Assembly: GCA_944323115.1 (NCBI GenBank)
Contig: CALURG010000077.1
Coordinates: forward strand, 1 to 51,157
Direction of reading: 5' to 3'
Length of the DNA: 51,157 nucleotides
DNA from: Candidatus Gastranaerophilales bacterium
GTDB taxonomy: Bacteria > Cyanobacteriota > Vampirovibrionia > Gastranaerophilales > Gastranaerophilaceae
Each line of letters begins with the position of its first letter. The first letter of the stretch is position 1. This document shows positions 1 to 51,157 of the stretch, piece by piece. Below the pieces are notes generated by a model. It had not been told where the DNA came from and ran no database searches. It worked only from the letters and a program-made list of their open reading frames with translations. A program made the translations under genes and the position numbers.

Positions 1-99
1 GGTAATTGGTATGCAGCTTTGGTATTTTTGTAAAAGTTTAATATCTTGCAAAGCATTCGTTTTATTCTTTTTTGTTTTGTTAAATAATCCGAAAAGCAA
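1..99 (-). CDS. possible 5' end of a truncated gene
   Basis: An open frame on the minus strand runs off the left edge of the window. A TTG at 99 would give a protein starting MLFGLFNKTKKNK, followed by a charged stretch ending in KYQSCIPIT. The start resembles common short-leader N-termini such as MFGLFKKK. The frame stays open upstream of the TTG to a stop near 147, but it has no ATG there and only a weak AGG-type ribosome site. A second minus-strand frame is also open over part of this stretch, so coding is not certain. If real, the gene is divergent from the MmcQ-like gene at 195. I do not recognise a family in 33 residues. Confidence 0.3.
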   Translation of the reverse strand, partial: MLFGLFNKTKKNKTNALQDIKLLQKYQSCIPIT

Positions 100-194
100 C
101 TTATACCTGTTGAAGTGGAGATGACGAGTACGAGTCGGTGTCGATACGAATTAGGTGCATTTTATGTTAAAATTGTTTCAAGGAATGCGTTTAC

Positions 195-896
195 GTGGAT
201 AAATTTGTAAAAAAAATATTTAGAAATAAAGTACTTGATGAAGAAAAAGTGCAACGATTTGGCTTTGTTTTAGTCAATAATTGCTGGCAGTATTCAAGCA
301 AATTAATGAACGGACAATTTGAATTTTTTATTGAAGTAAAAAACGACAAAGATTTTTTTGATGTAAAAACAAAACTTGTGGATTGTTTATCAAATGGTGT
401 ATACAATCTTCATTTAATAGACGAAGCTGTTGGTGATTTTGTCGGGAAGGTACGTTTTGCTTACGAGTCAATTTTGAATTTGATAGCAAAACAATGCTGC
501 AATGACAAGTATTTTATTTATCCGCAGTCAAACAGGATAGCAGATTCAATAAAGAATAAATACAACGATTCTCCGGAATTTTTGTGGGAAAAATTTCCCG
601 GATTTGGGGTTTTTAGAAACCCTAAAAGCCGTTTGTGGTATGGGTTGATATCAAATATTGACAAGTCTAAAATTGATAAAAATTCAAAAGGTGAAATTGA
701 AATTTTAAATATAAAATCAGACAGCAGAGAAATTCCCAAACTGCTTAAAAACAAAGGTTTTTATCCTGCATATCATATGAATAAAAAGCATTGGATAACA
801 ATAACACTTGACGATACGCTTTGTGATGAGAAAATAATTGAATTAATACATAAAAGTTATGAATTTTCCGTAAAAAAGAAGGCTAAAAAAGTATAA
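195..896 (+). CDS. MmcQ/YjbR-family protein with N-terminal extension
   Basis: The last 110 or so residues match the MmcQ/YjbR (DUF419) fold: a WYGLI strand, then YPAYHMNKKHWITITLDD and a helix ELIHKSYEF, which is the usual C-terminal signature. The family has a CyaY-like fold and is often called DNA-binding, but its role is unsettled. The first 110 residues are an extension also seen in longer members of the family. The start is GTG at 195: the frame is open only from 171 and contains no ATG, and AAGGA at 180-184 lies 10 bases upstream. The next gene, rarA, starts one base after this stop, so the two are probably co-transcribed. Confidence 0.75.
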   Translation: MDKFVKKIFRNKVLDEEKVQRFGFVLVNNCWQYSSKLMNGQFEFFIEVKNDKDFFDVKTKLVDCLSNGVYNLHLIDEAVGDFVGKVRFAYESILNLIAKQCCNDKYFIYPQSNRIADSIKNKYNDSPEFLWEKFPGFGVFRNPKSRLWYGLISNIDKSKIDKNSKGEIEILNIKSDSREIPKLLKNKGFYPAYHMNKKHWITITLDDTLCDEKIIELIHKSYEFSVKKKAKKV

Positions 897-897
897 T

Positions 898-2214
898 ATG
901 GAACAAAAATCACTTTTTGACAATCAGGACAACCAACCGCTGGCATCACGTTTGAGACCGCAAGATCTAGATGAGTTTGTGGGACAGTCTCATTTAATAG
1001 GCGAAGGAAAAATTTTACGCAGACTGATAGAAGAAGACAAAATTTCTTCTCTGATTCTCTGGGGGCCTCCGGGCGTCGGCAAAACTACACTTGCAACAAT
1101 AATTGCAAACAAAACAAATTCCGCTTTTATAAATTTTTCTGCTGTAACAAGCGGTATAAAGGAAATTAAAACTGTAATGGCACAAGCCGAAGAATCCCGT
1201 AAACTCGGACAAAAAACCATAGTTTTTGTGGACGAAATTCATCGTTTTAACAAAGCTCAGCAAGATGCTTTTCTTCCGTTTGTTGAAAAAGGCAGCATTA
1301 TTTTGATAGGTGCAACAACAGAAAATCCTTCTTTTGAAGTTAACGGGGCTTTGTTGTCCAGGTGTAAAGTTTTTGTTTTGCAAGGATTGAAAACGCAAGA
1401 CCTTGTTGCTCTTTTAAAACGTGCAATTACCGACAAAAGAGGATTTGGAAATCAAAAAGTAAATATAACTGATGAACAACTTGAAATTGTGGCAAAGTTT
1501 GCAAACGGTGATGCCAGAAATGCTCTTTCTACTTTAGAGATGGTTGTTCTAAACGGCAATGTGAACGAAAACGGGGAGATTACAGTTACGGAAGAAACTC
1601 TGGAACAGTGTATTTCCAAGAAATCTCTTTTGTACGATAAAAACGGCGAAGAACATTACAATGTGATTTCCGCATTGCACAAGTCCATGAGAAATTCTGA
1701 CCCTGATGCTGCTGTATATTGGCTTGCAAGAATGCTTGAAGCAGGAGAAGATCCTTTGTATGTGGCAAGAAGAGTTACAAGGTTTGCAAGTGAAGATGTC
1801 GGACTTGCTGACCCTCACGCATTGGAAATAGCTGTGGCTGCATATCAGGCCTGCCATTTTATCGGTATGCCTGAATGTACTGTTAATTTGACGGAAGCTG
1901 TCATATATATGTCTCTTGCACCAAAATCAAACGCTATGGAGATTGCTTATAATATGGCAAAAATCGATGCAATAAAAGAATTGGCAGAGCCTGTGCCTTT
2001 GGTGATAAGAAATGCCCCTACAAAATTGATGAAGGAACTCGATTACGGTAAAGGATATCAGTATGCACACGATACAGAAGAAAAGTTGACAAATATGCAA
2101 TGCCTGCCTGATTCTTTGTTGGGCAGAGAGTACTATATGCCGACAGAACAAGGATTGGAAGCAAAATATAAACAAAAGCTTCAAAAAATTAAAGATTGGA
2201 AAAAAACTCACTAG
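898..2214 (+). CDS. rarA: replication-associated recombination protein A
   Basis: RarA (MgsA) is an AAA+ ATPase of the clamp-loader clade that acts at stalled or collapsed replication forks, works with SSB and recombination proteins, and forms tetramers. The 438-residue length is normal for the family. Visible motifs are the N-terminal PLASRLRP segment, a Walker A GPPGVGKT at residues 56-63, a Walker B IVFVDEIHRF near 108-117, the sensor-1 region IGATTENPSFEV, an arginine-finger region ALLSRCKVF, and the C-terminal tetramerisation part (SMRNSDPDAAVYWLARML). The ATG at 898 follows the preceding stop by one base, which suggests translational coupling. No oddities are seen. Confidence 0.95.
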   Translation: MEQKSLFDNQDNQPLASRLRPQDLDEFVGQSHLIGEGKILRRLIEEDKISSLILWGPPGVGKTTLATIIANKTNSAFINFSAVTSGIKEIKTVMAQAEESRKLGQKTIVFVDEIHRFNKAQQDAFLPFVEKGSIILIGATTENPSFEVNGALLSRCKVFVLQGLKTQDLVALLKRAITDKRGFGNQKVNITDEQLEIVAKFANGDARNALSTLEMVVLNGNVNENGEITVTEETLEQCISKKSLLYDKNGEEHYNVISALHKSMRNSDPDAAVYWLARMLEAGEDPLYVARRVTRFASEDVGLADPHALEIAVAAYQACHFIGMPECTVNLTEAVIYMSLAPKSNAMEIAYNMAKIDAIKELAEPVPLVIRNAPTKLMKELDYGKGYQYAHDTEEKLTNMQCLPDSLLGREYYMPTEQGLEAKYKQKLQKIKDWKKTH

Positions 2215-2267
2215 CAAAAAAAAATATTTTTGTATTTTACTTATATTGTTCAGGAGAGTATAAGTAT

Positions 2268-3938
2268 ATGTTTATTTTACCGTTATCTAATATAAAGTTT
2301 TATCAAAATTATAATTCGCAAAATAGAAATAATATTAATTTCTCATATTTAAAACCACTAAGTTGTGACAGTTTTTCATTTAAAGGTAAAATTTCAAAAA
2401 ATCTTTTTGACAATTATAAGCCTGTTTTGAAAAAGCTTGGCAATAAAGGCTTAACTGTTCATAACAATGAAATTGCAAAAAGACTTCTTCCTGAATATAC
2501 AAAAGAATCTTTCCAGAATTTGTTTGATTTTGCTTTAGACAATGGCGTATACGATTTAAATATTGATAAAAAAACACACTTCATAAAAACCAGTTTGATA
2601 GATAAAAAAGAAAATCCGTTGATGGGAAAGCTCATATGGGTAACTGACAGTTGCAGATATATGCCAATAGTAAAAGACAGATATCCTGATGCAGCAGTAC
2701 CTTTGATGGAAAATATAGGAAAGTATTATTCTGTACAAAAGAGAGCATTGAATGCTATTATCAATAATCCTCTGAAATATGAATTGAATCACGATTATGC
2801 AAACACATCAAAGAATGGTGCAGGTCATGTTTTTAATCCTGCAAATCTAAAATCTCACAAGTGGTTTCCAAAAACGAGACTGGACTCTATGGGGCTTTAT
2901 TTGCAAACAATGGGTGATTTGATATATGAAGGCATTGAAAGTGGTGCCGCATATGGTTATAAATCGGCAAAACAATTATCCAAAGATTCTATAGAGGCTG
3001 TTGCAAATATAACGGCTTATCTAAAAAATATAATTTATCCGTATGCAAAATCAACCGGTGCTTGGGAAGAAAAAACTTTTGAAATTACTCCTTCCAGTGA
3101 TGTTGCTATTATAAATGAAGGATTCAGAAAGATTATAAATCTTATGTACTCGCCAACCGAAAACAAAGAACTTTTAAAAGTTAGAGATAGAATTTTGAAT
3201 GCACAAAACGGAAAAGTTTTTAAAGATGAAAAAGGTATTCGAGATTTACTTTCTTGGGGAGAAGAAAGAATAAAATCAAACAGCAAAAGAGAAGTTCCAT
3301 ATAGAGATGAACGTTCTTTGGATGGGGCATTAAGTTTTATCCCCCACACAGAAAAGTTCAGTGATGATGTTATTATTAATGTGAAAGAAATATTTAAACG
3401 CATGAAGGTTCTTGAAAAAGGTAATGATACCAGCAGAGAACTGGTCAGGAAAAACGGCGTTTTAAGGTATGCAAAAGACAGGTATTTGAATCTTACTGCC
3501 GGGCATAAAATAAATGAAGCCCAAAATTTACTTGAAGGTACAGAAGCACAGTGGTTTATGACAAGTGATATATCTAAAAGCTATGGAATGGCTGCAAAAC
3601 AATTGTTGGAAAAAATAGAAAAATCAAATAAGACTGACAAATCTGTAAGTAAGCTTTTACAAAAAGCTATCCAAAAAGAGACGGAATATATAAATAGAAG
3701 TTATGCAAGAATTACGGGTGAAAATTCTTACAAAGCTAATGAAAAGCCTTGTCCTGCTTTTCAAATACCAGAGGCTTATCAGGCAGTGAAAAATTCAAAT
3801 GGTAAAATTGTTTTTGTACCTGGCACTCATACGCCGCTTGGCTGGGCACAGGCTTCTTTGTATGATGCATCAAAACTTTTTGCTGAAAATTTATCCAAAA
3901 TAGAAGAATTTCAAAAAAGGCAGATTTTAACTTTTTAA
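2268..3938 (+). CDS. GH15/phosphorylase-kinase-like (alpha/alpha)6 protein with SFKG tag
   Basis: This 556-residue protein is not a textbook family member but shows a run of landmarks of the glycoside hydrolase 15 / phosphorylase kinase alpha-beta fold, in the right order: WVTDSCR (124-130, compare WVRD), RLDSMGLYL (204-212, compare QVDATSLYL), GAWEE (264-268, compare GMWER), a basic NGVLRYAKDRY (396-406), an acidic EAQW (426-429) and PLGWAQASLYDASKLFAE (523-540, compare the WGQSLY..LAE end). Glu residues remain near both catalytic positions, so glycosidase activity is possible but unproven. There is no signal peptide; instead the N-terminus has an FSFKGK tag at 36-41. The ATG at 2268 with AGGAG at 2252-2256 is preferred over an upstream start at 2196 that would overlap rarA. 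It follows rarA and ends before a terminator. Confidence 0.6.
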   Translation: MFILPLSNIKFYQNYNSQNRNNINFSYLKPLSCDSFSFKGKISKNLFDNYKPVLKKLGNKGLTVHNNEIAKRLLPEYTKESFQNLFDFALDNGVYDLNIDKKTHFIKTSLIDKKENPLMGKLIWVTDSCRYMPIVKDRYPDAAVPLMENIGKYYSVQKRALNAIINNPLKYELNHDYANTSKNGAGHVFNPANLKSHKWFPKTRLDSMGLYLQTMGDLIYEGIESGAAYGYKSAKQLSKDSIEAVANITAYLKNIIYPYAKSTGAWEEKTFEITPSSDVAIINEGFRKIINLMYSPTENKELLKVRDRILNAQNGKVFKDEKGIRDLLSWGEERIKSNSKREVPYRDERSLDGALSFIPHTEKFSDDVIINVKEIFKRMKVLEKGNDTSRELVRKNGVLRYAKDRYLNLTAGHKINEAQNLLEGTEAQWFMTSDISKSYGMAAKQLLEKIEKSNKTDKSVSKLLQKAIQKETEYINRSYARITGENSYKANEKPCPAFQIPEAYQAVKNSNGKIVFVPGTHTPLGWAQASLYDASKLFAENLSKIEEFQKRQILTF

Positions 3939-3965
3939 TTAATACTCTTACTTAATGAGATGTAG

Positions 3966-3997
3966 TAAAAAGACCTCAATATTTTGAGGTCTTTTTA
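3966..3997. terminator. bidirectional rho-independent terminator
   Basis: The inverted repeat AAAAAGACCTCAA / TTGAGGTCTTTTT lies between two convergent genes. An A tract on the left and a T tract on the right allow it to work on both strands. Confidence 0.85.
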
Positions 3998-4014
3998 TAG
4001 GTTTTGTATTTTTC

Positions 4015-5892
4015 TTAGGCTTTGAAAAACGGTACACTGACAAACTCTTCATCAAAAGAAGGCTTTTTGTCTACAACTTTGCAGATAACTCTTTCTTCCT
4101 GTGTTTTCGGACTCAATTTGACAGTATACTCTTTGCTTGCCAGTTTTGCTCTGAACAGACCTTCAGTTGTGTAGCCTGTCGGCTCAAAACGATTGTCTTT
4201 TGAAAGCAAAACAGGATATTTTAAATCGGTTTTGATAAGGAATTTGTGAGGCAGCAAAACCGTATATTTTTTGTTCATATCAATAGGTTCAAATTCTTGA
4301 GTATCGATGTTTCTCATTTTTACTGCTTTTGCATATTTATCCAAATCAACTTCGTATTTGCCCAGACCGTCTTTTTCTCTCAATCTTGCAATCATGTCTT
4401 TGTCAATTTTTGTATCTGACCATTGAAGCAAAGTGTTTCTTTTGGGCGAATCAAGGTTGTCAAATACATTTTCGACAATTACACCCACGAGCTCTCTGCC
4501 GGTAATTTCACCTTTTGACAATCCTGCAAGATCTTCACTTACACCGTTAAATATTTCCATAAGGTCAATATTTGTCATTCCTTTGTGGAAGCCGCCTCTG
4601 ATTGCGGAAGACTGGATTGCAACGGAAGCTATATCACTGTCTATTTTTGCTCTTGCAGCCGAAGCGTCATAAGAAGACACAATGTTTGCAACATAATCAT
4701 TGTAGCCTCTGATGTTTGTTTCATCATATGGAATTTCTGTGTAAATTTCATTGTTGAATTTGTCTTTTAGAGGTTGATAATCTATAACGTCAGGGGCCGG
4801 TATTGCATCTTTCGGAAGCAGTTTTTCTATAAGCTGTTGTGTAATAGTGTTGTGTTTGTGGTTTTCGGAATTGTAAATAGCTGTGTCATAGTTAGTTTCC
4901 TGAACTCTTTTTAAATCACCGTTGTCGTCAAAATACAATTGGAATGCTTTTACGAGTTCATTGTCTTTTCCGAGTGAATGAATTGCTGTTTTGTTTACGT
5001 GTGACACCTGGCGTTTGTGGTCGTGTCCGTTCATAACTATATTTATGTGTTTTACATCTTCACAAATCCAGTTTGAAATCTGGTTTCCCGTGTGAGATAA
5101 GAGAATTACTGCACCTTTCGGGTATTCTTTTTTAAATGCATCAACCCTTTTCTTAACTGCAACGATTGTTTCTTTCAGGTCTTCTTTTTTTAATTTTGCG
5201 TCTTTTTTGTTGCTGTTGTCATGGAATTCCGTTCCTTTTAACAATCCCGGTGCGTAAAAATCCATTGTCGGAATAGTTACGCCGAGTACCAAAACTTTTC
5301 TGTCAAAGTTTCTGTCATCAAGATGTTTGTCATCGGGAATAGAAATTATTTTTGACTGAACAAATTTTTCAGGATATTTTTTCATATAATCTCTCAAAAT
5401 AGGAGATTTGCCCATATTGGCGTTTGTTACAAGTGTTGTATAAACAGAGTCTTTTGATTTATCAAGAATATATTCGTCACCGTTGTCAAAATCGTGGTTG
5501 CCGTATGTTCTTAATGCGTAGAACTGTGAGTCTTTTCCGACTTCTTTTTTTGCAGCCTTTTCAGCAATTTTGGCTATCATGTCTATAAAATAGAGCTGAT
5601 AGTCGCCGTTTTTCTTTGTTTTGTCTGATATATAATTGCCGCCGCCTTCATTTATTCCAAAGTCTCCGGCATGGATTATCATATTTGCGACACTTCTGGG
5701 ATCCATTTTTTTTGAAGGGTCTTTATAATCTGTTTTTTCAAAAATATCTTTTTGGTTAGTTGTGATAGCTGATTCTACCCACGGTGTTCTTACAAATTGT
5801 CCGTGTGTGTCAGACATAGCTACAATGTTTAATCTTGCTGCTTTAAATGAAGCATTGTTGTTGCGATGTGTGGAAATGTTGTTTACTTTCAT
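4015..5892 (-). CDS. 5'-nucleotidase-family metallophosphoesterase with SFKA tag
   Basis: This is a two-domain enzyme of the 5'-nucleotidase/UDP-sugar hydrolase type, which removes phosphate from nucleotides using two metal ions. The N-terminal calcineurin-like domain shows SDTHG (27-31), HAGDFG (75-80), GNHDFD (131-136), LLSHTG and NGHDHKR, the full metal-ligand set. The C-terminal nucleotide-binding domain contains the typical AIRGG followed by a downstream Asp. Length (625 aa) is normal. Relatives are usually exported, yet there is no signal peptide; the protein instead opens with a short polar stretch and ASFKA at 14-18, like the SFKG proteins elsewhere in this window. The ATG at 5892 has GAGAG upstream. 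Nucleotide or cyclic-nucleotide specificity cannot be read from the sequence. Confidence 0.85.
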   Translation of the reverse strand: MKVNNISTHRNNNASFKAARLNIVAMSDTHGQFVRTPWVESAITTNQKDIFEKTDYKDPSKKMDPRSVANMIIHAGDFGINEGGGNYISDKTKKNGDYQLYFIDMIAKIAEKAAKKEVGKDSQFYALRTYGNHDFDNGDEYILDKSKDSVYTTLVTNANMGKSPILRDYMKKYPEKFVQSKIISIPDDKHLDDRNFDRKVLVLGVTIPTMDFYAPGLLKGTEFHDNSNKKDAKLKKEDLKETIVAVKKRVDAFKKEYPKGAVILLSHTGNQISNWICEDVKHINIVMNGHDHKRQVSHVNKTAIHSLGKDNELVKAFQLYFDDNGDLKRVQETNYDTAIYNSENHKHNTITQQLIEKLLPKDAIPAPDVIDYQPLKDKFNNEIYTEIPYDETNIRGYNDYVANIVSSYDASAARAKIDSDIASVAIQSSAIRGGFHKGMTNIDLMEIFNGVSEDLAGLSKGEITGRELVGVIVENVFDNLDSPKRNTLLQWSDTKIDKDMIARLREKDGLGKYEVDLDKYAKAVKMRNIDTQEFEPIDMNKKYTVLLPHKFLIKTDLKYPVLLSKDNRFEPTGYTTEGLFRAKLASKEYTVKLSPKTQEERVICKVVDKKPSFDEEFVSVPFFKA

Positions 5893-5982
5893 AATAATTT
5901 CTCTCTATTGAATAAATTACAGTACATACCATTGTATAAGTAACATAAAAAAAATTTTTGTTATTAAAAAAGTAAATTTTTG

Positions 5983-6906
5983 TTAAGTCAATTTGTTTTT
6001 TTCATCAATGGCTTTTATAAGTTCAAAAAACAAAGAATTGTAGGGTGTTTGAAGGCTGTGTTTTTGTGCGAGTTTTTTTATGTAACCTGAAAAGATATCA
6101 ACTTCCGTTTCTCTCTTTGATTCAACATCTTGCAGCATTGATGTTTTGGTTTCGGGAATCATTGCTTTTATGACGGATTCTATTTCAGGTATTATATTTT
6201 CCGTTTTATTTACTCCTTCTGCTTTTGCAAGTGCTACAGCTTCTTTCATAAGGTTAACGGCAACGGAATTTGTTTTTTCGGAATTCTGAAATTCTCCGTA
6301 ATTTGCCCTTAAAACAGCAGAAGCCTGATTGTAGCCTACATTCAGTATAAACTTCCACCATCTGGAATAGTCCATATCTTCCGGTATTTCATAATTAATA
6401 CCGGTTTTATCAAAAAAGTCTTTGACTCTTTTCACATTTTCTGAATAATTTTTGTTGCTTTTTTCGCCAAAAACGGTTGTGTACACACCGTCATGAGTAA
6501 TTGATCTTCCGTTTCTAGTACTTGCATGGCCTATAAAATATGAGTATAAAACCTTGTCTTGGCCAAAAGACCGGGAGATTACATCTTCACTTTCTATACC
6601 GTTTAGCAAAGATATTATTACTGTATTTTCTGAAACAAAGTTCTTTATGTCTTTTATTACATCATTTAGGCCGTTATTTTTTGTTGCAATTATAACAAAA
6701 TCGGCTGACCAGTTTTCTTCCGGTGTCAAAAAATTAAATTTGTATGATTTACCGTTAAAAACAGTAGGATTTTGAGTGTATTTTTGAATTCTTTCTTTAT
6801 CAGCAAGAATTTTCAGGTTAACTTGCGGTTTGTCAAAAAGCCTGGCGGCGTATATAGTACCGATTGCACCTATGCCGCATATTAATACATTTTCAATTTT
6901 TTTCAT
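5983..6906 (-). CDS. 2-dehydropantoate 2-reductase-like protein (PanE/ApbA family)
   Basis: Members of this family reduce ketopantoate to pantoate with NADPH in the pantothenate/CoA pathway. The nucleotide-binding loop is GIGAIG at residues 11-16. The catalytic-region lysine lies in RWWKFILNVGYN. The C-terminal signature SMLQDVESKRETEVD matches the family consensus S-M-x-Q-D-x(4)-R-x-T-E-I-D. Length, 307 residues, is typical. The gene starts four bases after the SIMPL gene stop, so the two form one minus-strand unit. Several paralogues of PanE act on other 2-oxo acids, and no other pantothenate gene lies nearby, so I leave the symbol open. Confidence 0.85.
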   Translation of the reverse strand: MKKIENVLICGIGAIGTIYAARLFDKPQVNLKILADKERIQKYTQNPTVFNGKSYKFNFLTPEENWSADFVIIATKNNGLNDVIKDIKNFVSENTVIISLLNGIESEDVISRSFGQDKVLYSYFIGHASTRNGRSITHDGVYTTVFGEKSNKNYSENVKRVKDFFDKTGINYEIPEDMDYSRWWKFILNVGYNQASAVLRANYGEFQNSEKTNSVAVNLMKEAVALAKAEGVNKTENIIPEIESVIKAMIPETKTSMLQDVESKRETEVDIFSGYIKKLAQKHSLQTPYNSLFFELIKAIDEKNKLT

Positions 6907-6910
6907 AAAT

Positions 6911-7660
6911 TTATTTTATTGTAAAAGTGGCATTTACAACAGCATTAATTTTCTTTTCTTTTGCATTTGTGTTGTAGATACCGTAGTCAGATACATCAGT
7001 TGAATCTTTTGCAACTATTTGGAATACTCCCATTTTTGCGGAATTCATTGCACCTATTTTCCCTCCGGTGCTTTCAACCATGCTTTTTGCACGTTGTTTT
7101 GCATCTTTTGTTGCTTCTGCAAGCATTTTTATTTTAAGTTCATCAAGGTTTGAGACAAAATATTCAACAACATTTGACGTAAGTTCAACATTCTTTTCTA
7201 TCAACTTTATTGAATCTTGAGATATTGTTGTTATTCCGTTTACATCGGAAGAAGAAACTTCTACATTTTGAGAAAGTCTGTAGCCGTCAATTTCATTTGA
7301 ATCATATCCGTTACTAAGTTTTTTATATACAGGATAAGAAGACACAGGAGTAAATTTTATATCTTCTTCTTTCATACCGTTTGCTATCAAAAAGTTTTTC
7401 ACATTGTTTTTATCGTTATTAATTTTTGTATAACCTGATTTCAAATCTTTGCTTCTGACTTCATAGTATGCTTTCCACACAGCCAAATCCGATGATACAT
7501 TTTGGCTGGCTGAACCAGTCACAGTAAGTGTCTGGTTTTGGAGTTTTTGGTAGGAAACAACAGCGTGTGAAAACAAAAATGTTGAAACAATTGCACCTAT
7601 AGCAATTATTAGTCCCAGCAAAACTATTTGATAATCTTTTATTTCTCTTAAATCTTTCAT
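6911..7660 (-). CDS. SIMPL-domain (DUF541) membrane-anchored protein
   Basis: A single N-terminal membrane anchor (about residues 10-32, IVLLGLIIAIGAIVSTFLFS) is followed by a SIMPL domain starting with TVTGSASQNVSSDLAVW. The C-terminal part carries the usual ATKDAKQRAKSMVESTGGKIG segment. SIMPL proteins assemble into periplasmic or surface oligomers, and their function is mostly unknown. An AGAGGT ribosome site precedes the ATG at 7660. It is the first gene of a two-gene unit with the PanE-like reductase. The pairing has no obvious biochemical logic. Confidence 0.85.
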   Translation of the reverse strand: MKDLREIKDYQIVLLGLIIAIGAIVSTFLFSHAVVSYQKLQNQTLTVTGSASQNVSSDLAVWKAYYEVRSKDLKSGYTKINNDKNNVKNFLIANGMKEEDIKFTPVSSYPVYKKLSNGYDSNEIDGYRLSQNVEVSSSDVNGITTISQDSIKLIEKNVELTSNVVEYFVSNLDELKIKMLAEATKDAKQRAKSMVESTGGKIGAMNSAKMGVFQIVAKDSTDVSDYGIYNTNAKEKKINAVVNATFTIK

Positions 7661-7710
7661 GTTTACCTCTTTTTTGTTTTTGATAAATTATAAAATATTT
7701 TTTTATTTTT

Positions 7711-7719
7711 TGCTATCAT
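7711..7719 (+). promoter_or_regulatory. extended -10 promoter, likely leaderless start
   Basis: TGCTATCAT is an extended -10 box that ends seven bases before the ATG at 7727. No Shine-Dalgarno site fits between them and no good -35 is visible. Confidence 0.45.
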
Positions 7720-7726
7720 CTATATT

Positions 7727-8071
7727 ATGATATTAAGACAATTTTTACCTGTAATTCTTTTAACTATATCAAATATATTTATGACATTTGCCTGGTACGG
7801 GCATCTCAAGTATAAAGGTTCGGCCCTTTGGCTTGTTGTTCTGGTAAGCTGGGGCATTGCGTTTTTTGAGTACTGCTTTCAGGTTCCGGCAAACAGAATA
7901 GGACATGAATTTTACGATGCAGCACATTTAAAGACTATACAAGAAGTAATTACCCTGATTGTATTTTGTTTCTTTTCAGTGTTTTATTTAAAAGAAGAAA
8001 TAAAATGGAATTATATTGTAGGATTTTTATTTATAATACTGGCAGTATTTTTTGTATTTAAAAAATGGTAG
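7727..8071 (+). CDS. DUF486 (DMT-like) small membrane protein
   Basis: A 114-residue protein with four predicted membrane helices and the DUF486 signatures WYGHLKY near residues 24-30, SWGIAFFEYCFQVPANRIG near 41-59, and the C-terminal half ending in a hydrophobic segment and FKKW. DUF486 proteins resemble single-repeat members of the drug/metabolite transporter superfamily and may act as dimers; substrates are unknown. The ATG lacks an upstream Shine-Dalgarno sequence and sits just behind an extended -10 box, so the mRNA may be leaderless. The stop codon lies inside the left arm of the following terminator. Confidence 0.85.
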   Translation: MILRQFLPVILLTISNIFMTFAWYGHLKYKGSALWLVVLVSWGIAFFEYCFQVPANRIGHEFYDAAHLKTIQEVITLIVFCFFSVFYLKEEIKWNYIVGFLFIILAVFFVFKKW

Positions 8072-8095
8072 GTTGTTTAGACCTACCATTTTTGA
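8060..8095. terminator. bidirectional terminator
   Basis: A hairpin with arms ATGGTAGGT and ACCTACCAT around a TGTTTAG loop, flanked by A and T tracts. It overlaps the end of the DUF486 gene and serves the convergent Spy-like gene too. Confidence 0.85.
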
Positions 8096-8106
8096 TATAT
8101 GCTTGA

Positions 8107-8709
8107 TTATTTCTTGTCATGACAAGGGCATTTGCAATTAGCCTGATCAGGTGCATCTGCCTGCGGGTTGTGGCAGTTGCATCCGCAGTCAGGAGGACAC
8201 ATCGGTTTGTGATGATGTCTCGGGGGAAGCGGTCTTCCATCAGGTCCCATCGGAGGTGCCATCCTTTGCATTTCTGCTTTCATTTCTTCTTTGATTTTTG
8301 TCAATTCTGCCAACTGTTCAGGTGTCAAAAGAGCTTCGAATTTTTTCATGCTTTCCATGCGGATGTTGCGTTCTTCTTTAAACAATTCTGCTATTTTTGC
8401 ATGTTCTTGTTCGATTTTTTCTCTGTAAGGAGCAAGTTGTTTTCTTTCTTCAGCTTTGATTTCTTCAAGCTGTTTTTTCTGTTTGTCTGTAAGTTTTAGT
8501 CTTTCTTCAAATTCAGCTTTCTTTTGTTCTCTGAATTTTTCACGTTCTTCCATAGTCATCGGTTTTTTGCATTCTTTGAAAGCCGGTTTGTCACACTGAG
8601 GCTTATCTTGTTTCAATGGACATGCAGCAGAAGCCGGAGATGCAATAAAAGCACCTGACACAAGAGTCATTGCACCAATTAACATTGAAGACAATAACAG
8701 TTTTTTCAT
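8107..8709 (-). CDS. Spy/CpxP-like periplasmic protein with Cys/His-rich tail
   Basis: A cleavable signal peptide (residues 1-29, ending SPASA before ACPL) leads to a helical, highly charged domain. It includes two LTxxQ-type elements, LTDKQKKQLEEI and LTPEQLAELTKI, the hallmark of the Spy/CpxP chaperone and metal-stress family. The last 40 residues are unusual: an HHH cluster, then CPPDCGCNCH and CKCPCH. The mature protein has ten cysteines in all, three of them before the helical domain. Such a tail could bind metal (zinc, copper, nickel) or form disulfides; that is inference. AAGGAGG precedes the ATG. The gene has its own long upstream region with a perfect hairpin, and no partner gene is adjacent. 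Confidence 0.7.
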   Translation of the reverse strand: MKKLLLSSMLIGAMTLVSGAFIASPASAACPLKQDKPQCDKPAFKECKKPMTMEEREKFREQKKAEFEERLKLTDKQKKQLEEIKAEERKQLAPYREKIEQEHAKIAELFKEERNIRMESMKKFEALLTPEQLAELTKIKEEMKAEMQRMAPPMGPDGRPLPPRHHHKPMCPPDCGCNCHNPQADAPDQANCKCPCHDKK

Positions 8710-9044
8710 TTTTCCTCCTTTTGGTTTGAGACCAAATTTTATGTTAAAATTACTGTCTGATTCTCTATTTTTGTATATATTAAGTTTTCTTAATATAAAT
8801 AAAATTTAAACTGACAGTGCATATAACAAGTATATTAATCTTTTTGCTACTGTCAATAACTCAAATATCTTACTTTTTACTTAGATGTAATAAATGGTAT
8901 AAAAAATGTACTAAAGTAAAACAATCAGTTGAAAGAAACATCAATTAATTTACCTGAAAAATTAAAATAAAAAATGCCTGAGTGGCTAATATCTATTTAG
9001 ATATTGATTAGTTTATATTATTAACAATACAAATGAGGTGTGAT
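8710..9044. promoter_or_regulatory. divergent intergenic region with two perfect inverted repeats
   Basis: This spacer between the Spy-like gene (minus) and a response regulator gene (plus) has no coding sequence. It holds two AT-rich dyads: 9-bp arms TATATTAAG/CTTAATATA with a TTTT loop at 8776-8797, and 8-bp arms AATATCTA/TAGATATT at 8988-9005, just upstream of the regulator. They could be operators. The second sits where it could mediate autoregulation. Confidence 0.4.
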
Positions 9045-9713
9045 TTGAATTCTGAAAACAAAATTTCTATTTATCTTGTAGAAGATTATCTGCTTATAAG
9101 AAAGTCTCTTGTTTATATGTTGAAACAAAATAAGAAGTTTAATATTTTAGGCGACTTTGAAAGTGCCGAAGATTTTTTGGATGTGTTTAGAAAAAAGCCT
9201 TCTGATATAGTTATTATGGATCTTGGACTGCCCGGTATAAACGGACTTAAGGCTACTTTGAAAGTGAAAGAAATCTCTCCTGATACAAAGGTTATTATTT
9301 TAACTTCACATGAAGAAGAGAAGGAGGTTATGGCGACACTGTCGGCAGGGGCAAGTGCTTACTGTTTGAAAGATGTTGCTTCAAACGAACTGGCAAGAAT
9401 TATTACGGATGTATACAGAGGTGTTGTATGGCTTCATCCTCAAATATCACATGTTGCAAACAGCAAAATGCCCAAACCTGTATCCACTGATTTAAATTCT
9501 CTGTATGAAATCAATAAAGATTTGAATTTGACAGAACGTGAGCTTGAGACTTTACATCTTGTAGTCGAAGGCAAAACAAACAGCGAAATTGCTCAAAAAA
9601 TGAATATAAGCTCTCACACGGCAAAAGCACATGTTGGAAGCATTTTGAATAAACTTTCAGTATCTGACAGAGTTCAGGCCGCAGTGAAAGCAGTCAGAAC
9701 AAAGATAGTATAA
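9045..9713 (+). CDS. NarL/FixJ-type response regulator
   Basis: An N-terminal receiver domain shows the acidic VED, the phospho-acceptor Asp in IVIMDLGLPG (residue 59 from this start), a Thr/Ser in ILTSH and Lys in CLKD. It is joined to a LuxR-type helix-turn-helix (LTERELETLHLVVEGKTNSEIAQKM, then SSHTAKAHVGSILNKL). I prefer TTG at 9045, because GAGGTG at 9035-9040 lies just upstream; the ATG at 9033 (four residues longer) has no ribosome site. No sensor kinase gene is adjacent, so this is an orphan regulator. It is closely similar in layout to the regulator at 14991. Confidence 0.9.
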   Translation: MNSENKISIYLVEDYLLIRKSLVYMLKQNKKFNILGDFESAEDFLDVFRKKPSDIVIMDLGLPGINGLKATLKVKEISPDTKVIILTSHEEEKEVMATLSAGASAYCLKDVASNELARIITDVYRGVVWLHPQISHVANSKMPKPVSTDLNSLYEINKDLNLTERELETLHLVVEGKTNSEIAQKMNISSHTAKAHVGSILNKLSVSDRVQAAVKAVRTKIV

Positions 9714-9726
9714 AATTGCCTGAATT

Positions 9727-10302
9727 TTACAAATTCATTTTGTCCATTATTTTTTGCAATTCTCGTACGTTTTGATGAATATCAGAAAAAACTTTTTTTA
9801 TAACAGCTTTTGTAAATTCAGATTCGGGGTTATTTTTTGAAAAAGGAATAAAATAAAGGTCCATTTCAAGCCCGCCGCCGTTGTTCGGGTAAAAGTACCT
9901 GCACTCCAATTTTTTTGCACCCAGTTTAGTATAAAAATTTATTCTTCTTATTGTATCTGGATTTTTTGTGTCAGGTTTTTCTATTTCTGCGTAAATACCT
10001 TTGTATGTTGAAAAAGTTCTTTGTAATTCAGAAAAAATTTTTTTTCCGTACCCTCCGGATTGGAAAGCTTTTTTTACGGCAACATAATCAAGCCATAAAA
10101 ATTTTTCTTCTTCGCTGCAATAAACAACAGTATAACCGACTGTTTTTGTGTCGTCTTTTGCAATATAGAGCCTGTAGTTTTCTTTTGAAAAAAGTTTTTT
10201 AAAATCACTAAAAGATTTCAGTTCTGCCGCAGGAAACTGTTCTTTCATATCTTTGTATATTTCATCAAAGTCACAAAAATTTTTTCTTTCAAGACAGAGC
10301 AT
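9727..10302 (-). CDS. GNAT-family N-acetyltransferase
   Basis: The acetyl-CoA-binding core is visible in LWLDYVAVKKAFQSGGYGKKIF: a beta-4 strand, a V-A-V motif and an R/Q-x-x-G-x-G/A-like pyrophosphate loop (QSGGYG). A following segment FYTKLGAKKLECRYFYP is the usual beta-6/7 region. The acceptor substrate cannot be told; the 191 residues include a C-terminal helical extension with no recognised domain. AAGGA lies upstream of the ATG at 10302. The gene stands alone, convergent with the response regulator; a weak AT hairpin at 9721-9737 lies between them and overlaps the stop. Confidence 0.8.
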   Translation of the reverse strand: MLCLERKNFCDFDEIYKDMKEQFPAAELKSFSDFKKLFSKENYRLYIAKDDTKTVGYTVVYCSEEEKFLWLDYVAVKKAFQSGGYGKKIFSELQRTFSTYKGIYAEIEKPDTKNPDTIRRINFYTKLGAKKLECRYFYPNNGGGLEMDLYFIPFSKNNPESEFTKAVIKKVFSDIHQNVRELQKIMDKMNL

Positions 10303-10385
10303 AATGTCCTTCTTCTTTTTTACCGGATTAATTAGATATTACCATATATAAGAATTAATGCGGCAAATTTTCTGCTTTTCTTTTG

Positions 10386-10394
10386 TGCTATAAT
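10386..10394 (+). promoter_or_regulatory. extended -10 promoter
   Basis: TGCTATAAT is a perfect extended -10 box 35 bases before the chosen ATG at 10430. The predicted transcript start near 10401 leaves GGAGA at 10416-10420 as the ribosome site. No -35 is evident. Confidence 0.55.
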
Positions 10395-10429
10395 CTATTA
10401 TGGTCGAAAGTTTTGGGAGAGAAGATTTA

Positions 10430-10798
10430 ATGAAATCGTTTTTTATTTTTTCTGCTGCTGTGGTTTTACTTTTTTCACCTGTTTTTGCTTCATCAATGTT
10501 TGATGATGACGGAAATTATACAGGTAAGTGGAAGCAAATGACAAATGTTTCGTCATCCGGCTCGTCTTCCCGTTACAATAGCAGTAATTATTCATCTTCG
10601 GCCTGGTATATAAATAATAATAAACAGCGTACACAAAACAAAAAAGCAGCTTATACAAATCAAAATGTGCATAACATGGATGTAATGCCTTTTCGTTATA
10701 ACACTCTGGACTATACAAGAGTCAGAAAGGTCAAAGGCGGATATGGCGAGTATAGTGCCAGATGCTCTGATATAGGTGATGTGAGTTTTTGTCACTAA
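10430..10798 (+). CDS. small secreted protein of unknown function
   Basis: A 122-residue protein beginning with a signal peptide (MKSFFIFSAAVVLLFSPVFA, cleavage likely after FASS or FA). The mature part is rich in Ser, Asn and Tyr (SSSGSSSRYNSSNYSSS) and ends in a motif with two Cys near the C-terminus, CSDIGDVSFC, that could form a disulfide. The ATG at 10430 is chosen over one at 10400 because it fits the GGAGA ribosome site and gives a clean signal peptide. I recognise no family. It has its own promoter and no obvious partner. Confidence 0.6.
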   Translation: MKSFFIFSAAVVLLFSPVFASSMFDDDGNYTGKWKQMTNVSSSGSSSRYNSSNYSSSAWYINNNKQRTQNKKAAYTNQNVHNMDVMPFRYNTLDYTRVRKVKGGYGEYSARCSDIGDVSFCH

Positions 10799-10923
10799 GC
10801 AGCAGGTTTAAGTTCTCTGCAAGGTTCTGAATACAGCATTATCATTACGGCAAGGACTTTCTATTGATTAAGAAGAAAGTAAAATTGTAGTTTTAACAAT
10901 GTGCCGGACAGTATTCTTAATAT

Positions 10924-10954
10924 TTGACTTAGAGCTGCTATTAAGTAGTAATAT
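10924..10954 (+). promoter_or_regulatory. candidate promoter upstream of YkgJ-type gene
   Basis: TTGACT (10924-10929), a 19-base spacer and TAATAT (10949-10954), ending nine bases before the ATG at 10964. The spacer is a little long. If used, the mRNA would be leaderless or nearly so. Confidence 0.35.
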
Positions 10955-10963
10955 GTATTTGAT

Positions 10964-11578
10964 ATGGAATTTATAGACATTGCACTAAAAAATTATGAAA
11001 CTTATCTAAAGTTTTTGGATTCAAAATTAAAAAAGTTCTTTGAAAGCCAAAAACCTTTTATTTTCTGCCAAAAAGGCTGTGCAAAATGCTGTAAAAAAGC
11101 ACAATTCCCTTATTCTTTATTGGAAATGAAGTATCTTTTGACCGGTTTTGTGCTGCTTGATAAAGAGACACAGCAAAAAGTTGAAAATAATTTGCAGGAA
11201 ATCGTAAACAAAAGGAAAAAATATAAGGGTAAAAAATTCAAGTATGACTGCCCGTTTCTGGTTGATGATAAGTGCTCGGTTTATAAGTACAGAGGTGTAA
11301 TATGCCGTACATTCGGGTTGATGACCCAAACTCTTGACGGGAAGATAAAATCACCATTTTGTTCCGCATTGGGCTTGAATTATTCGAATGTACTAAACTC
11401 AAAAAAAACAAACATTTCTGTCAGAAAATATAAAAAACTCGGTGTAAAAGAAGAGCCTTTAGGTTTTAATATAAGCTACAAATATCTGACAAGCGAAGAC
11501 TATGAAAGAAGTTTCAATCTGATGTTCGGTGACAAAAAACCTCTAATCGAGTGGTTTATTGAAAATAATCCAAAATAA
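10964..11578 (+). CDS. YkgJ-family cysteine-cluster protein
   Basis: The protein has the YkgJ/CxxCxxCC signature: CQKGCAKCCKK near residue 35, then CPFLVDDKCSVYKYRGVICRTFG with three further Cys, and PFCSALGLN downstream. The family is thought to bind a metal or iron-sulfur centre; the biochemical role is generally unknown. Length (204 aa) is at the upper end for the family, with a C-terminal helical part. No ribosome site precedes the ATG. Neighbours give no functional hint. Confidence 0.8.
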   Translation: MEFIDIALKNYETYLKFLDSKLKKFFESQKPFIFCQKGCAKCCKKAQFPYSLLEMKYLLTGFVLLDKETQQKVENNLQEIVNKRKKYKGKKFKYDCPFLVDDKCSVYKYRGVICRTFGLMTQTLDGKIKSPFCSALGLNYSNVLNSKKTNISVRKYKKLGVKEEPLGFNISYKYLTSEDYERSFNLMFGDKKPLIEWFIENNPK

Positions 11579-11642
11579 AAACAAACTGTCTTAAACACAA
11601 GCAAGTTAAAATATATCCGACAGGCATGAGTGAATAAAATAG

Positions 11643-12812
11643 TCAGTTAGCTTTTCTTAATTTGTTCACAAATTTTTCTATGCGAGATATTGCTTTTTTT
11701 AATGTTTCCATTGAATATGCGTATGATATTCTGACAAAGCCTTCTCCGCTTTCACCAAAAGCTGTTCCGGGAACAACTGCAACTTTTTCTTCCATCAACA
11801 GCTTTGTCGCAAAGTCTTCTGAAGACATATTGAATTCTTTTATACAAGGAAAGACATAAAATGCACCGTACGGCTCAAAACATTTAAGGTTCATTTCTTT
11901 AAATGCATTCATCAAAAATCTTCTGCGTTGATTGTAAGATTGACGCATCAGCTCTACTTCTCCGGAGCCTTTTTTTAGTGCCTGAACAGCTGCATACTGG
12001 CTTGTCGTCGGAGCACACATTATTGCGTACTGGTGGATTTTGGTCATTTGCTCTATTATTTCGGCCGGTCCGCAAGCATATCCGAGCCTCCAGCCTGTCA
12101 TTGCATATGCTTTTGAAAAACCGTTTATAAGTATTGTTCTCTCTTTCATTCCCTCGATAGAAGCAATGGACACATGTGATTTTTTGTATGTAAGTTCAGA
12201 GTATATTTCATCTGACATTACAAGAATATCTTTTTCTATAACGACTTTTGCTATTTCTTCAAGATTTTCTTTTTCTAAAATTGCACCAGTCGGATTGTTC
12301 GGGTATGGAAGAATCAAAACCTTTGTTTTTTCTGTTATTGCATTAAGCAATTCTTCAGCGGTTAGCCTGAATTCATTTTCCTGTTTTAAATTTATTATGA
12401 TGGGTTTTGCACCCGCAAGAACAGAACAAGGCTCATAAGACACGTAAGACGGCTGCGGAATTATCACTTCATCTTTGGGATTTATTACCGCTCTAAGACC
12501 TATATCTATAGCTTCTGAACCGCCAACTGTAACGATAACTTCATTTTGAGGATTGTATTCGATTTTTTGTGTGTGCTTGATGTAATTTGCGATTTCTTCT
12601 CTTAGTTCTTTCAGACCCGCATTGGATGTGTAGAATGTTTTTCCTTTTTCAAGAGAGTATATTCCTTCATCTCTGATAAACCACGGAGTATCAAAATCCG
12701 GCTCACCTACACCGAGAGAAATTGCGTCTTTCATTTCTGTGACTATGTCAAAAAATTTTCTTATCCCGGACGGTTTCAATCCGGTTACTTTATCCGAGAG
12801 GAAATTTCTCAT
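11643..12812 (-). CDS. class I/II pyridoxal-phosphate aminotransferase
   Basis: A fold-type I aminotransferase of the aspartate/aromatic subgroup (389 aa). Landmarks are GVGEPDFDTP (34-43), YTSNAGLKELR, the PNNPTG loop (171-176), SDEIYSELTY and the PLP lysine in GFSKAYAMTGWRLGY (K234). These match the Ib subgroup that includes PatA and AspC-like enzymes. The gene overlaps the upstream Lrp-type regulator by four bases (ATGA, 12809-12812), so they are translationally coupled, and the regulator probably senses an amino acid handled by this enzyme. The exact amino donor is not determined. Confidence 0.9.
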   Translation of the reverse strand: MRNFLSDKVTGLKPSGIRKFFDIVTEMKDAISLGVGEPDFDTPWFIRDEGIYSLEKGKTFYTSNAGLKELREEIANYIKHTQKIEYNPQNEVIVTVGGSEAIDIGLRAVINPKDEVIIPQPSYVSYEPCSVLAGAKPIIINLKQENEFRLTAEELLNAITEKTKVLILPYPNNPTGAILEKENLEEIAKVVIEKDILVMSDEIYSELTYKKSHVSIASIEGMKERTILINGFSKAYAMTGWRLGYACGPAEIIEQMTKIHQYAIMCAPTTSQYAAVQALKKGSGEVELMRQSYNQRRRFLMNAFKEMNLKCFEPYGAFYVFPCIKEFNMSSEDFATKLLMEEKVAVVPGTAFGESGEGFVRISYAYSMETLKKAISRIEKFVNKLRKAN

Positions 12813-13291
12813 GGAGTAATGACCTCTCTTTCGTCTTTTTTATCTTTATTTATTATTGTTCCGTGATCTTTATATTTTTTTAAAATAAAATGTGTAGCCG
12901 TACTCAAAACACTCTCTAATGTGGACAATTTGTCTGATACAAATCCTGCAATTTCTTTCAGCGATTTTTCTTCGAGTGTTACAAGCAGATCATACCCGCC
13001 GGAAATCAGGTATACGGATTTTACTTCCGGATAGTTGTATATTCTTTCTGCAATTCTGTCAAAGCCCTGCCCTCTTTGAGGAGTAACCTTAACTTCAATG
13101 AGTGCCGAAACTTTTTCAATATCTGTTTTTTCCCAGTTTATAAGTGTGTGATAGCCGCAAATAATATTTTCTTTTTCAAGTTTTGAAATTTCATCAAGAA
13201 GCTGTTCTTCTGTAACACCAAGCATTACCGCAAGTTCTTTAAAATCTATACGGCTGTTTTTTTCCAATATTGAAAGTAACTCGTCTCTCAT
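12809..13291 (-). CDS. Lrp/AsnC-family transcriptional regulator
   Basis: An N-terminal winged helix-turn-helix (residues 1-50, FKELAVMLGVTEEQLLDEISKLE) is followed by an RAM/ACT-like ligand domain (VSALIEVKVTPQRGQGFDRIAERI, then VKSVYLISGGYDLLVTLE). The LISGGYDLLV segment is the ligand-pocket signature of Lrp proteins. These form octamers and respond to amino acids. The ATG at 13291 has CGGAGAA upstream. It overlaps the aminotransferase gene, a common pairing, and probably regulates that operon. Confidence 0.9.
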   Translation of the reverse strand: MRDELLSILEKNSRIDFKELAVMLGVTEEQLLDEISKLEKENIICGYHTLINWEKTDIEKVSALIEVKVTPQRGQGFDRIAERIYNYPEVKSVYLISGGYDLLVTLEEKSLKEIAGFVSDKLSTLESVLSTATHFILKKYKDHGTIINKDKKDEREVITP

Positions 13292-13346
13292 GATATTCTC
13301 CGTTGTTTGGTCTGATTTACTGAAAAATTATAATACATTGCAGTGT

Positions 13347-13366
13347 TTTTTTACAAATGTAAAAAA
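13347..13366. promoter_or_regulatory. AT-rich 20-bp palindrome in divergent promoter region
   Basis: Nine-base arms TTTTTTACA and TGTAAAAAA meet around an AA centre. It lies between the divergent Lrp gene and the sensor kinase gene and just upstream of the kinase promoter, so it is a candidate operator. The binding protein is unknown. Confidence 0.45.
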
Positions 13367-13367
13367 T

Positions 13368-13396
13368 TTGTCTTAGCCGGTAATATAAAGTATCCT
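13368..13396 (+). promoter_or_regulatory. sigma-70-type promoter of the kinase-permease operon
   Basis: TTGTCT (13368-13373), a 17-base spacer and TATCCT (13391-13396). It predicts a transcript start near 13403, just before the AAAGGA ribosome site at 13404-13409. Confidence 0.5.
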
Positions 13397-13416
13397 TAGT
13401 ATTAAAGGATATTGTG

Positions 13417-14970
13417 ATGTATAAGTCTAAACATATAATAGTAGTGGATGATGAGCCTATAATGCTCTCTACGTTAAAAATGCTTTTGAATCTTGAAGGC
13501 TTTGAAAATGTGGAGTATTTTGATTCTCCTGTTACAGCATTGGAGAGTGTAAAAAAATGTCCTCCGGATCTTATTCTTTCTGACTTTATGATGCCGCAAA
13601 AAAACGGCATAGAATTTCTTTCGGAGGCAAAAGAAATTTGTCCGGATGCGAGCATGATACTTTTGACAGGTTATGCGGATAAAGAAAATGCAATAAAAGC
13701 CATAAATGAAGTCGGTATTTATAAATACATAGAAAAGCCATGGGATAACGAAGACCTTTTGATAAGTATCAGAAACGGGCTGGAAAGAAGCGGTTTGATT
13801 TCAGAATTAAATAAAAAAATAGATGAACTTTCTGCCGCAAAGCAGCAACTGGAAAAGTATTCGCATTCTCTTGAAGAAATTGTAATGCAAAAAACCGCAG
13901 ATTTGGTAGAATCCAACACTAAACTTAGTGCGATAATAAACTATTGTGCTGACGGAATAATAATTGTCTCAAAAGATGCAAAGATTGTACAGGCAAATCC
14001 TGCTTTTGAAAACCTTGTCGGTTTGGATAAAAATCTGCTTCAAGACAAGGATTTGCATGAGTTAATTTTTGCTGAAGAAAACAAACTCAGTAAAGTTGTA
14101 AATGAAAAAAAAGAGATACTTTTAAGAGATGCGGCAATAAAAAATTTTATAAACGATAAAAAAATCCCGGTAGAAATAAACTTTGCACCTATTCTGTCGG
14201 ACAAGCCGGAAGAAGAAATGAATTATGTCGGTGTCGTCAGAAATGTCAGCCTTCAAAAAGAAATGGAACGGTTAAGGGATGATTTTATTGCAACACTGAC
14301 TCATGACTTGAGAACCCCGCTGCTTGCTTCCATACAGACTTTACAGTTTTTCTTGGACGGTTCATTGGGCAATGTGGAAGACAAACAAAAAACTTTGCTT
14401 GATACTATGAAAAAAAGCAATGAGGACATGCTCGGTCTTGTTAATGCTCTGCTTGAGGTTTACAAATATGAATCAGGGAAGCTCAATCTCTGTAAAACAA
14501 CATTTGATTTAAAACATTTTATTGAAGACTGTATTTCTCAAATACAGGTTCTTGCGGATAAAAAAAATATCAAATTGTCTGTTGACTACAAAGGAACGGA
14601 AGATTCCCAGCTTAATGCAGACAGAAATGAACTCAGACGGGTAATGTTGAATTTGTGCGGTAATGCACTAAATCATACAAAAAGCGGCGGAGAAATTGAA
14701 ATTACTGCATCAAATCAAGAGCAGGATCTTATAATAAGTGTGAAGGATAACGGTATAGGTATCCCGAAAAATGATATAACAAAACTTTTTAAAAGATTTT
14801 CACAGGGTACCAGCCAAAAACGTTCTGCCGGAACAGGGCTTGGATTGTATTTGTCCAGACAGATTGTTGAGGCACACAACGGCAAAATTTGGGCGGAAAG
14901 CGAAGTTTCCAAAGGCAGCGTATTTTCGTTTATGATACCAAAATCACTCACAGTGAAAGAAAAAGTTTGA
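13417..14970 (+). CDS. receiver-PAS-histidine kinase
   Basis: A soluble kinase with an unusual order. Numbered from the ATG at 13417: receiver domain at about 4-120 (VVDDEP, phospho-acceptor D56 in LILSDFMMP, LLTGY, KPW); a coiled coil at about 125-170; PAS sensor at about 170-280; HisKA with the phospho-acceptor H296 in LTHDLRTPL; and a HATPase domain with the N box LNLCGNALNHT, DNGIGIP and GTGLGLYLS. There is no membrane segment, so the signal is cytoplasmic or comes through the receiver. ATG 13417 is seven bases from AAAGGA, so it is preferred over GTG 13414. The next gene, 20 bases on, is the likely cognate response regulator. Confidence 0.9.
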   Translation: MYKSKHIIVVDDEPIMLSTLKMLLNLEGFENVEYFDSPVTALESVKKCPPDLILSDFMMPQKNGIEFLSEAKEICPDASMILLTGYADKENAIKAINEVGIYKYIEKPWDNEDLLISIRNGLERSGLISELNKKIDELSAAKQQLEKYSHSLEEIVMQKTADLVESNTKLSAIINYCADGIIIVSKDAKIVQANPAFENLVGLDKNLLQDKDLHELIFAEENKLSKVVNEKKEILLRDAAIKNFINDKKIPVEINFAPILSDKPEEEMNYVGVVRNVSLQKEMERLRDDFIATLTHDLRTPLLASIQTLQFFLDGSLGNVEDKQKTLLDTMKKSNEDMLGLVNALLEVYKYESGKLNLCKTTFDLKHFIEDCISQIQVLADKKNIKLSVDYKGTEDSQLNADRNELRRVMLNLCGNALNHTKSGGEIEITASNQEQDLIISVKDNGIGIPKNDITKLFKRFSQGTSQKRSAGTGLGLYLSRQIVEAHNGKIWAESEVSKGSVFSFMIPKSLTVKEKV

Positions 14971-14990
14971 TACTTAGTTAAGGGAAGAAT

Positions 14991-15668
14991 ATGACTAAAG
15001 ATATAAGAGTTCTTTTGATAGAAGATCATACAATGATAAGAATGGGCACAGCCCTTGTGATAGAAAAAACAGACGGGATTACACTTGTTGCTCAGGCAGA
15101 AGACGGCCAGCAAGGTGTGGATATGGCAAAAGAATTTTTGCCTGATGTCATTTTGATGGATATAGGACTGCCTGTGATTGATGGTATTGAAGCTACACGC
15201 CTTATAAAAGAGGCAGGGCTTAATGCAAAAATTCTGATTTTTACATCCAGAGACAGTGATGACGATGTTTTTGCCGCACTGGCAGCGGGTGCTGACGGAT
15301 ATATAATGAAAGGTGCCACTCCGGAACAACTTACCTCAGCTATTGTTGCGGTTAACGAAGGTACTGCCTGGCTTGATCCGGCTATTGCAAGACTTGTGTT
15401 ATCAAATGTACAGAGGCAGATTTCTTCGGACAATTCCGTTACTCCTTTAATGAGTTCCAAAAATTCAAAAAATACTTTCGGGTTGACCGAACGGGAAATG
15501 GAAGTACTTGCGTTGATTGTTGACGGATTGTCAAACCCTGAAATTGCCGAAAAACTCTTTATTACACGTGCGACCGCAAAAGCACATGTACATAGTATTT
15601 TACAAAAGCTATATGTTGATGACAGAACTCAAGCTGCCGTGACAGCAATGAGAGAGGGACTTGTTTAA
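14991..15668 (+). CDS. NarL/FixJ-type response regulator, probable kinase partner
   Basis: The receiver domain has IEDH, phospho-acceptor D57 in VILMDIGLP, FTSRD and a conserved Lys in YIMKG. The C-terminal LuxR-type DNA-binding domain reads LTEREMEVLALIVDGLSNPE, then TRATAKAHVHSILQKL. A linker segment GTAWLDPAIA is the kind often seen in cyanobacterial NarL regulators. The ribosome site AAGGGAAGA precedes the ATG. Its stop codon touches the start of the next gene, and its position between the kinase and the sugar permeases suggests it controls this operon. Confidence 0.92.
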   Translation: MTKDIRVLLIEDHTMIRMGTALVIEKTDGITLVAQAEDGQQGVDMAKEFLPDVILMDIGLPVIDGIEATRLIKEAGLNAKILIFTSRDSDDDVFAALAAGADGYIMKGATPEQLTSAIVAVNEGTAWLDPAIARLVLSNVQRQISSDNSVTPLMSSKNSKNTFGLTEREMEVLALIVDGLSNPEIAEKLFITRATAKAHVHSILQKLYVDDRTQAAVTAMREGLV

Positions 15669-16649
15669 ATGAGTGCTATGAAATCGGCTGTTTTTTTGCT
15701 GCTTTTTGCTTTATTTCTTGTTTTAAGCAATACGCAGGCAAGTGCTTTTGATTTTTCTGAAAATGTGGCTTCACATTTCTTTTGGACAAAATCATACAAA
15801 GCAAAACATCCAAAACCTGTTAACAACATGCCAAAAACTATGGCTGATTACTACAGAGCAGCCAACAAAGCTGCGGATAATGCAAAAAATATACCATCTC
15901 CCAGATTTCCTAAAGATGCCAAAATTGTTGATTTGCCCGATCCTTCAATTACTCTTCAAAAATACAACAATCCTCCGGGACATATAGATATAAACCTTGT
16001 AACATTAAAAAAAGCAAGAAAAGTAAATTCAATAGGTGTTGTTTCTCCCGATTTTAACAAGATGGTTTATACGGTTGTGTACTATTATCCGTCAACAAGA
16101 ACCGTTGGTTCCGAGTTGTATTTGATGAATCTTGATACTTCAAAAAGTATTCATCAAAGAGTGGAAACAGCTCATATAAATCAGGGCAAAAAATTGTTGT
16201 ACAGAACAGGGCTTGATTCTTTGACTCTTGATATTTTTAAAACTTTAACAATTGTTGATTGGTCTGTTGACGGTAAAAGACTTGCCTTGAAAGAAAAGAT
16301 ATCTTTTTCACCGGACGGTTTATGGAAGACAAATTTGCTTGTTTACGATTTTGAAACAGGAAAATTAAAAAATCTAAGCGAAGTTAGAGAAGCCATTCAG
16401 TATTATTGGAGAGAAAAACATGACTTGTATCTGAGGGATTACAGGTGGGATATATATCCTCTCGGATGGGATGCACTAAATCCCGAAAGAATAATTGTGC
16501 TGGCATATGCGGCAACGGGCGAAAAACCAAAGTTTTTGGGAACATGGTCTGTTGATTATAAAGGAGACAGAGCAATGCTGGTATCATTGACAGACACAAA
16601 TTTTCAAATATCACAAAACGGGTCTTGCTTAAAGGCTGCTTATGACTGA
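15669..16649 (+). CDS. secreted TolB-like beta-propeller protein
   Basis: A signal peptide (MKSAVFLLLFALFLVLSNTQASA from the second Met) leads to a protein with several TolB/WD40-like blades: VSPDFNKMVYTVVYYYP, VDWSVDGKRLALKEK, SFSPDGLWKTNLLVYDFETGKLKNLS and a final GDRAMLVSLTD. Such S-P-D-G-x-x-L/A segments are typical of periplasmic propellers. The start may be ATG 15669, which directly follows the preceding stop, or ATG 15678. It is co-transcribed with a two-component system and sugar permeases, so it could be a periplasmic sensor or binding partner; that is inference. Confidence 0.6.
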   Translation: MSAMKSAVFLLLFALFLVLSNTQASAFDFSENVASHFFWTKSYKAKHPKPVNNMPKTMADYYRAANKAADNAKNIPSPRFPKDAKIVDLPDPSITLQKYNNPPGHIDINLVTLKKARKVNSIGVVSPDFNKMVYTVVYYYPSTRTVGSELYLMNLDTSKSIHQRVETAHINQGKKLLYRTGLDSLTLDIFKTLTIVDWSVDGKRLALKEKISFSPDGLWKTNLLVYDFETGKLKNLSEVREAIQYYWREKHDLYLRDYRWDIYPLGWDALNPERIIVLAYAATGEKPKFLGTWSVDYKGDRAMLVSLTDTNFQISQNGSCLKAAYD

Positions 16650-16667
16650 TTTGACTAAGGAGTAGAC

Positions 16668-17540
16668 GTGTATAGATATTATAAAAAATATGTTCCGTAT
16701 CTTTTTATTTTGCCGGCAGCGGTTATATTGATATTGTTTTTTTTCATTCCTTTTTTTGAAACAATCGTTTTAAGCTTTTTCGATTACAATTCAAATATCT
16801 ATCATCCGGTATTTGTTTCTTTGCGCAATTATACTTCTCTGCTCACTTCACCTGTATTTTACAAGGTTTTGTTAAATACGTTTATTTATTTAATGGTGGC
16901 GGTGCCGTTTCTTGTCGTAATTCCTCTTATAGTGGCAATTATGATTAATCAGAAAATACGGGGAATCACATTGTATAAAATACTCATATACCTTCCTGTA
17001 ATTGTATCTATTGTTGTGGCTGCAATCGCTTTTAAATGGTTGTACGCTCAGCAGGGAGTTTTGAATTATGCAATGTCCGTATTTCACATAAATCCTGTTT
17101 CTTGGCTTACCGACCCAAATGTTGCCTTATACTCTGTAATTATTGTAACAATATGGAAAGGTATAGGGTATTATATGATGATTTACCTTTCTGCACTAAT
17201 GAGTGTGCCGAAAGATTTGTATGAAGCCTGTGAAGTTGACGGAGCAAATCCGGTTGTTAAGCATCTGACCGTTACTTTGCCTCATTTAATGCCGACGATA
17301 GGACTTGTTACGACTATATCATCAATTTCTGCAATGAAAGTTTTTGTTGAAATTTATGTAATGACAAAAGGAGGACCTTTAGACTCAAGCAAGACAATAG
17401 TCTATTACATCTACGAAAGAGCGTTTGAAAATCTGGATTTGGGTATTGCTTCTGCGGCATCTGTCATTTTGCTCGTAATAGTACTTGCTTTGTCCGTAAT
17501 AAACTTTGTTTTCTTTGAAAACAAACAGTATCAACTGTAA
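16668..17540 (+). CDS. sugar ABC transporter permease, MalF/UgpA type
   Basis: A 290-residue inner-membrane permease with six predicted helices. The first is LFILPAAVILILFFFIPFFE, with the family's usual N-terminal P-A-x-x-x-x-x-F-F-x-x-P spacing. The EAA loop is recognisable in DLYEACEVDGANPVVKHLTVTLPHLMPT, the site that contacts the ATPase subunit. The start is GTG at 16668, five bases after AAGGAG. It pairs with the downstream permease to form the channel. Neither the substrate-binding protein nor the ATPase gene is adjacent; the ATPase may be a shared MsmK/UgpC-type protein encoded elsewhere. Confidence 0.9.
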   Translation: MYRYYKKYVPYLFILPAAVILILFFFIPFFETIVLSFFDYNSNIYHPVFVSLRNYTSLLTSPVFYKVLLNTFIYLMVAVPFLVVIPLIVAIMINQKIRGITLYKILIYLPVIVSIVVAAIAFKWLYAQQGVLNYAMSVFHINPVSWLTDPNVALYSVIIVTIWKGIGYYMMIYLSALMSVPKDLYEACEVDGANPVVKHLTVTLPHLMPTIGLVTTISSISAMKVFVEIYVMTKGGPLDSSKTIVYYIYERAFENLDLGIASAASVILLVIVLALSVINFVFFENKQYQL

Positions 17541-17565
17541 ATTCTTTATAAGGAGAAAATGAAAA

Positions 17566-18417
17566 GTGAAAAATATAAAAAGTGTTTCCGGCGGATTTTT
17601 TATACACGCATCATTAATTTTTGTTTCGTTATTATCAATTTTCCCTTTTCTGTGGCTGTTGTCCACTGCATTGAAAGGCCCGGATGAAAACATTTTTCAA
17701 TACCCTCCTGTGTTTTTACCGGAAAGTCCTACTTGGGCTAACTTTAAAGGTGTTTGGAACCAAATACCTTTTATGTTGTATTTTTTGAACAGTATGGTTG
17801 TTGCAGGGTTTACAGTTCTTTTAAATTTAATATTGTCGGCACTTGCAGCATATCCTTTGGCAAGGATGGAATTTGCCGGAAAGAAAACTGTTTTTTATGC
17901 AACACTTGCTACTATTATGATTCCTTTTCAGGCAATTATGCTGCCTGTATATTTGATTGTTCTCAAATTAAACATGGTTGATTCTGTAAACAGTTTTATG
18001 GGATATTTGGGATTGATTCTGCCTTTTGCAGTTAATGCTTTTGGTATATTTTTAATGAGGCAGGCATTTTTGGCAATACCGAAAGAAATGGAAGAAGCTG
18101 CTTTTGTTGACGGGTGTAATGTTTTTCAAATTTGGTGGAAAATACTTCTTCCTATGGTAAAACCTACGCTTGCGGTGCTTGCTATATTTACATTTATCGG
18201 TTCTTGGGGTGAGTTTTTGTGGCCGAGTATTGTGTTGACACAAAAGACATTGTATACGCTGCCTGTCGGGGTAAACGATTTGCAGGGTATGTTCAGTGCA
18301 AACTGGAGGTTTATTGCGGCAGGTTCCATTATTGCAACAATACCTATTCTTGTATTCTTCATTGCAATGCAAAAATATTTTATATCAGGTGAAAATGACG
18401 GTGCGGTAAAAGGATAG
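17566..18417 (+). CDS. sugar ABC transporter permease, MalG/UgpE type
   Basis: A second permease of the carbohydrate uptake type (283 aa, six helices). It has the signature FPFLWLLSTALKGPDE near the N-terminus, the typical AAYPLARMEFAGKK loop, and an EAA motif EEAAFVDGCNVFQIWWKILLPMVKP. The start is GTG 17566 with AAGGAG at 17550-17555; a closer ATG at 17559 is out of frame. It is the last gene of the apparent operon starting at 13417. Sugar type is not predictable. Confidence 0.9.
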   Translation: MKNIKSVSGGFFIHASLIFVSLLSIFPFLWLLSTALKGPDENIFQYPPVFLPESPTWANFKGVWNQIPFMLYFLNSMVVAGFTVLLNLILSALAAYPLARMEFAGKKTVFYATLATIMIPFQAIMLPVYLIVLKLNMVDSVNSFMGYLGLILPFAVNAFGIFLMRQAFLAIPKEMEEAAFVDGCNVFQIWWKILLPMVKPTLAVLAIFTFIGSWGEFLWPSIVLTQKTLYTLPVGVNDLQGMFSANWRFIAAGSIIATIPILVFFIAMQKYFISGENDGAVKG

Positions 18418-18437
18418 TGTTTTATTACAATTTTTAC

Positions 18438-18465
18438 TTTACTTGTTTCAAAAAATCATTATTAT
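18438..18465 (+). promoter_or_regulatory. candidate promoter, leaderless type
   Basis: TTTACT (18438-18443), a 16-base spacer and TATTAT (18460-18465), ending seven bases before the ATG at 18473. No ribosome site is present. Confidence 0.35.
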
Positions 18466-18472
18466 ATTTAAT

Positions 18473-19063
18473 ATGAAAAAACTTTTATCATTATTACTTT
18501 CAGCATTATTGGTTTTGCAATTCTCGGGAGTTTGTTATGCCGAGATAAGTGATGATTTTTGGGATGAGCCTATGAAAATTGATGATGCCGCCAAAAATCA
18601 GCAAAAAAGCGTTACAAATCAAGAATTTGAAAAGGTAATGCAATTTTTTGAAAAAAAGAAAAAGAAAAAAGAAGAAAAAAATAAACCCAAAGGAAATCCT
18701 CTGTGGCAAAATAATGTTGAAAATGAAGATGCTCAATCAAATGACATATCTGATGCTTTGAAAGACATAAAAGATGATTATCCGACAGCAATGCTGCCTG
18801 TCACTTTGATTACACCGGAACAATCGGAAATTCCTCCGGGATATTATCGTATACTTTCAGCAAAAAATGACTCCGGTTATTTCATAAATTTTTATCAGGG
18901 TAATCAATTAATTGCAAAAGTTAAAGCGATAAATTCTGGGAATGACCACAATCAAAAATCCCTCAATTATGCAAAACTTATCCCTCATGACAATACCTAC
19001 ATGAAAGTTATTTACGGCGATATTGACTGTAATTTGGAAACTAAGCTGTTAATTAAACAATAA
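18473..19063 (+). CDS. secreted protein with Lys/Glu-rich linker, function unknown
   Basis: A clear signal peptide (MKKLLSLLLSALLVLQFSGVCYA, cleavage before EISDDFW) is followed by a charged, probably disordered segment with FEKKKKKKEEKNKPKG. A compact C-terminal part of about 85 residues begins PTAMLPVTLITPEQSEIPPGYYRI and ends in short beta-rich stretches. I recognise no family. ATG 18473 is chosen over an upstream in-frame start at 18443 because it yields the signal peptide. The gene follows the permease operon by 56 bases but has its own candidate promoter. Confidence 0.6.
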   Translation: MKKLLSLLLSALLVLQFSGVCYAEISDDFWDEPMKIDDAAKNQQKSVTNQEFEKVMQFFEKKKKKKEEKNKPKGNPLWQNNVENEDAQSNDISDALKDIKDDYPTAMLPVTLITPEQSEIPPGYYRILSAKNDSGYFINFYQGNQLIAKVKAINSGNDHNQKSLNYAKLIPHDNTYMKVIYGDIDCNLETKLLIKQ

Positions 19064-19080
19064 CCTGTAGTTTATTATTT

Positions 19081-20673
19081 CTACGCCGTAAGTTTTACAT
19101 ATTTTGAGGCTCCTATACCGTCTATTTCGGATATTTGTGTAAGAGTTGGTTCATCAACCTCACTATCAATATTTATAATCATTATAGAAATATTATCTTC
19201 TGCTGTTCTGCTTTGTGCTACATTCATTCGTGTAATATTTATATTTTTACCGCCAAGTACAGTTGCAACTTTGGCAATCATAGACGGTTTGTTTTCGTGA
19301 GGAACAATCAGCATATGTTTTTCCGGTTCAATACTGACATTATATCCGTTAATTTTAACAATTCTCGGCATATCTTTTGCGATAAGTGCTCCGGATATTG
19401 TATTCGTTTCTTTGTCCGTAACAAGTTTAACCGTAATTGAACCTATATAATCAGTAGATGTTTGAGATTTTGTGGTTGAAACATCCAGTCCTTTGTTTTT
19501 TGCAACAAAAGGAGCATTGACATAATTAATTTGCTCCAGAAACGAAGACAAAACACCTTTTACAACGGCTGTTTCCAAAGGAGATACATCCAAATCCGCA
19601 AGAGTACCCTTTACGGTAATATATATTCCTCTCAAATTGCCGTTTGAAGTCTGCATCGCAAGCTCTCCTATATTTTCGGCAAGCTGCATGTAATCTTTAA
19701 CAGGCTCTATTTTCGATGGTTTTAAAGAAGGAATGTTAACGGCTGCTTTTGCAGAACCTCCAGAGAGAACTTCTTTTATTTGCTGTGCAACATCTATTGC
19801 AACATTTATCTGTGCTTCTTCCGTGCTTGCTCCAAGATGCGGTGTCATAAGAATGTCTCCGGTTGTTTTGAAAAAAGGAGAAGCTGTTATATCCGGTTCG
19901 GTTTCAAAAACATCAACAGCAGCCTGTGCTACCTGACCTGATTCAAGAGCCTGTGCCAGTGCAGCTTCATCAATTATTCCTCCTCTTGCACAATTAATAA
20001 GTCTGACACCTTTTTTCATTTTAGCAATAGATTTTGCATTAATCATATGCATTGTTTCTTTTGTCTTTGGAACATGAACGGTAATATAATCACAGACAGG
20101 CCATAATTGTTCCAGGTCTTCAATATATTTTGCACCGAATTTTTCAACAACATCTTTTGTCGTGTACGGGTCAAAAACAAGTATATTCATCCCAAGAGCT
20201 TTTGCTGTTTCTGCCACATGGTGGCCTATTTTTCCAAAGCCTATTATTCCTAAAGTTTTTCCAAAAACCTCATGCCCGGTAAATTTTGAACGTTCCCAAA
20301 GACCTTGCTTTGTAGATTCAGCAGCTTTTGCAATGTTTCTTGACATTGCAAGCATCAATGCAACAGTATGTTCAGCAGCCGCATTTGTGTTTCCGTCAGG
20401 AGAGTTTACAACTATAATACCGTTAGCGGTAGCGGCTTCAAGATTTATATTGTCTACCCCTACTCCCGCTCTGCCTATTATTTTCAGATTCTTTCCTGCT
20501 TCAATAACTTTTTTTGTTACTTTTGTCTGGCTTCTGACCATCAAAGCATCGTATTCGCCGATGATATTGCAAAGTTCATCTTCCGTCATTGTTGGCAAAA
20601 TCACACCTTGAGCCACTTCATCAACTATATTTTTTGCCGATTCATTAATCTTGTCAGTAATTAAAACTTTCAT
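19081..20673 (-). CDS. serA: D-3-phosphoglycerate dehydrogenase, long form
   Basis: SerA oxidises 3-phosphoglycerate, the first step of serine synthesis. It has the substrate and NAD domains of the D-2-hydroxyacid dehydrogenases (residues 1-315: VRSQTKV, AGVGVDNINLEAA, GIIGFGKIGHHVAETAKALG, NCARGGIIDEAAL and the catalytic His in MTPHLGASTEEAQ). An intervening ASB domain (about 320-450) and a C-terminal ACT domain (about 458-530, NKPSMIAKVATVLGGKNINI) follow. The 530-residue long form is usual in cyanobacteria and many other bacteria, and the ACT domain suggests serine feedback. The ATG at 20673, with AGGGG upstream, is preferred to the TTG at 20676. serB is about 17 kb away in the window. Confidence 0.95.
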   Translation of the reverse strand: MKVLITDKINESAKNIVDEVAQGVILPTMTEDELCNIIGEYDALMVRSQTKVTKKVIEAGKNLKIIGRAGVGVDNINLEAATANGIIVVNSPDGNTNAAAEHTVALMLAMSRNIAKAAESTKQGLWERSKFTGHEVFGKTLGIIGFGKIGHHVAETAKALGMNILVFDPYTTKDVVEKFGAKYIEDLEQLWPVCDYITVHVPKTKETMHMINAKSIAKMKKGVRLINCARGGIIDEAALAQALESGQVAQAAVDVFETEPDITASPFFKTTGDILMTPHLGASTEEAQINVAIDVAQQIKEVLSGGSAKAAVNIPSLKPSKIEPVKDYMQLAENIGELAMQTSNGNLRGIYITVKGTLADLDVSPLETAVVKGVLSSFLEQINYVNAPFVAKNKGLDVSTTKSQTSTDYIGSITVKLVTDKETNTISGALIAKDMPRIVKINGYNVSIEPEKHMLIVPHENKPSMIAKVATVLGGKNINITRMNVAQSRTAEDNISIMIINIDSEVDEPTLTQISEIDGIGASKYVKLTA

Positions 20674-20752
20674 CAAAAATTCCCCTAAAAATCTAACTAT
20701 TGCAACGATTATACATCTATGTTGAGATTTAAGGCAATTTATTAAAAATAAG

Positions 20753-22597
20753 TTATTTTACATAAATCTCTTCAAGGTTATGCACAACACCGCCGAGTTC
20801 TGTAGGATAAACGTTACCGAATTTTGTTCTTACAGCTGAAATAATTATTGGTGAATACAAATATATAATCGGTTTTTCGTCATAAATAAGCTGCTGGTAT
20901 TCTTCATACAGTTTTTTTCTTTTGTCAAAATTTAGTTCAAGAGAAGCTTTGTCAAAAAGTTCATTGAGTTTTTTCTCCCACCAAAAAAGATTTTTATTTT
21001 CTTCAGGAGTTTTTCTCATATTAAAGACATGCAAAGTTCCGTTTGAATACCACACATTTTTGCCCGCATAAGGTTCAAGCGGGCTGCCTGTAAATCCCAT
21101 AATTACCGCATCAAAATCGTTTGAGTTAACAAGTTTACTCACCAGCGTATTAAACTCGATGGGTTTAAAGTTAACTGTCATGCCAAGTTCTTCAAGGTCT
21201 TGTTTTATCATAACTCCGATTGATTCACGCTCGGTATTGCCTGCATTTGTGTAAAGGTCAAATTCAACTTTGTTGCCGTATTTGTCATACAGTTTTTTAT
21301 TTTTCCAGTAGAATCCGGATTTTTGCAAAAATTCTTTTGCTTTTTTCATATCCTGAGGATGTCCTTTGGCAATTTTTTCATTCAAATATATGGAAGACAA
21401 CGGCTCCGGTGTAAATAATGGTGCGGCAACACCGCCTGCAATGTTAAACACCATATTTTCTCTGTCAATAGCATAGTCAGTGGCTTTTCTGAAATTTACA
21501 TCATTAAACCACCTTTGTTTTATTGGATTTACATAGTATTTGCCTTTATCATTTTTTCTTGTGTTGAGATTGTAGGCAAAATATATCGTACCTGTGTTCG
21601 GACCAAGATTGTAGACTTTGTAATCAGAGTTTTTTTCCTGTTCTTTGAATAATGCAACATTAGAACTTCTCAATCCTACTGTATCAAGTTCTTTGGATTT
21701 GAACTTCAAAAGTTCATTGTTCAAATCTCCGACTATTAAAATAATATACTTGTCAAGATAAGGAAGCTTCTGCCCTTTTTCATCAATTATGTAATAATTC
21801 GGATTTCTTTCATAGACCAAACGTTGTGCAGGAACATATTCTTTTAAACGGAAAGAACCGCTTGTGACGAAATTTTTCGGATTTGTGTTTGAACCCCAAA
21901 AAGATGCGAATGCTCTTTTTCCTTGCTTTGTAACAGGCTCCAGTATGTGCTTGGGGGCAATCGGAACGGATAACTGACGTAAAAACGGCGAGAAAGGCTT
22001 TGGAGTTGTAAATTTAACAGTATATTTGTCAATTTTTTCAACTTTAGGCAATTCTTCACCTATGTACATTGCATCACGTGTACTGGTGTTTCCAAATCCT
22101 CCAAATATTATTGTATTCCAGGTAAAATACACATCATCGGCCGTAATTTCTTTTCCGTCCGACCATTTTAGCCCTTGTCGGAGAGTAACAATATATGTTT
22201 TTTTATCAGGCAGCACCTCAATATTTTTTGCAAGTTTAGGAATAACTTCACCCGTATATGCATCTGTTGTAACAAGTCCGTCAAACATAATATCAGCAGC
22301 AAGAGAAGATGTTGCATCCATAGAGTTCCAGGAATTAAAAGTTTTCGGGCCTTCTCCAATTGTACTTGAAACAAATGCACCGCCGTATTTTCCCGCAGGA
22401 GAACGAGAAAGAAGATAGTCAGTGCCGTTTATTGTTTTAGTTTGCTGCGGATAAGGCTTGTGAGTCAGCGTAGATTCGGATGTTGTATTTGTTTGTTTGT
22501 CAATTTCTTTTTCCGGAATATCCGCCCTCAAACAACCTGCAAGCACAATAATAATAAACAAAAATATGGAAACAAGGTAAATAATTCTTTTTTTCAT
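20753..22597 (-). CDS. family 5 solute-binding lipoprotein (oligopeptide type)
   Basis: A lipoprotein signal (lipobox LAGC, Cys22) leads to a 590-residue SBP_bac_5 domain. Signatures include PKTFNSWNSMDATSS, GLVTTDAYTGEVIPKLAKN, LRQGLKWSDGKEITADDVYFTWN and a late AVIMGFTGSPLEPY. Such proteins capture oligopeptides, dipeptides or sometimes nickel or sugars for ABC uptake. No permease or ATPase gene is next to it, so it may feed a transporter encoded elsewhere. Length is normal. It is divergent from the alcohol dehydrogenase gene. Confidence 0.9.
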   Translation of the reverse strand: MKKRIIYLVSIFLFIIIVLAGCLRADIPEKEIDKQTNTTSESTLTHKPYPQQTKTINGTDYLLSRSPAGKYGGAFVSSTIGEGPKTFNSWNSMDATSSLAADIMFDGLVTTDAYTGEVIPKLAKNIEVLPDKKTYIVTLRQGLKWSDGKEITADDVYFTWNTIIFGGFGNTSTRDAMYIGEELPKVEKIDKYTVKFTTPKPFSPFLRQLSVPIAPKHILEPVTKQGKRAFASFWGSNTNPKNFVTSGSFRLKEYVPAQRLVYERNPNYYIIDEKGQKLPYLDKYIILIVGDLNNELLKFKSKELDTVGLRSSNVALFKEQEKNSDYKVYNLGPNTGTIYFAYNLNTRKNDKGKYYVNPIKQRWFNDVNFRKATDYAIDRENMVFNIAGGVAAPLFTPEPLSSIYLNEKIAKGHPQDMKKAKEFLQKSGFYWKNKKLYDKYGNKVEFDLYTNAGNTERESIGVMIKQDLEELGMTVNFKPIEFNTLVSKLVNSNDFDAVIMGFTGSPLEPYAGKNVWYSNGTLHVFNMRKTPEENKNLFWWEKKLNELFDKASLELNFDKRKKLYEEYQQLIYDEKPIIYLYSPIIISAVRTKFGNVYPTELGGVVHNLEEIYVK

Positions 22598-22853
22598 ACA
22601 AACAATTTATCATAAATTTGTATAACTTTTTACTGGCCGGTAAGATTTTTTATATACCCTTTTGTGTAATATCACATAATGCCTGTAAAATCTTTAAAGA
22701 AAATTAAAAATGTTGTATTATAGTTTTATTAAATTATGCAAGAAAATTCGTGATAAAGCTTGTCTGTCTTTTACGCTATCGATAAGAGCAGAAAGCTTGA
22801 AACGGCAGAGTTAATATAAGATTAGATAAAACAAAATGAGAAAGGAGTTTTTT
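22598..22853. promoter_or_regulatory. divergent intergenic region upstream of alcohol dehydrogenase
   Basis: No gene is seen. TATTAT near 22714 could be a -10 box for the plus strand. A less AT-rich leader at 22751-22810 holds AAAGCTT twice (22755-22761 and 22792-22798), a self-complementary TATCGATA and an AAACGGCAGAG end, which may fold into a 5' leader structure. I recognise no riboswitch class. Confidence 0.25.
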
Positions 22854-24065
22854 ATGTGGGAAAAAGATATAAATATTAATCAAACACTTGAAATAAGAGT
22901 AAAAACAAATGTGTTTTTCGGAGTCGGTGCAATTTCAAAAATAGAAGATATCGCAAAAGAATTAAAAAATAAAGGTGTAGACAAGGTTATTGTAGTCAGC
23001 GGCAAAGGTGCCTACAAAATTACCGGTGCTTGGGATTATGTTGAAAAAGCATTAAACAACAATGGTATCGGCTATATCAACTATGCAAAAGTTACGCCAA
23101 ATCCGACAACTGCGGCTATTGATGAGGCAACAGCACTTGCAAAAGATTTTGGTGCCAAAGCTGTAATAGCAATAGGCGGTGGTTCTCCAATCGATACTGG
23201 TAAAAGCGTTGCAATTCTTATGGAATACAAAGATAAAACAGCCGCCGAACTTTATGAATTTAAGTTTACACCTGAAAAGGCAGCTCCTATTGTTGCAATA
23301 AACCTAACACACGGCACGGGAACAGAAGTCAACAGGTTTGCGGTTGCAACAAATCTTGAAAAGAACTTTAAACCGGCAATTGCTTATGATTGTATTTACC
23401 CGTCTTATTCCATAGATGATCCGCAATTGATGACAAAGCTGTCTAAGAATCAAACATTGTACACTTCAATAGATGCTGTAAACCATGTAGTCGAAGCAGC
23501 AACATCAACTGTTGCTTCCCCTTATGCAATTACTCTGGCAAAAGAAACAATCAGACTTGTTGCAAATTATTTACCAAAAGCAGTCGAAGATTTGGAAAAT
23601 CCTGAATACAGATATTATCTTTTGTATGCATCATTATTGGGCGGTGTCGGATTCGATAACGGACTTTTACACTTTACACATGCTCTGGAACATCCTTTGA
23701 GTGCAGTGAAACCTGAACTGTCACACGGACTTGGACTTGCTATGCTGCTACCGGCTGTTATAAAAGCAATATATCCTGCAAAAGCAGCTACACTTGCTGA
23801 TATTCTTGAACCGATTGCTCCGGGCTTGAAAGGTACTGCTGATGAAGCTGAAAAAGCCGGAAAACTCGTCGAAAAATGGCTTTTTGAAGTTGGCGTTCCT
23901 CAAAAACTGAAAGATGACGGTTTCTGTGAAGAAGACGTGGAAAAACTCGTAGATTTGTGTTTCACTACACCGTCATTGGATGGGCTTCTTGCTATCGCTC
24001 CTATCGAAGCGACAAAAGAAGTTGTTGCACAGATTTACAAAGATTCATTGTACCCTTGTAAATAA
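22854..24065 (+). CDS. iron-containing alcohol dehydrogenase
   Basis: A group III (Fe-dependent) alcohol dehydrogenase of 403 residues. The N-terminal Rossmann-like part has VIVVSGKGAY, VIAIGGGSPIDTGKS (the nucleotide-binding GGGS motif) and THGTGTEVN. The C-terminal metal-binding part shows SIDAVNHVVEAA, LHFTHALEHPLSAV and ELSHGLGLAMLLP, providing the Asp and three His ligands. It probably interconverts short-chain alcohols and aldehydes with NAD(P), a fermentation step. ATG 22854 is chosen over 22836 because AAGGAG (22842-22847) lies six bases ahead. Confidence 0.93.
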   Translation: MWEKDININQTLEIRVKTNVFFGVGAISKIEDIAKELKNKGVDKVIVVSGKGAYKITGAWDYVEKALNNNGIGYINYAKVTPNPTTAAIDEATALAKDFGAKAVIAIGGGSPIDTGKSVAILMEYKDKTAAELYEFKFTPEKAAPIVAINLTHGTGTEVNRFAVATNLEKNFKPAIAYDCIYPSYSIDDPQLMTKLSKNQTLYTSIDAVNHVVEAATSTVASPYAITLAKETIRLVANYLPKAVEDLENPEYRYYLLYASLLGGVGFDNGLLHFTHALEHPLSAVKPELSHGLGLAMLLPAVIKAIYPAKAATLADILEPIAPGLKGTADEAEKAGKLVEKWLFEVGVPQKLKDDGFCEEDVEKLVDLCFTTPSLDGLLAIAPIEATKEVVAQIYKDSLYPCK

Positions 24066-24439
24066 TCTGTATTTTAACATCCGGATTTGATAGGTGCCGG
24101 TTTTCTTTTCTTTGGTTCGTTTCTTTTCTTTTGCCTGCACAATACAAAAGAAAAGAAATGAACATGTAAAAAACAAATTACATTTTGTGATTTTTGTTCT
24201 ACCCGCTCTTTATCGTAAAGAGGCGAATTACGTACGGGTACGTCGTGTAAGTAAAACGAACCCGGTGCCTTTGTGTTCCATAATCACGCTTCTGGCGAAC
24301 GCCCGTACTTCAAGACTGCGAAATCGGGCTGGGATGAAACGAAGCGAAACGCTTCTTACAAATGTCTGATTCCGCCTTTTGGGGATACAATCTGGCTCCA
24401 GGACAGAACCCTGTTTCTCTTGTGTACAAGTGGGGGTGA
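24066..24439. other. G+C-rich, hairpin-rich non-coding island
   Basis: This stretch is visibly richer in G+C than its surroundings, especially 24200-24440, and holds many short perfect hairpins. They are TTTCTTTTCTTTTG/CAAAAGAAAAGAAA (24120-24159 region), CTCTTTA-TCG-TAAAGAG (24206-24222), ACGTAC-GG-GTACGT (24230-24243), GCCCG..CGGGC (24301-24329), GAAGCG-AAA-CGCTTC (24341-24355) and CTTGT-GT-ACAAG (24419-24430). Several overlapping frames are open, but none looks like a protein. It may be a dispersed repeat or a structured RNA; I cannot tell which. Confidence 0.4.
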
Positions 24440-24577
24440 ATTAGGTATATTAGTCAGTTAAATAAATTTCCAAAATTACAAAATCTAAGATTTGATGATT
24501 TAAAAAGTTATTTAAAAAATAACGAAGAAGTTTTAAGCTCCATACAAGAACAACTCGGCAGAATTATTGCAAAGTAA
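24440..24577 (+). pseudogene. 45-codon gene remnant or tiny gene with no standard start
   Basis: The frame reads IRYISQLNKFPKLQNL, RFDDLKSYLKNNEEVL, SSIQEQLGRIIAK, then stop; it is convincingly helical and protein-like. It opens right after an in-frame TGA at 24437 and contains no ATG, GTG or TTG start, so it looks like the C-terminal remnant of a lost gene. A GGGGGTGA just upstream is Shine-Dalgarno-like, and an ATT start cannot be excluded. It directly follows the hairpin-rich island, which may mark an insertion or deletion junction. Family not recognised. Confidence 0.35.
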
Positions 24578-24628
24578 GATTCCTTGCATAAAGCCGTCAA
24601 ATTATAAATTAAATTTTTAATAAGGCAA

Positions 24629-24665
24629 AAACAGCCGGCAAAAAAGCCGGCTGTTTGGTCTTTTT
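24629..24665 (+). terminator. strong terminator-like hairpin
   Basis: Eleven-base arms AAACAGCCGGC and GCCGGCTGTTT around an AAAAAA loop, followed after GG by a T run. It would end any transcript from the island or remnant and insulate gyrB. Confidence 0.8.
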
Positions 24666-24743
24666 GATGTTTGCTGCAAATTCCGGTACAAATTCTCGGA
24701 TAATCTTCTTTACAAATTAGTTTAATCTTCTTGTTTGTAGTAA

Positions 24744-27233
<2,490 letters not shown>

Positions 27234-27247
27234 ATAGTAGAATTTTG

Positions 27248-27290
27248 AAAAGTTAACCATTATTTTTTGAATAATGGTTAACTTTTGTTT
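27248..27290 (+). terminator. rho-independent terminator of gyrB
   Basis: Perfect 16-base arms (27248-27263 and 27271-27286, core GTTAACCATTAT) around a seven-base loop, followed by a short T-rich tail. Confidence 0.85.
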
Positions 27291-27414
27291 CATAAATTTT
27301 ACTTTGGTAGCAAAAAATTTTTTTTTGTTTTTTATAAATGCTTGTTGAAAGACATTAATAATTTTAAAAGTCTTTTAAGTAAAGAAACATAATTTTTATA
27401 AGATTGGAGAAAAA

Positions 27415-28053
27415 ATGATTTTACCTGTTAATAGTTTCAACAGTAATGTATCAAACCAAAATATGTCATTCAAAGGCAAATGGAATGTTTTAAGCTGTGC
27501 TTTTGACAGAAGCAAACGTTTGGATAGTGATGTTTTGTCCAAATATTTACAATTGTCTAACAGACAAGTCAATGAAGAATTGTCTCAAGGAATCAACAAT
27601 CCTATTTTGAAGATAGCAAAAAGATTTAACAGACATAAAAACGGTTTTTTGTATAGACTTGCAAAAAAATATAACAGTGAAATGTTCGACCAGCGTATTA
27701 CAAACCCGGACGAAACAAGACAAATTATTTATAACATTTACGACAGTGTAAAATATCCTGGCAAAGTTCATAAAAAAATAGTTACATCTACAGATGCGAC
27801 ATTTGCACAACTACAGACAATTTTTAAAAAGACAGAAAAAAATCCCGATCTTTTAAAACTTGCCGACAAAGTTATTTCTGTATATGAGTCAACTGTATAC
27901 AAAGATATTCCTTATTCTGTTTTAACAAGATTTTTGTATTCACATTCCGCTGATAAAATTCTAAAAAACTTTGATTCGTATAAGCCTTTTATAAAAAACT
28001 CTATGAAACACAATAACATTGAAGAGTTTTTTAAATCTTTAAATACTAAGTAA
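27415..28053 (+). CDS. SFKG-tagged helical protein, function unknown
   Basis: A 212-residue basic, mostly helical protein. Its N-terminus, MILPVNSF followed by an Asn/Ser-rich stretch and MSFKGK (residues 17-22), matches the pattern of the proteins at 2268 and 28191. No signal peptide or membrane helix is visible, and I recognise no domain. A GGAGA site precedes the ATG. It precedes another SFKG protein by about 140 bases in the same orientation. Confidence 0.6.
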   Translation: MILPVNSFNSNVSNQNMSFKGKWNVLSCAFDRSKRLDSDVLSKYLQLSNRQVNEELSQGINNPILKIAKRFNRHKNGFLYRLAKKYNSEMFDQRITNPDETRQIIYNIYDSVKYPGKVHKKIVTSTDATFAQLQTIFKKTEKNPDLLKLADKVISVYESTVYKDIPYSVLTRFLYSHSADKILKNFDSYKPFIKNSMKHNNIEEFFKSLNTK

Positions 28054-28190
28054 ACTTTTGTATAGTTCTTGTTTAGATATAGCAAAAAGTATTTTTAGCT
28101 GTTTTGTATAACAGTGAGAGATTTTAGGCATGCATTAATACTTTAAAAATATTTTTGTTTGACTTAAAATATAATTTTCAAAGGCAGCGG

Positions 28191-30746
28191 ATGAAAGTGA
28201 AAATTACGAATCAAATTGATACATCTCAAGCTATTAAGCGAAAAGAGTTTCGCGAGATTTCTTACAACCTTGCAGAGAGTCTGCCGGATTCGTATAAACA
28301 TAAGCAAATAAATACACAAAATAATAGTATTCAAAAACCCTTGAAAGAAGGCATACAGCCGCAGATATCTTTCAAGGGTTTTAAGTTTACACAGGGAATT
28401 AACAAAGTAATAAAACCGATAATAAGGCCGATACCCCAGAAACTTACCCAAAAAGTTTTTCATTCTCTTGAAAATATAAGCACTTCTCAATATGAATATT
28501 ATTCAAGAGTCAGAAAAGATTATGTTGATTTAATTAAATTGCCAACAGGCAAGACTGATGATGCAAAAGAACTCTTGAAAAGGAAAATAGCCGCTTCGTT
28601 CAGAAAAAAAAACGGAATATCTGATGAAATAGCGAAAAATATATCAGAAGAAAATCTTTATTACCTGCCCAAAAAGACACTTTGGATGAATTTTTTCTAT
28701 CAGCTAATTGCACCGTTTCGATTTATTTACAAGGGCATTGAAAAAATATTTGTGTCAAACAATTCTGATAAAGCTAAAGAAATAGCAAGACAAAAAAAGA
28801 TTCTGAAAGATTTTAACAGTTTGCAGGGATTGATAAAATCTCATGAAATTTGGGAAAACGGATATCGTAAATTGAGCGGTCATCCAAAATGGACAAAAAA
28901 CAGTGATTTTATTATTCCCGACAGAATTTTATCAGGAAAAATAAAAAGGCGAAGAAACAAATTTGTCGATCCAAACAAAGGTAAATATTCATCTACATCA
29001 ATGATGCTTGGCAACAGGTTTATCTCAGGTATCATCTATTCGTATTTTTTGGGGACTGACGCTTACAATACGACAATGCGATACAGTAACGATAAGCACG
29101 AAGCTTCGGCACAAAGGTCTTCCCGTGTTGCACAGGAATTCTCTCGTATAGGTTTGAATATGTACATTCAAAATCTTCTTTTCGGTACGTTTGAGACTGC
29201 CGTTAACAGAAGTTTGGCCAGTGCAATGTTTGTTTCCGGCTCAACTGTCGCTTTTTCGGAGGTGCTGGGAAGAAAATTGGTAGGAAAGCCAATAATGCCT
29301 TCCGACAAAGAAACTCTGGACAGGCTTGAAAATGAAATGTATGAGAAAAAAGGTATTTTACCGGCAATAGGTAAAATGCTTACAAATGTAAAGAAGAAAG
29401 AGACCGTAACAAAAATAAAAATAACTGATACATCAAAATCTTATTACCCTAAAACATCTCCAAATAAAAATTTATTTTCTTCTTTCTGTGCAAAACAAAA
29501 CATTCAGCATACAGATGTTTCATCCGGCTTAAATAAACCGTCATTCAAAGGGTATTACAAAGTTGAATATCTTTTTAATAAAAATAATATTTCTAAAATA
29601 ATAAAAATAGTGGAGAATGCTGATTCAAAAACCGCTGCTTCTCTAAAGGAAGCAATATTAAACTCTGTCAAAAACTCTGAATATTTTAAAACACACAAAA
29701 TTCATATACCTGAAACATTTGATGAGTTGCTTAATAATAGTGCCGTCAATGAACTTCCTGTTGGTACAAAAAATACTTTGTCCGGCCGTTTGACATCCAG
29801 TGTTTTTGTTCCTGTAAGGTTTGTAAAAAACATATTTGTTTCAGCCGGTAAAAAGATTAAAAAACTTTATGACAAAACAACCGGAAATACAAAAGATAAT
29901 CTTTCAAAACAGCTGGATAGACTGCTGTCCGGAAATGATAAAAATTCAAAGGCATTTTTGAATTACAAAGAAAAAATGATGAAAGAACAGGCATGGGCAA
30001 AATCAAGTTTATCGGAAAGAGAAAAAGCCCGCAGAATATTGAAAGAATTTAATGATTTGTCAAAAAAAGAGAAAGAAGATATAGAAGGGGCAAAAAATAT
30101 TATACTATGGCTCGGTAAACAGTTTGAAAAAGAAAATATAAAAATTCGTGAAGACGGTACACTCGACGCTGATTCAATGAAAAAAGTCAGAGATATTTTG
30201 ATGTCTTCCGTTCTGAAAGCTGATTGTGCAAAGCACGTTGAGTATGACGGAAACACTCTTGCACAAACAAATATAAATCTCTCAAGAGCAATCACTACAT
30301 TATTTTTGATGACCGATGCTTACAATTTGACAATGCAATACAGCAACGATAATCGCAAAGAAGCAAACAAAAGTGCGAAAAACAGAGCCGCTCAAGAAAT
30401 TTCCAGAATAAGCGTTTCTGCTTATATATTGGCATTTGTTCACAATTTGCTCTCAAAACTCTGTAACTCAAGCCTCGCCGGTGCATTTACTCTTACTGCA
30501 ATCACTTCTGCTATCAATGATTCCATTTCAAGACAAGTGGTCGGTGTACCGCTTACGGCAAAAAGTAAAGATGAATTACTGGAATTAGACAAAAAGAATG
30601 CAGAATCTAAGAATCCCGTAAAAAAAGCACTTGCTTATTCAATAGGTAAAAAATCAGCTTTGCCGCAGAAATCAGATAACAGTTCAAATTCCAAAGAATT
30701 AGACTATTTTTCAAATGACTTTTTCATAATGCCGGAAATCAACTAA
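28191..30746 (+). CDS. internally duplicated SFKG protein, function unknown
   Basis: An 851-residue protein made of two related units. Each opens with an SFKG motif (residues 60-63 and 451-454) and contains a core in which TDAYNTTMRYSND (289-301) matches TDAYNLTMQYSND (708-720). In both, a RxAQExSRI segment and a hydrophobic 50-residue stretch follow, ending VxGxP. The hydrophobic stretches could be membrane-associated helices. ATG 28191, with AAGGC upstream, is chosen over a TTG at 28155. It ends with its TAA overlapping the stop codon of the convergent gene. No family is recognised, and the protein may be specific to this lineage. Confidence 0.6.
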   Translation: MKVKITNQIDTSQAIKRKEFREISYNLAESLPDSYKHKQINTQNNSIQKPLKEGIQPQISFKGFKFTQGINKVIKPIIRPIPQKLTQKVFHSLENISTSQYEYYSRVRKDYVDLIKLPTGKTDDAKELLKRKIAASFRKKNGISDEIAKNISEENLYYLPKKTLWMNFFYQLIAPFRFIYKGIEKIFVSNNSDKAKEIARQKKILKDFNSLQGLIKSHEIWENGYRKLSGHPKWTKNSDFIIPDRILSGKIKRRRNKFVDPNKGKYSSTSMMLGNRFISGIIYSYFLGTDAYNTTMRYSNDKHEASAQRSSRVAQEFSRIGLNMYIQNLLFGTFETAVNRSLASAMFVSGSTVAFSEVLGRKLVGKPIMPSDKETLDRLENEMYEKKGILPAIGKMLTNVKKKETVTKIKITDTSKSYYPKTSPNKNLFSSFCAKQNIQHTDVSSGLNKPSFKGYYKVEYLFNKNNISKIIKIVENADSKTAASLKEAILNSVKNSEYFKTHKIHIPETFDELLNNSAVNELPVGTKNTLSGRLTSSVFVPVRFVKNIFVSAGKKIKKLYDKTTGNTKDNLSKQLDRLLSGNDKNSKAFLNYKEKMMKEQAWAKSSLSEREKARRILKEFNDLSKKEKEDIEGAKNIILWLGKQFEKENIKIREDGTLDADSMKKVRDILMSSVLKADCAKHVEYDGNTLAQTNINLSRAITTLFLMTDAYNLTMQYSNDNRKEANKSAKNRAAQEISRISVSAYILAFVHNLLSKLCNSSLAGAFTLTAITSAINDSISRQVVGVPLTAKSKDELLELDKKNAESKNPVKKALAYSIGKKSALPQKSDNSSNSKELDYFSNDFFIMPEIN

Positions 30747-32467
30747 TTTTTAGTTTTTAATTTGAAAATAGTGATAAAAAATTCATTTTCTGCGTTTTCT
30801 GATTTGATTTGTGTTACCAAATTGTAGTTGTTGATTATGAATATAAAAATGTCTTTGCCAAAATTTATACCGAAATATTTTTTACCGTATGCGTGATAAT
30901 CAACACTTTGTATAAAAATATAATCAGGCGGATTAACCATAAAATCTTTAATTATTTTTTCTTCTCCTCCGATAGCTTTTATATGATTCGGAAGCAATTG
31001 ATAGTACTTTGATAGTGTCGGCCGATTTGTCATAAAGTTAAGAATTGGGGCTTCCGGCAAAACGAGTATAATATCATCTTGTTTTGTGTTTTTGTTTATC
31101 CAATTTATAGCAGAATTATAGACTTTTGCTACATTTTCTTCTGCATATATATTGCCGCGAGGTGTTGTTATTTTCTTTAAAAGCAGATTTTTAAATGAAA
31201 AATATGAGATATTTATTAATGATATTAAAATAAGAAAAATAACTATATTTTTCTTATTTTCACTTCTTAAAAAATTTGTTTTTGTGTCAATAAAATAAGC
31301 ATAACAAACAATAAAAGGTACTAATATATAAAAAATTGAATAAAAATGGTAATATATAAAACCTACTCTGACAGATGAGAGTATCCCAAACAAAGATAAC
31401 AGAAAGATGCAATTATTTTTTATATCATTTTTCTTGAATGTAACTATTGCAATGTAAATGCACATTAAACATGTAATAGCAAAAAAACGGTACAGAAAAA
31501 ATTGAGTAATAAGTATTGTTATTGCTGCATAAAACAGCAGACAAAATAGTATTGAAAAAATCTTTTTGTAAGAATTTGTTTTTTTTACCAATTTGATTAT
31601 TTTGTCATTGACAAACAAAGTTGTAAAAAACAATACCGCAATACAAAGTGTAAACGGTAAATGTTCAAATAAAGCAAGAGGAGAAGCTCCGTTTTTTTGA
31701 AATAATTTTTGTTCTTCTGAAGCAAATAATTTGGCTCCAAAGTTCAAATAGTTTTGAAAATCCTGGATATTAAAACCCTGTAAAAATAAAATACCCCAAC
31801 TTATTATTGAAGGTAAAAATAGCAATGTCAAATTAACTATTATCTGTTTAAATGACGCTTTTTTGTACACCAATAAAATAATGAAAGGAATATATGCTAA
31901 TACATATTCAAAACGGAAAGCAAGCGAAAGCCCCATTAAAAATGATGCAATATATGAATAAATCCGGTTTGTTTTGCCTTCTGTTGATTTCAGATACAAT
32001 ACCGAAAACAAGGCAAAATAGATAAAAGCACATAGTGCATAAATCATACCGAAAGAATAAGGAAATAAATAAACATATAAAAAGCAAGAACTAAGCAGTA
32101 ACAAACATACAACATCTGACGAAAAAACAGTCATAATTTGTCTGCATAGAATGTATACTCCGATAAAAATTAAATATGTATTTACAAAACATACGGAGTA
32201 TATTGTATTTAAACTTGTGCCTAAAAAATAATATAAAACCGCATTTAATTGATAAGACAATGGATTATACATTGCAAAAATTTCTTTGTACAATATTTTT
32301 CCTTCAAGAATAAGCTGTGGGATTATTGCTTCTCTGCCTATGTCGTATATGATTTTTGATGGTCTTTGTACATTGAATGCAGAAAAAAAACAGATAATAA
32401 CTGTTAGTATTAATATTGCAATTATATCTGTTTTGTATTTTATTAAATATTTTTTTATATCCGCCAT
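30743..32467 (-). CDS. multi-pass membrane glycosyltransferase-like protein (GT-C/GT39 type)
   Basis: An integral membrane protein of 574 residues with ten or more hydrophobic segments. The first loop reads YDIGREAIIPQLILEGKILYKEIFAMYNPLSYQLNA. This is the acidic GRE..P..IL.G..LY.DIF..YGPL pattern of GT-C-type glycosyltransferases that use lipid-linked sugars. The C-terminal soluble part (INKNTKQDDIILVLPEAPILNFMTNR) is also typical. The start is set at ATG 32467, which follows a perfect TATAAT by six bases; a longer frame to 32569 would overlap rsmH. The sugar and acceptor are unknown. Confidence 0.7.
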   Translation of the reverse strand: MADIKKYLIKYKTDIIAILILTVIICFFSAFNVQRPSKIIYDIGREAIIPQLILEGKILYKEIFAMYNPLSYQLNAVLYYFLGTSLNTIYSVCFVNTYLIFIGVYILCRQIMTVFSSDVVCLLLLSSCFLYVYLFPYSFGMIYALCAFIYFALFSVLYLKSTEGKTNRIYSYIASFLMGLSLAFRFEYVLAYIPFIILLVYKKASFKQIIVNLTLLFLPSIISWGILFLQGFNIQDFQNYLNFGAKLFASEEQKLFQKNGASPLALFEHLPFTLCIAVLFFTTLFVNDKIIKLVKKTNSYKKIFSILFCLLFYAAITILITQFFLYRFFAITCLMCIYIAIVTFKKNDIKNNCIFLLSLFGILSSVRVGFIYYHFYSIFYILVPFIVCYAYFIDTKTNFLRSENKKNIVIFLILISLINISYFSFKNLLLKKITTPRGNIYAEENVAKVYNSAINWINKNTKQDDIILVLPEAPILNFMTNRPTLSKYYQLLPNHIKAIGGEEKIIKDFMVNPPDYIFIQSVDYHAYGKKYFGINFGKDIFIFIINNYNLVTQIKSENAENEFFITIFKLKTKN

Positions 32468-32473
32468 TTTCTG

Positions 32474-32479
32474 ATTATA
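32474..32479 (-). promoter_or_regulatory. -10 box of the glycosyltransferase-like gene
   Basis: TATAAT on the minus strand ends six bases before the ATG at 32467, with no ribosome site between. The -35 region is weak. A leaderless mRNA is likely if this is used. Confidence 0.4.
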
Positions 32480-32490
32480 ATTTAAAATTT

Positions 32491-32519
32491 TTGATTTAAA
32501 AAACTTATTAAAATATAAA
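32491..32519 (+). promoter_or_regulatory. promoter of rsmH
   Basis: TTGATT (32491-32496), 17 bases, TATAAA (32514-32519). The predicted start near 32526 gives an A/T-only leader without a Shine-Dalgarno site. It is close to the divergent minus-strand promoter. Confidence 0.45.
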
Positions 32520-32543
32520 TTATATTTAATATAAAATAAATTT

Positions 32544-33500
32544 ATGGAAAATAAATATACTGATTTCAAACATTATACCGTTATGGCACACGAAGCTGTG
32601 GATACACTAAACTGTAGACCCGGCAAAATATACGTTGATGCGACTTTAGGCGGCGGCGGACACAGCGAACTGATTTTGCAAAAAATTCAGCCCGACGGCA
32701 GATTAATTGCTTTTGATATAGACAATGATGCCATTAGCTATGCTTCTGAAAGATTGAAAGATTACAAAAATTTAACAATAGTTAAGGAGTCTTACTCCAA
32801 TATTAAGAATGTGTTACAAAAATTAGGTATAAAAGAAATAACCGGAGGAATTGTTTTTGATTTGGGTGCGTCTTATCATCAGCTGACAAAGCAAGAAAGA
32901 GGATTCAGCTTTATGAAAGAAGCCCCTTTGGATATGAGATTCAATCAGGACAGCGATTTTAGTGCTTATGATGTGATAAACGGTTACAGTGAAGAGGATT
33001 TGATTCATATAATAAGTGAATACGGAGAAGAAAGATTTACCAAAAGAATTGTAAAAAATATTTTAAATTACAGAAAACTCAAAAACATTGAAACGACAAC
33101 AGAATTGGCTGAAATTATTAAAAAATCAGTTCCTAGAACAAATGAAAAAATTCACCCCGCAACCCGTACGTTTCAAGCAATTCGGATAGAGGTAAACCAA
33201 GAGTTACAAAACATTAAAAATACTTTAAATGAAGTGCTTACATTATTATCTGTTGATGGTATAATTAGTATAATAAGTTTTCACTCTTTAGAGGATAGAC
33301 TTGTTAAACAATGTTTCAAGTATTACGCTGCGAAATGCCGATGCAAGCCAAATGAGCCGATATGTCATTGCAAGCCTCCAATGCTTGAGATAATCACAAA
33401 AAAACCGATTATGGCGTCAGAAGAAGAAATTTGTCAAAACCCTCCTTCCAGGTCTGCAAAATTGAGGGTTGCAAGAAAAATATCGTCATGGGAGAACTAA
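32544..33500 (+). CDS. rsmH: 16S rRNA (cytosine-1402-N4)-methyltransferase
   Basis: RsmH (MraW) methylates C1402 of 16S rRNA with SAM and is classically encoded at the head of the division and cell-wall cluster. The N-terminal HYTVMAHEAVDTL and SAM-binding VDATLGGGGHSE are diagnostic, along with the FDLGASYHQL motif, FSFMKEAPLDMRFN, ATRTFQAIRIEVNQEL and the C-terminal ISFHSLEDRLVKQ. At 318 residues it is of normal length. It is followed by an FtsL-like gene, as expected, though the cluster is short here. Confidence 0.95.
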   Translation: MENKYTDFKHYTVMAHEAVDTLNCRPGKIYVDATLGGGGHSELILQKIQPDGRLIAFDIDNDAISYASERLKDYKNLTIVKESYSNIKNVLQKLGIKEITGGIVFDLGASYHQLTKQERGFSFMKEAPLDMRFNQDSDFSAYDVINGYSEEDLIHIISEYGEERFTKRIVKNILNYRKLKNIETTTELAEIIKKSVPRTNEKIHPATRTFQAIRIEVNQELQNIKNTLNEVLTLLSVDGIISIISFHSLEDRLVKQCFKYYAAKCRCKPNEPICHCKPPMLEIITKKPIMASEEEICQNPPSRSAKLRVARKISSWEN

Positions 33501-33501
33501 A

Positions 33502-33975
33502 TTGACAAGAGCTGTTAGAGATTCAAAAAATAATCGTTATCAACAATACAGTGTTCAGTACAATTCCTCTGTACATCAAAATCCGATTATTGACGGGTAT
33601 TTTCCGACTCACAAAACATACAAAGAGATGGCTATAGCCAGAATAAACAGAACACTTTGTGTATTTCTTGCATTTTTTATTATGCTATCTGCTGTAAGTT
33701 ATTATTTTGTTACTGCTAATGAAATTACTTTAAATAAATACAGAAAACAGACTCTTGCATTGAATGATGAAAATGTAGAACTTCAGAACAAACTTGATTA
33801 TTTAAAATCATATTACAATGTCGACAAGGCAATGCAAAAACAGCATCTTTTGCAAAAGGCAAACAATGTCATAGAAGTAAAAGCTTCTCCTGCTGCTGCA
33901 CCTGTCTCTAAAAATGCGATAGATAAAGTTGCTCAAAGTGCTCAAAAACCTGTACAATGGTCAATCGGTTTCTAG
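33502..33975 (+). CDS. FtsL-like cell-division protein
   Basis: A small bitopic protein: a basic, Tyr/Asn-rich cytoplasmic part, one membrane helix (about LCVFLAFFIMLSAVSYYFV), then a coiled-coil stretch (NKYRKQTLALNDENVELQNKLDYLKSYY, shown here only in part for family pattern). That layout, and its position right after rsmH, are those of FtsL. Sequence similarity to known FtsL is low, as always for this fast-evolving family. The start is taken as TTG 33502, behind GGGAGAA at 33490-33496, rather than an ATG at 33469 inside rsmH. An Ala/Pro linker near the end is unremarkable. Confidence 0.6.
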   Translation: MTRAVRDSKNNRYQQYSVQYNSSVHQNPIIDGYFPTHKTYKEMAIARINRTLCVFLAFFIMLSAVSYYFVTANEITLNKYRKQTLALNDENVELQNKLDYLKSYYNVDKAMQKQHLLQKANNVIEVKASPAAAPVSKNAIDKVAQSAQKPVQWSIGF

Positions 33976-33987
33976 TTTGGAGAAATC

Positions 33988-34320
33988 ATGTCTTCAAAAG
34001 AAAAATATTTAAAAGAGATTTTTGCCATCAGTTCGGAGATTACAAATTGTGGTGAATCCTCTGATTTATTCTACAAAAGAGGGTATTTATATTTTTTGTC
34101 TGATGAACAAGAAAAAGCAAAAGAGGATTATAGACAAGCAGTGAAGCTTGGTTTGGATTTTACGGAATTCCCTTATTATTCTTTTTCTCCTTCAAACGAA
34201 ATGAGAAGAGAATTTTTGCTTCCCGAAAAAATTCTTGTATTTTTAATTCTTATTATTGTTGGAGTTGCATTGTTTTTTCAGATTTCTGGTTTTGTACTTC
34301 GTTTAAAAGGGTTAATTTAA
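33988..34320 (+). CDS. small TPR-like protein with C-terminal membrane anchor
   Basis: A 110-residue protein with one TPR-like helix pair (YKRGYLYFLSDEQEKAKEDYRQAVKLGL) and a C-terminal hydrophobic helix (LVFLILIIVGVALFFQISGFVL), suggesting a tail-anchored membrane protein. It lies 12 bases after the FtsL-like gene and probably belongs to the same operon, with a GGAGAAATC site ahead of the ATG. A link with cell division is suggested only by location. Confidence 0.65.
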   Translation: MSSKEKYLKEIFAISSEITNCGESSDLFYKRGYLYFLSDEQEKAKEDYRQAVKLGLDFTEFPYYSFSPSNEMRREFLLPEKILVFLILIIVGVALFFQISGFVLRLKGLI

Positions 34321-34426
34321 TTTAAAAAATTCCTGATATTTGTGCTTTTGTACAGTTATTTAATCAAAATTTTTTATATAGATTTTACAGTCGAATAATT
34401 AAATAAAAATTAATTTTTTGTGATTT

Positions 34427-34454
34427 TTGAAAAATCCTCCTTAAAATGTAAATA
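34427..34454 (+). promoter_or_regulatory. promoter of clpB
   Basis: TTGAAA (34427-34432), 16 bases, TAAATA (34449-34454). I see neither a CIRCE repeat nor a clear heat-shock sigma-32 box. Confidence 0.4.
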
Positions 34455-34488
34455 TAGATTTTAAGTGTTCATTTGTGAGGTGTTTTTT

Positions 34489-37095
34489 ATGATTGATTTT
34501 AATAAATTAACAAACCAAGCTCAAGAAATAATGTTTGCCGCTCAGCAGATGATGGCAAAATTTCAAAATACACAACTTGAGCCGGTGCATATTGTTATGG
34601 CAATGCTTGAATCAAAAGATGGAATCGCCGCTGACTATGTACAGGTTCTAAAACTAAACAGACCGCAGTTTAGGGATGCTGTTATGTCGGAGCTGAACAA
34701 TTTGCCCAGAGTAGAACAGCCGGTAAATACACAGCAGCTGTACTTGTCACAAGATACAATAAAACTTTTGGATTTAGCACAAAATGAGGCCGAAGCACTC
34801 AAAGATTCATATATTAGTATTGAGCATATTCTGCTCGCTATCACAGCATTTGACGGTTCAAAGATAAAAGAACTTTTTGAACATTTTGATGTTAACAGAA
34901 ACAAAATATTAAACGAAATGAAAAAAATAAGAGGACAAAATAAAGTGGATTCGAAAGATTCTGAAGAAAAATTTAAAGCTCTTGAAAAATATTCACAAAA
35001 TCTTACCGCACTTGCTAAAAGAGGCAAACTGGATCCTGTTATAGGCAGAGATGAAGAAGTAAGACGTGTCATACAGGTATTGAACAGACGTACAAAAAAT
35101 AACCCTGTTTTGATTGGTGATCCCGGTGTAGGTAAAACGGCGATTGTTGAAGGATTGGCTCAAAGAATCGTCAGAGGAGATGTTCCTGAAAGTTTGAAAA
35201 ATACCCAGTTGATTGCTCTGGATATGGGAGCTCTTGTTGCCGGTGCAAAATTCAGAGGCGAGTTTGAAGAAAGATTGAAAGCTGTTTTAAAAGAAGTTGA
35301 AGCTTCTGACGGAGAGATTATACTTTTTATTGATGAACTTCATACGGTAGTCGGAGCAGGTGCTACAGAAGGTTCAATGGACGCCGGAAACCTCTTGAAA
35401 CCTATGCTTGCAAGAGGAGTTCTAAGAACTGTCGGTGCAACGACAATAAATGAATACAGAAAATATATTGAAAAAGATCCTGCTTTGGCAAGAAGATTTC
35501 AGCCCGTTCTTATTGACGAACCTTCTGTTGAAGACACAATCAGTATCCTAAGAGGTTTGAAAGAACGTTATGAGGTGCATCACGGAATAAGAATAAAAGA
35601 TTCTGCTCTTGTTGCTGCCGCAAAACTTTCAGACAGATATATCACTGACAGATTTTTGCCGGATAAAGCAATCGATTTGATTGATGAAGCTGCTTCCGCC
35701 TTGAGAATTGATATAGATTCAATGCCGGAAGAAATTGATTCTCTTGTCCGTCAGAAAATGCAGCTTGAAATCGAAAGAAAAGCAATAGAAAAGGAAGAAC
35801 AAACAGAAGACAATGTTCAAAAAATTAACGGCTTGAACAAGATGATTAATGATCTTGATGAAAAGCTGACAAAACTGAAAACCCAATGGGAAATGGAAAA
35901 GAAATCCATTATGGGCGAAGCTCAAATTAAAGAAGAAATTGAAAAAACAAAAGCCCAAATTGAAATTGCCGAAAGGGACGCAGATCTTGAAAGAGCTGCG
36001 GAACTCAAATACGGAAAATTGATTGAACTCCAAAAACAACTTGAAGATGTACAAAAACACGGCGGCGAAAAACATAAAAATCAGCTTCTTAAAGAAGAAG
36101 TAGATGAAGATGACATAGCAGAAGTTGTAAGCAAGTGGACGGGTATTGAAGTTTCAAGACTTGTTGAAAGCGAAATGGACAAATTGCTGCGTATGGAAGA
36201 TTTTATTCACAAACGTGTAATAGGTCAGGATGAGGCGGTTACTGTAGTTTCTGATGCTATAAGACGTGCCCGTTCGGGATTAAAAGATCCGAAACGTCCT
36301 ATCGGTTCGTTTATTTTTCTCGGGCCGACGGGTGTCGGTAAAACGGAACTTGCAAAATCTCTTGCAGAGTTTCTGTTTAATGACGAAGATGCTTTGATAA
36401 GAATTGATATGTCTGAATACATGGAAAAACATTCTGTAGCAAGACTTGTCGGTGCACCTCCGGGTTATGTCGGATATGATGAGGGCGGACAACTTACGGA
36501 AGCTGTAAGAAGAAAACCGTATTCTGTTGTGCTTTTTGATGAAATAGAAAAAGCTCATCCGGATGTATTTAACATAATGCTGCAAATTCTTGATGACGGT
36601 CGTTTGACTGATTCAAAAGGCAGAACAGTTGATTTTAAAAATACTCTTATAATTATGACCAGCAACATCGGAAGCAGTATTATTCTTGAAAACAGTCTTA
36701 ATTCAATGTTGTCTGAAAAAGATTTTGATCAAACCAAAGAAAAAGTCATGGATTTGATGAAAGAACATTTTAAACCGGAATTCTTAAACAGAATTGACGA
36801 AATAGTCTTTTTCAAAGCTTTGACATTGCCACAGTTGCAAGCCATAGTTGATATTTATTTTGAAGGATTGAAAAAATTGTTTGCAGACAGAGATATAAAA
36901 CTTGAAATAACAAATGATGCAAAAGAACTGCTTGCAACACAAGGCTTCAATCCTGTATACGGAGCCAGACCATTGAAACGAACTATAAGACAGCTTGTTG
37001 AAAATCCTCTTGCAAAAAAAATCTTAGCAAGAGAATATAATGAAGGCAGTACTATTATAGTTGATACAGATGGTGATGAAATAGTCTTTAAATAA
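34489..37095 (+). CDS. clpB: ATP-dependent chaperone ClpB
   Basis: ClpB is a hexameric AAA+ disaggregase that works with DnaK. It has an N-terminal repeat domain ([30 protein letters not shown]), first ATPase domain Walker [14 protein letters not shown] and the following [20 protein letters not shown] loop, a long coiled-coil middle domain (about residues 405-525), and a second ATPase domain with [13 protein letters not shown] and the pore loop [19 protein letters not shown]. Its length (868 aa) is normal. The middle domain distinguishes it from ClpA/ClpC. ATG 34489 follows GAGGTG (34477-34482) by six bases and is preferred to an in-frame ATG at 34465. Confidence 0.95.
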
Positions 37096-37117
37096 TAAAA
37101 ATTAATTCCAACAAAAT

Positions 37118-37148
37118 AAAAAAGGCATGCCAATGGCATGCCTTTTTT
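37118..37148 (+). terminator. terminator of clpB
   Basis: GGCATGCC arms around an AAT loop with A and T tracts on either side, 22 bases after the clpB stop. Confidence 0.9.
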
Positions 37149-37358
37149 ATATAAAAAGTCTTGTAAACCCTCTAGTTTATTTACTTTGTGACCATGCCAA
37201 TTTTTTCATTTTTAAAATAAGAAAAATTTTTTATTTTTTGCAAAAATGCAAAAACCTTGCCGGACAAGAGTTTTGAGGATGTTTTGTTTTGGCAATTTCT
37301 GATAATGAAATGTTTTTATTAATATATAAGGATGTGTTTAAAAAGAAAGGTAGTATCT

Positions 37359-37970
37359 ATGTCTGTAAATGGTGTTCAAAGAAATGTGATTTACCCGGCA
37401 AATGTACAAAACGTACAAACTCCTCAAGCAGCAGTTTCTGTTGGTACGGAAAATCCCGTTGTATATCAGGAGCCGCAAAAATCCTCAAGTTCAACCAAAA
37501 AAGTTCTTCTAACTTTGGCAACTTTGGGTGCAATTACTTATGGTATTATTCGCTACAGAAATGCTAAGGCTCTAAAACCGATTGTTGAAAGACTTGAAAC
37601 AGCTGCAAAAGACGGCGGCAAGTTTGTTACTGAAACAACGAAGACAAAAGTAAAAAATCCTGACGGTACAATGTCTCAGCAAGTTGTAAAAACTATTAAA
37701 ACAAAATATACCAAAGACGGTGTAAAACGTGCAGAAATAATTCACGATATACCCAGAGGCGAACGCTATACAGTTGTTTATGACAATGAAGGAAATGTCG
37801 TAAAAAATATTGTCGGCAGAATGTCAATTCCTGTCAATGGAGAAAAAGCAAAATTACTTCAAAATATGACATACACTTTTGAAAGAAATGGAGACAATGT
37901 TGTTACGACTGCAAGACTGGTCGATTATTCAGGCACCAAACCTTTAGAAATATCAAGAAATATTATTTAA
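37359..37970 (+). CDS. membrane-anchored protein of unknown function
   Basis: A 203-residue protein with an Asn/Gln-rich N-terminus (MSVNGVQRNVIYPANVQNVQT), a Ser-rich spacer and one hydrophobic segment (VLLTLATLGAITYGIIRY). A soluble part rich in Thr, Lys and Val follows, including YDNEGNVVKNIVG and TARLVDYSGTKP. This is beta-rich and resembles no family I know. ATG 37359 with AAAGG upstream is chosen over ATG 37332. Like the SFKG proteins it opens with a polar, signal-less N-terminus. No neighbour is co-oriented. Confidence 0.55.
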   Translation: MSVNGVQRNVIYPANVQNVQTPQAAVSVGTENPVVYQEPQKSSSSTKKVLLTLATLGAITYGIIRYRNAKALKPIVERLETAAKDGGKFVTETTKTKVKNPDGTMSQQVVKTIKTKYTKDGVKRAEIIHDIPRGERYTVVYDNEGNVVKNIVGRMSIPVNGEKAKLLQNMTYTFERNGDNVVTTARLVDYSGTKPLEISRNII

Positions 37971-38011
37971 TTCAGACTAAATAGAAATTACTGATATTTA
38001 TAACCTAACTT

Positions 38012-38047
38012 AAAGAGGGTACATTATTTGTGACCCTCTTTTTTTTA
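38012..38047 (+). terminator. terminator after the 37359 gene
   Basis: Arms AAAGAGGGT and ACCCTCTTT around a 12-base loop, followed by an uninterrupted T tract. Confidence 0.8.
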
Positions 38048-38127
38048 GTAAATTTTTTTGATTAATTTTATTTGAGAAATATTTGTAAAAATAATTTTAC
38101 TGCATGTTGCTGCAATAGAGAAGAATA

Positions 38128-38754
38128 CTAACTTAGCTTTTCAAGTATAAGTTTCAAATCTTTTTGTTCAATACAGAATGTTGCTTCTTTTTTTAGTACA
38201 GGTTTTGCACAAAAAGCGATTTTTGTCCCGGCGTATTTAAACATACTTAAGTCGTTTGCTCCGTCTCCAACCGCAATAGTATTTTCTTGTTTTATATTAA
38301 AAATAGCTTGAAGTTTTTTAAGCATTTGCCCTTTGCTGTCTGAATACATCATAGGACCGCCGGCCTGCCCTGTTAAAAGACCGTCTATTTCGTGCAATAT
38401 ATTTGAAAAAGACGCATCATATCTTAAAATATCTTTTGCGGGCTCGGTTGCATTTTCAAAACCTCCGGAGAAACAGACAATCTTGTAGCCCATTTTTTTC
38501 AATTCGGAAATTGTTTCCGCTGCACCTGTCATATAAGGCAGGTTTTTGCAAATTTCATCAACTCGGCTTTTTTTTATGCCTTTCAGCAGTGAAACACGGT
38601 ATGTCAGACTGTCAAAAAAATCAATCTCACCTTCCATTGCTTTTTTTGTGATTTGAGCAACTTCATTTTGCAATCCAATTTCAGAGGCGATTATTTCTAT
38701 TGTTTCTCCGTCCATTAAAGTAGAATCAAAATCAAATACTGCAAGTTTTATCAT
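38128..38754 (-). CDS. serB: phosphoserine phosphatase
   Basis: A HAD-superfamily enzyme that completes serine synthesis by removing phosphate from phosphoserine. It has the nucleophile motif FDFDSTLMDGETIE (D8 and D10), CFSGGFENATEP (motif II) and the acid pair AVGDGANDLSM (motif IV); a conserved Lys lies in KKLQAIF. Start at 38754 is preferred to 38823, since the longer frame would run into dut; the gene then begins two bases after the dut stop, behind GGAAG. It pairs functionally with serA elsewhere in the window. Some HAD relatives act on phosphothreonine or other phosphomonoesters. Confidence 0.88.
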   Translation of the reverse strand: MIKLAVFDFDSTLMDGETIEIIASEIGLQNEVAQITKKAMEGEIDFFDSLTYRVSLLKGIKKSRVDEICKNLPYMTGAAETISELKKMGYKIVCFSGGFENATEPAKDILRYDASFSNILHEIDGLLTGQAGGPMMYSDSKGQMLKKLQAIFNIKQENTIAVGDGANDLSMFKYAGTKIAFCAKPVLKKEATFCIEQKDLKLILEKLS

Positions 38755-38755
38755 T

Positions 38756-39202
38756 TTATTTTCTTCCAGTTGAACCGAATCCGCCTTCACCTCTTTTTGT
38801 ATTTGAAAGCTCTTTTGTCTCAATTATGCTTGCTTTGGTGACAGGGGAGATGACCATTTGAGCAATTCTATCCCCGTTATTAATTGTAAATTCTTCATTT
38901 GAAAGATTTATAACGGGAACGCAAATTTCTCCTCTGTAATCCTCATCAATGGTTCCTACACAATTTACAAGAGTTATACCGTGTTTTATTGACATGCCGG
39001 AACGAGGTCTGACTTGTGCTTCATATCCTTGCGGCAGTTCCATTTTTAAACCTGTCGGAATCAATTTTCTTTCAAGAGGTTTTAACAAGATTGGTTCCGA
39101 AAGAAATGCACACAAGTCCATGCCTGAAGCACCTTCTGTCTGATATGTGGGTATATTGGCATTCGGGTTAAGTTTTTGTATTTTTACGATTACCTTATCC
39201 AT
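38756..39202 (-). CDS. dut: dUTP diphosphatase
   Basis: The trimeric dUTPase that keeps uracil out of DNA and supplies dUMP. All five motifs are present: GASGMDLCA (1), RPRSGMS (2), NCVGTIDEDYRGEI (3), GDRIAQMVI (4) and RGEGGFGSTGRK (5). Length (148 aa) is normal. The ATG at 39202 lacks a ribosome site and lies seven bases after a perfect TATAAT with a TTGTAA at -35, so the mRNA may be leaderless. It is in an operon with serB. Confidence 0.95.
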   Translation of the reverse strand: MDKVIVKIQKLNPNANIPTYQTEGASGMDLCAFLSEPILLKPLERKLIPTGLKMELPQGYEAQVRPRSGMSIKHGITLVNCVGTIDEDYRGEICVPVINLSNEEFTINNGDRIAQMVISPVTKASIIETKELSNTKRGEGGFGSTGRK

Positions 39203-39209
39203 AAATAAA

Positions 39210-39238
39210 ATTATAAGTTAACCTGCCGATTTTTACAA
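39210..39238 (-). promoter_or_regulatory. promoter of dut-serB, leaderless type
   Basis: TTGTAA (39238-39233), exactly 17 bases, TATAAT (39215-39210), then seven bases to the ATG at 39202. This is the best-formed promoter in the window and it leaves no room for a Shine-Dalgarno site. Confidence 0.65.
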
Positions 39239-39350
39239 TTTTATAAATAATCGGATATTGTTGATTATAGTAAATATTTGTCTTGTTTAATTACTTTTTC
39301 ATTTGCGATAAAATGTAATTGCGAATATCGTTAAAAAAGGAATGATTATT

Positions 39351-40172
39351 ATGTGGGATTATACTGAAAAAGTTATGGATCATTACAAAAACCCCAGAAA
39401 CGTCGGGGAAATAGAAAACCCTTCTGCTGTCGGTGAGGCGGGTTCTCTTGTGTGTGGTGATGCTTTAAAATTATATTTAAAAATAGATGAAAACGGAAAA
39501 ATTACAGATGCAAAGTTTCAAACTTTCGGCTGCGGTTCGGCTGTTGCTTCATCAAGTGTTCTCACGGAAATGCTTAAAGGTATGACTATAGATGAAGCTG
39601 CCAAAATTACAAATCAAGATATTGCCGATGCTTTGGGCGGCTTACCTCCTCAAAAAATGCATTGTTCGGTAATGGGACATGAGGCTCTTGAAGCAGCTAT
39701 TGCAAATTATAAAGGTGAAGATTCAGTTGCTCATTGCGATGAAAAAATTATCTGCAATTGCTATCATGTTACTGAGAGCGTATTGAGAGAAGCAATTGAA
39801 CAAAACAATCTTACAGACCTTGAAGACGTAATGAATTATACGAAAGCCGGCGGTGCCTGCGGCCAGTGTCATGTAGCAATACAAAAAATTATCGATGAAA
39901 TTAAAAATAAAAAAGAAAAAGTAGACATTAAAAATATGTCTGTAACCCAGCTTATTTTAAAGGTCAATAATGTTATAGAAAAACACATTGCTCCCGAACT
40001 CAGAAAAGACGGCGGAGATATTGAGCTTGTTGACGTAAAGGACAACAAAGTTTTTGTTTCTTTAAAAGGTATGTGCAAATCCTGTAAATTTTCTTCCAAC
40101 ACTTTGACTAATTTTGTGGAAGCTTCATTAAAAGAGCACATTTCTCCTGATATTGAAGTTGTGGAGGTGTAA
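39351..40172 (+). CDS. nifU: NifU-type Fe-S scaffold protein (three domains)
   Basis: A full-length NifU: an IscU-like scaffold with three cysteines (LVCGD, FGCGSA and KMHCSVM, the LPPQKMHC pattern being typical of NifU), a central [2Fe-2S] domain (CNCYHV and CGQCH, two Cys pairs), and a C-terminal Nfu domain with MCKSCKF. NifU assembles Fe-S clusters with sulfur from NifS and passes them to apoproteins. There is no nitrogenase gene here, so it is probably a general system. ATG 39351 has AAGGA nine bases upstream and is preferred to ATG 39342. It is followed by the desulfurase gene. Confidence 0.92.
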   Translation: MWDYTEKVMDHYKNPRNVGEIENPSAVGEAGSLVCGDALKLYLKIDENGKITDAKFQTFGCGSAVASSSVLTEMLKGMTIDEAAKITNQDIADALGGLPPQKMHCSVMGHEALEAAIANYKGEDSVAHCDEKIICNCYHVTESVLREAIEQNNLTDLEDVMNYTKAGGACGQCHVAIQKIIDEIKNKKEKVDIKNMSVTQLILKVNNVIEKHIAPELRKDGGDIELVDVKDNKVFVSLKGMCKSCKFSSNTLTNFVEASLKEHISPDIEVVEV

Positions 40173-40174
40173 AA

Positions 40175-41383
40175 ATGACAGAAAAAGTTGTTTATCTTGA
40201 CAATAATGCCACTACAATGGTTGACCCTCAAGTATTTGAGGAAATGAAACCGTATTTTTGTGAATTGTACGGAAATCCTTCCAGTATGCATGCTTTTGGC
40301 GGACAGGTTAGCAAAGCTGTTGAAAAAGCAAGAGAGCAGGTCAAAGATTTCTTCGGTGCAAATGATGCAAAAGAAATTATTTTCACCGGTTCAGGCTCTG
40401 AAGGCGATAACATGGCTATCAGAGGGATTATTGAAGCAAATAAAAATAAAAAGCATATTATCACAACAAAAGTCGAACATCCTGCTGTTTTAAATCTTTT
40501 TAAATATTATGAAAAACAAGGATATGATGTTACATACCTGAATGTTGATTCTGTTGGCAATATTGACTTAAACGAACTAAAAAATGCAGTAAACGATGAT
40601 ACCGCTCTTGTGTCAATGATGTATGCAAACAACGAAACAGGGGTTATTCTTCCTGTTGAAAAAGCGGCAAAACTTGTTAAACAAATAAACCCGAAAACTA
40701 AATTTCATGTCGATGCTGTTCAGGCTGCGGGTAAAATTTCTATTGATGTAAAAAATACAGACATAGATTTGATGTCTATAGCCGGACACAAAATCCATGC
40801 ACCAAAAGGTGTAGGTGCGTTGTATGTAAAAACCGGTACATTGCTTCCTGCATTTATAATAGGCGGACATCAAGAAAGAGGGAAAAGAGCCGGTACTGAA
40901 AATGTTCCCTACATTGTCGGATTGGGCAAAGCTTGTGAAATTGCACAAAAATCTCTTGATTATGAAATACATGAAGTGAAAAGATTGAGAGACAAGCTGG
41001 AAAACGGAATACTCGAAAGAGTCTACAATGCAAGAGTTAACGGACATTCTCAAAATCGTGTACCAAATACGACAAACATAGGTTTCCAATATATTGAAGG
41101 GGAATTGATTCTCTTGCACTTGAGTGATCTCGGTATTTGTGCAAGTTCCGGAAGTGCTTGTACCTCCGGAAGTTTGGAGCCGAGCCACGTGTTGAAATCG
41201 ATGGGGGTGCCTTTTGAATCTCTGCATGGAAGTATTCGTTTCAGTCTCAGCAGATTTACGACGGAAGAAGAAATTGATTACGTTTTGAAGGTTCTGCCTG
41301 ATGTGATATTCAAGCTTAACAAAATTTCTCCGTACCAGAGAGAATTAAAAGAACTTGAAGCTAAATTTAAAAGGAATGTATAG
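40175..41383 (+). CDS. nifS: cysteine desulfurase, NifS/IscS type
   Basis: A PLP enzyme that makes the sulfane sulfur for Fe-S clusters. It shows YLDNNATT, FTGSGSEGDNMAI, VDAVQAAGK, the PLP lysine in SIAGHKIHAPKGVG (K206) and the active-site cysteine in SSGSACTSGS (C329). The C-terminal part is complete; 402 residues is normal. It starts two bases after nifU, with GGAGG just upstream of the ATG, so the two are translationally coupled. IscS and NifS cannot be told apart by sequence alone; the NifU partner favours the NifS name. Confidence 0.93.
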   Translation: MTEKVVYLDNNATTMVDPQVFEEMKPYFCELYGNPSSMHAFGGQVSKAVEKAREQVKDFFGANDAKEIIFTGSGSEGDNMAIRGIIEANKNKKHIITTKVEHPAVLNLFKYYEKQGYDVTYLNVDSVGNIDLNELKNAVNDDTALVSMMYANNETGVILPVEKAAKLVKQINPKTKFHVDAVQAAGKISIDVKNTDIDLMSIAGHKIHAPKGVGALYVKTGTLLPAFIIGGHQERGKRAGTENVPYIVGLGKACEIAQKSLDYEIHEVKRLRDKLENGILERVYNARVNGHSQNRVPNTTNIGFQYIEGELILLHLSDLGICASSGSACTSGSLEPSHVLKSMGVPFESLHGSIRFSLSRFTTEEEIDYVLKVLPDVIFKLNKISPYQRELKELEAKFKRNV

Positions 41384-41400
41384 CTGATTTCTTTATAATT

Positions 41401-41435
41401 AAAAACAGCTAACATGAAAATGTTAGCTGTTTTTT
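41401..41435. terminator. terminator after nifS
   Basis: Arms AAAAACAGCTAACAT and ATGTTAGCTGTTTTT around a GAAA loop. Both A and T tracts make it usable from either side. Confidence 0.9.
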
Positions 41436-41455
41436 AGTCTTCTTTTGTTATTAAA

Positions 41456-42301
41456 TTAATACAATTTATATCTTATAACAGTATTGTTGCCCTGTTCTGT
41501 GATATACATATTGTTATCTTTTATTATCAGATAATAAGGGTTTGTTATGTTGGACATAAATGTATAAATTTGACCTGCTTTGTTGATTTTTAAAATATTG
41601 TTTTTTGTGTAGTTTGCAACGTACAAGTTGTCGGCAGCATCAAATGCCAAGCCAATCGGTCCGCCCAATAAAGTGCTTTTTGTATATAATTGTGTTTCTC
41701 CGTTTGGCATTATTTTGTAAATACTGTTGTCAGTGAAACTGGCTACAAAAAGCACGCCTTGAGAATTCATAGCAAGACCTGTGGGGCCTGAGAATTTGTC
41801 TATGATTTTTTTGTTTGTTTCAATTGCTTTGTTAACATTTGCAAGAGAGCTTTTTGCTGCTGCTTTTTGTTGAGCGACTACGATTTGATTTTTTAAGTTT
41901 TTAGCTCTACCGTAGAACTCGTCTGTGTCTTTGATTTTTGTTACGTAAAACAATGCTCTTTCATTATTTCCGACTTTGTAATAAAGTTCTGCAAGTTTAA
42001 TAATCGTTTCTGAGTCATTGGGGTCAAGCTGATTGATTTTTGAGAAACAAGAGATTGCTGACTGGTAACTCTTTAAGTATTCGTATAATGCACCCAAATT
42101 GTAATATGCATCTACAAAATCAGCATCTTTTTCAATTGCGGTTTTGAAAGATTGGATTGCTTTTGAGTATTCTCCTCTGGAGTACAAGTCCAAACCTTCA
42201 TTGTAATACATTGCTCCTTCTGTTGAATACGCTTGTGCAGTATTTGCAAAAGCTGAACCAAGAATCAAGGATAACCCTAAAATAACAAATAATTTTTTCA
42301 T
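41456..42301 (-). CDS. secreted TPR-NHL/SMP-30-like repeat protein
   Basis: The signal peptide (MKKLFVILGLSLILGSAFANTAQA) precedes three TPR repeats (EYSKAIQSFKTAIEKDAD, SYQSAISCFSKINQLDPND, NERALFYVTKI). After a coiled linker comes a half-propeller of three NHL-like blades (GPTGLAMNSQGVLFVAS, GPIGLAFDAADNLYVAN, NPYYLIIKDNNMYIT). This mix of peptide-binding TPR and propeller blades suggests a periplasmic scaffold. With only three blades it would need partners to close a ring. GGAG precedes the ATG. It lies 33 bases downstream of gatA, probably in the same transcript. Confidence 0.65.
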   Translation of the reverse strand: MKKLFVILGLSLILGSAFANTAQAYSTEGAMYYNEGLDLYSRGEYSKAIQSFKTAIEKDADFVDAYYNLGALYEYLKSYQSAISCFSKINQLDPNDSETIIKLAELYYKVGNNERALFYVTKIKDTDEFYGRAKNLKNQIVVAQQKAAAKSSLANVNKAIETNKKIIDKFSGPTGLAMNSQGVLFVASFTDNSIYKIMPNGETQLYTKSTLLGGPIGLAFDAADNLYVANYTKNNILKINKAGQIYTFMSNITNPYYLIIKDNNMYITEQGNNTVIRYKLY

Positions 42302-42334
42302 ATCTACTCCAATTATTCCTTATTGTAATTCTAA

Positions 42335-43798
42335 TTATATACAAGGTTGCTTTTTGTGAAAATCTGTTGCTTGTTCAAATTTATATGCCAAGTTGAGCAT
42401 TTTCTCTTCTTGCAGTGCCGGAGCCAAAAGCTGTAAACCAATTGGCATTCCGTCCGTATCAAATCCGCAGGGGATACTCATACCTGGTATACCGGCAAGA
42501 TTTGCACTGATTGTACCGATATCTGTCAAATACATACTGAGCGGGTCGGATATTTTTGAACCTATTTCAAATGCTGTATTCGGGCATGTCGGTGAAACCA
42601 GCAGGTCAACTTTTTCGAAAGCTTTGTCAAAATCTTCTTTGATTAGACGTCTGATTTGCTGGGCTTTTTTGTAATATGCATCGTAGTAGCCTGCACTCAA
42701 TGCATAAGTTCCGAGCATTATTCTTCTTTTTACTTCGTCACCAAAGCCTTCCGCTCTTGTTTTTGTATACATTTCAAGAAGATTTTTTGCATCAGGTGTT
42801 CTGTATCCGTATTTTACACCGTCGTATCTTGCAAGGTTTGAGCTTGCTTCTGCTGTTGCAAGTATGTAGTATACTCCGATGGAGTGTTCAAGAAGGGGGA
42901 GTGATATTTCAACTATTTCAGCACCCAGTTCTTTATATTTTTGAATTGCGGACTCAATTGCTTTTTTTACATCAGGTGAAACACCTTCTTGCAGCAATTC
43001 TTTAATTACACCGATTTTCGCACCTTTTATATCTTTGTTTAAAGATTTTGAAAATTGTGCTACAGGTATATCAAGAGATGTTGAATCGTGTTTATCACAG
43101 CCGCTGATTGCTTCAAGTAACAAAGCCGCATCTTCTACACTTCTAGCAAAAGGTCCTATCTGATCAAGTGAAGAAGCAAAAGCAATCAGACCGTATCTTG
43201 AAACTCTACCGTATGTGGGTTTTACACCGACAATTCCGCAAAAACTTGCAGGCAGCCTTATACTTCCTCCTGTATCTGAACCGAGAGCGAGTGTTGCCTC
43301 ATATCCTGCTACAGAAGCAGCGGAACCACCGGAGCTTCCGCCCGGCACTTTGTTTGTGTCCCAAGGGTTTTTTGTGATTTTAAATGCAGAGTTCTCTGTA
43401 GATGAACCCATTGCAAATTCATCAAGATTAACTTTTCCAAGTATCGGTATTAAGTTTTCTTTTAATTTTAAAGAAACCGTAGCGTCATAAGGTGAAACAA
43501 AATTTTCTAAAATTTTGCTTGATGCCGTAGTTTTTGTTCCTTTTAAATTAATATTGTCTTTCAATGCGAGAGGAATACCGGCCAAAGGTGGCAAATTTTC
43601 TCCTGCTGCAATTTTTTTATCAACTTCTTTTGCCGTTTCTATTGCCTGTTCTTTGCATAAAGAGTTAAAGGCTTGCAGCTTTTCTTCAACATCTTCAATT
43701 CTTTTGTATTGTTCATTTATTAGCTCGACAGCGGAAATTTCTTTGTTTAAAAGAGCTTTTCTTTGCTCTGCTGCCGTTTTTGTTAATAATTCTTCCAT
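42335..43798 (-). CDS. gatA: Asp-tRNA(Asn)/Glu-tRNA(Gln) amidotransferase subunit A
   Basis: GatA is the amidase of the GatCAB complex, which corrects misacylated Glu-tRNA(Gln) or Asp-tRNA(Asn) by transferring ammonia from glutamine. The amidase signature is complete: catalytic Lys80 in LALKDNINL, and the Ser-rich loop [10 protein letters not shown] and [13 protein letters not shown], giving Ser155 and Ser179. Length (487 aa) is normal. GGAG precedes the ATG. gatB and gatC are not adjacent. Presence of gatA implies the indirect pathway for Gln- or Asn-tRNA, as in cyanobacteria. Confidence 0.95.
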
Positions 43799-44113
43799 AC
43801 TACTCCAGTGTTTGTGTTCAACTATATTTTACAAAAATCATAAATATCTACTGTACTTTGATTATACTTTAAAAATAAGTTAATGTTTAATGTCTTTAAA
43901 ATTTTTATAACAAAATACACAAACAATAATTTGCCGTTTTTAACTTGAAATTTATTATAGCCAGATATTTATTGTGTCTGCGATAAATAGACAAAATAAT
44001 TTTAAAAAGTTTTAAAAAATAATAATGTAAATATTTGTAAAAAGTTGTTTCTAAATCCTAAAGAACTACAGTTTTGCAGTCGATAAACTTCATGTAAAAA
44101 GGAGTATAAAAAA
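43799..44113. promoter_or_regulatory. divergent intergenic region, gatA/44114 gene
   Basis: No gene is present. It is very AT-rich. Upstream of the plus-strand gene, TTGCCG (43929-43934), 16 bases and TATTAT (43951-43956) form a good promoter, leaving a leader of about 150 bases before an AAGGAG ribosome site at 44100-44105. Confidence 0.4.
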
Positions 44114-44785
44114 ATGGGACTGTCAGCCTCACAGGCAAGGTATTTAACATTGACTGCAAGAAAGAATAACCTTGAGTTTGAAATTCAACAGACAACTCAA
44201 GCAAAAATGCTTCTTGCACAGCAGATGGACACAGAGGCACTTCTTTGGAGCAACGGTATGAATATTCAGCATTTGTACTATTCCAAAGACGGTGATGGTT
44301 CCAGTACTCAGGATATGCAAAGACTTTCTTACCAGCTAGTTACCGCTTCCGAAGAAGACGGAGGCTTGGGTATGCAGGTCAGAGATTCCTATGGCAGATT
44401 GGTCGTTTCTGAATTACCGGATCCTATGCCCGAAGGCAAAACAGTAAAGGATTACGTCGTTGAACCTTATTGCTCTCAGGCAGATTATTTTGAAAACAAC
44501 TTAAAAACCGGTAATTGGACCATTCAGAAAATGACCAGAGACGGTTGGACAGATCAGACAATAGACGGAGCCGAATTTATTTATACCGGTGTTGATTCCG
44601 GTGATTATGCAATGGCAAATGCGGATTATAACGCTAAAGTAGAAAGTCTGGAAAGAAAAGACAAACAGTTTGATATGCGAATACAGCAGCTTTCTACCGA
44701 ACAAAAAGCAATTGAAAACGAAATGGATTCCGTAAAAAAAGTTATTGATAAAAACATAGAAGAAACATTTAAAACATTCGGCTAA
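44114..44785 (+). CDS. MGLSASQAR-type protein, putative secreted or surface component
   Basis: A 223-residue protein opening MGLSASQARYLTLTARKNNL, a conspicuous N-terminus I associate from memory with uncharacterised proteins of Gastranaerophilales. The middle is acidic and Asp/Gly/Tyr-rich; the C-terminus is a charged amphipathic helix (QFDMRIQQLSTEQKAIENEM, then DSVKKVIDKNIEETFKTFG). The two helical ends are reminiscent of flagellar or type III-like filament subunits, which lack signal peptides, but that is only a structural analogy. AAGGAG precedes the ATG, with a long leader. The FlaG-like protein at 46647 also opens MGL. Confidence 0.55.
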   Translation: MGLSASQARYLTLTARKNNLEFEIQQTTQAKMLLAQQMDTEALLWSNGMNIQHLYYSKDGDGSSTQDMQRLSYQLVTASEEDGGLGMQVRDSYGRLVVSELPDPMPEGKTVKDYVVEPYCSQADYFENNLKTGNWTIQKMTRDGWTDQTIDGAEFIYTGVDSGDYAMANADYNAKVESLERKDKQFDMRIQQLSTEQKAIENEMDSVKKVIDKNIEETFKTFG

Positions 44786-44791
44786 ACAGAA

Positions 44792-45796
44792 TCAGCATAA
44801 AATATTCGTTTCCAGCCAGGCTTCGACATCTTTATAAAGGCTGTATTCGCCGACAATTTCGCCGGTTTCCGTTTTCACAAATTTATCCAAAGTTACATCA
44901 AGGAGTTTTTTTTCTATGGAATTTATATCAATCCACCCGAGTTTTATTAGTGCAGCAGTTACCGCAATACTTCTTGCATGCATGTTTGCATCAACAATTT
45001 TGAACCCCAAAACCTCTTTTGTTTCAGTATTTGCTACATAACACAGGCCGCCGGCCCCGACTTTTGCTGCCAGTTCGTTATTCATCATCATTAGTTGTGA
45101 ATCCAGCCGGTTCTCTCCGCCTGAGATAATCGGATTCTTCATAAAAGCTTTTTTTATAATTTCGTATTTTGGGCTAAAAAATAAATTTTCAAATCCTTTT
45201 GCAAAGTCTTCAAGTGTTGTTGCATAGTTTGGTGCCGTACAGCCGTCAGGCGTGAATGGCAGTTCATAATCCGTTTCACATAAAGTTTTGATTTTGTTAT
45301 ACACAGCTGTCTGCAAAGGATGATTTCTATCCAAATAATTTTTTATATCCCACCCTTGCTGCCTGCAAATTGCCAGCATAAGAGCATGTTTTCCGGAACA
45401 GTTGTTGTGCAGTTTTGAATATGTTGTAAACTTTTTTTGTTCTTTTTCGCTTAAAGGAGCTATAGCCGGGCATAGAAGATCCTTTTCAGATAGGTTTGCT
45501 TTTTTTAGAATTCCTTTAATCAAATTTGTATGTATTTCTTCACCTGTATGAGAAGCACAACAAACTGCAATTTCTTCATCAGATAAATTGTAGTAATCTT
45601 TTGTGCCGTAGTCACAAATTAAGCTTGCCTGAAGCGGTTTTGAGCACGAACGATGAAAGAAAAAACTTTTTTGAGTATTTCCGAAGGTTTTTATTTCTTT
45701 ATTTTTTCCGCAATATACTATGTAGCCGTAATATTCAGTTTCCAACTGATTGCTTCTTGTTTGTTGAACAAGAAGTTCAGGTGTTAATCTTGTCAT
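44792..45796 (-). CDS. L-asparaginase, Rhizobium etli AnsA type
   Basis: A class 3 asparaginase (Asparaginase_II, PF06089), which hydrolyses asparagine to aspartate and ammonia, unrelated to the E. coli enzymes. The nucleophile motif R-S-x-x-K is RSCSKPLQA (Ser50, Lys53), and the second pair Cys133/Lys136 lies in NNCSGKHALML. It has the typical DGCTAPNYATTLE region. Length (334 aa) is normal. The ATG at 45796 is one base after the preceding gene's stop, so it is coupled to the MshEN-like gene. No transporter or regulator is adjacent. Confidence 0.88.
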   Translation of the reverse strand: MTRLTPELLVQQTRSNQLETEYYGYIVYCGKNKEIKTFGNTQKSFFFHRSCSKPLQASLICDYGTKDYYNLSDEEIAVCCASHTGEEIHTNLIKGILKKANLSEKDLLCPAIAPLSEKEQKKFTTYSKLHNNCSGKHALMLAICRQQGWDIKNYLDRNHPLQTAVYNKIKTLCETDYELPFTPDGCTAPNYATTLEDFAKGFENLFFSPKYEIIKKAFMKNPIISGGENRLDSQLMMMNNELAAKVGAGGLCYVANTETKEVLGFKIVDANMHARSIAVTAALIKLGWIDINSIEKKLLDVTLDKFVKTETGEIVGEYSLYKDVEAWLETNILC

Positions 45797-45797
45797 T

Positions 45798-46565
45798 TTA
45801 TTCTGTTTTCTTTTTGTTTTGTATGTTAAAAATTGCTCTTAGTTTGTCTTTCAGCAAATTGTTTTCTGTTGTGAGTTTTTGTATTTTTTGCTGCAATTCC
45901 GTGTAATTTACATTTTCACTTTGTGCTGCCGGTTTAAAATCATTGGAAACAATAAAACGTCTTTTGGCTTCCTGTTTCATATTTAAAATTTTGTCGATGT
46001 CTTTATTGGCGACATATCCCATATTTATCAAAAGCTCGCCTATTTTTACTTTGTCATCTGGATTTTCTTCATTGTGCAGTTTTTGTTTTCTTAGAATATC
46101 ATCGAGTCCTTGTATATCAATCTTATCCAATCTTTTTACATATTCTCCCAGTCTTATTTCATTCCCGAGATAAAAAATACTTGCACTAATAATAGGATTT
46201 GAAGGAGTCTTAACCAATTCGTTTTTTACACACAAAGCAAGATATGCTGATGTCTGTTCTAAAGACCAAAAATTATTCAGTGTTATATCGGCTATTCTTT
46301 GACCCTTATTTATTTCTTCAAGAAGTTTGTATACATTGAACTCAAATGCATGATCGTGGGTTTCAAGCTCTTTTTTCCCTTTGAATGTTATTTCAGGTAC
46401 ATATATTGGATAGATTTCTTCTTCTGTGTATACAGTTGTTGCACCGGGTAAATTCTCTTCAACATGATTTTTTATATCCATATAAATAACTTCCTGAACC
46501 CACAAAGGTGCACCATATATAAGGTTCATGATATTATCAAGCCCGCTTTTTGTCATAAACTCCAA
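45798..46565 (-). CDS. protein with GspE-N/MshEN-like module and coiled coil
   Basis: A 255-residue protein of unknown role. The N-terminal third contains EITFKGKKE at about residues 58-66, close to the SFKG tag. The middle holds a region like the DUF4388/PATAN winged helix (FNVYKLLEEINKGQRIADIT). This is followed by two MshEN/GSPII_E-N type elements (LGEYVKRLDKIDIQGLDDIL and KIGELLINMGYVANKDIDKI), which in secretion ATPases can bind c-di-GMP. The end is a coiled coil (LQQKIQKLTTENNLLKDKL). The start is ambiguous: TTG 46565 or ATG 46556, both near GGAG. Confidence 0.55.
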   Translation of the reverse strand: MEFMTKSGLDNIMNLIYGAPLWVQEVIYMDIKNHVEENLPGATTVYTEEEIYPIYVPEITFKGKKELETHDHAFEFNVYKLLEEINKGQRIADITLNNFWSLEQTSAYLALCVKNELVKTPSNPIISASIFYLGNEIRLGEYVKRLDKIDIQGLDDILRKQKLHNEENPDDKVKIGELLINMGYVANKDIDKILNMKQEAKRRFIVSNDFKPAAQSENVNYTELQQKIQKLTTENNLLKDKLRAIFNIQNKKKTE

Positions 46566-46646
46566 AATCTCCGCTTAATTTACTTCCTAATAAGTCAATT
46601 ATGTATTATAATATCATATATATGATTTTTATCAAAAGAGGTGTTT

Positions 46647-47129
46647 GTGGGTTTAGACGGTTTTTCTATTGCAAATCTTGGTCTTAATAAAAATTTGACA
46701 TCCGCACAATTGGCAAATGAAGCCGAAGCAACGGCAAGGCAGAGCCTGGAAAATCAAATTGCCGATGTTGACGGTATCGGAAAAAGAGAAAAAGTCGGCA
46801 AAAAAGATGAAGATGCTGCTTTCAACGGCTTTGTACCTTTTATCGGTGAACCAAAAGAAAAAGATGAAAACGAAGATGGTGATGACGATTCTACAGAAGA
46901 AACAGAAAATTCTTCTGATATTACAACAACAGAAAATGAAAATTCTGCTGATGAAGAAGACGATGAAGATGCCGACAAATATCACTTTAAATACAATGAA
47001 AATAATATGATAGAGGTTTGGGATTCCAAGAAAAAAGAAATCATAAAAACGATTTCACCGGAAGATGCAGCCAATGTTTTCAGCAGCTTTTCAAAAGTAC
47101 CGGGTATCTTTGTCAATAAAAAAGTTTAA
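46647..47129 (+). CDS. FlaG-like protein with acidic linker
   Basis: A 160-residue protein: an N-terminus MGLDGFSIANLGL, a long acidic Asp/Glu/Ser/Thr-rich linker (about residues 60-110), and a C-terminal 48-residue domain resembling flagellar FlaG (FKYNENNMIEVWDSKKKEII, then KTISPEDAANVFSSFSKVPG and IFVNKKV; FlaG typically has V-x-D-x-x-T-x-E-V-I-R-x-I-P-P-E-E). GTG 46647 is preferred over GTG 46641 because GAGGTG sits just ahead and the protein then opens MGL like that at 44114. No other flagellar gene is nearby. The FlaG match is by eye. Confidence 0.5.
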   Translation: MGLDGFSIANLGLNKNLTSAQLANEAEATARQSLENQIADVDGIGKREKVGKKDEDAAFNGFVPFIGEPKEKDENEDGDDDSTEETENSSDITTTENENSADEEDDEDADKYHFKYNENNMIEVWDSKKKEIIKTISPEDAANVFSSFSKVPGIFVNKKV

Positions 47130-47135
47130 ATTTTT

Positions 47136-48821
47136 TTAATCTGTAACGATTTCCGTTTCATTTTTATACACAACAAATCCGGATTTTGTTTTGTTGGGAC
47201 GTTTTATATATTTTCTCAGGGTATAAACCACAGATGCCTTTGCTGCATTTTTTGCTCTAGAATTTTGTTTTGCAATTTTTGCTATTTTCAAAATTGTTTT
47301 TTCTTCTATTCTTTGTGAAGAGTTTTGAAATTTTACAATTACATGAGAACCGGGTGTGTTCAATGCATGAAACCACAAATCATCCGGTGATGATATTTTG
47401 GAATAAAGATAGTCATTTTGTTTGTTATTTTTACCTATATAAATTGTAAAGCCATCTATTTCGTTTTTTTCAATTTTGCTGTCTTCTTCTTTCTTTTTAT
47501 TATTTTGACTTGTTTCCGGTGAAAGTTCTTGTTCTATTTCTTTCAGTTCTCTGTAGCTGCTGCAATTTTGTATGTCGTATAAAATCTGTTCAAAATAGTT
47601 TATTTCTTCAGTTGTTTCTGAAATCATTTCTTCTGCCACTTTAACGGCTTTTTTTATTTTGTTGTACAGAGCGAAATATTTTTGTGCATTTTCAGAAGGG
47701 CTTTTGGTTTCATCCAGTTGTATTTCAACAATTTCACCTGTTACATAATCCTCCAGAGAAATTTTATTTATTCCATTTGGGATTTTGTGTATATTGGCAA
47801 TCAAAAGATTTCCTTTTTGCATATAACTGTCTTGTTTTTCTTTTTTTTCAAGCTGTTTTTTTTGATTTTCATATGTGTTTTTTAATTTTTTTATTTCTTT
47901 TGTAGTCTGCAAAACAAGCTTTGTCTTCAATGTCGAAACAAGAGCCGCTTCTGTATGGTATGAAAAATAATCATCTATTAATTCATTAATTGTTGAATAA
48001 GATCTTTCAAGTTTATTTATGCAAGAGTAGATTTTATAATCATTTGATACGGAAAAATTATGTTCTTTTTTGTCAAGAAATTCGTGCACTGAAATAAAAA
48101 TACGCTGCATTTCTTCTTGTGTTAAATCTTTTGTTTTTATATCAGGATTTATCTTTTCTTTTTCACAGAGCTCTTGTGCACAAAATTGAGACAGTGAAAA
48201 ATAGTGTGAATTTAGGGTCTTTTTTAAAGTGTCATCGGCTTTGTTTAATGTTTTTTCAAAGTCATTGAACTTTGTTAAAAGAAAGTTTTTTTTCTTTTGT
48301 TTTGGAGGATATATATAAGGCAAACCTCCGGCAAGTTCTCTTTCTCTGCTTTTTTCTTCGCCTATGTTGTGGGCACAGCCGAGTATTATATTGTTTTCGG
48401 TATTGTACAAAACCACATTGCTGTGTTTGCCCATAAGTTCAATGCTGAGGCATTCTTCAATTCTGTCTCCCAGTTCATTATAATTCTCAAAGATAAGCTC
48501 TATTATTCTGTCGAATTTTGGAGTATTTACTTTAACTATTTTTGCACCTTCCATATGTTTTCTTAACAGCATACAAAACATAGGCGGCTGTTTGGGGATA
48601 GAAATATTTCTTCTGTTTTCGTTTTTGGAGGACATAAAGCAGGCGTGGTACAAGTTAGGACTTATATTTACATAAAATTTTCTTGTTTCTCCGTTGTTTC
48701 GGAGTTGTAAAATAATTTCACGTCTTGTCGGCTGCTGTATTTTTTGTACTTTTGCATTTTCAAAAAAAGTTTTGTTTTCTTTATAAAAAGCTTCAAGCAG
48801 AAGAGAATCAATATGAAGCAT
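47136..48821 (-). CDS. rqcH: ribosome quality-control protein RqcH (NFACT family)
   Basis: RqcH (Rqc2/NEMF homologue) binds obstructed 50S subunits and adds C-terminal Ala tails. The N-terminal NFACT-N domain has the DR motif in KFDRIIEL (D104, R105) and the ELMGKHSNVVL signature. A HhH region and long coiled coil (about 270-430) follow. The C-terminal NFACT-R domain has DDLWFHALNTPGSHVIVKF and RAKNAAKASVVYTLRKYI. At 561 residues it is full length and both DR residues are retained, so tailing is expected to be active. It is often annotated as fibronectin-binding protein. AGGGAAA precedes the ATG. Confidence 0.92.
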   Translation of the reverse strand: MLHIDSLLLEAFYKENKTFFENAKVQKIQQPTRREIILQLRNNGETRKFYVNISPNLYHACFMSSKNENRRNISIPKQPPMFCMLLRKHMEGAKIVKVNTPKFDRIIELIFENYNELGDRIEECLSIELMGKHSNVVLYNTENNIILGCAHNIGEEKSRERELAGGLPYIYPPKQKKKNFLLTKFNDFEKTLNKADDTLKKTLNSHYFSLSQFCAQELCEKEKINPDIKTKDLTQEEMQRIFISVHEFLDKKEHNFSVSNDYKIYSCINKLERSYSTINELIDDYFSYHTEAALVSTLKTKLVLQTTKEIKKLKNTYENQKKQLEKKEKQDSYMQKGNLLIANIHKIPNGINKISLEDYVTGEIVEIQLDETKSPSENAQKYFALYNKIKKAVKVAEEMISETTEEINYFEQILYDIQNCSSYRELKEIEQELSPETSQNNKKKEEDSKIEKNEIDGFTIYIGKNNKQNDYLYSKISSPDDLWFHALNTPGSHVIVKFQNSSQRIEEKTILKIAKIAKQNSRAKNAAKASVVYTLRKYIKRPNKTKSGFVVYKNETEIVTD

Positions 48822-48856
48822 TATGAGTTTCCCTATATTTTGTCAGAATTTTTTGT

Positions 48857-50980
48857 CTAATCATTTTGATTCATCGAAATGAGTTCAAAAATTTTGATTT
48901 TTGTATTGCTGTTTTTAAGACGGATTTGTCCGAGATATTCTGTTTTTGCAGCAACATCTAGTTTGTCCAGAGTGTTTTGAGTGACAATGATAGTCTTTCC
49001 AAATTCAGAACATATATTTTCAATTCTTTCGACAGCGTCTACTGTTTCACCCAAGACCGTAAAATCAGAAACATTTGAAGAGCCTATTTGTCCTATCAAT
49101 GCTGAACCCGTATTTATTGCAATTTTTACACTGAATGAATAATTTGCGGGATTTTTTTCTTCAAATTCCTGTTCGTCATATTCTTCAAAATTCAGATTAT
49201 TGAGACTTAGATTATACTCTTCAATTTTTTGTTTTATTTCAAGTGCAGCTTGGATAGCTTTTTCGCTGTCTTTTCGTGAATGAATCGGATATCCCCAATA
49301 TACAAGTACTGAATTGCCCACAAATCTGTTTATTGTTCCGTTGTATTTGAATATAATTTTTTCTATTTCATTAAACACATTGTTTATTAAGGCAACATAA
49401 TTTTCAGGCGGCATTTTATCCGATATTTGAAGATTATTGGAAATATTGCACGACATAACCGTTACGGTTTGTACGGATGATTTTAAGTTTAGTCTGTGTG
49501 GCTTTGTAACAAGCTGTTTCAAAACATTTTCCGAAACCAAATTTCCGAAGATTCTTTCAATTTTTTTCTTTTTCTTTATTTCATGATGAGCTTTTAATGC
49601 AAAAGAAATTAAAAACGTCGAAATCATAAAATATAAAGGCATCGCCATGTCGACTATTACTCTGAATCTCGGATGACAGAACAATAAAATACTTAGAATA
49701 ACATATGCCAGTATAATCAAAAATCCGTTGATAAACGCCAATGGCAGGTTAGTGGCGATAATCATAACGACAATAATTGACAAACTAAACATAACTGTTA
49801 AAATTACGCCTTTGTACGGTGTAATCTCTTTTGCAAATGGCCTTTTGCATTTATTCGTAATATCGGAATCATTCAGATAGTTATCTATTATTGTTGCTTT
49901 TATTTGTGCATCCGCAAGTTCTTTTGCAACAGGAGTATTGTGCGTTTCCGTATTCAACTGTGTTTGTGAAATTATTACAATTTTGTCATTAAAATAGCTA
50001 AGAGGATATTTTTGATTTTCGTATTCAAAATAATTTGTGCCTCTGACCATACTCAAGAGTATTGCGTTGATAGGAATATCCGTATAAACATTGCCGTGTC
50101 CGTGCCAGTTTATCAAAGTTTGTCCGTAATCATTAACCCTTATTTTGTGACCGCCTACTTTCAAGATGTTGTTTTCTATGGGAATTTCTTCGGCAAGTTT
50201 GCCTATACCTTCTTTTTTCATCAATACAGCAAGTCCCAGAGAGGGTATATAATATTCTTTGTTTCCTTTAATTAATTTGTAAACAGGCTGAGAATATCTT
50301 ATATTTTCGTCTTTATTTTTGCTTGTCACAAGATTTGTTACACCCATTGTCGTGCTGTTTGTAAAAATATTTGGTATGGGTGTATGTGAAAAATAAGAAA
50401 TATTTTTATCAATATTTTGGTTGTCAATGTACATATTTAAAGAATCACTGCAAGGCGAATAGGGGTTTGCAAAATTGTCGAGAATCTTTGAAGAATCATA
50501 GTTCTCCGTTTCTGAGTATGGTGTTCTCAGTGCTGTCGCCAAAACTATATTGTTGTAATATCCTAACGCATCAGCAAGCATCATGTCAGGAGAAGTGTAG
50601 TTTCTGGATAAGTCTTCATAATTTGAAAAATTTAAATCAACAACAAGCACCTTTGGATTTTGTTTTTCCAAAAAATTGATTACTTTTGCCCAAACTTCTC
50701 TCGACCAGGGCCAGCGTGTAAGATTAAGTTCCGAAGAGCGTGCTGCTTCGTACTGAGTCAAATCGTTTATGGATAAAATCACTATATCTTTGTCCGCAGG
50801 CATGAACTTCGAGGAATATATGCCTCCGTCAGTGCTGAGATAGCTTCTGAAATCTATAAATTTACTTTCAAAATAATTAAAAACATCCTGAAAAAAATAC
50901 GCAAATGCTGAAATCAAAATGATTAACAGAAATGTTATTGTGATTTTTAGTTTATTAACATACTCAACTTTAAAATTCAT
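48857..50980 (-). CDS. CHASE2 receptor with degenerate adenylate/guanylate cyclase domain
   Basis: A 707-residue membrane receptor: one N-terminal helix (12-30), a CHASE2 extracytoplasmic domain (about 40-375, VDLNFSN, PSLGLAVL, NWHGHG), three helices (390-462) and a class III cyclase-like domain (about 478-705). The domain frame is normal (ENVLKQLV, INTGSALIGQIGSSN, GETVDAVERIE), but the two metal-binding aspartates are Asn: VMSCNISN (N512, usually FSDI) and RFVGNSVL (N556, usually GDAV). The Asn normally seen in V-N-x-A-x-R-x-E is Asp648; Arg652 remains. It is therefore probably inactive as a cyclase, a pseudo-enzyme or allosteric receptor. The leader is likely absent: TATAAT ends six bases before the ATG. 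Confidence 0.8.
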   Translation of the reverse strand: MNFKVEYVNKLKITITFLLIILISAFAYFFQDVFNYFESKFIDFRSYLSTDGGIYSSKFMPADKDIVILSINDLTQYEAARSSELNLTRWPWSREVWAKVINFLEKQNPKVLVVDLNFSNYEDLSRNYTSPDMMLADALGYYNNIVLATALRTPYSETENYDSSKILDNFANPYSPCSDSLNMYIDNQNIDKNISYFSHTPIPNIFTNSTTMGVTNLVTSKNKDENIRYSQPVYKLIKGNKEYYIPSLGLAVLMKKEGIGKLAEEIPIENNILKVGGHKIRVNDYGQTLINWHGHGNVYTDIPINAILLSMVRGTNYFEYENQKYPLSYFNDKIVIISQTQLNTETHNTPVAKELADAQIKATIIDNYLNDSDITNKCKRPFAKEITPYKGVILTVMFSLSIIVVMIIATNLPLAFINGFLIILAYVILSILLFCHPRFRVIVDMAMPLYFMISTFLISFALKAHHEIKKKKKIERIFGNLVSENVLKQLVTKPHRLNLKSSVQTVTVMSCNISNNLQISDKMPPENYVALINNVFNEIEKIIFKYNGTINRFVGNSVLVYWGYPIHSRKDSEKAIQAALEIKQKIEEYNLSLNNLNFEEYDEQEFEEKNPANYSFSVKIAINTGSALIGQIGSSNVSDFTVLGETVDAVERIENICSEFGKTIIVTQNTLDKLDVAAKTEYLGQIRLKNSNTKIKIFELISMNQND

Positions 50981-50986
50981 AGAGGT

Positions 50987-51015
50987 ATTATAATTTATAA
51001 TCGACTTTTTCGCAA
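50987..51015 (-). promoter_or_regulatory. promoter of the CHASE2 gene, leaderless type
   Basis: TTGCGA (51015-51010), exactly 17 bases, TATAAT (50992-50987), then six bases to the ATG at 50980. No Shine-Dalgarno site can fit. Confidence 0.55.
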
Positions 51016-51089
51016 ATTGTCGGAGGTGTTGATAATACTTATTATGTAAAACAAAATCTTCGTTTTTACAGTCTAAATCTTTATTTACA

Positions 51090-51157
51090 TGTTACTTTCT
51101 TTCTCTTTGTAGATGTATAGAAGATACGAAGAAAGAAAAGTATCTAAAGAAAAAAGT
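51090..51157. repeat. imperfect TTTCTTT/AAAGAAA inverted repeat at right edge
   Basis: ACTTTCTTTCTCTTTGTA and TACGAAGAAAGAAAAGT form imperfect arms. This purine/pyrimidine type of hairpin resembles the one that opens the island at 24120-24159. It continues toward the edge, so its extent is unknown. Confidence 0.3.

Follow-up and report, generated by a model that had tools for sequence, protein, structure and literature searches.

An Asn-rich leader ending in a phenylalanine motif looks like a sorting tag on unrelated proteins of Gastranaerophilaceae

Several proteins encoded on contig CALURG010000077.1 of a Candidatus Gastranaerophilales bacterium, in a stretch of 51,157 nucleotides that was analysed as a whole (the window), differ in their bodies and share a short string of the form S/T-F-K-G/A close to the N-terminus. 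Is this string a genuine tag, and if so, what does it do? A sequence-only reading of the window had assigned it to five genes. We located all six of the [ST]FK[GA] strings that this reading had listed and retained four of the five genes, whose scores lie above a cut-off of 3.2; the 45798 gene was removed from the set. The features are as follows.

2268..3938, plus strand: 2268 gene, product of 556 aa, tagged (leader followed by SFKG), score 5.2
2376..2387, plus strand: SFKG motif of the 2268 gene
4015..5892, minus strand: 4015 gene, tagged 5'-nucleotidase-like metallophosphatase of 625 aa, score 5.4
5839..5850, minus strand: SFKA motif of the 4015 gene, F being residue 16
27415..28053, plus strand: 27415 gene, tagged orphan of 212 aa, score 4.8
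27466..27477, plus strand: SFKG motif of the 27415 gene
28191..30746, plus strand: 28191 gene, tagged orphan of 851 aa, score 3.5
28368..28379, plus strand: first SFKG motif of the 28191 gene
29541..29552, plus strand: second, internal SFKG motif of the 28191 gene
46377..46388, minus strand: TFKG string in the 45798 gene, score 1.3, without leader, excluded from the tag set

The tag is real and wider than SFKG, so that S/T-F-K-G/A proved too narrow a description. In four of the five named window genes, a polar leader rich in Asn, Ser, Pro and Gln and poor in acidic residues ends in a motif close to [PVI][SN]F[KT][GAS]. The fuller form is an Asn-rich leader, frequently starting with M[KNR][IV]xx[IV], that is followed by F[KTGSR][GAS]; among 13 clusters picked by the tail alone, 4 had I, V or L at positions 3 and 6, compared with 99 of 1153 (p = 0.022). 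Leaders contained N+S+Q+P at 0.365 versus 0.204 and D+E at 0.055 versus 0.109. A small residue (G/A/S) followed at +2 in 38 of 40 tagged families, a position at which the score itself favours these residues, and lysine occurred at +2 in some families. The Phe lies 7-61 residues from the N-terminus (median residue 19; at or beyond residue 25 in 18 of 40 families), and the distance from motif to domain varies among tagged proteins.

Tagged proteins were counted with a broad score, the weights of which were set by hand from 15 leaders after the narrow held-out result given below was known, and the cut-off of which was fixed only after the first scoring run; proteins shorter than 80 aa were excluded from that first run and from the counts for the family, the outgroups, the held-out subset, the window and its genome, the fresh loci and the tail permutations. 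The results showed that 58 of 2985 predicted proteins family-wide (40 families) reached the cut-off, compared with 5.3 after shuffling, and the held-out subset gave 17 of 709 by the same score against 1.25. Among 2356 longer proteins, 46 tag matches were N-terminal versus 2.7 internal, and the tail alone ranked first among its 120 permutations. The motif was in excess at N-termini only, with 26 occurrences against 0-8 for ten control motifs, compared with 18 against 2-40 internally. All 264 proteins sampled from seven further families of the class were untagged, and no tags were found among 95 proteins of the low-GC outgroups f4-f6 (26-36% GC). Of the 43 proteins of the window, 4 reached the cut-off, where shuffling gave 0.12 on average (maximum 3 in 300), and in the remaining sample of its own genome 4 of 341 did so against 0.61 (maximum 4). 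We give the family-wide numbers more weight than those of the window because the window was chosen for its apparent enrichment.

Narrower definitions gave weaker results. The check proposed by the sequence-only reading, counting [ST]FKG in the first 70 residues, returned 4 of 404 own-genome proteins versus 0.69 after shuffling (maximum 4 of 300), and simple FKG/FKA permutations revealed no clear excess; literal SFKG counting was set aside as too weak a test by itself. A narrow head-and-tail regular expression, applied to proteins of at least 90 aa, was enriched among the exploratory proteins (OR 11.4 and p = 6.7e-7 as the median over 50 draws), while the held-out test fixed in advance was not significant (OR 2.45, p = 0.23), with 0 matches in previously unseen families. 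Fresh loci, mostly short ones around housekeeping genes, likewise gave no enrichment (1 of 333 versus 0.56 expected). The failed narrow held-out test and the fresh loci count against an export signal.

We then aligned the N-termini of relatives, and the orthologues of the four genes were found to retain the leader-plus-motif layout. In the 2268 family, which has no solved relative (its profile had no PDB match at E 0.01), [STN]F[KGTSE][GKST] was present in 9 of 9 distinct N-termini, at a varying distance from the shared domain. The motif was present in all 4 relatives found for the 27415 gene. The 28191 protein has two halves of similar look with a motif copy ahead of each; the N-terminal motif was found in 7 of 7 relatives and the internal one in 8 of 8 proteins, the window copy counted. 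Its predicted model, which is of low confidence, is disordered over residues 1-72, and its surer stretches begin near 73 and 463. A DNA search for phage similar to positions 27415-30746 of the window found none. For the 4015 gene, a first scan of the genome contigs confirmed no relative; in the later alignment the Phe of the motif was invariant in 25 of 25 metallophosphatases, as were the catalytic-type residues D28, H30, D77, N132, H133, H267, H290 and H292, and the spacing between the Phe and the first strand was fixed. The protein alone scored 14.7 against Pfam, below the cut-off of 27, and its family profile matched NadN, 5'-nucleotidases and SoxB in the PDB; metal-binding motifs and profile together place it among the 5'-nucleotidase / calcineurin-like phosphoesterases. 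Its solved relatives are exported enzymes. In the 45798 gene, the TFKG string follows about 40 alignable residues and seemingly lies within a folded domain; one of the two homologues found (L224, 27% identity) has TFKG and the other (L253) SDKG. We excluded this gene because the leader-plus-motif layout is absent, which does not assert a chance origin. Together with the excess over shuffled sequences and permuted motifs and the untagged outgroups, the conservation in orthologues upholds the idea of a lineage-specific tag.

What the tag does was approached through its cargo. A Sec-type hydrophobic stretch was seen in the leader of none of the 40 tagged families, and in 35 of them the 80 residues that follow the motif contained no hydrophobic stretch either. 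Proteins above the cut-off included LysM/lysozyme/amidase, M16 peptidase, HNH nuclease and RNase T domains, some of them belonging to classes usually exported. In one tagged peptidoglycan hydrolase, a hydrophobic segment is visible by eye after the tag (value 1.46, below the threshold of 1.6), and this protein might be inserted by Sec. In a search of 30 amidase loci, intended to set tagged beside Sec-exported enzymes, none of the gene calls carried a tag; about 12 began with a Sec-like stretch, many of the others seemingly start too far inside the gene, and the call at L270 is a different gene. Both observations weigh against the export reading. The missing Sec-type stretch and the cargo fit the earlier suggestion of a targeting, secretion or anchoring signal, and single out none of the three. 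Judged from the cargo, we give export about an even chance, as a prediction rather than an observed event.

We next surveyed machines that could serve such a signal. All 100 high-quality family genomes had FlhA and FliP homologues, and 59 of these genomes were missing flagellin; across all sampled family genomes, FlhA and FliP were each found in 116 of 117 and flagellin in 49 of 117, and this retained-apparatus pattern spans 41 sampled genera. The second-locus FlhA (L245:9378-11474) scored 586.8 bits against the SctV cut-off of 692.25 and 694.6 bits against the NCBIfam FlhA equivalog cut-off of 772.1, which the other FlhA of the window's own genome passes (846.4 bits). As the second FlhA is below both cut-offs, no injectisome was identified. 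Of 13 loci read, 3 (L189, L251 and L255) have a small tagged-looking gene adjoining genes of the apparatus, the one in L255 scoring below the cut-off. The co-occurrence of tag and apparatus is uninformative because both are near-universal in the family, and outgroup families without visible tags also have FlhA of similar score. The three other exporter types surveyed were rejected as the general machine, being absent or rare among the 117 genomes: VirB4-type ATPases occurred in 0, contractile sheaths in 17 (14 over the cut-off) and C39 transporters in 14, the latter two being absent from the window's own genome. This elimination makes the flagellar-type III apparatus a possible, if doubtful, exporter. 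Tentatively, the best explanation is a lineage-specific N-terminal export signal that works without Sec, with the second flagellar-type III apparatus as the best candidate exporter. A receptor would recognise the short, polar and probably unfolded leader, ending in [KN][PVI][SN]F[KT][GAS] just ahead of the folded domain, together with its Phe motif; the protein would then be threaded out independently of Sec by this apparatus, retained even in flagellin-less members.

Known signals resemble the tag in part. The gate recognition motif of flagellar export has the form FxxxPhi. In the passages cited, early flagellar type III subunits carry an N-terminal hydrophobic signal and such a motif (2SIAV5 and 36FLTLL40 in FlgD), need a spacing of no fewer than 19 residues between these elements, and require no chaperone for export (PMC8983047). 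Like these, the tag has two parts, with a start that may favour small non-polar residues, a polar spacer and a Phe-led motif; unlike them, it has F[KT][GAS] as its motif, strong hydrophobics at +4 are at 0.42 versus a background of 0.35, the spacing is often below 19 residues (F at or beyond residue 25 in 18 of 40), and the cargo proteins are not rod or hook subunits. Membership among gate recognition motifs was rejected on the missing hydrophobic excess at +4 and the mostly short spacing. The N-termini of injectisome type III effectors are polar, acid-poor and probably unfolded and, to our knowledge, have no common consensus. The tag leader is similar, as judged by composition and by disorder in one low-confidence model; however, it has a common motif, and its family yielded no injectisome. 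Double-glycine (C39) and prepilin leaders are short and end near a small residue, as the tag leader does; C39 transporters are too sparsely distributed here to match, and most tagged families lack a following hydrophobic stretch. Flagellar export genes are kept without flagella in Lysobacter enzymogenes, where they export heterologous flagellin (PMC7277350), and a flagellar-type apparatus is kept likewise in Buchnera (PMC8109811). Gastranaerophilaceae genomes without flagellin likewise keep such genes; the cited passages on the two other bacteria mention no substrate tag, and the present pattern extends across many genera.

Conserved internal motif copies fit poorly to a purely N-terminal signal, and anchoring and processing keep some probability because of these copies, the short spacings and the possible tag-plus-membrane-segment protein. 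As an anchor, the Phe motif would be a short linear motif by which proteins dock on an intracellular or envelope structure peculiar to this lineage, with no role in export. Such docking would suit the internal copies, kept throughout the 28191 family and with one between the halves of an M16 protein, the varying distances to N-terminus and domain, and the 5 of 40 families in which the 80 residues past the tag include a hydrophobic stretch; however, the excess near N-termini only and hydrolase-type cargo, hardly sensible inside the cell, render it rather unlikely. Cleavage of the leader at F[KT][GAS], with internal copies dividing double proteins into two mature parts, is improbable: second copies do lie at domain borders, the 28191 model places domains about 10 residues past each copy (at low confidence), and the small +2 residue agrees, whereas some families have lysine there and the protease search, which covered C39, found it in few genomes. 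A part of the fold or common N-terminal cap would account for the fixed Phe-to-strand distance of the metallophosphatases but not for the variable distance in the 2268 family or a motif common to 40 unrelated families, and is very improbable. A chance effect of composition in AT-rich genomes whose N-termini are rich in Asn and Lys, which the small raw [ST]FKG counts, the FKG/FKA permutations and the narrow held-out test would allow, is scarcely credible given the shuffled, permuted and internal controls, the orthologue conservation and the untagged low-GC outgroups.

Thus, the Asn-rich leader and Phe motif on many unrelated proteins of Gastranaerophilaceae look like a genuine, hitherto unnamed sorting tag. 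It marks 58 of the 2985 proteins sampled, or about 2% (with about 5 expected from chance), in a gut lineage that is mostly uncultured. Such a tag would make the exported or sorted proteome, many orphans included, readable directly from genomes. In the boldest reading, which we consider speculative and rather unlikely, a filament-less flagellar-type III apparatus would be the family's general secretion system, with the leader plus [PVI][SN]F[KT][GAS] as the common address label by which enzymes and effector-like proteins, dozens of them and unrelated to one another, are marked for export into the gut or neighbouring cells. The 'partial' flagellar gene sets of these bacteria are described, in the passages cited, as incomplete or as perhaps still being reduced (PMC3787301, PMC5877343). 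If the filament-less apparatus reads the tag, the retention of these gene sets would be explained, and type III export would gain a recognisable consensus signal.

Proteins of Gastranaerophilaceae carry an N-terminal tag, a polar, acid-poor leader rich in Asn, Ser, Pro and Gln that ends in a [PVI][SN]F[KT][GAS]-like motif; it is enriched, conserved and absent from our outgroup sample. The sequence-only reading had proposed a short SFKG-like tag on five proteins of the window, which is contig 77 of a genome of 1.88 Mb (93.5% complete), and all six [ST]FK[GA] strings were found at the positions it gave. We sampled one 20-kb stretch from each of 40 family genomes, 40 further stretches as a held-out sample, 80 gyrB loci and 397 kb of the same genome. 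Genes were called with a simple purpose-made predictor, so start codons are estimates. The results showed that [ST]FKG occurs in the first 70 residues of 4 of 404 own-genome proteins, above the shuffled mean of 0.69 and equal to the shuffled maximum of 4 (300 shuffles); the literal string was only a weak marker, because orthologues keep the layout while the motif letters vary.

Conservation between orthologues was borne out for four of the five genes (4015, 2268, 27415 and 28191), whose families keep the motif near the N-terminus. For the 4015 protein, F-x-[GASQK] lies near the called start in 29 of 30 loci, window copy counted; the exception is L027, whose call begins internally, and in L032 the call starts at the motif itself. 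F16 is invariant in an alignment of 25 proteins (the window, 23 of the 29 other loci, and L107) with a mean column identity of 37%. All nine distinct N-termini of the 2268 family contain [STN]F[KGTSE][GKST], with variable spacing between it and the shared domain; a further three relatives were called from downstream starts. The motif was kept in 4/4 relatives of the 27415 gene and 7/7 of the 28191 gene. The 45798 gene was set aside: its TFKG string lacks a leader and is kept in one of two homologues.

A hand-weighted tag score (cut-off 3.2), set after part of the scored data had been seen, was reached by 58 of 2985 proteins (40 families), compared with 5.3 after shuffling (maximum 13 in 100 shuffles). 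Among 2356 proteins of at least 170 residues, 46 matched at the N-terminus versus 2.7 for internal segments. Matches numbered 33/1892 in the exploratory subset (3.11 shuffled), 17/709 in the held-out subset (1.25 shuffled) and 1/333 in fresh loci (0.56 shuffled). The motif end alone, [PVI][SN]F[KT][GA], whose form was taken from the score hits and is not independent of them, was found in 13 of 1166 clusters versus 3.2 shuffled (maximum 8 in 100 shuffles) and ranked first among its 120 permutations (runner-up 9, median 2). Leaders picked by this end alone were enriched in N+S+Q+P (0.365 versus 0.204, P = 7e-6) and depleted in D+E (0.055 versus 0.109, P = 0.008). Co-occurrence of leader start and motif end gave an odds ratio of 11.4 in the exploratory test and, in the same test set in advance on held-out stretches, a non-significant 2.45 (both 2, start only 16, end only 23, neither 451; P = 0.23). 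Of 264 proteins from seven other families within the class, 0 reached the cut-off; about 5 would be expected at the Gastranaerophilaceae rate, so absence from those families is only suggestive.

We described the tag across the 40 tagged families. Leader positions 3 and 6 are I/V in 29 and 22 families (the score favours both). Before the Phe come K/N at -3 (20), P at -2 (13; favoured by the score via overall composition only) and S/N at -1 (26); after it come K (18), T (9) or G (5) at +1 and G (19), A (12) or S (7) at +2, with no clear preference beyond. The Phe lies at residue 7-61 (median 19). A Sec-like stretch was present in no leader, within 80 residues after the tag in 5/40 families and anywhere in the protein in 11/40. 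The protein at window 37359-37970 has a polar leader of Asn/Pro/Gln type and then a hydrophobic helix, without the Phe motif, and may represent a related leader type.

We scanned 30 hand-picked tagged-looking proteins against Pfam (22 at or above the score cut-off, 8 below), and 19 had no match at E 0.01.

Pfam matches among tagged-looking proteins
L201:16786-18810, LysM, phage lysozyme and Amidase_3; above score cut-off, over Pfam threshold
L095:864-3671, two M16 domains; above score cut-off, over Pfam threshold
L098:14947-16680, RNase T; above score cut-off, over Pfam threshold
L095:9306-10712, C-terminal HNH; above score cut-off, over Pfam threshold
L089:1517-4348, GT5-like; above score cut-off, just over Pfam threshold
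L102, methyltransferase; weak Pfam match
L171, LysM; weak Pfam match
L098:12953, PLD-like; below score cut-off
L218:5285, HNH; below score cut-off
L017:5929, TPR; below score cut-off

The 4015 protein is 5'-nucleotidase-like, and its solved relatives, NadN, CD73-type 5'-nucleotidases and SoxB, are exported enzymes. A second 5'-nucleotidase-like family (L230, L231, L234, L236, L238, L239, L241) has polar leaders, with VSFKA in that of L241 and no obvious Sec-like stretch in the printed calls. The tagged cargo points to export. The LysM/amidase protein has, by eye, a hydrophobic segment past the tag, just below the threshold used, and could be inserted by Sec instead. At L219:3552-12489 lies a run of small genes, 6-7 of them with tag-like leaders (SFQA, SFGA, SFSS, NFGA, RFGA, NFGK).

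PF00771 (FlhA/SctV) was found in 116 of 117 family genomes, including all 100 of high quality; the exception, G031, is 63% complete. Scores form two groups: 48 genomes have a match at about 848-885 bits, and the remaining 69 comprise 64 with a best match of E 1e-213 or better, a second type (713-736 bits among the matches listed), four with partial matches only (G045, G054, G056, G067) and one without any match. Both types occur in the own genome (G000:C74, G000:C75). FliP is present in 116/117 genomes and flagellin in 49/117 (41/100 of high quality). The second type belongs to a locus (L245-L255; own genome G000:C75:34444-36420) that is distinct from the flagellar one and occurs in flagellin-less genomes. 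In 11 genomes, with ten proteins named by profile scan and the remainder by eye, this locus always has FliF-, FliH- and FlhA-like genes, an unassigned gene separating FliF from FliH; 10 of the 11 also have a FliE-like gene, 3 have FliI and 2 have rod-type genes. By eye, L197, a second-type FliP locus, has FliO-, FliP-, FliQ- and FliR-like genes. The second FlhA scores below the NCBIfam cut-offs of both FlhA and SctV. VirB4 was found in 0/117 family genomes, whereas 17 have sheaths and 14 have C39 transporters; PMC3787301 reports a type I system absent from gut types. Three of 13 loci, a small number, have a tagged-looking gene of 80-114 aa immediately next to an apparatus gene (L189, L251, and L255, where the gene is below the cut-off). 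FlhA scoring similarly is also present in outgroup families; therefore, the machine may predate the tag.

Proteins of 492-593 aa (L302:724-2202, L303:825-2303, L304:542-2323) resemble FlhA only in its C-terminal, cytoplasmic part, the two of 492 aa lacking its transmembrane part; such matches occur in 37/38 family genomes among the matches listed, the own genome not being among them. A family with an M-G-[LMF]-[SA]-A-[SG]-Q-A-R N-terminus and coiled-coil-like ends (window 44114-44785, L250:11806-15499, L141, L146, L166, L176) adjoins the second locus once and weakly matches the type III secretion protein SPAM in Pfam; it could be an axial-type export substrate. Many pilin-like proteins have FTLAEVLITLGIIG-type N-termini (L201:2169-5098, L247, L248, L250, L253, L254).

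Docking (anchoring) and cutting (processing) sites are serious rival readings of the motif. A second copy precedes the second half in 8/8 proteins of the 28191 family, window included (PSFKGYY 6, PSFKGYF 1, ISFKGIP 1), and in an M16 protein ISFTG occurs at residue 494, separating the two halves; these copies fit docking, cutting, or an export signal left from fusion equally well. Internal copies overall were not enriched (18 versus 2-40 for controls). In the 4015 family, spacing from the Phe to the first strand is fixed in the 25-protein alignment, and therefore the Phe could be a piece of the fold in that family alone. The tag resembles the two-part N-terminal signal of flagellar early subunits, as described in PMC8983047, but does not share two of its features, the hydrophobic +4 residue and the spacing; therefore, a similar way of working is possible, and identity with the gate recognition motif was rejected.

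Our literature search found no publication naming such a motif and nothing on type III secretion in Gastranaerophilales; partial flagellar gene sets are mentioned for these bacteria in PMC3787301 and PMC5877343. The structure model of the 28191 protein, of low overall confidence, has residues 1-72 disordered. We rate the tag as an N-terminal signal for protein sorting whose shared consensus is unusual. What the data establish is the tag itself, its enrichment, its conservation and its absence from the outgroups sampled. Beyond that, in the favoured reading, the leader would be kept unfolded, a receptor would bind its start and the Phe motif, and export would be Sec-independent, most plausibly via the second flagellar-type apparatus.
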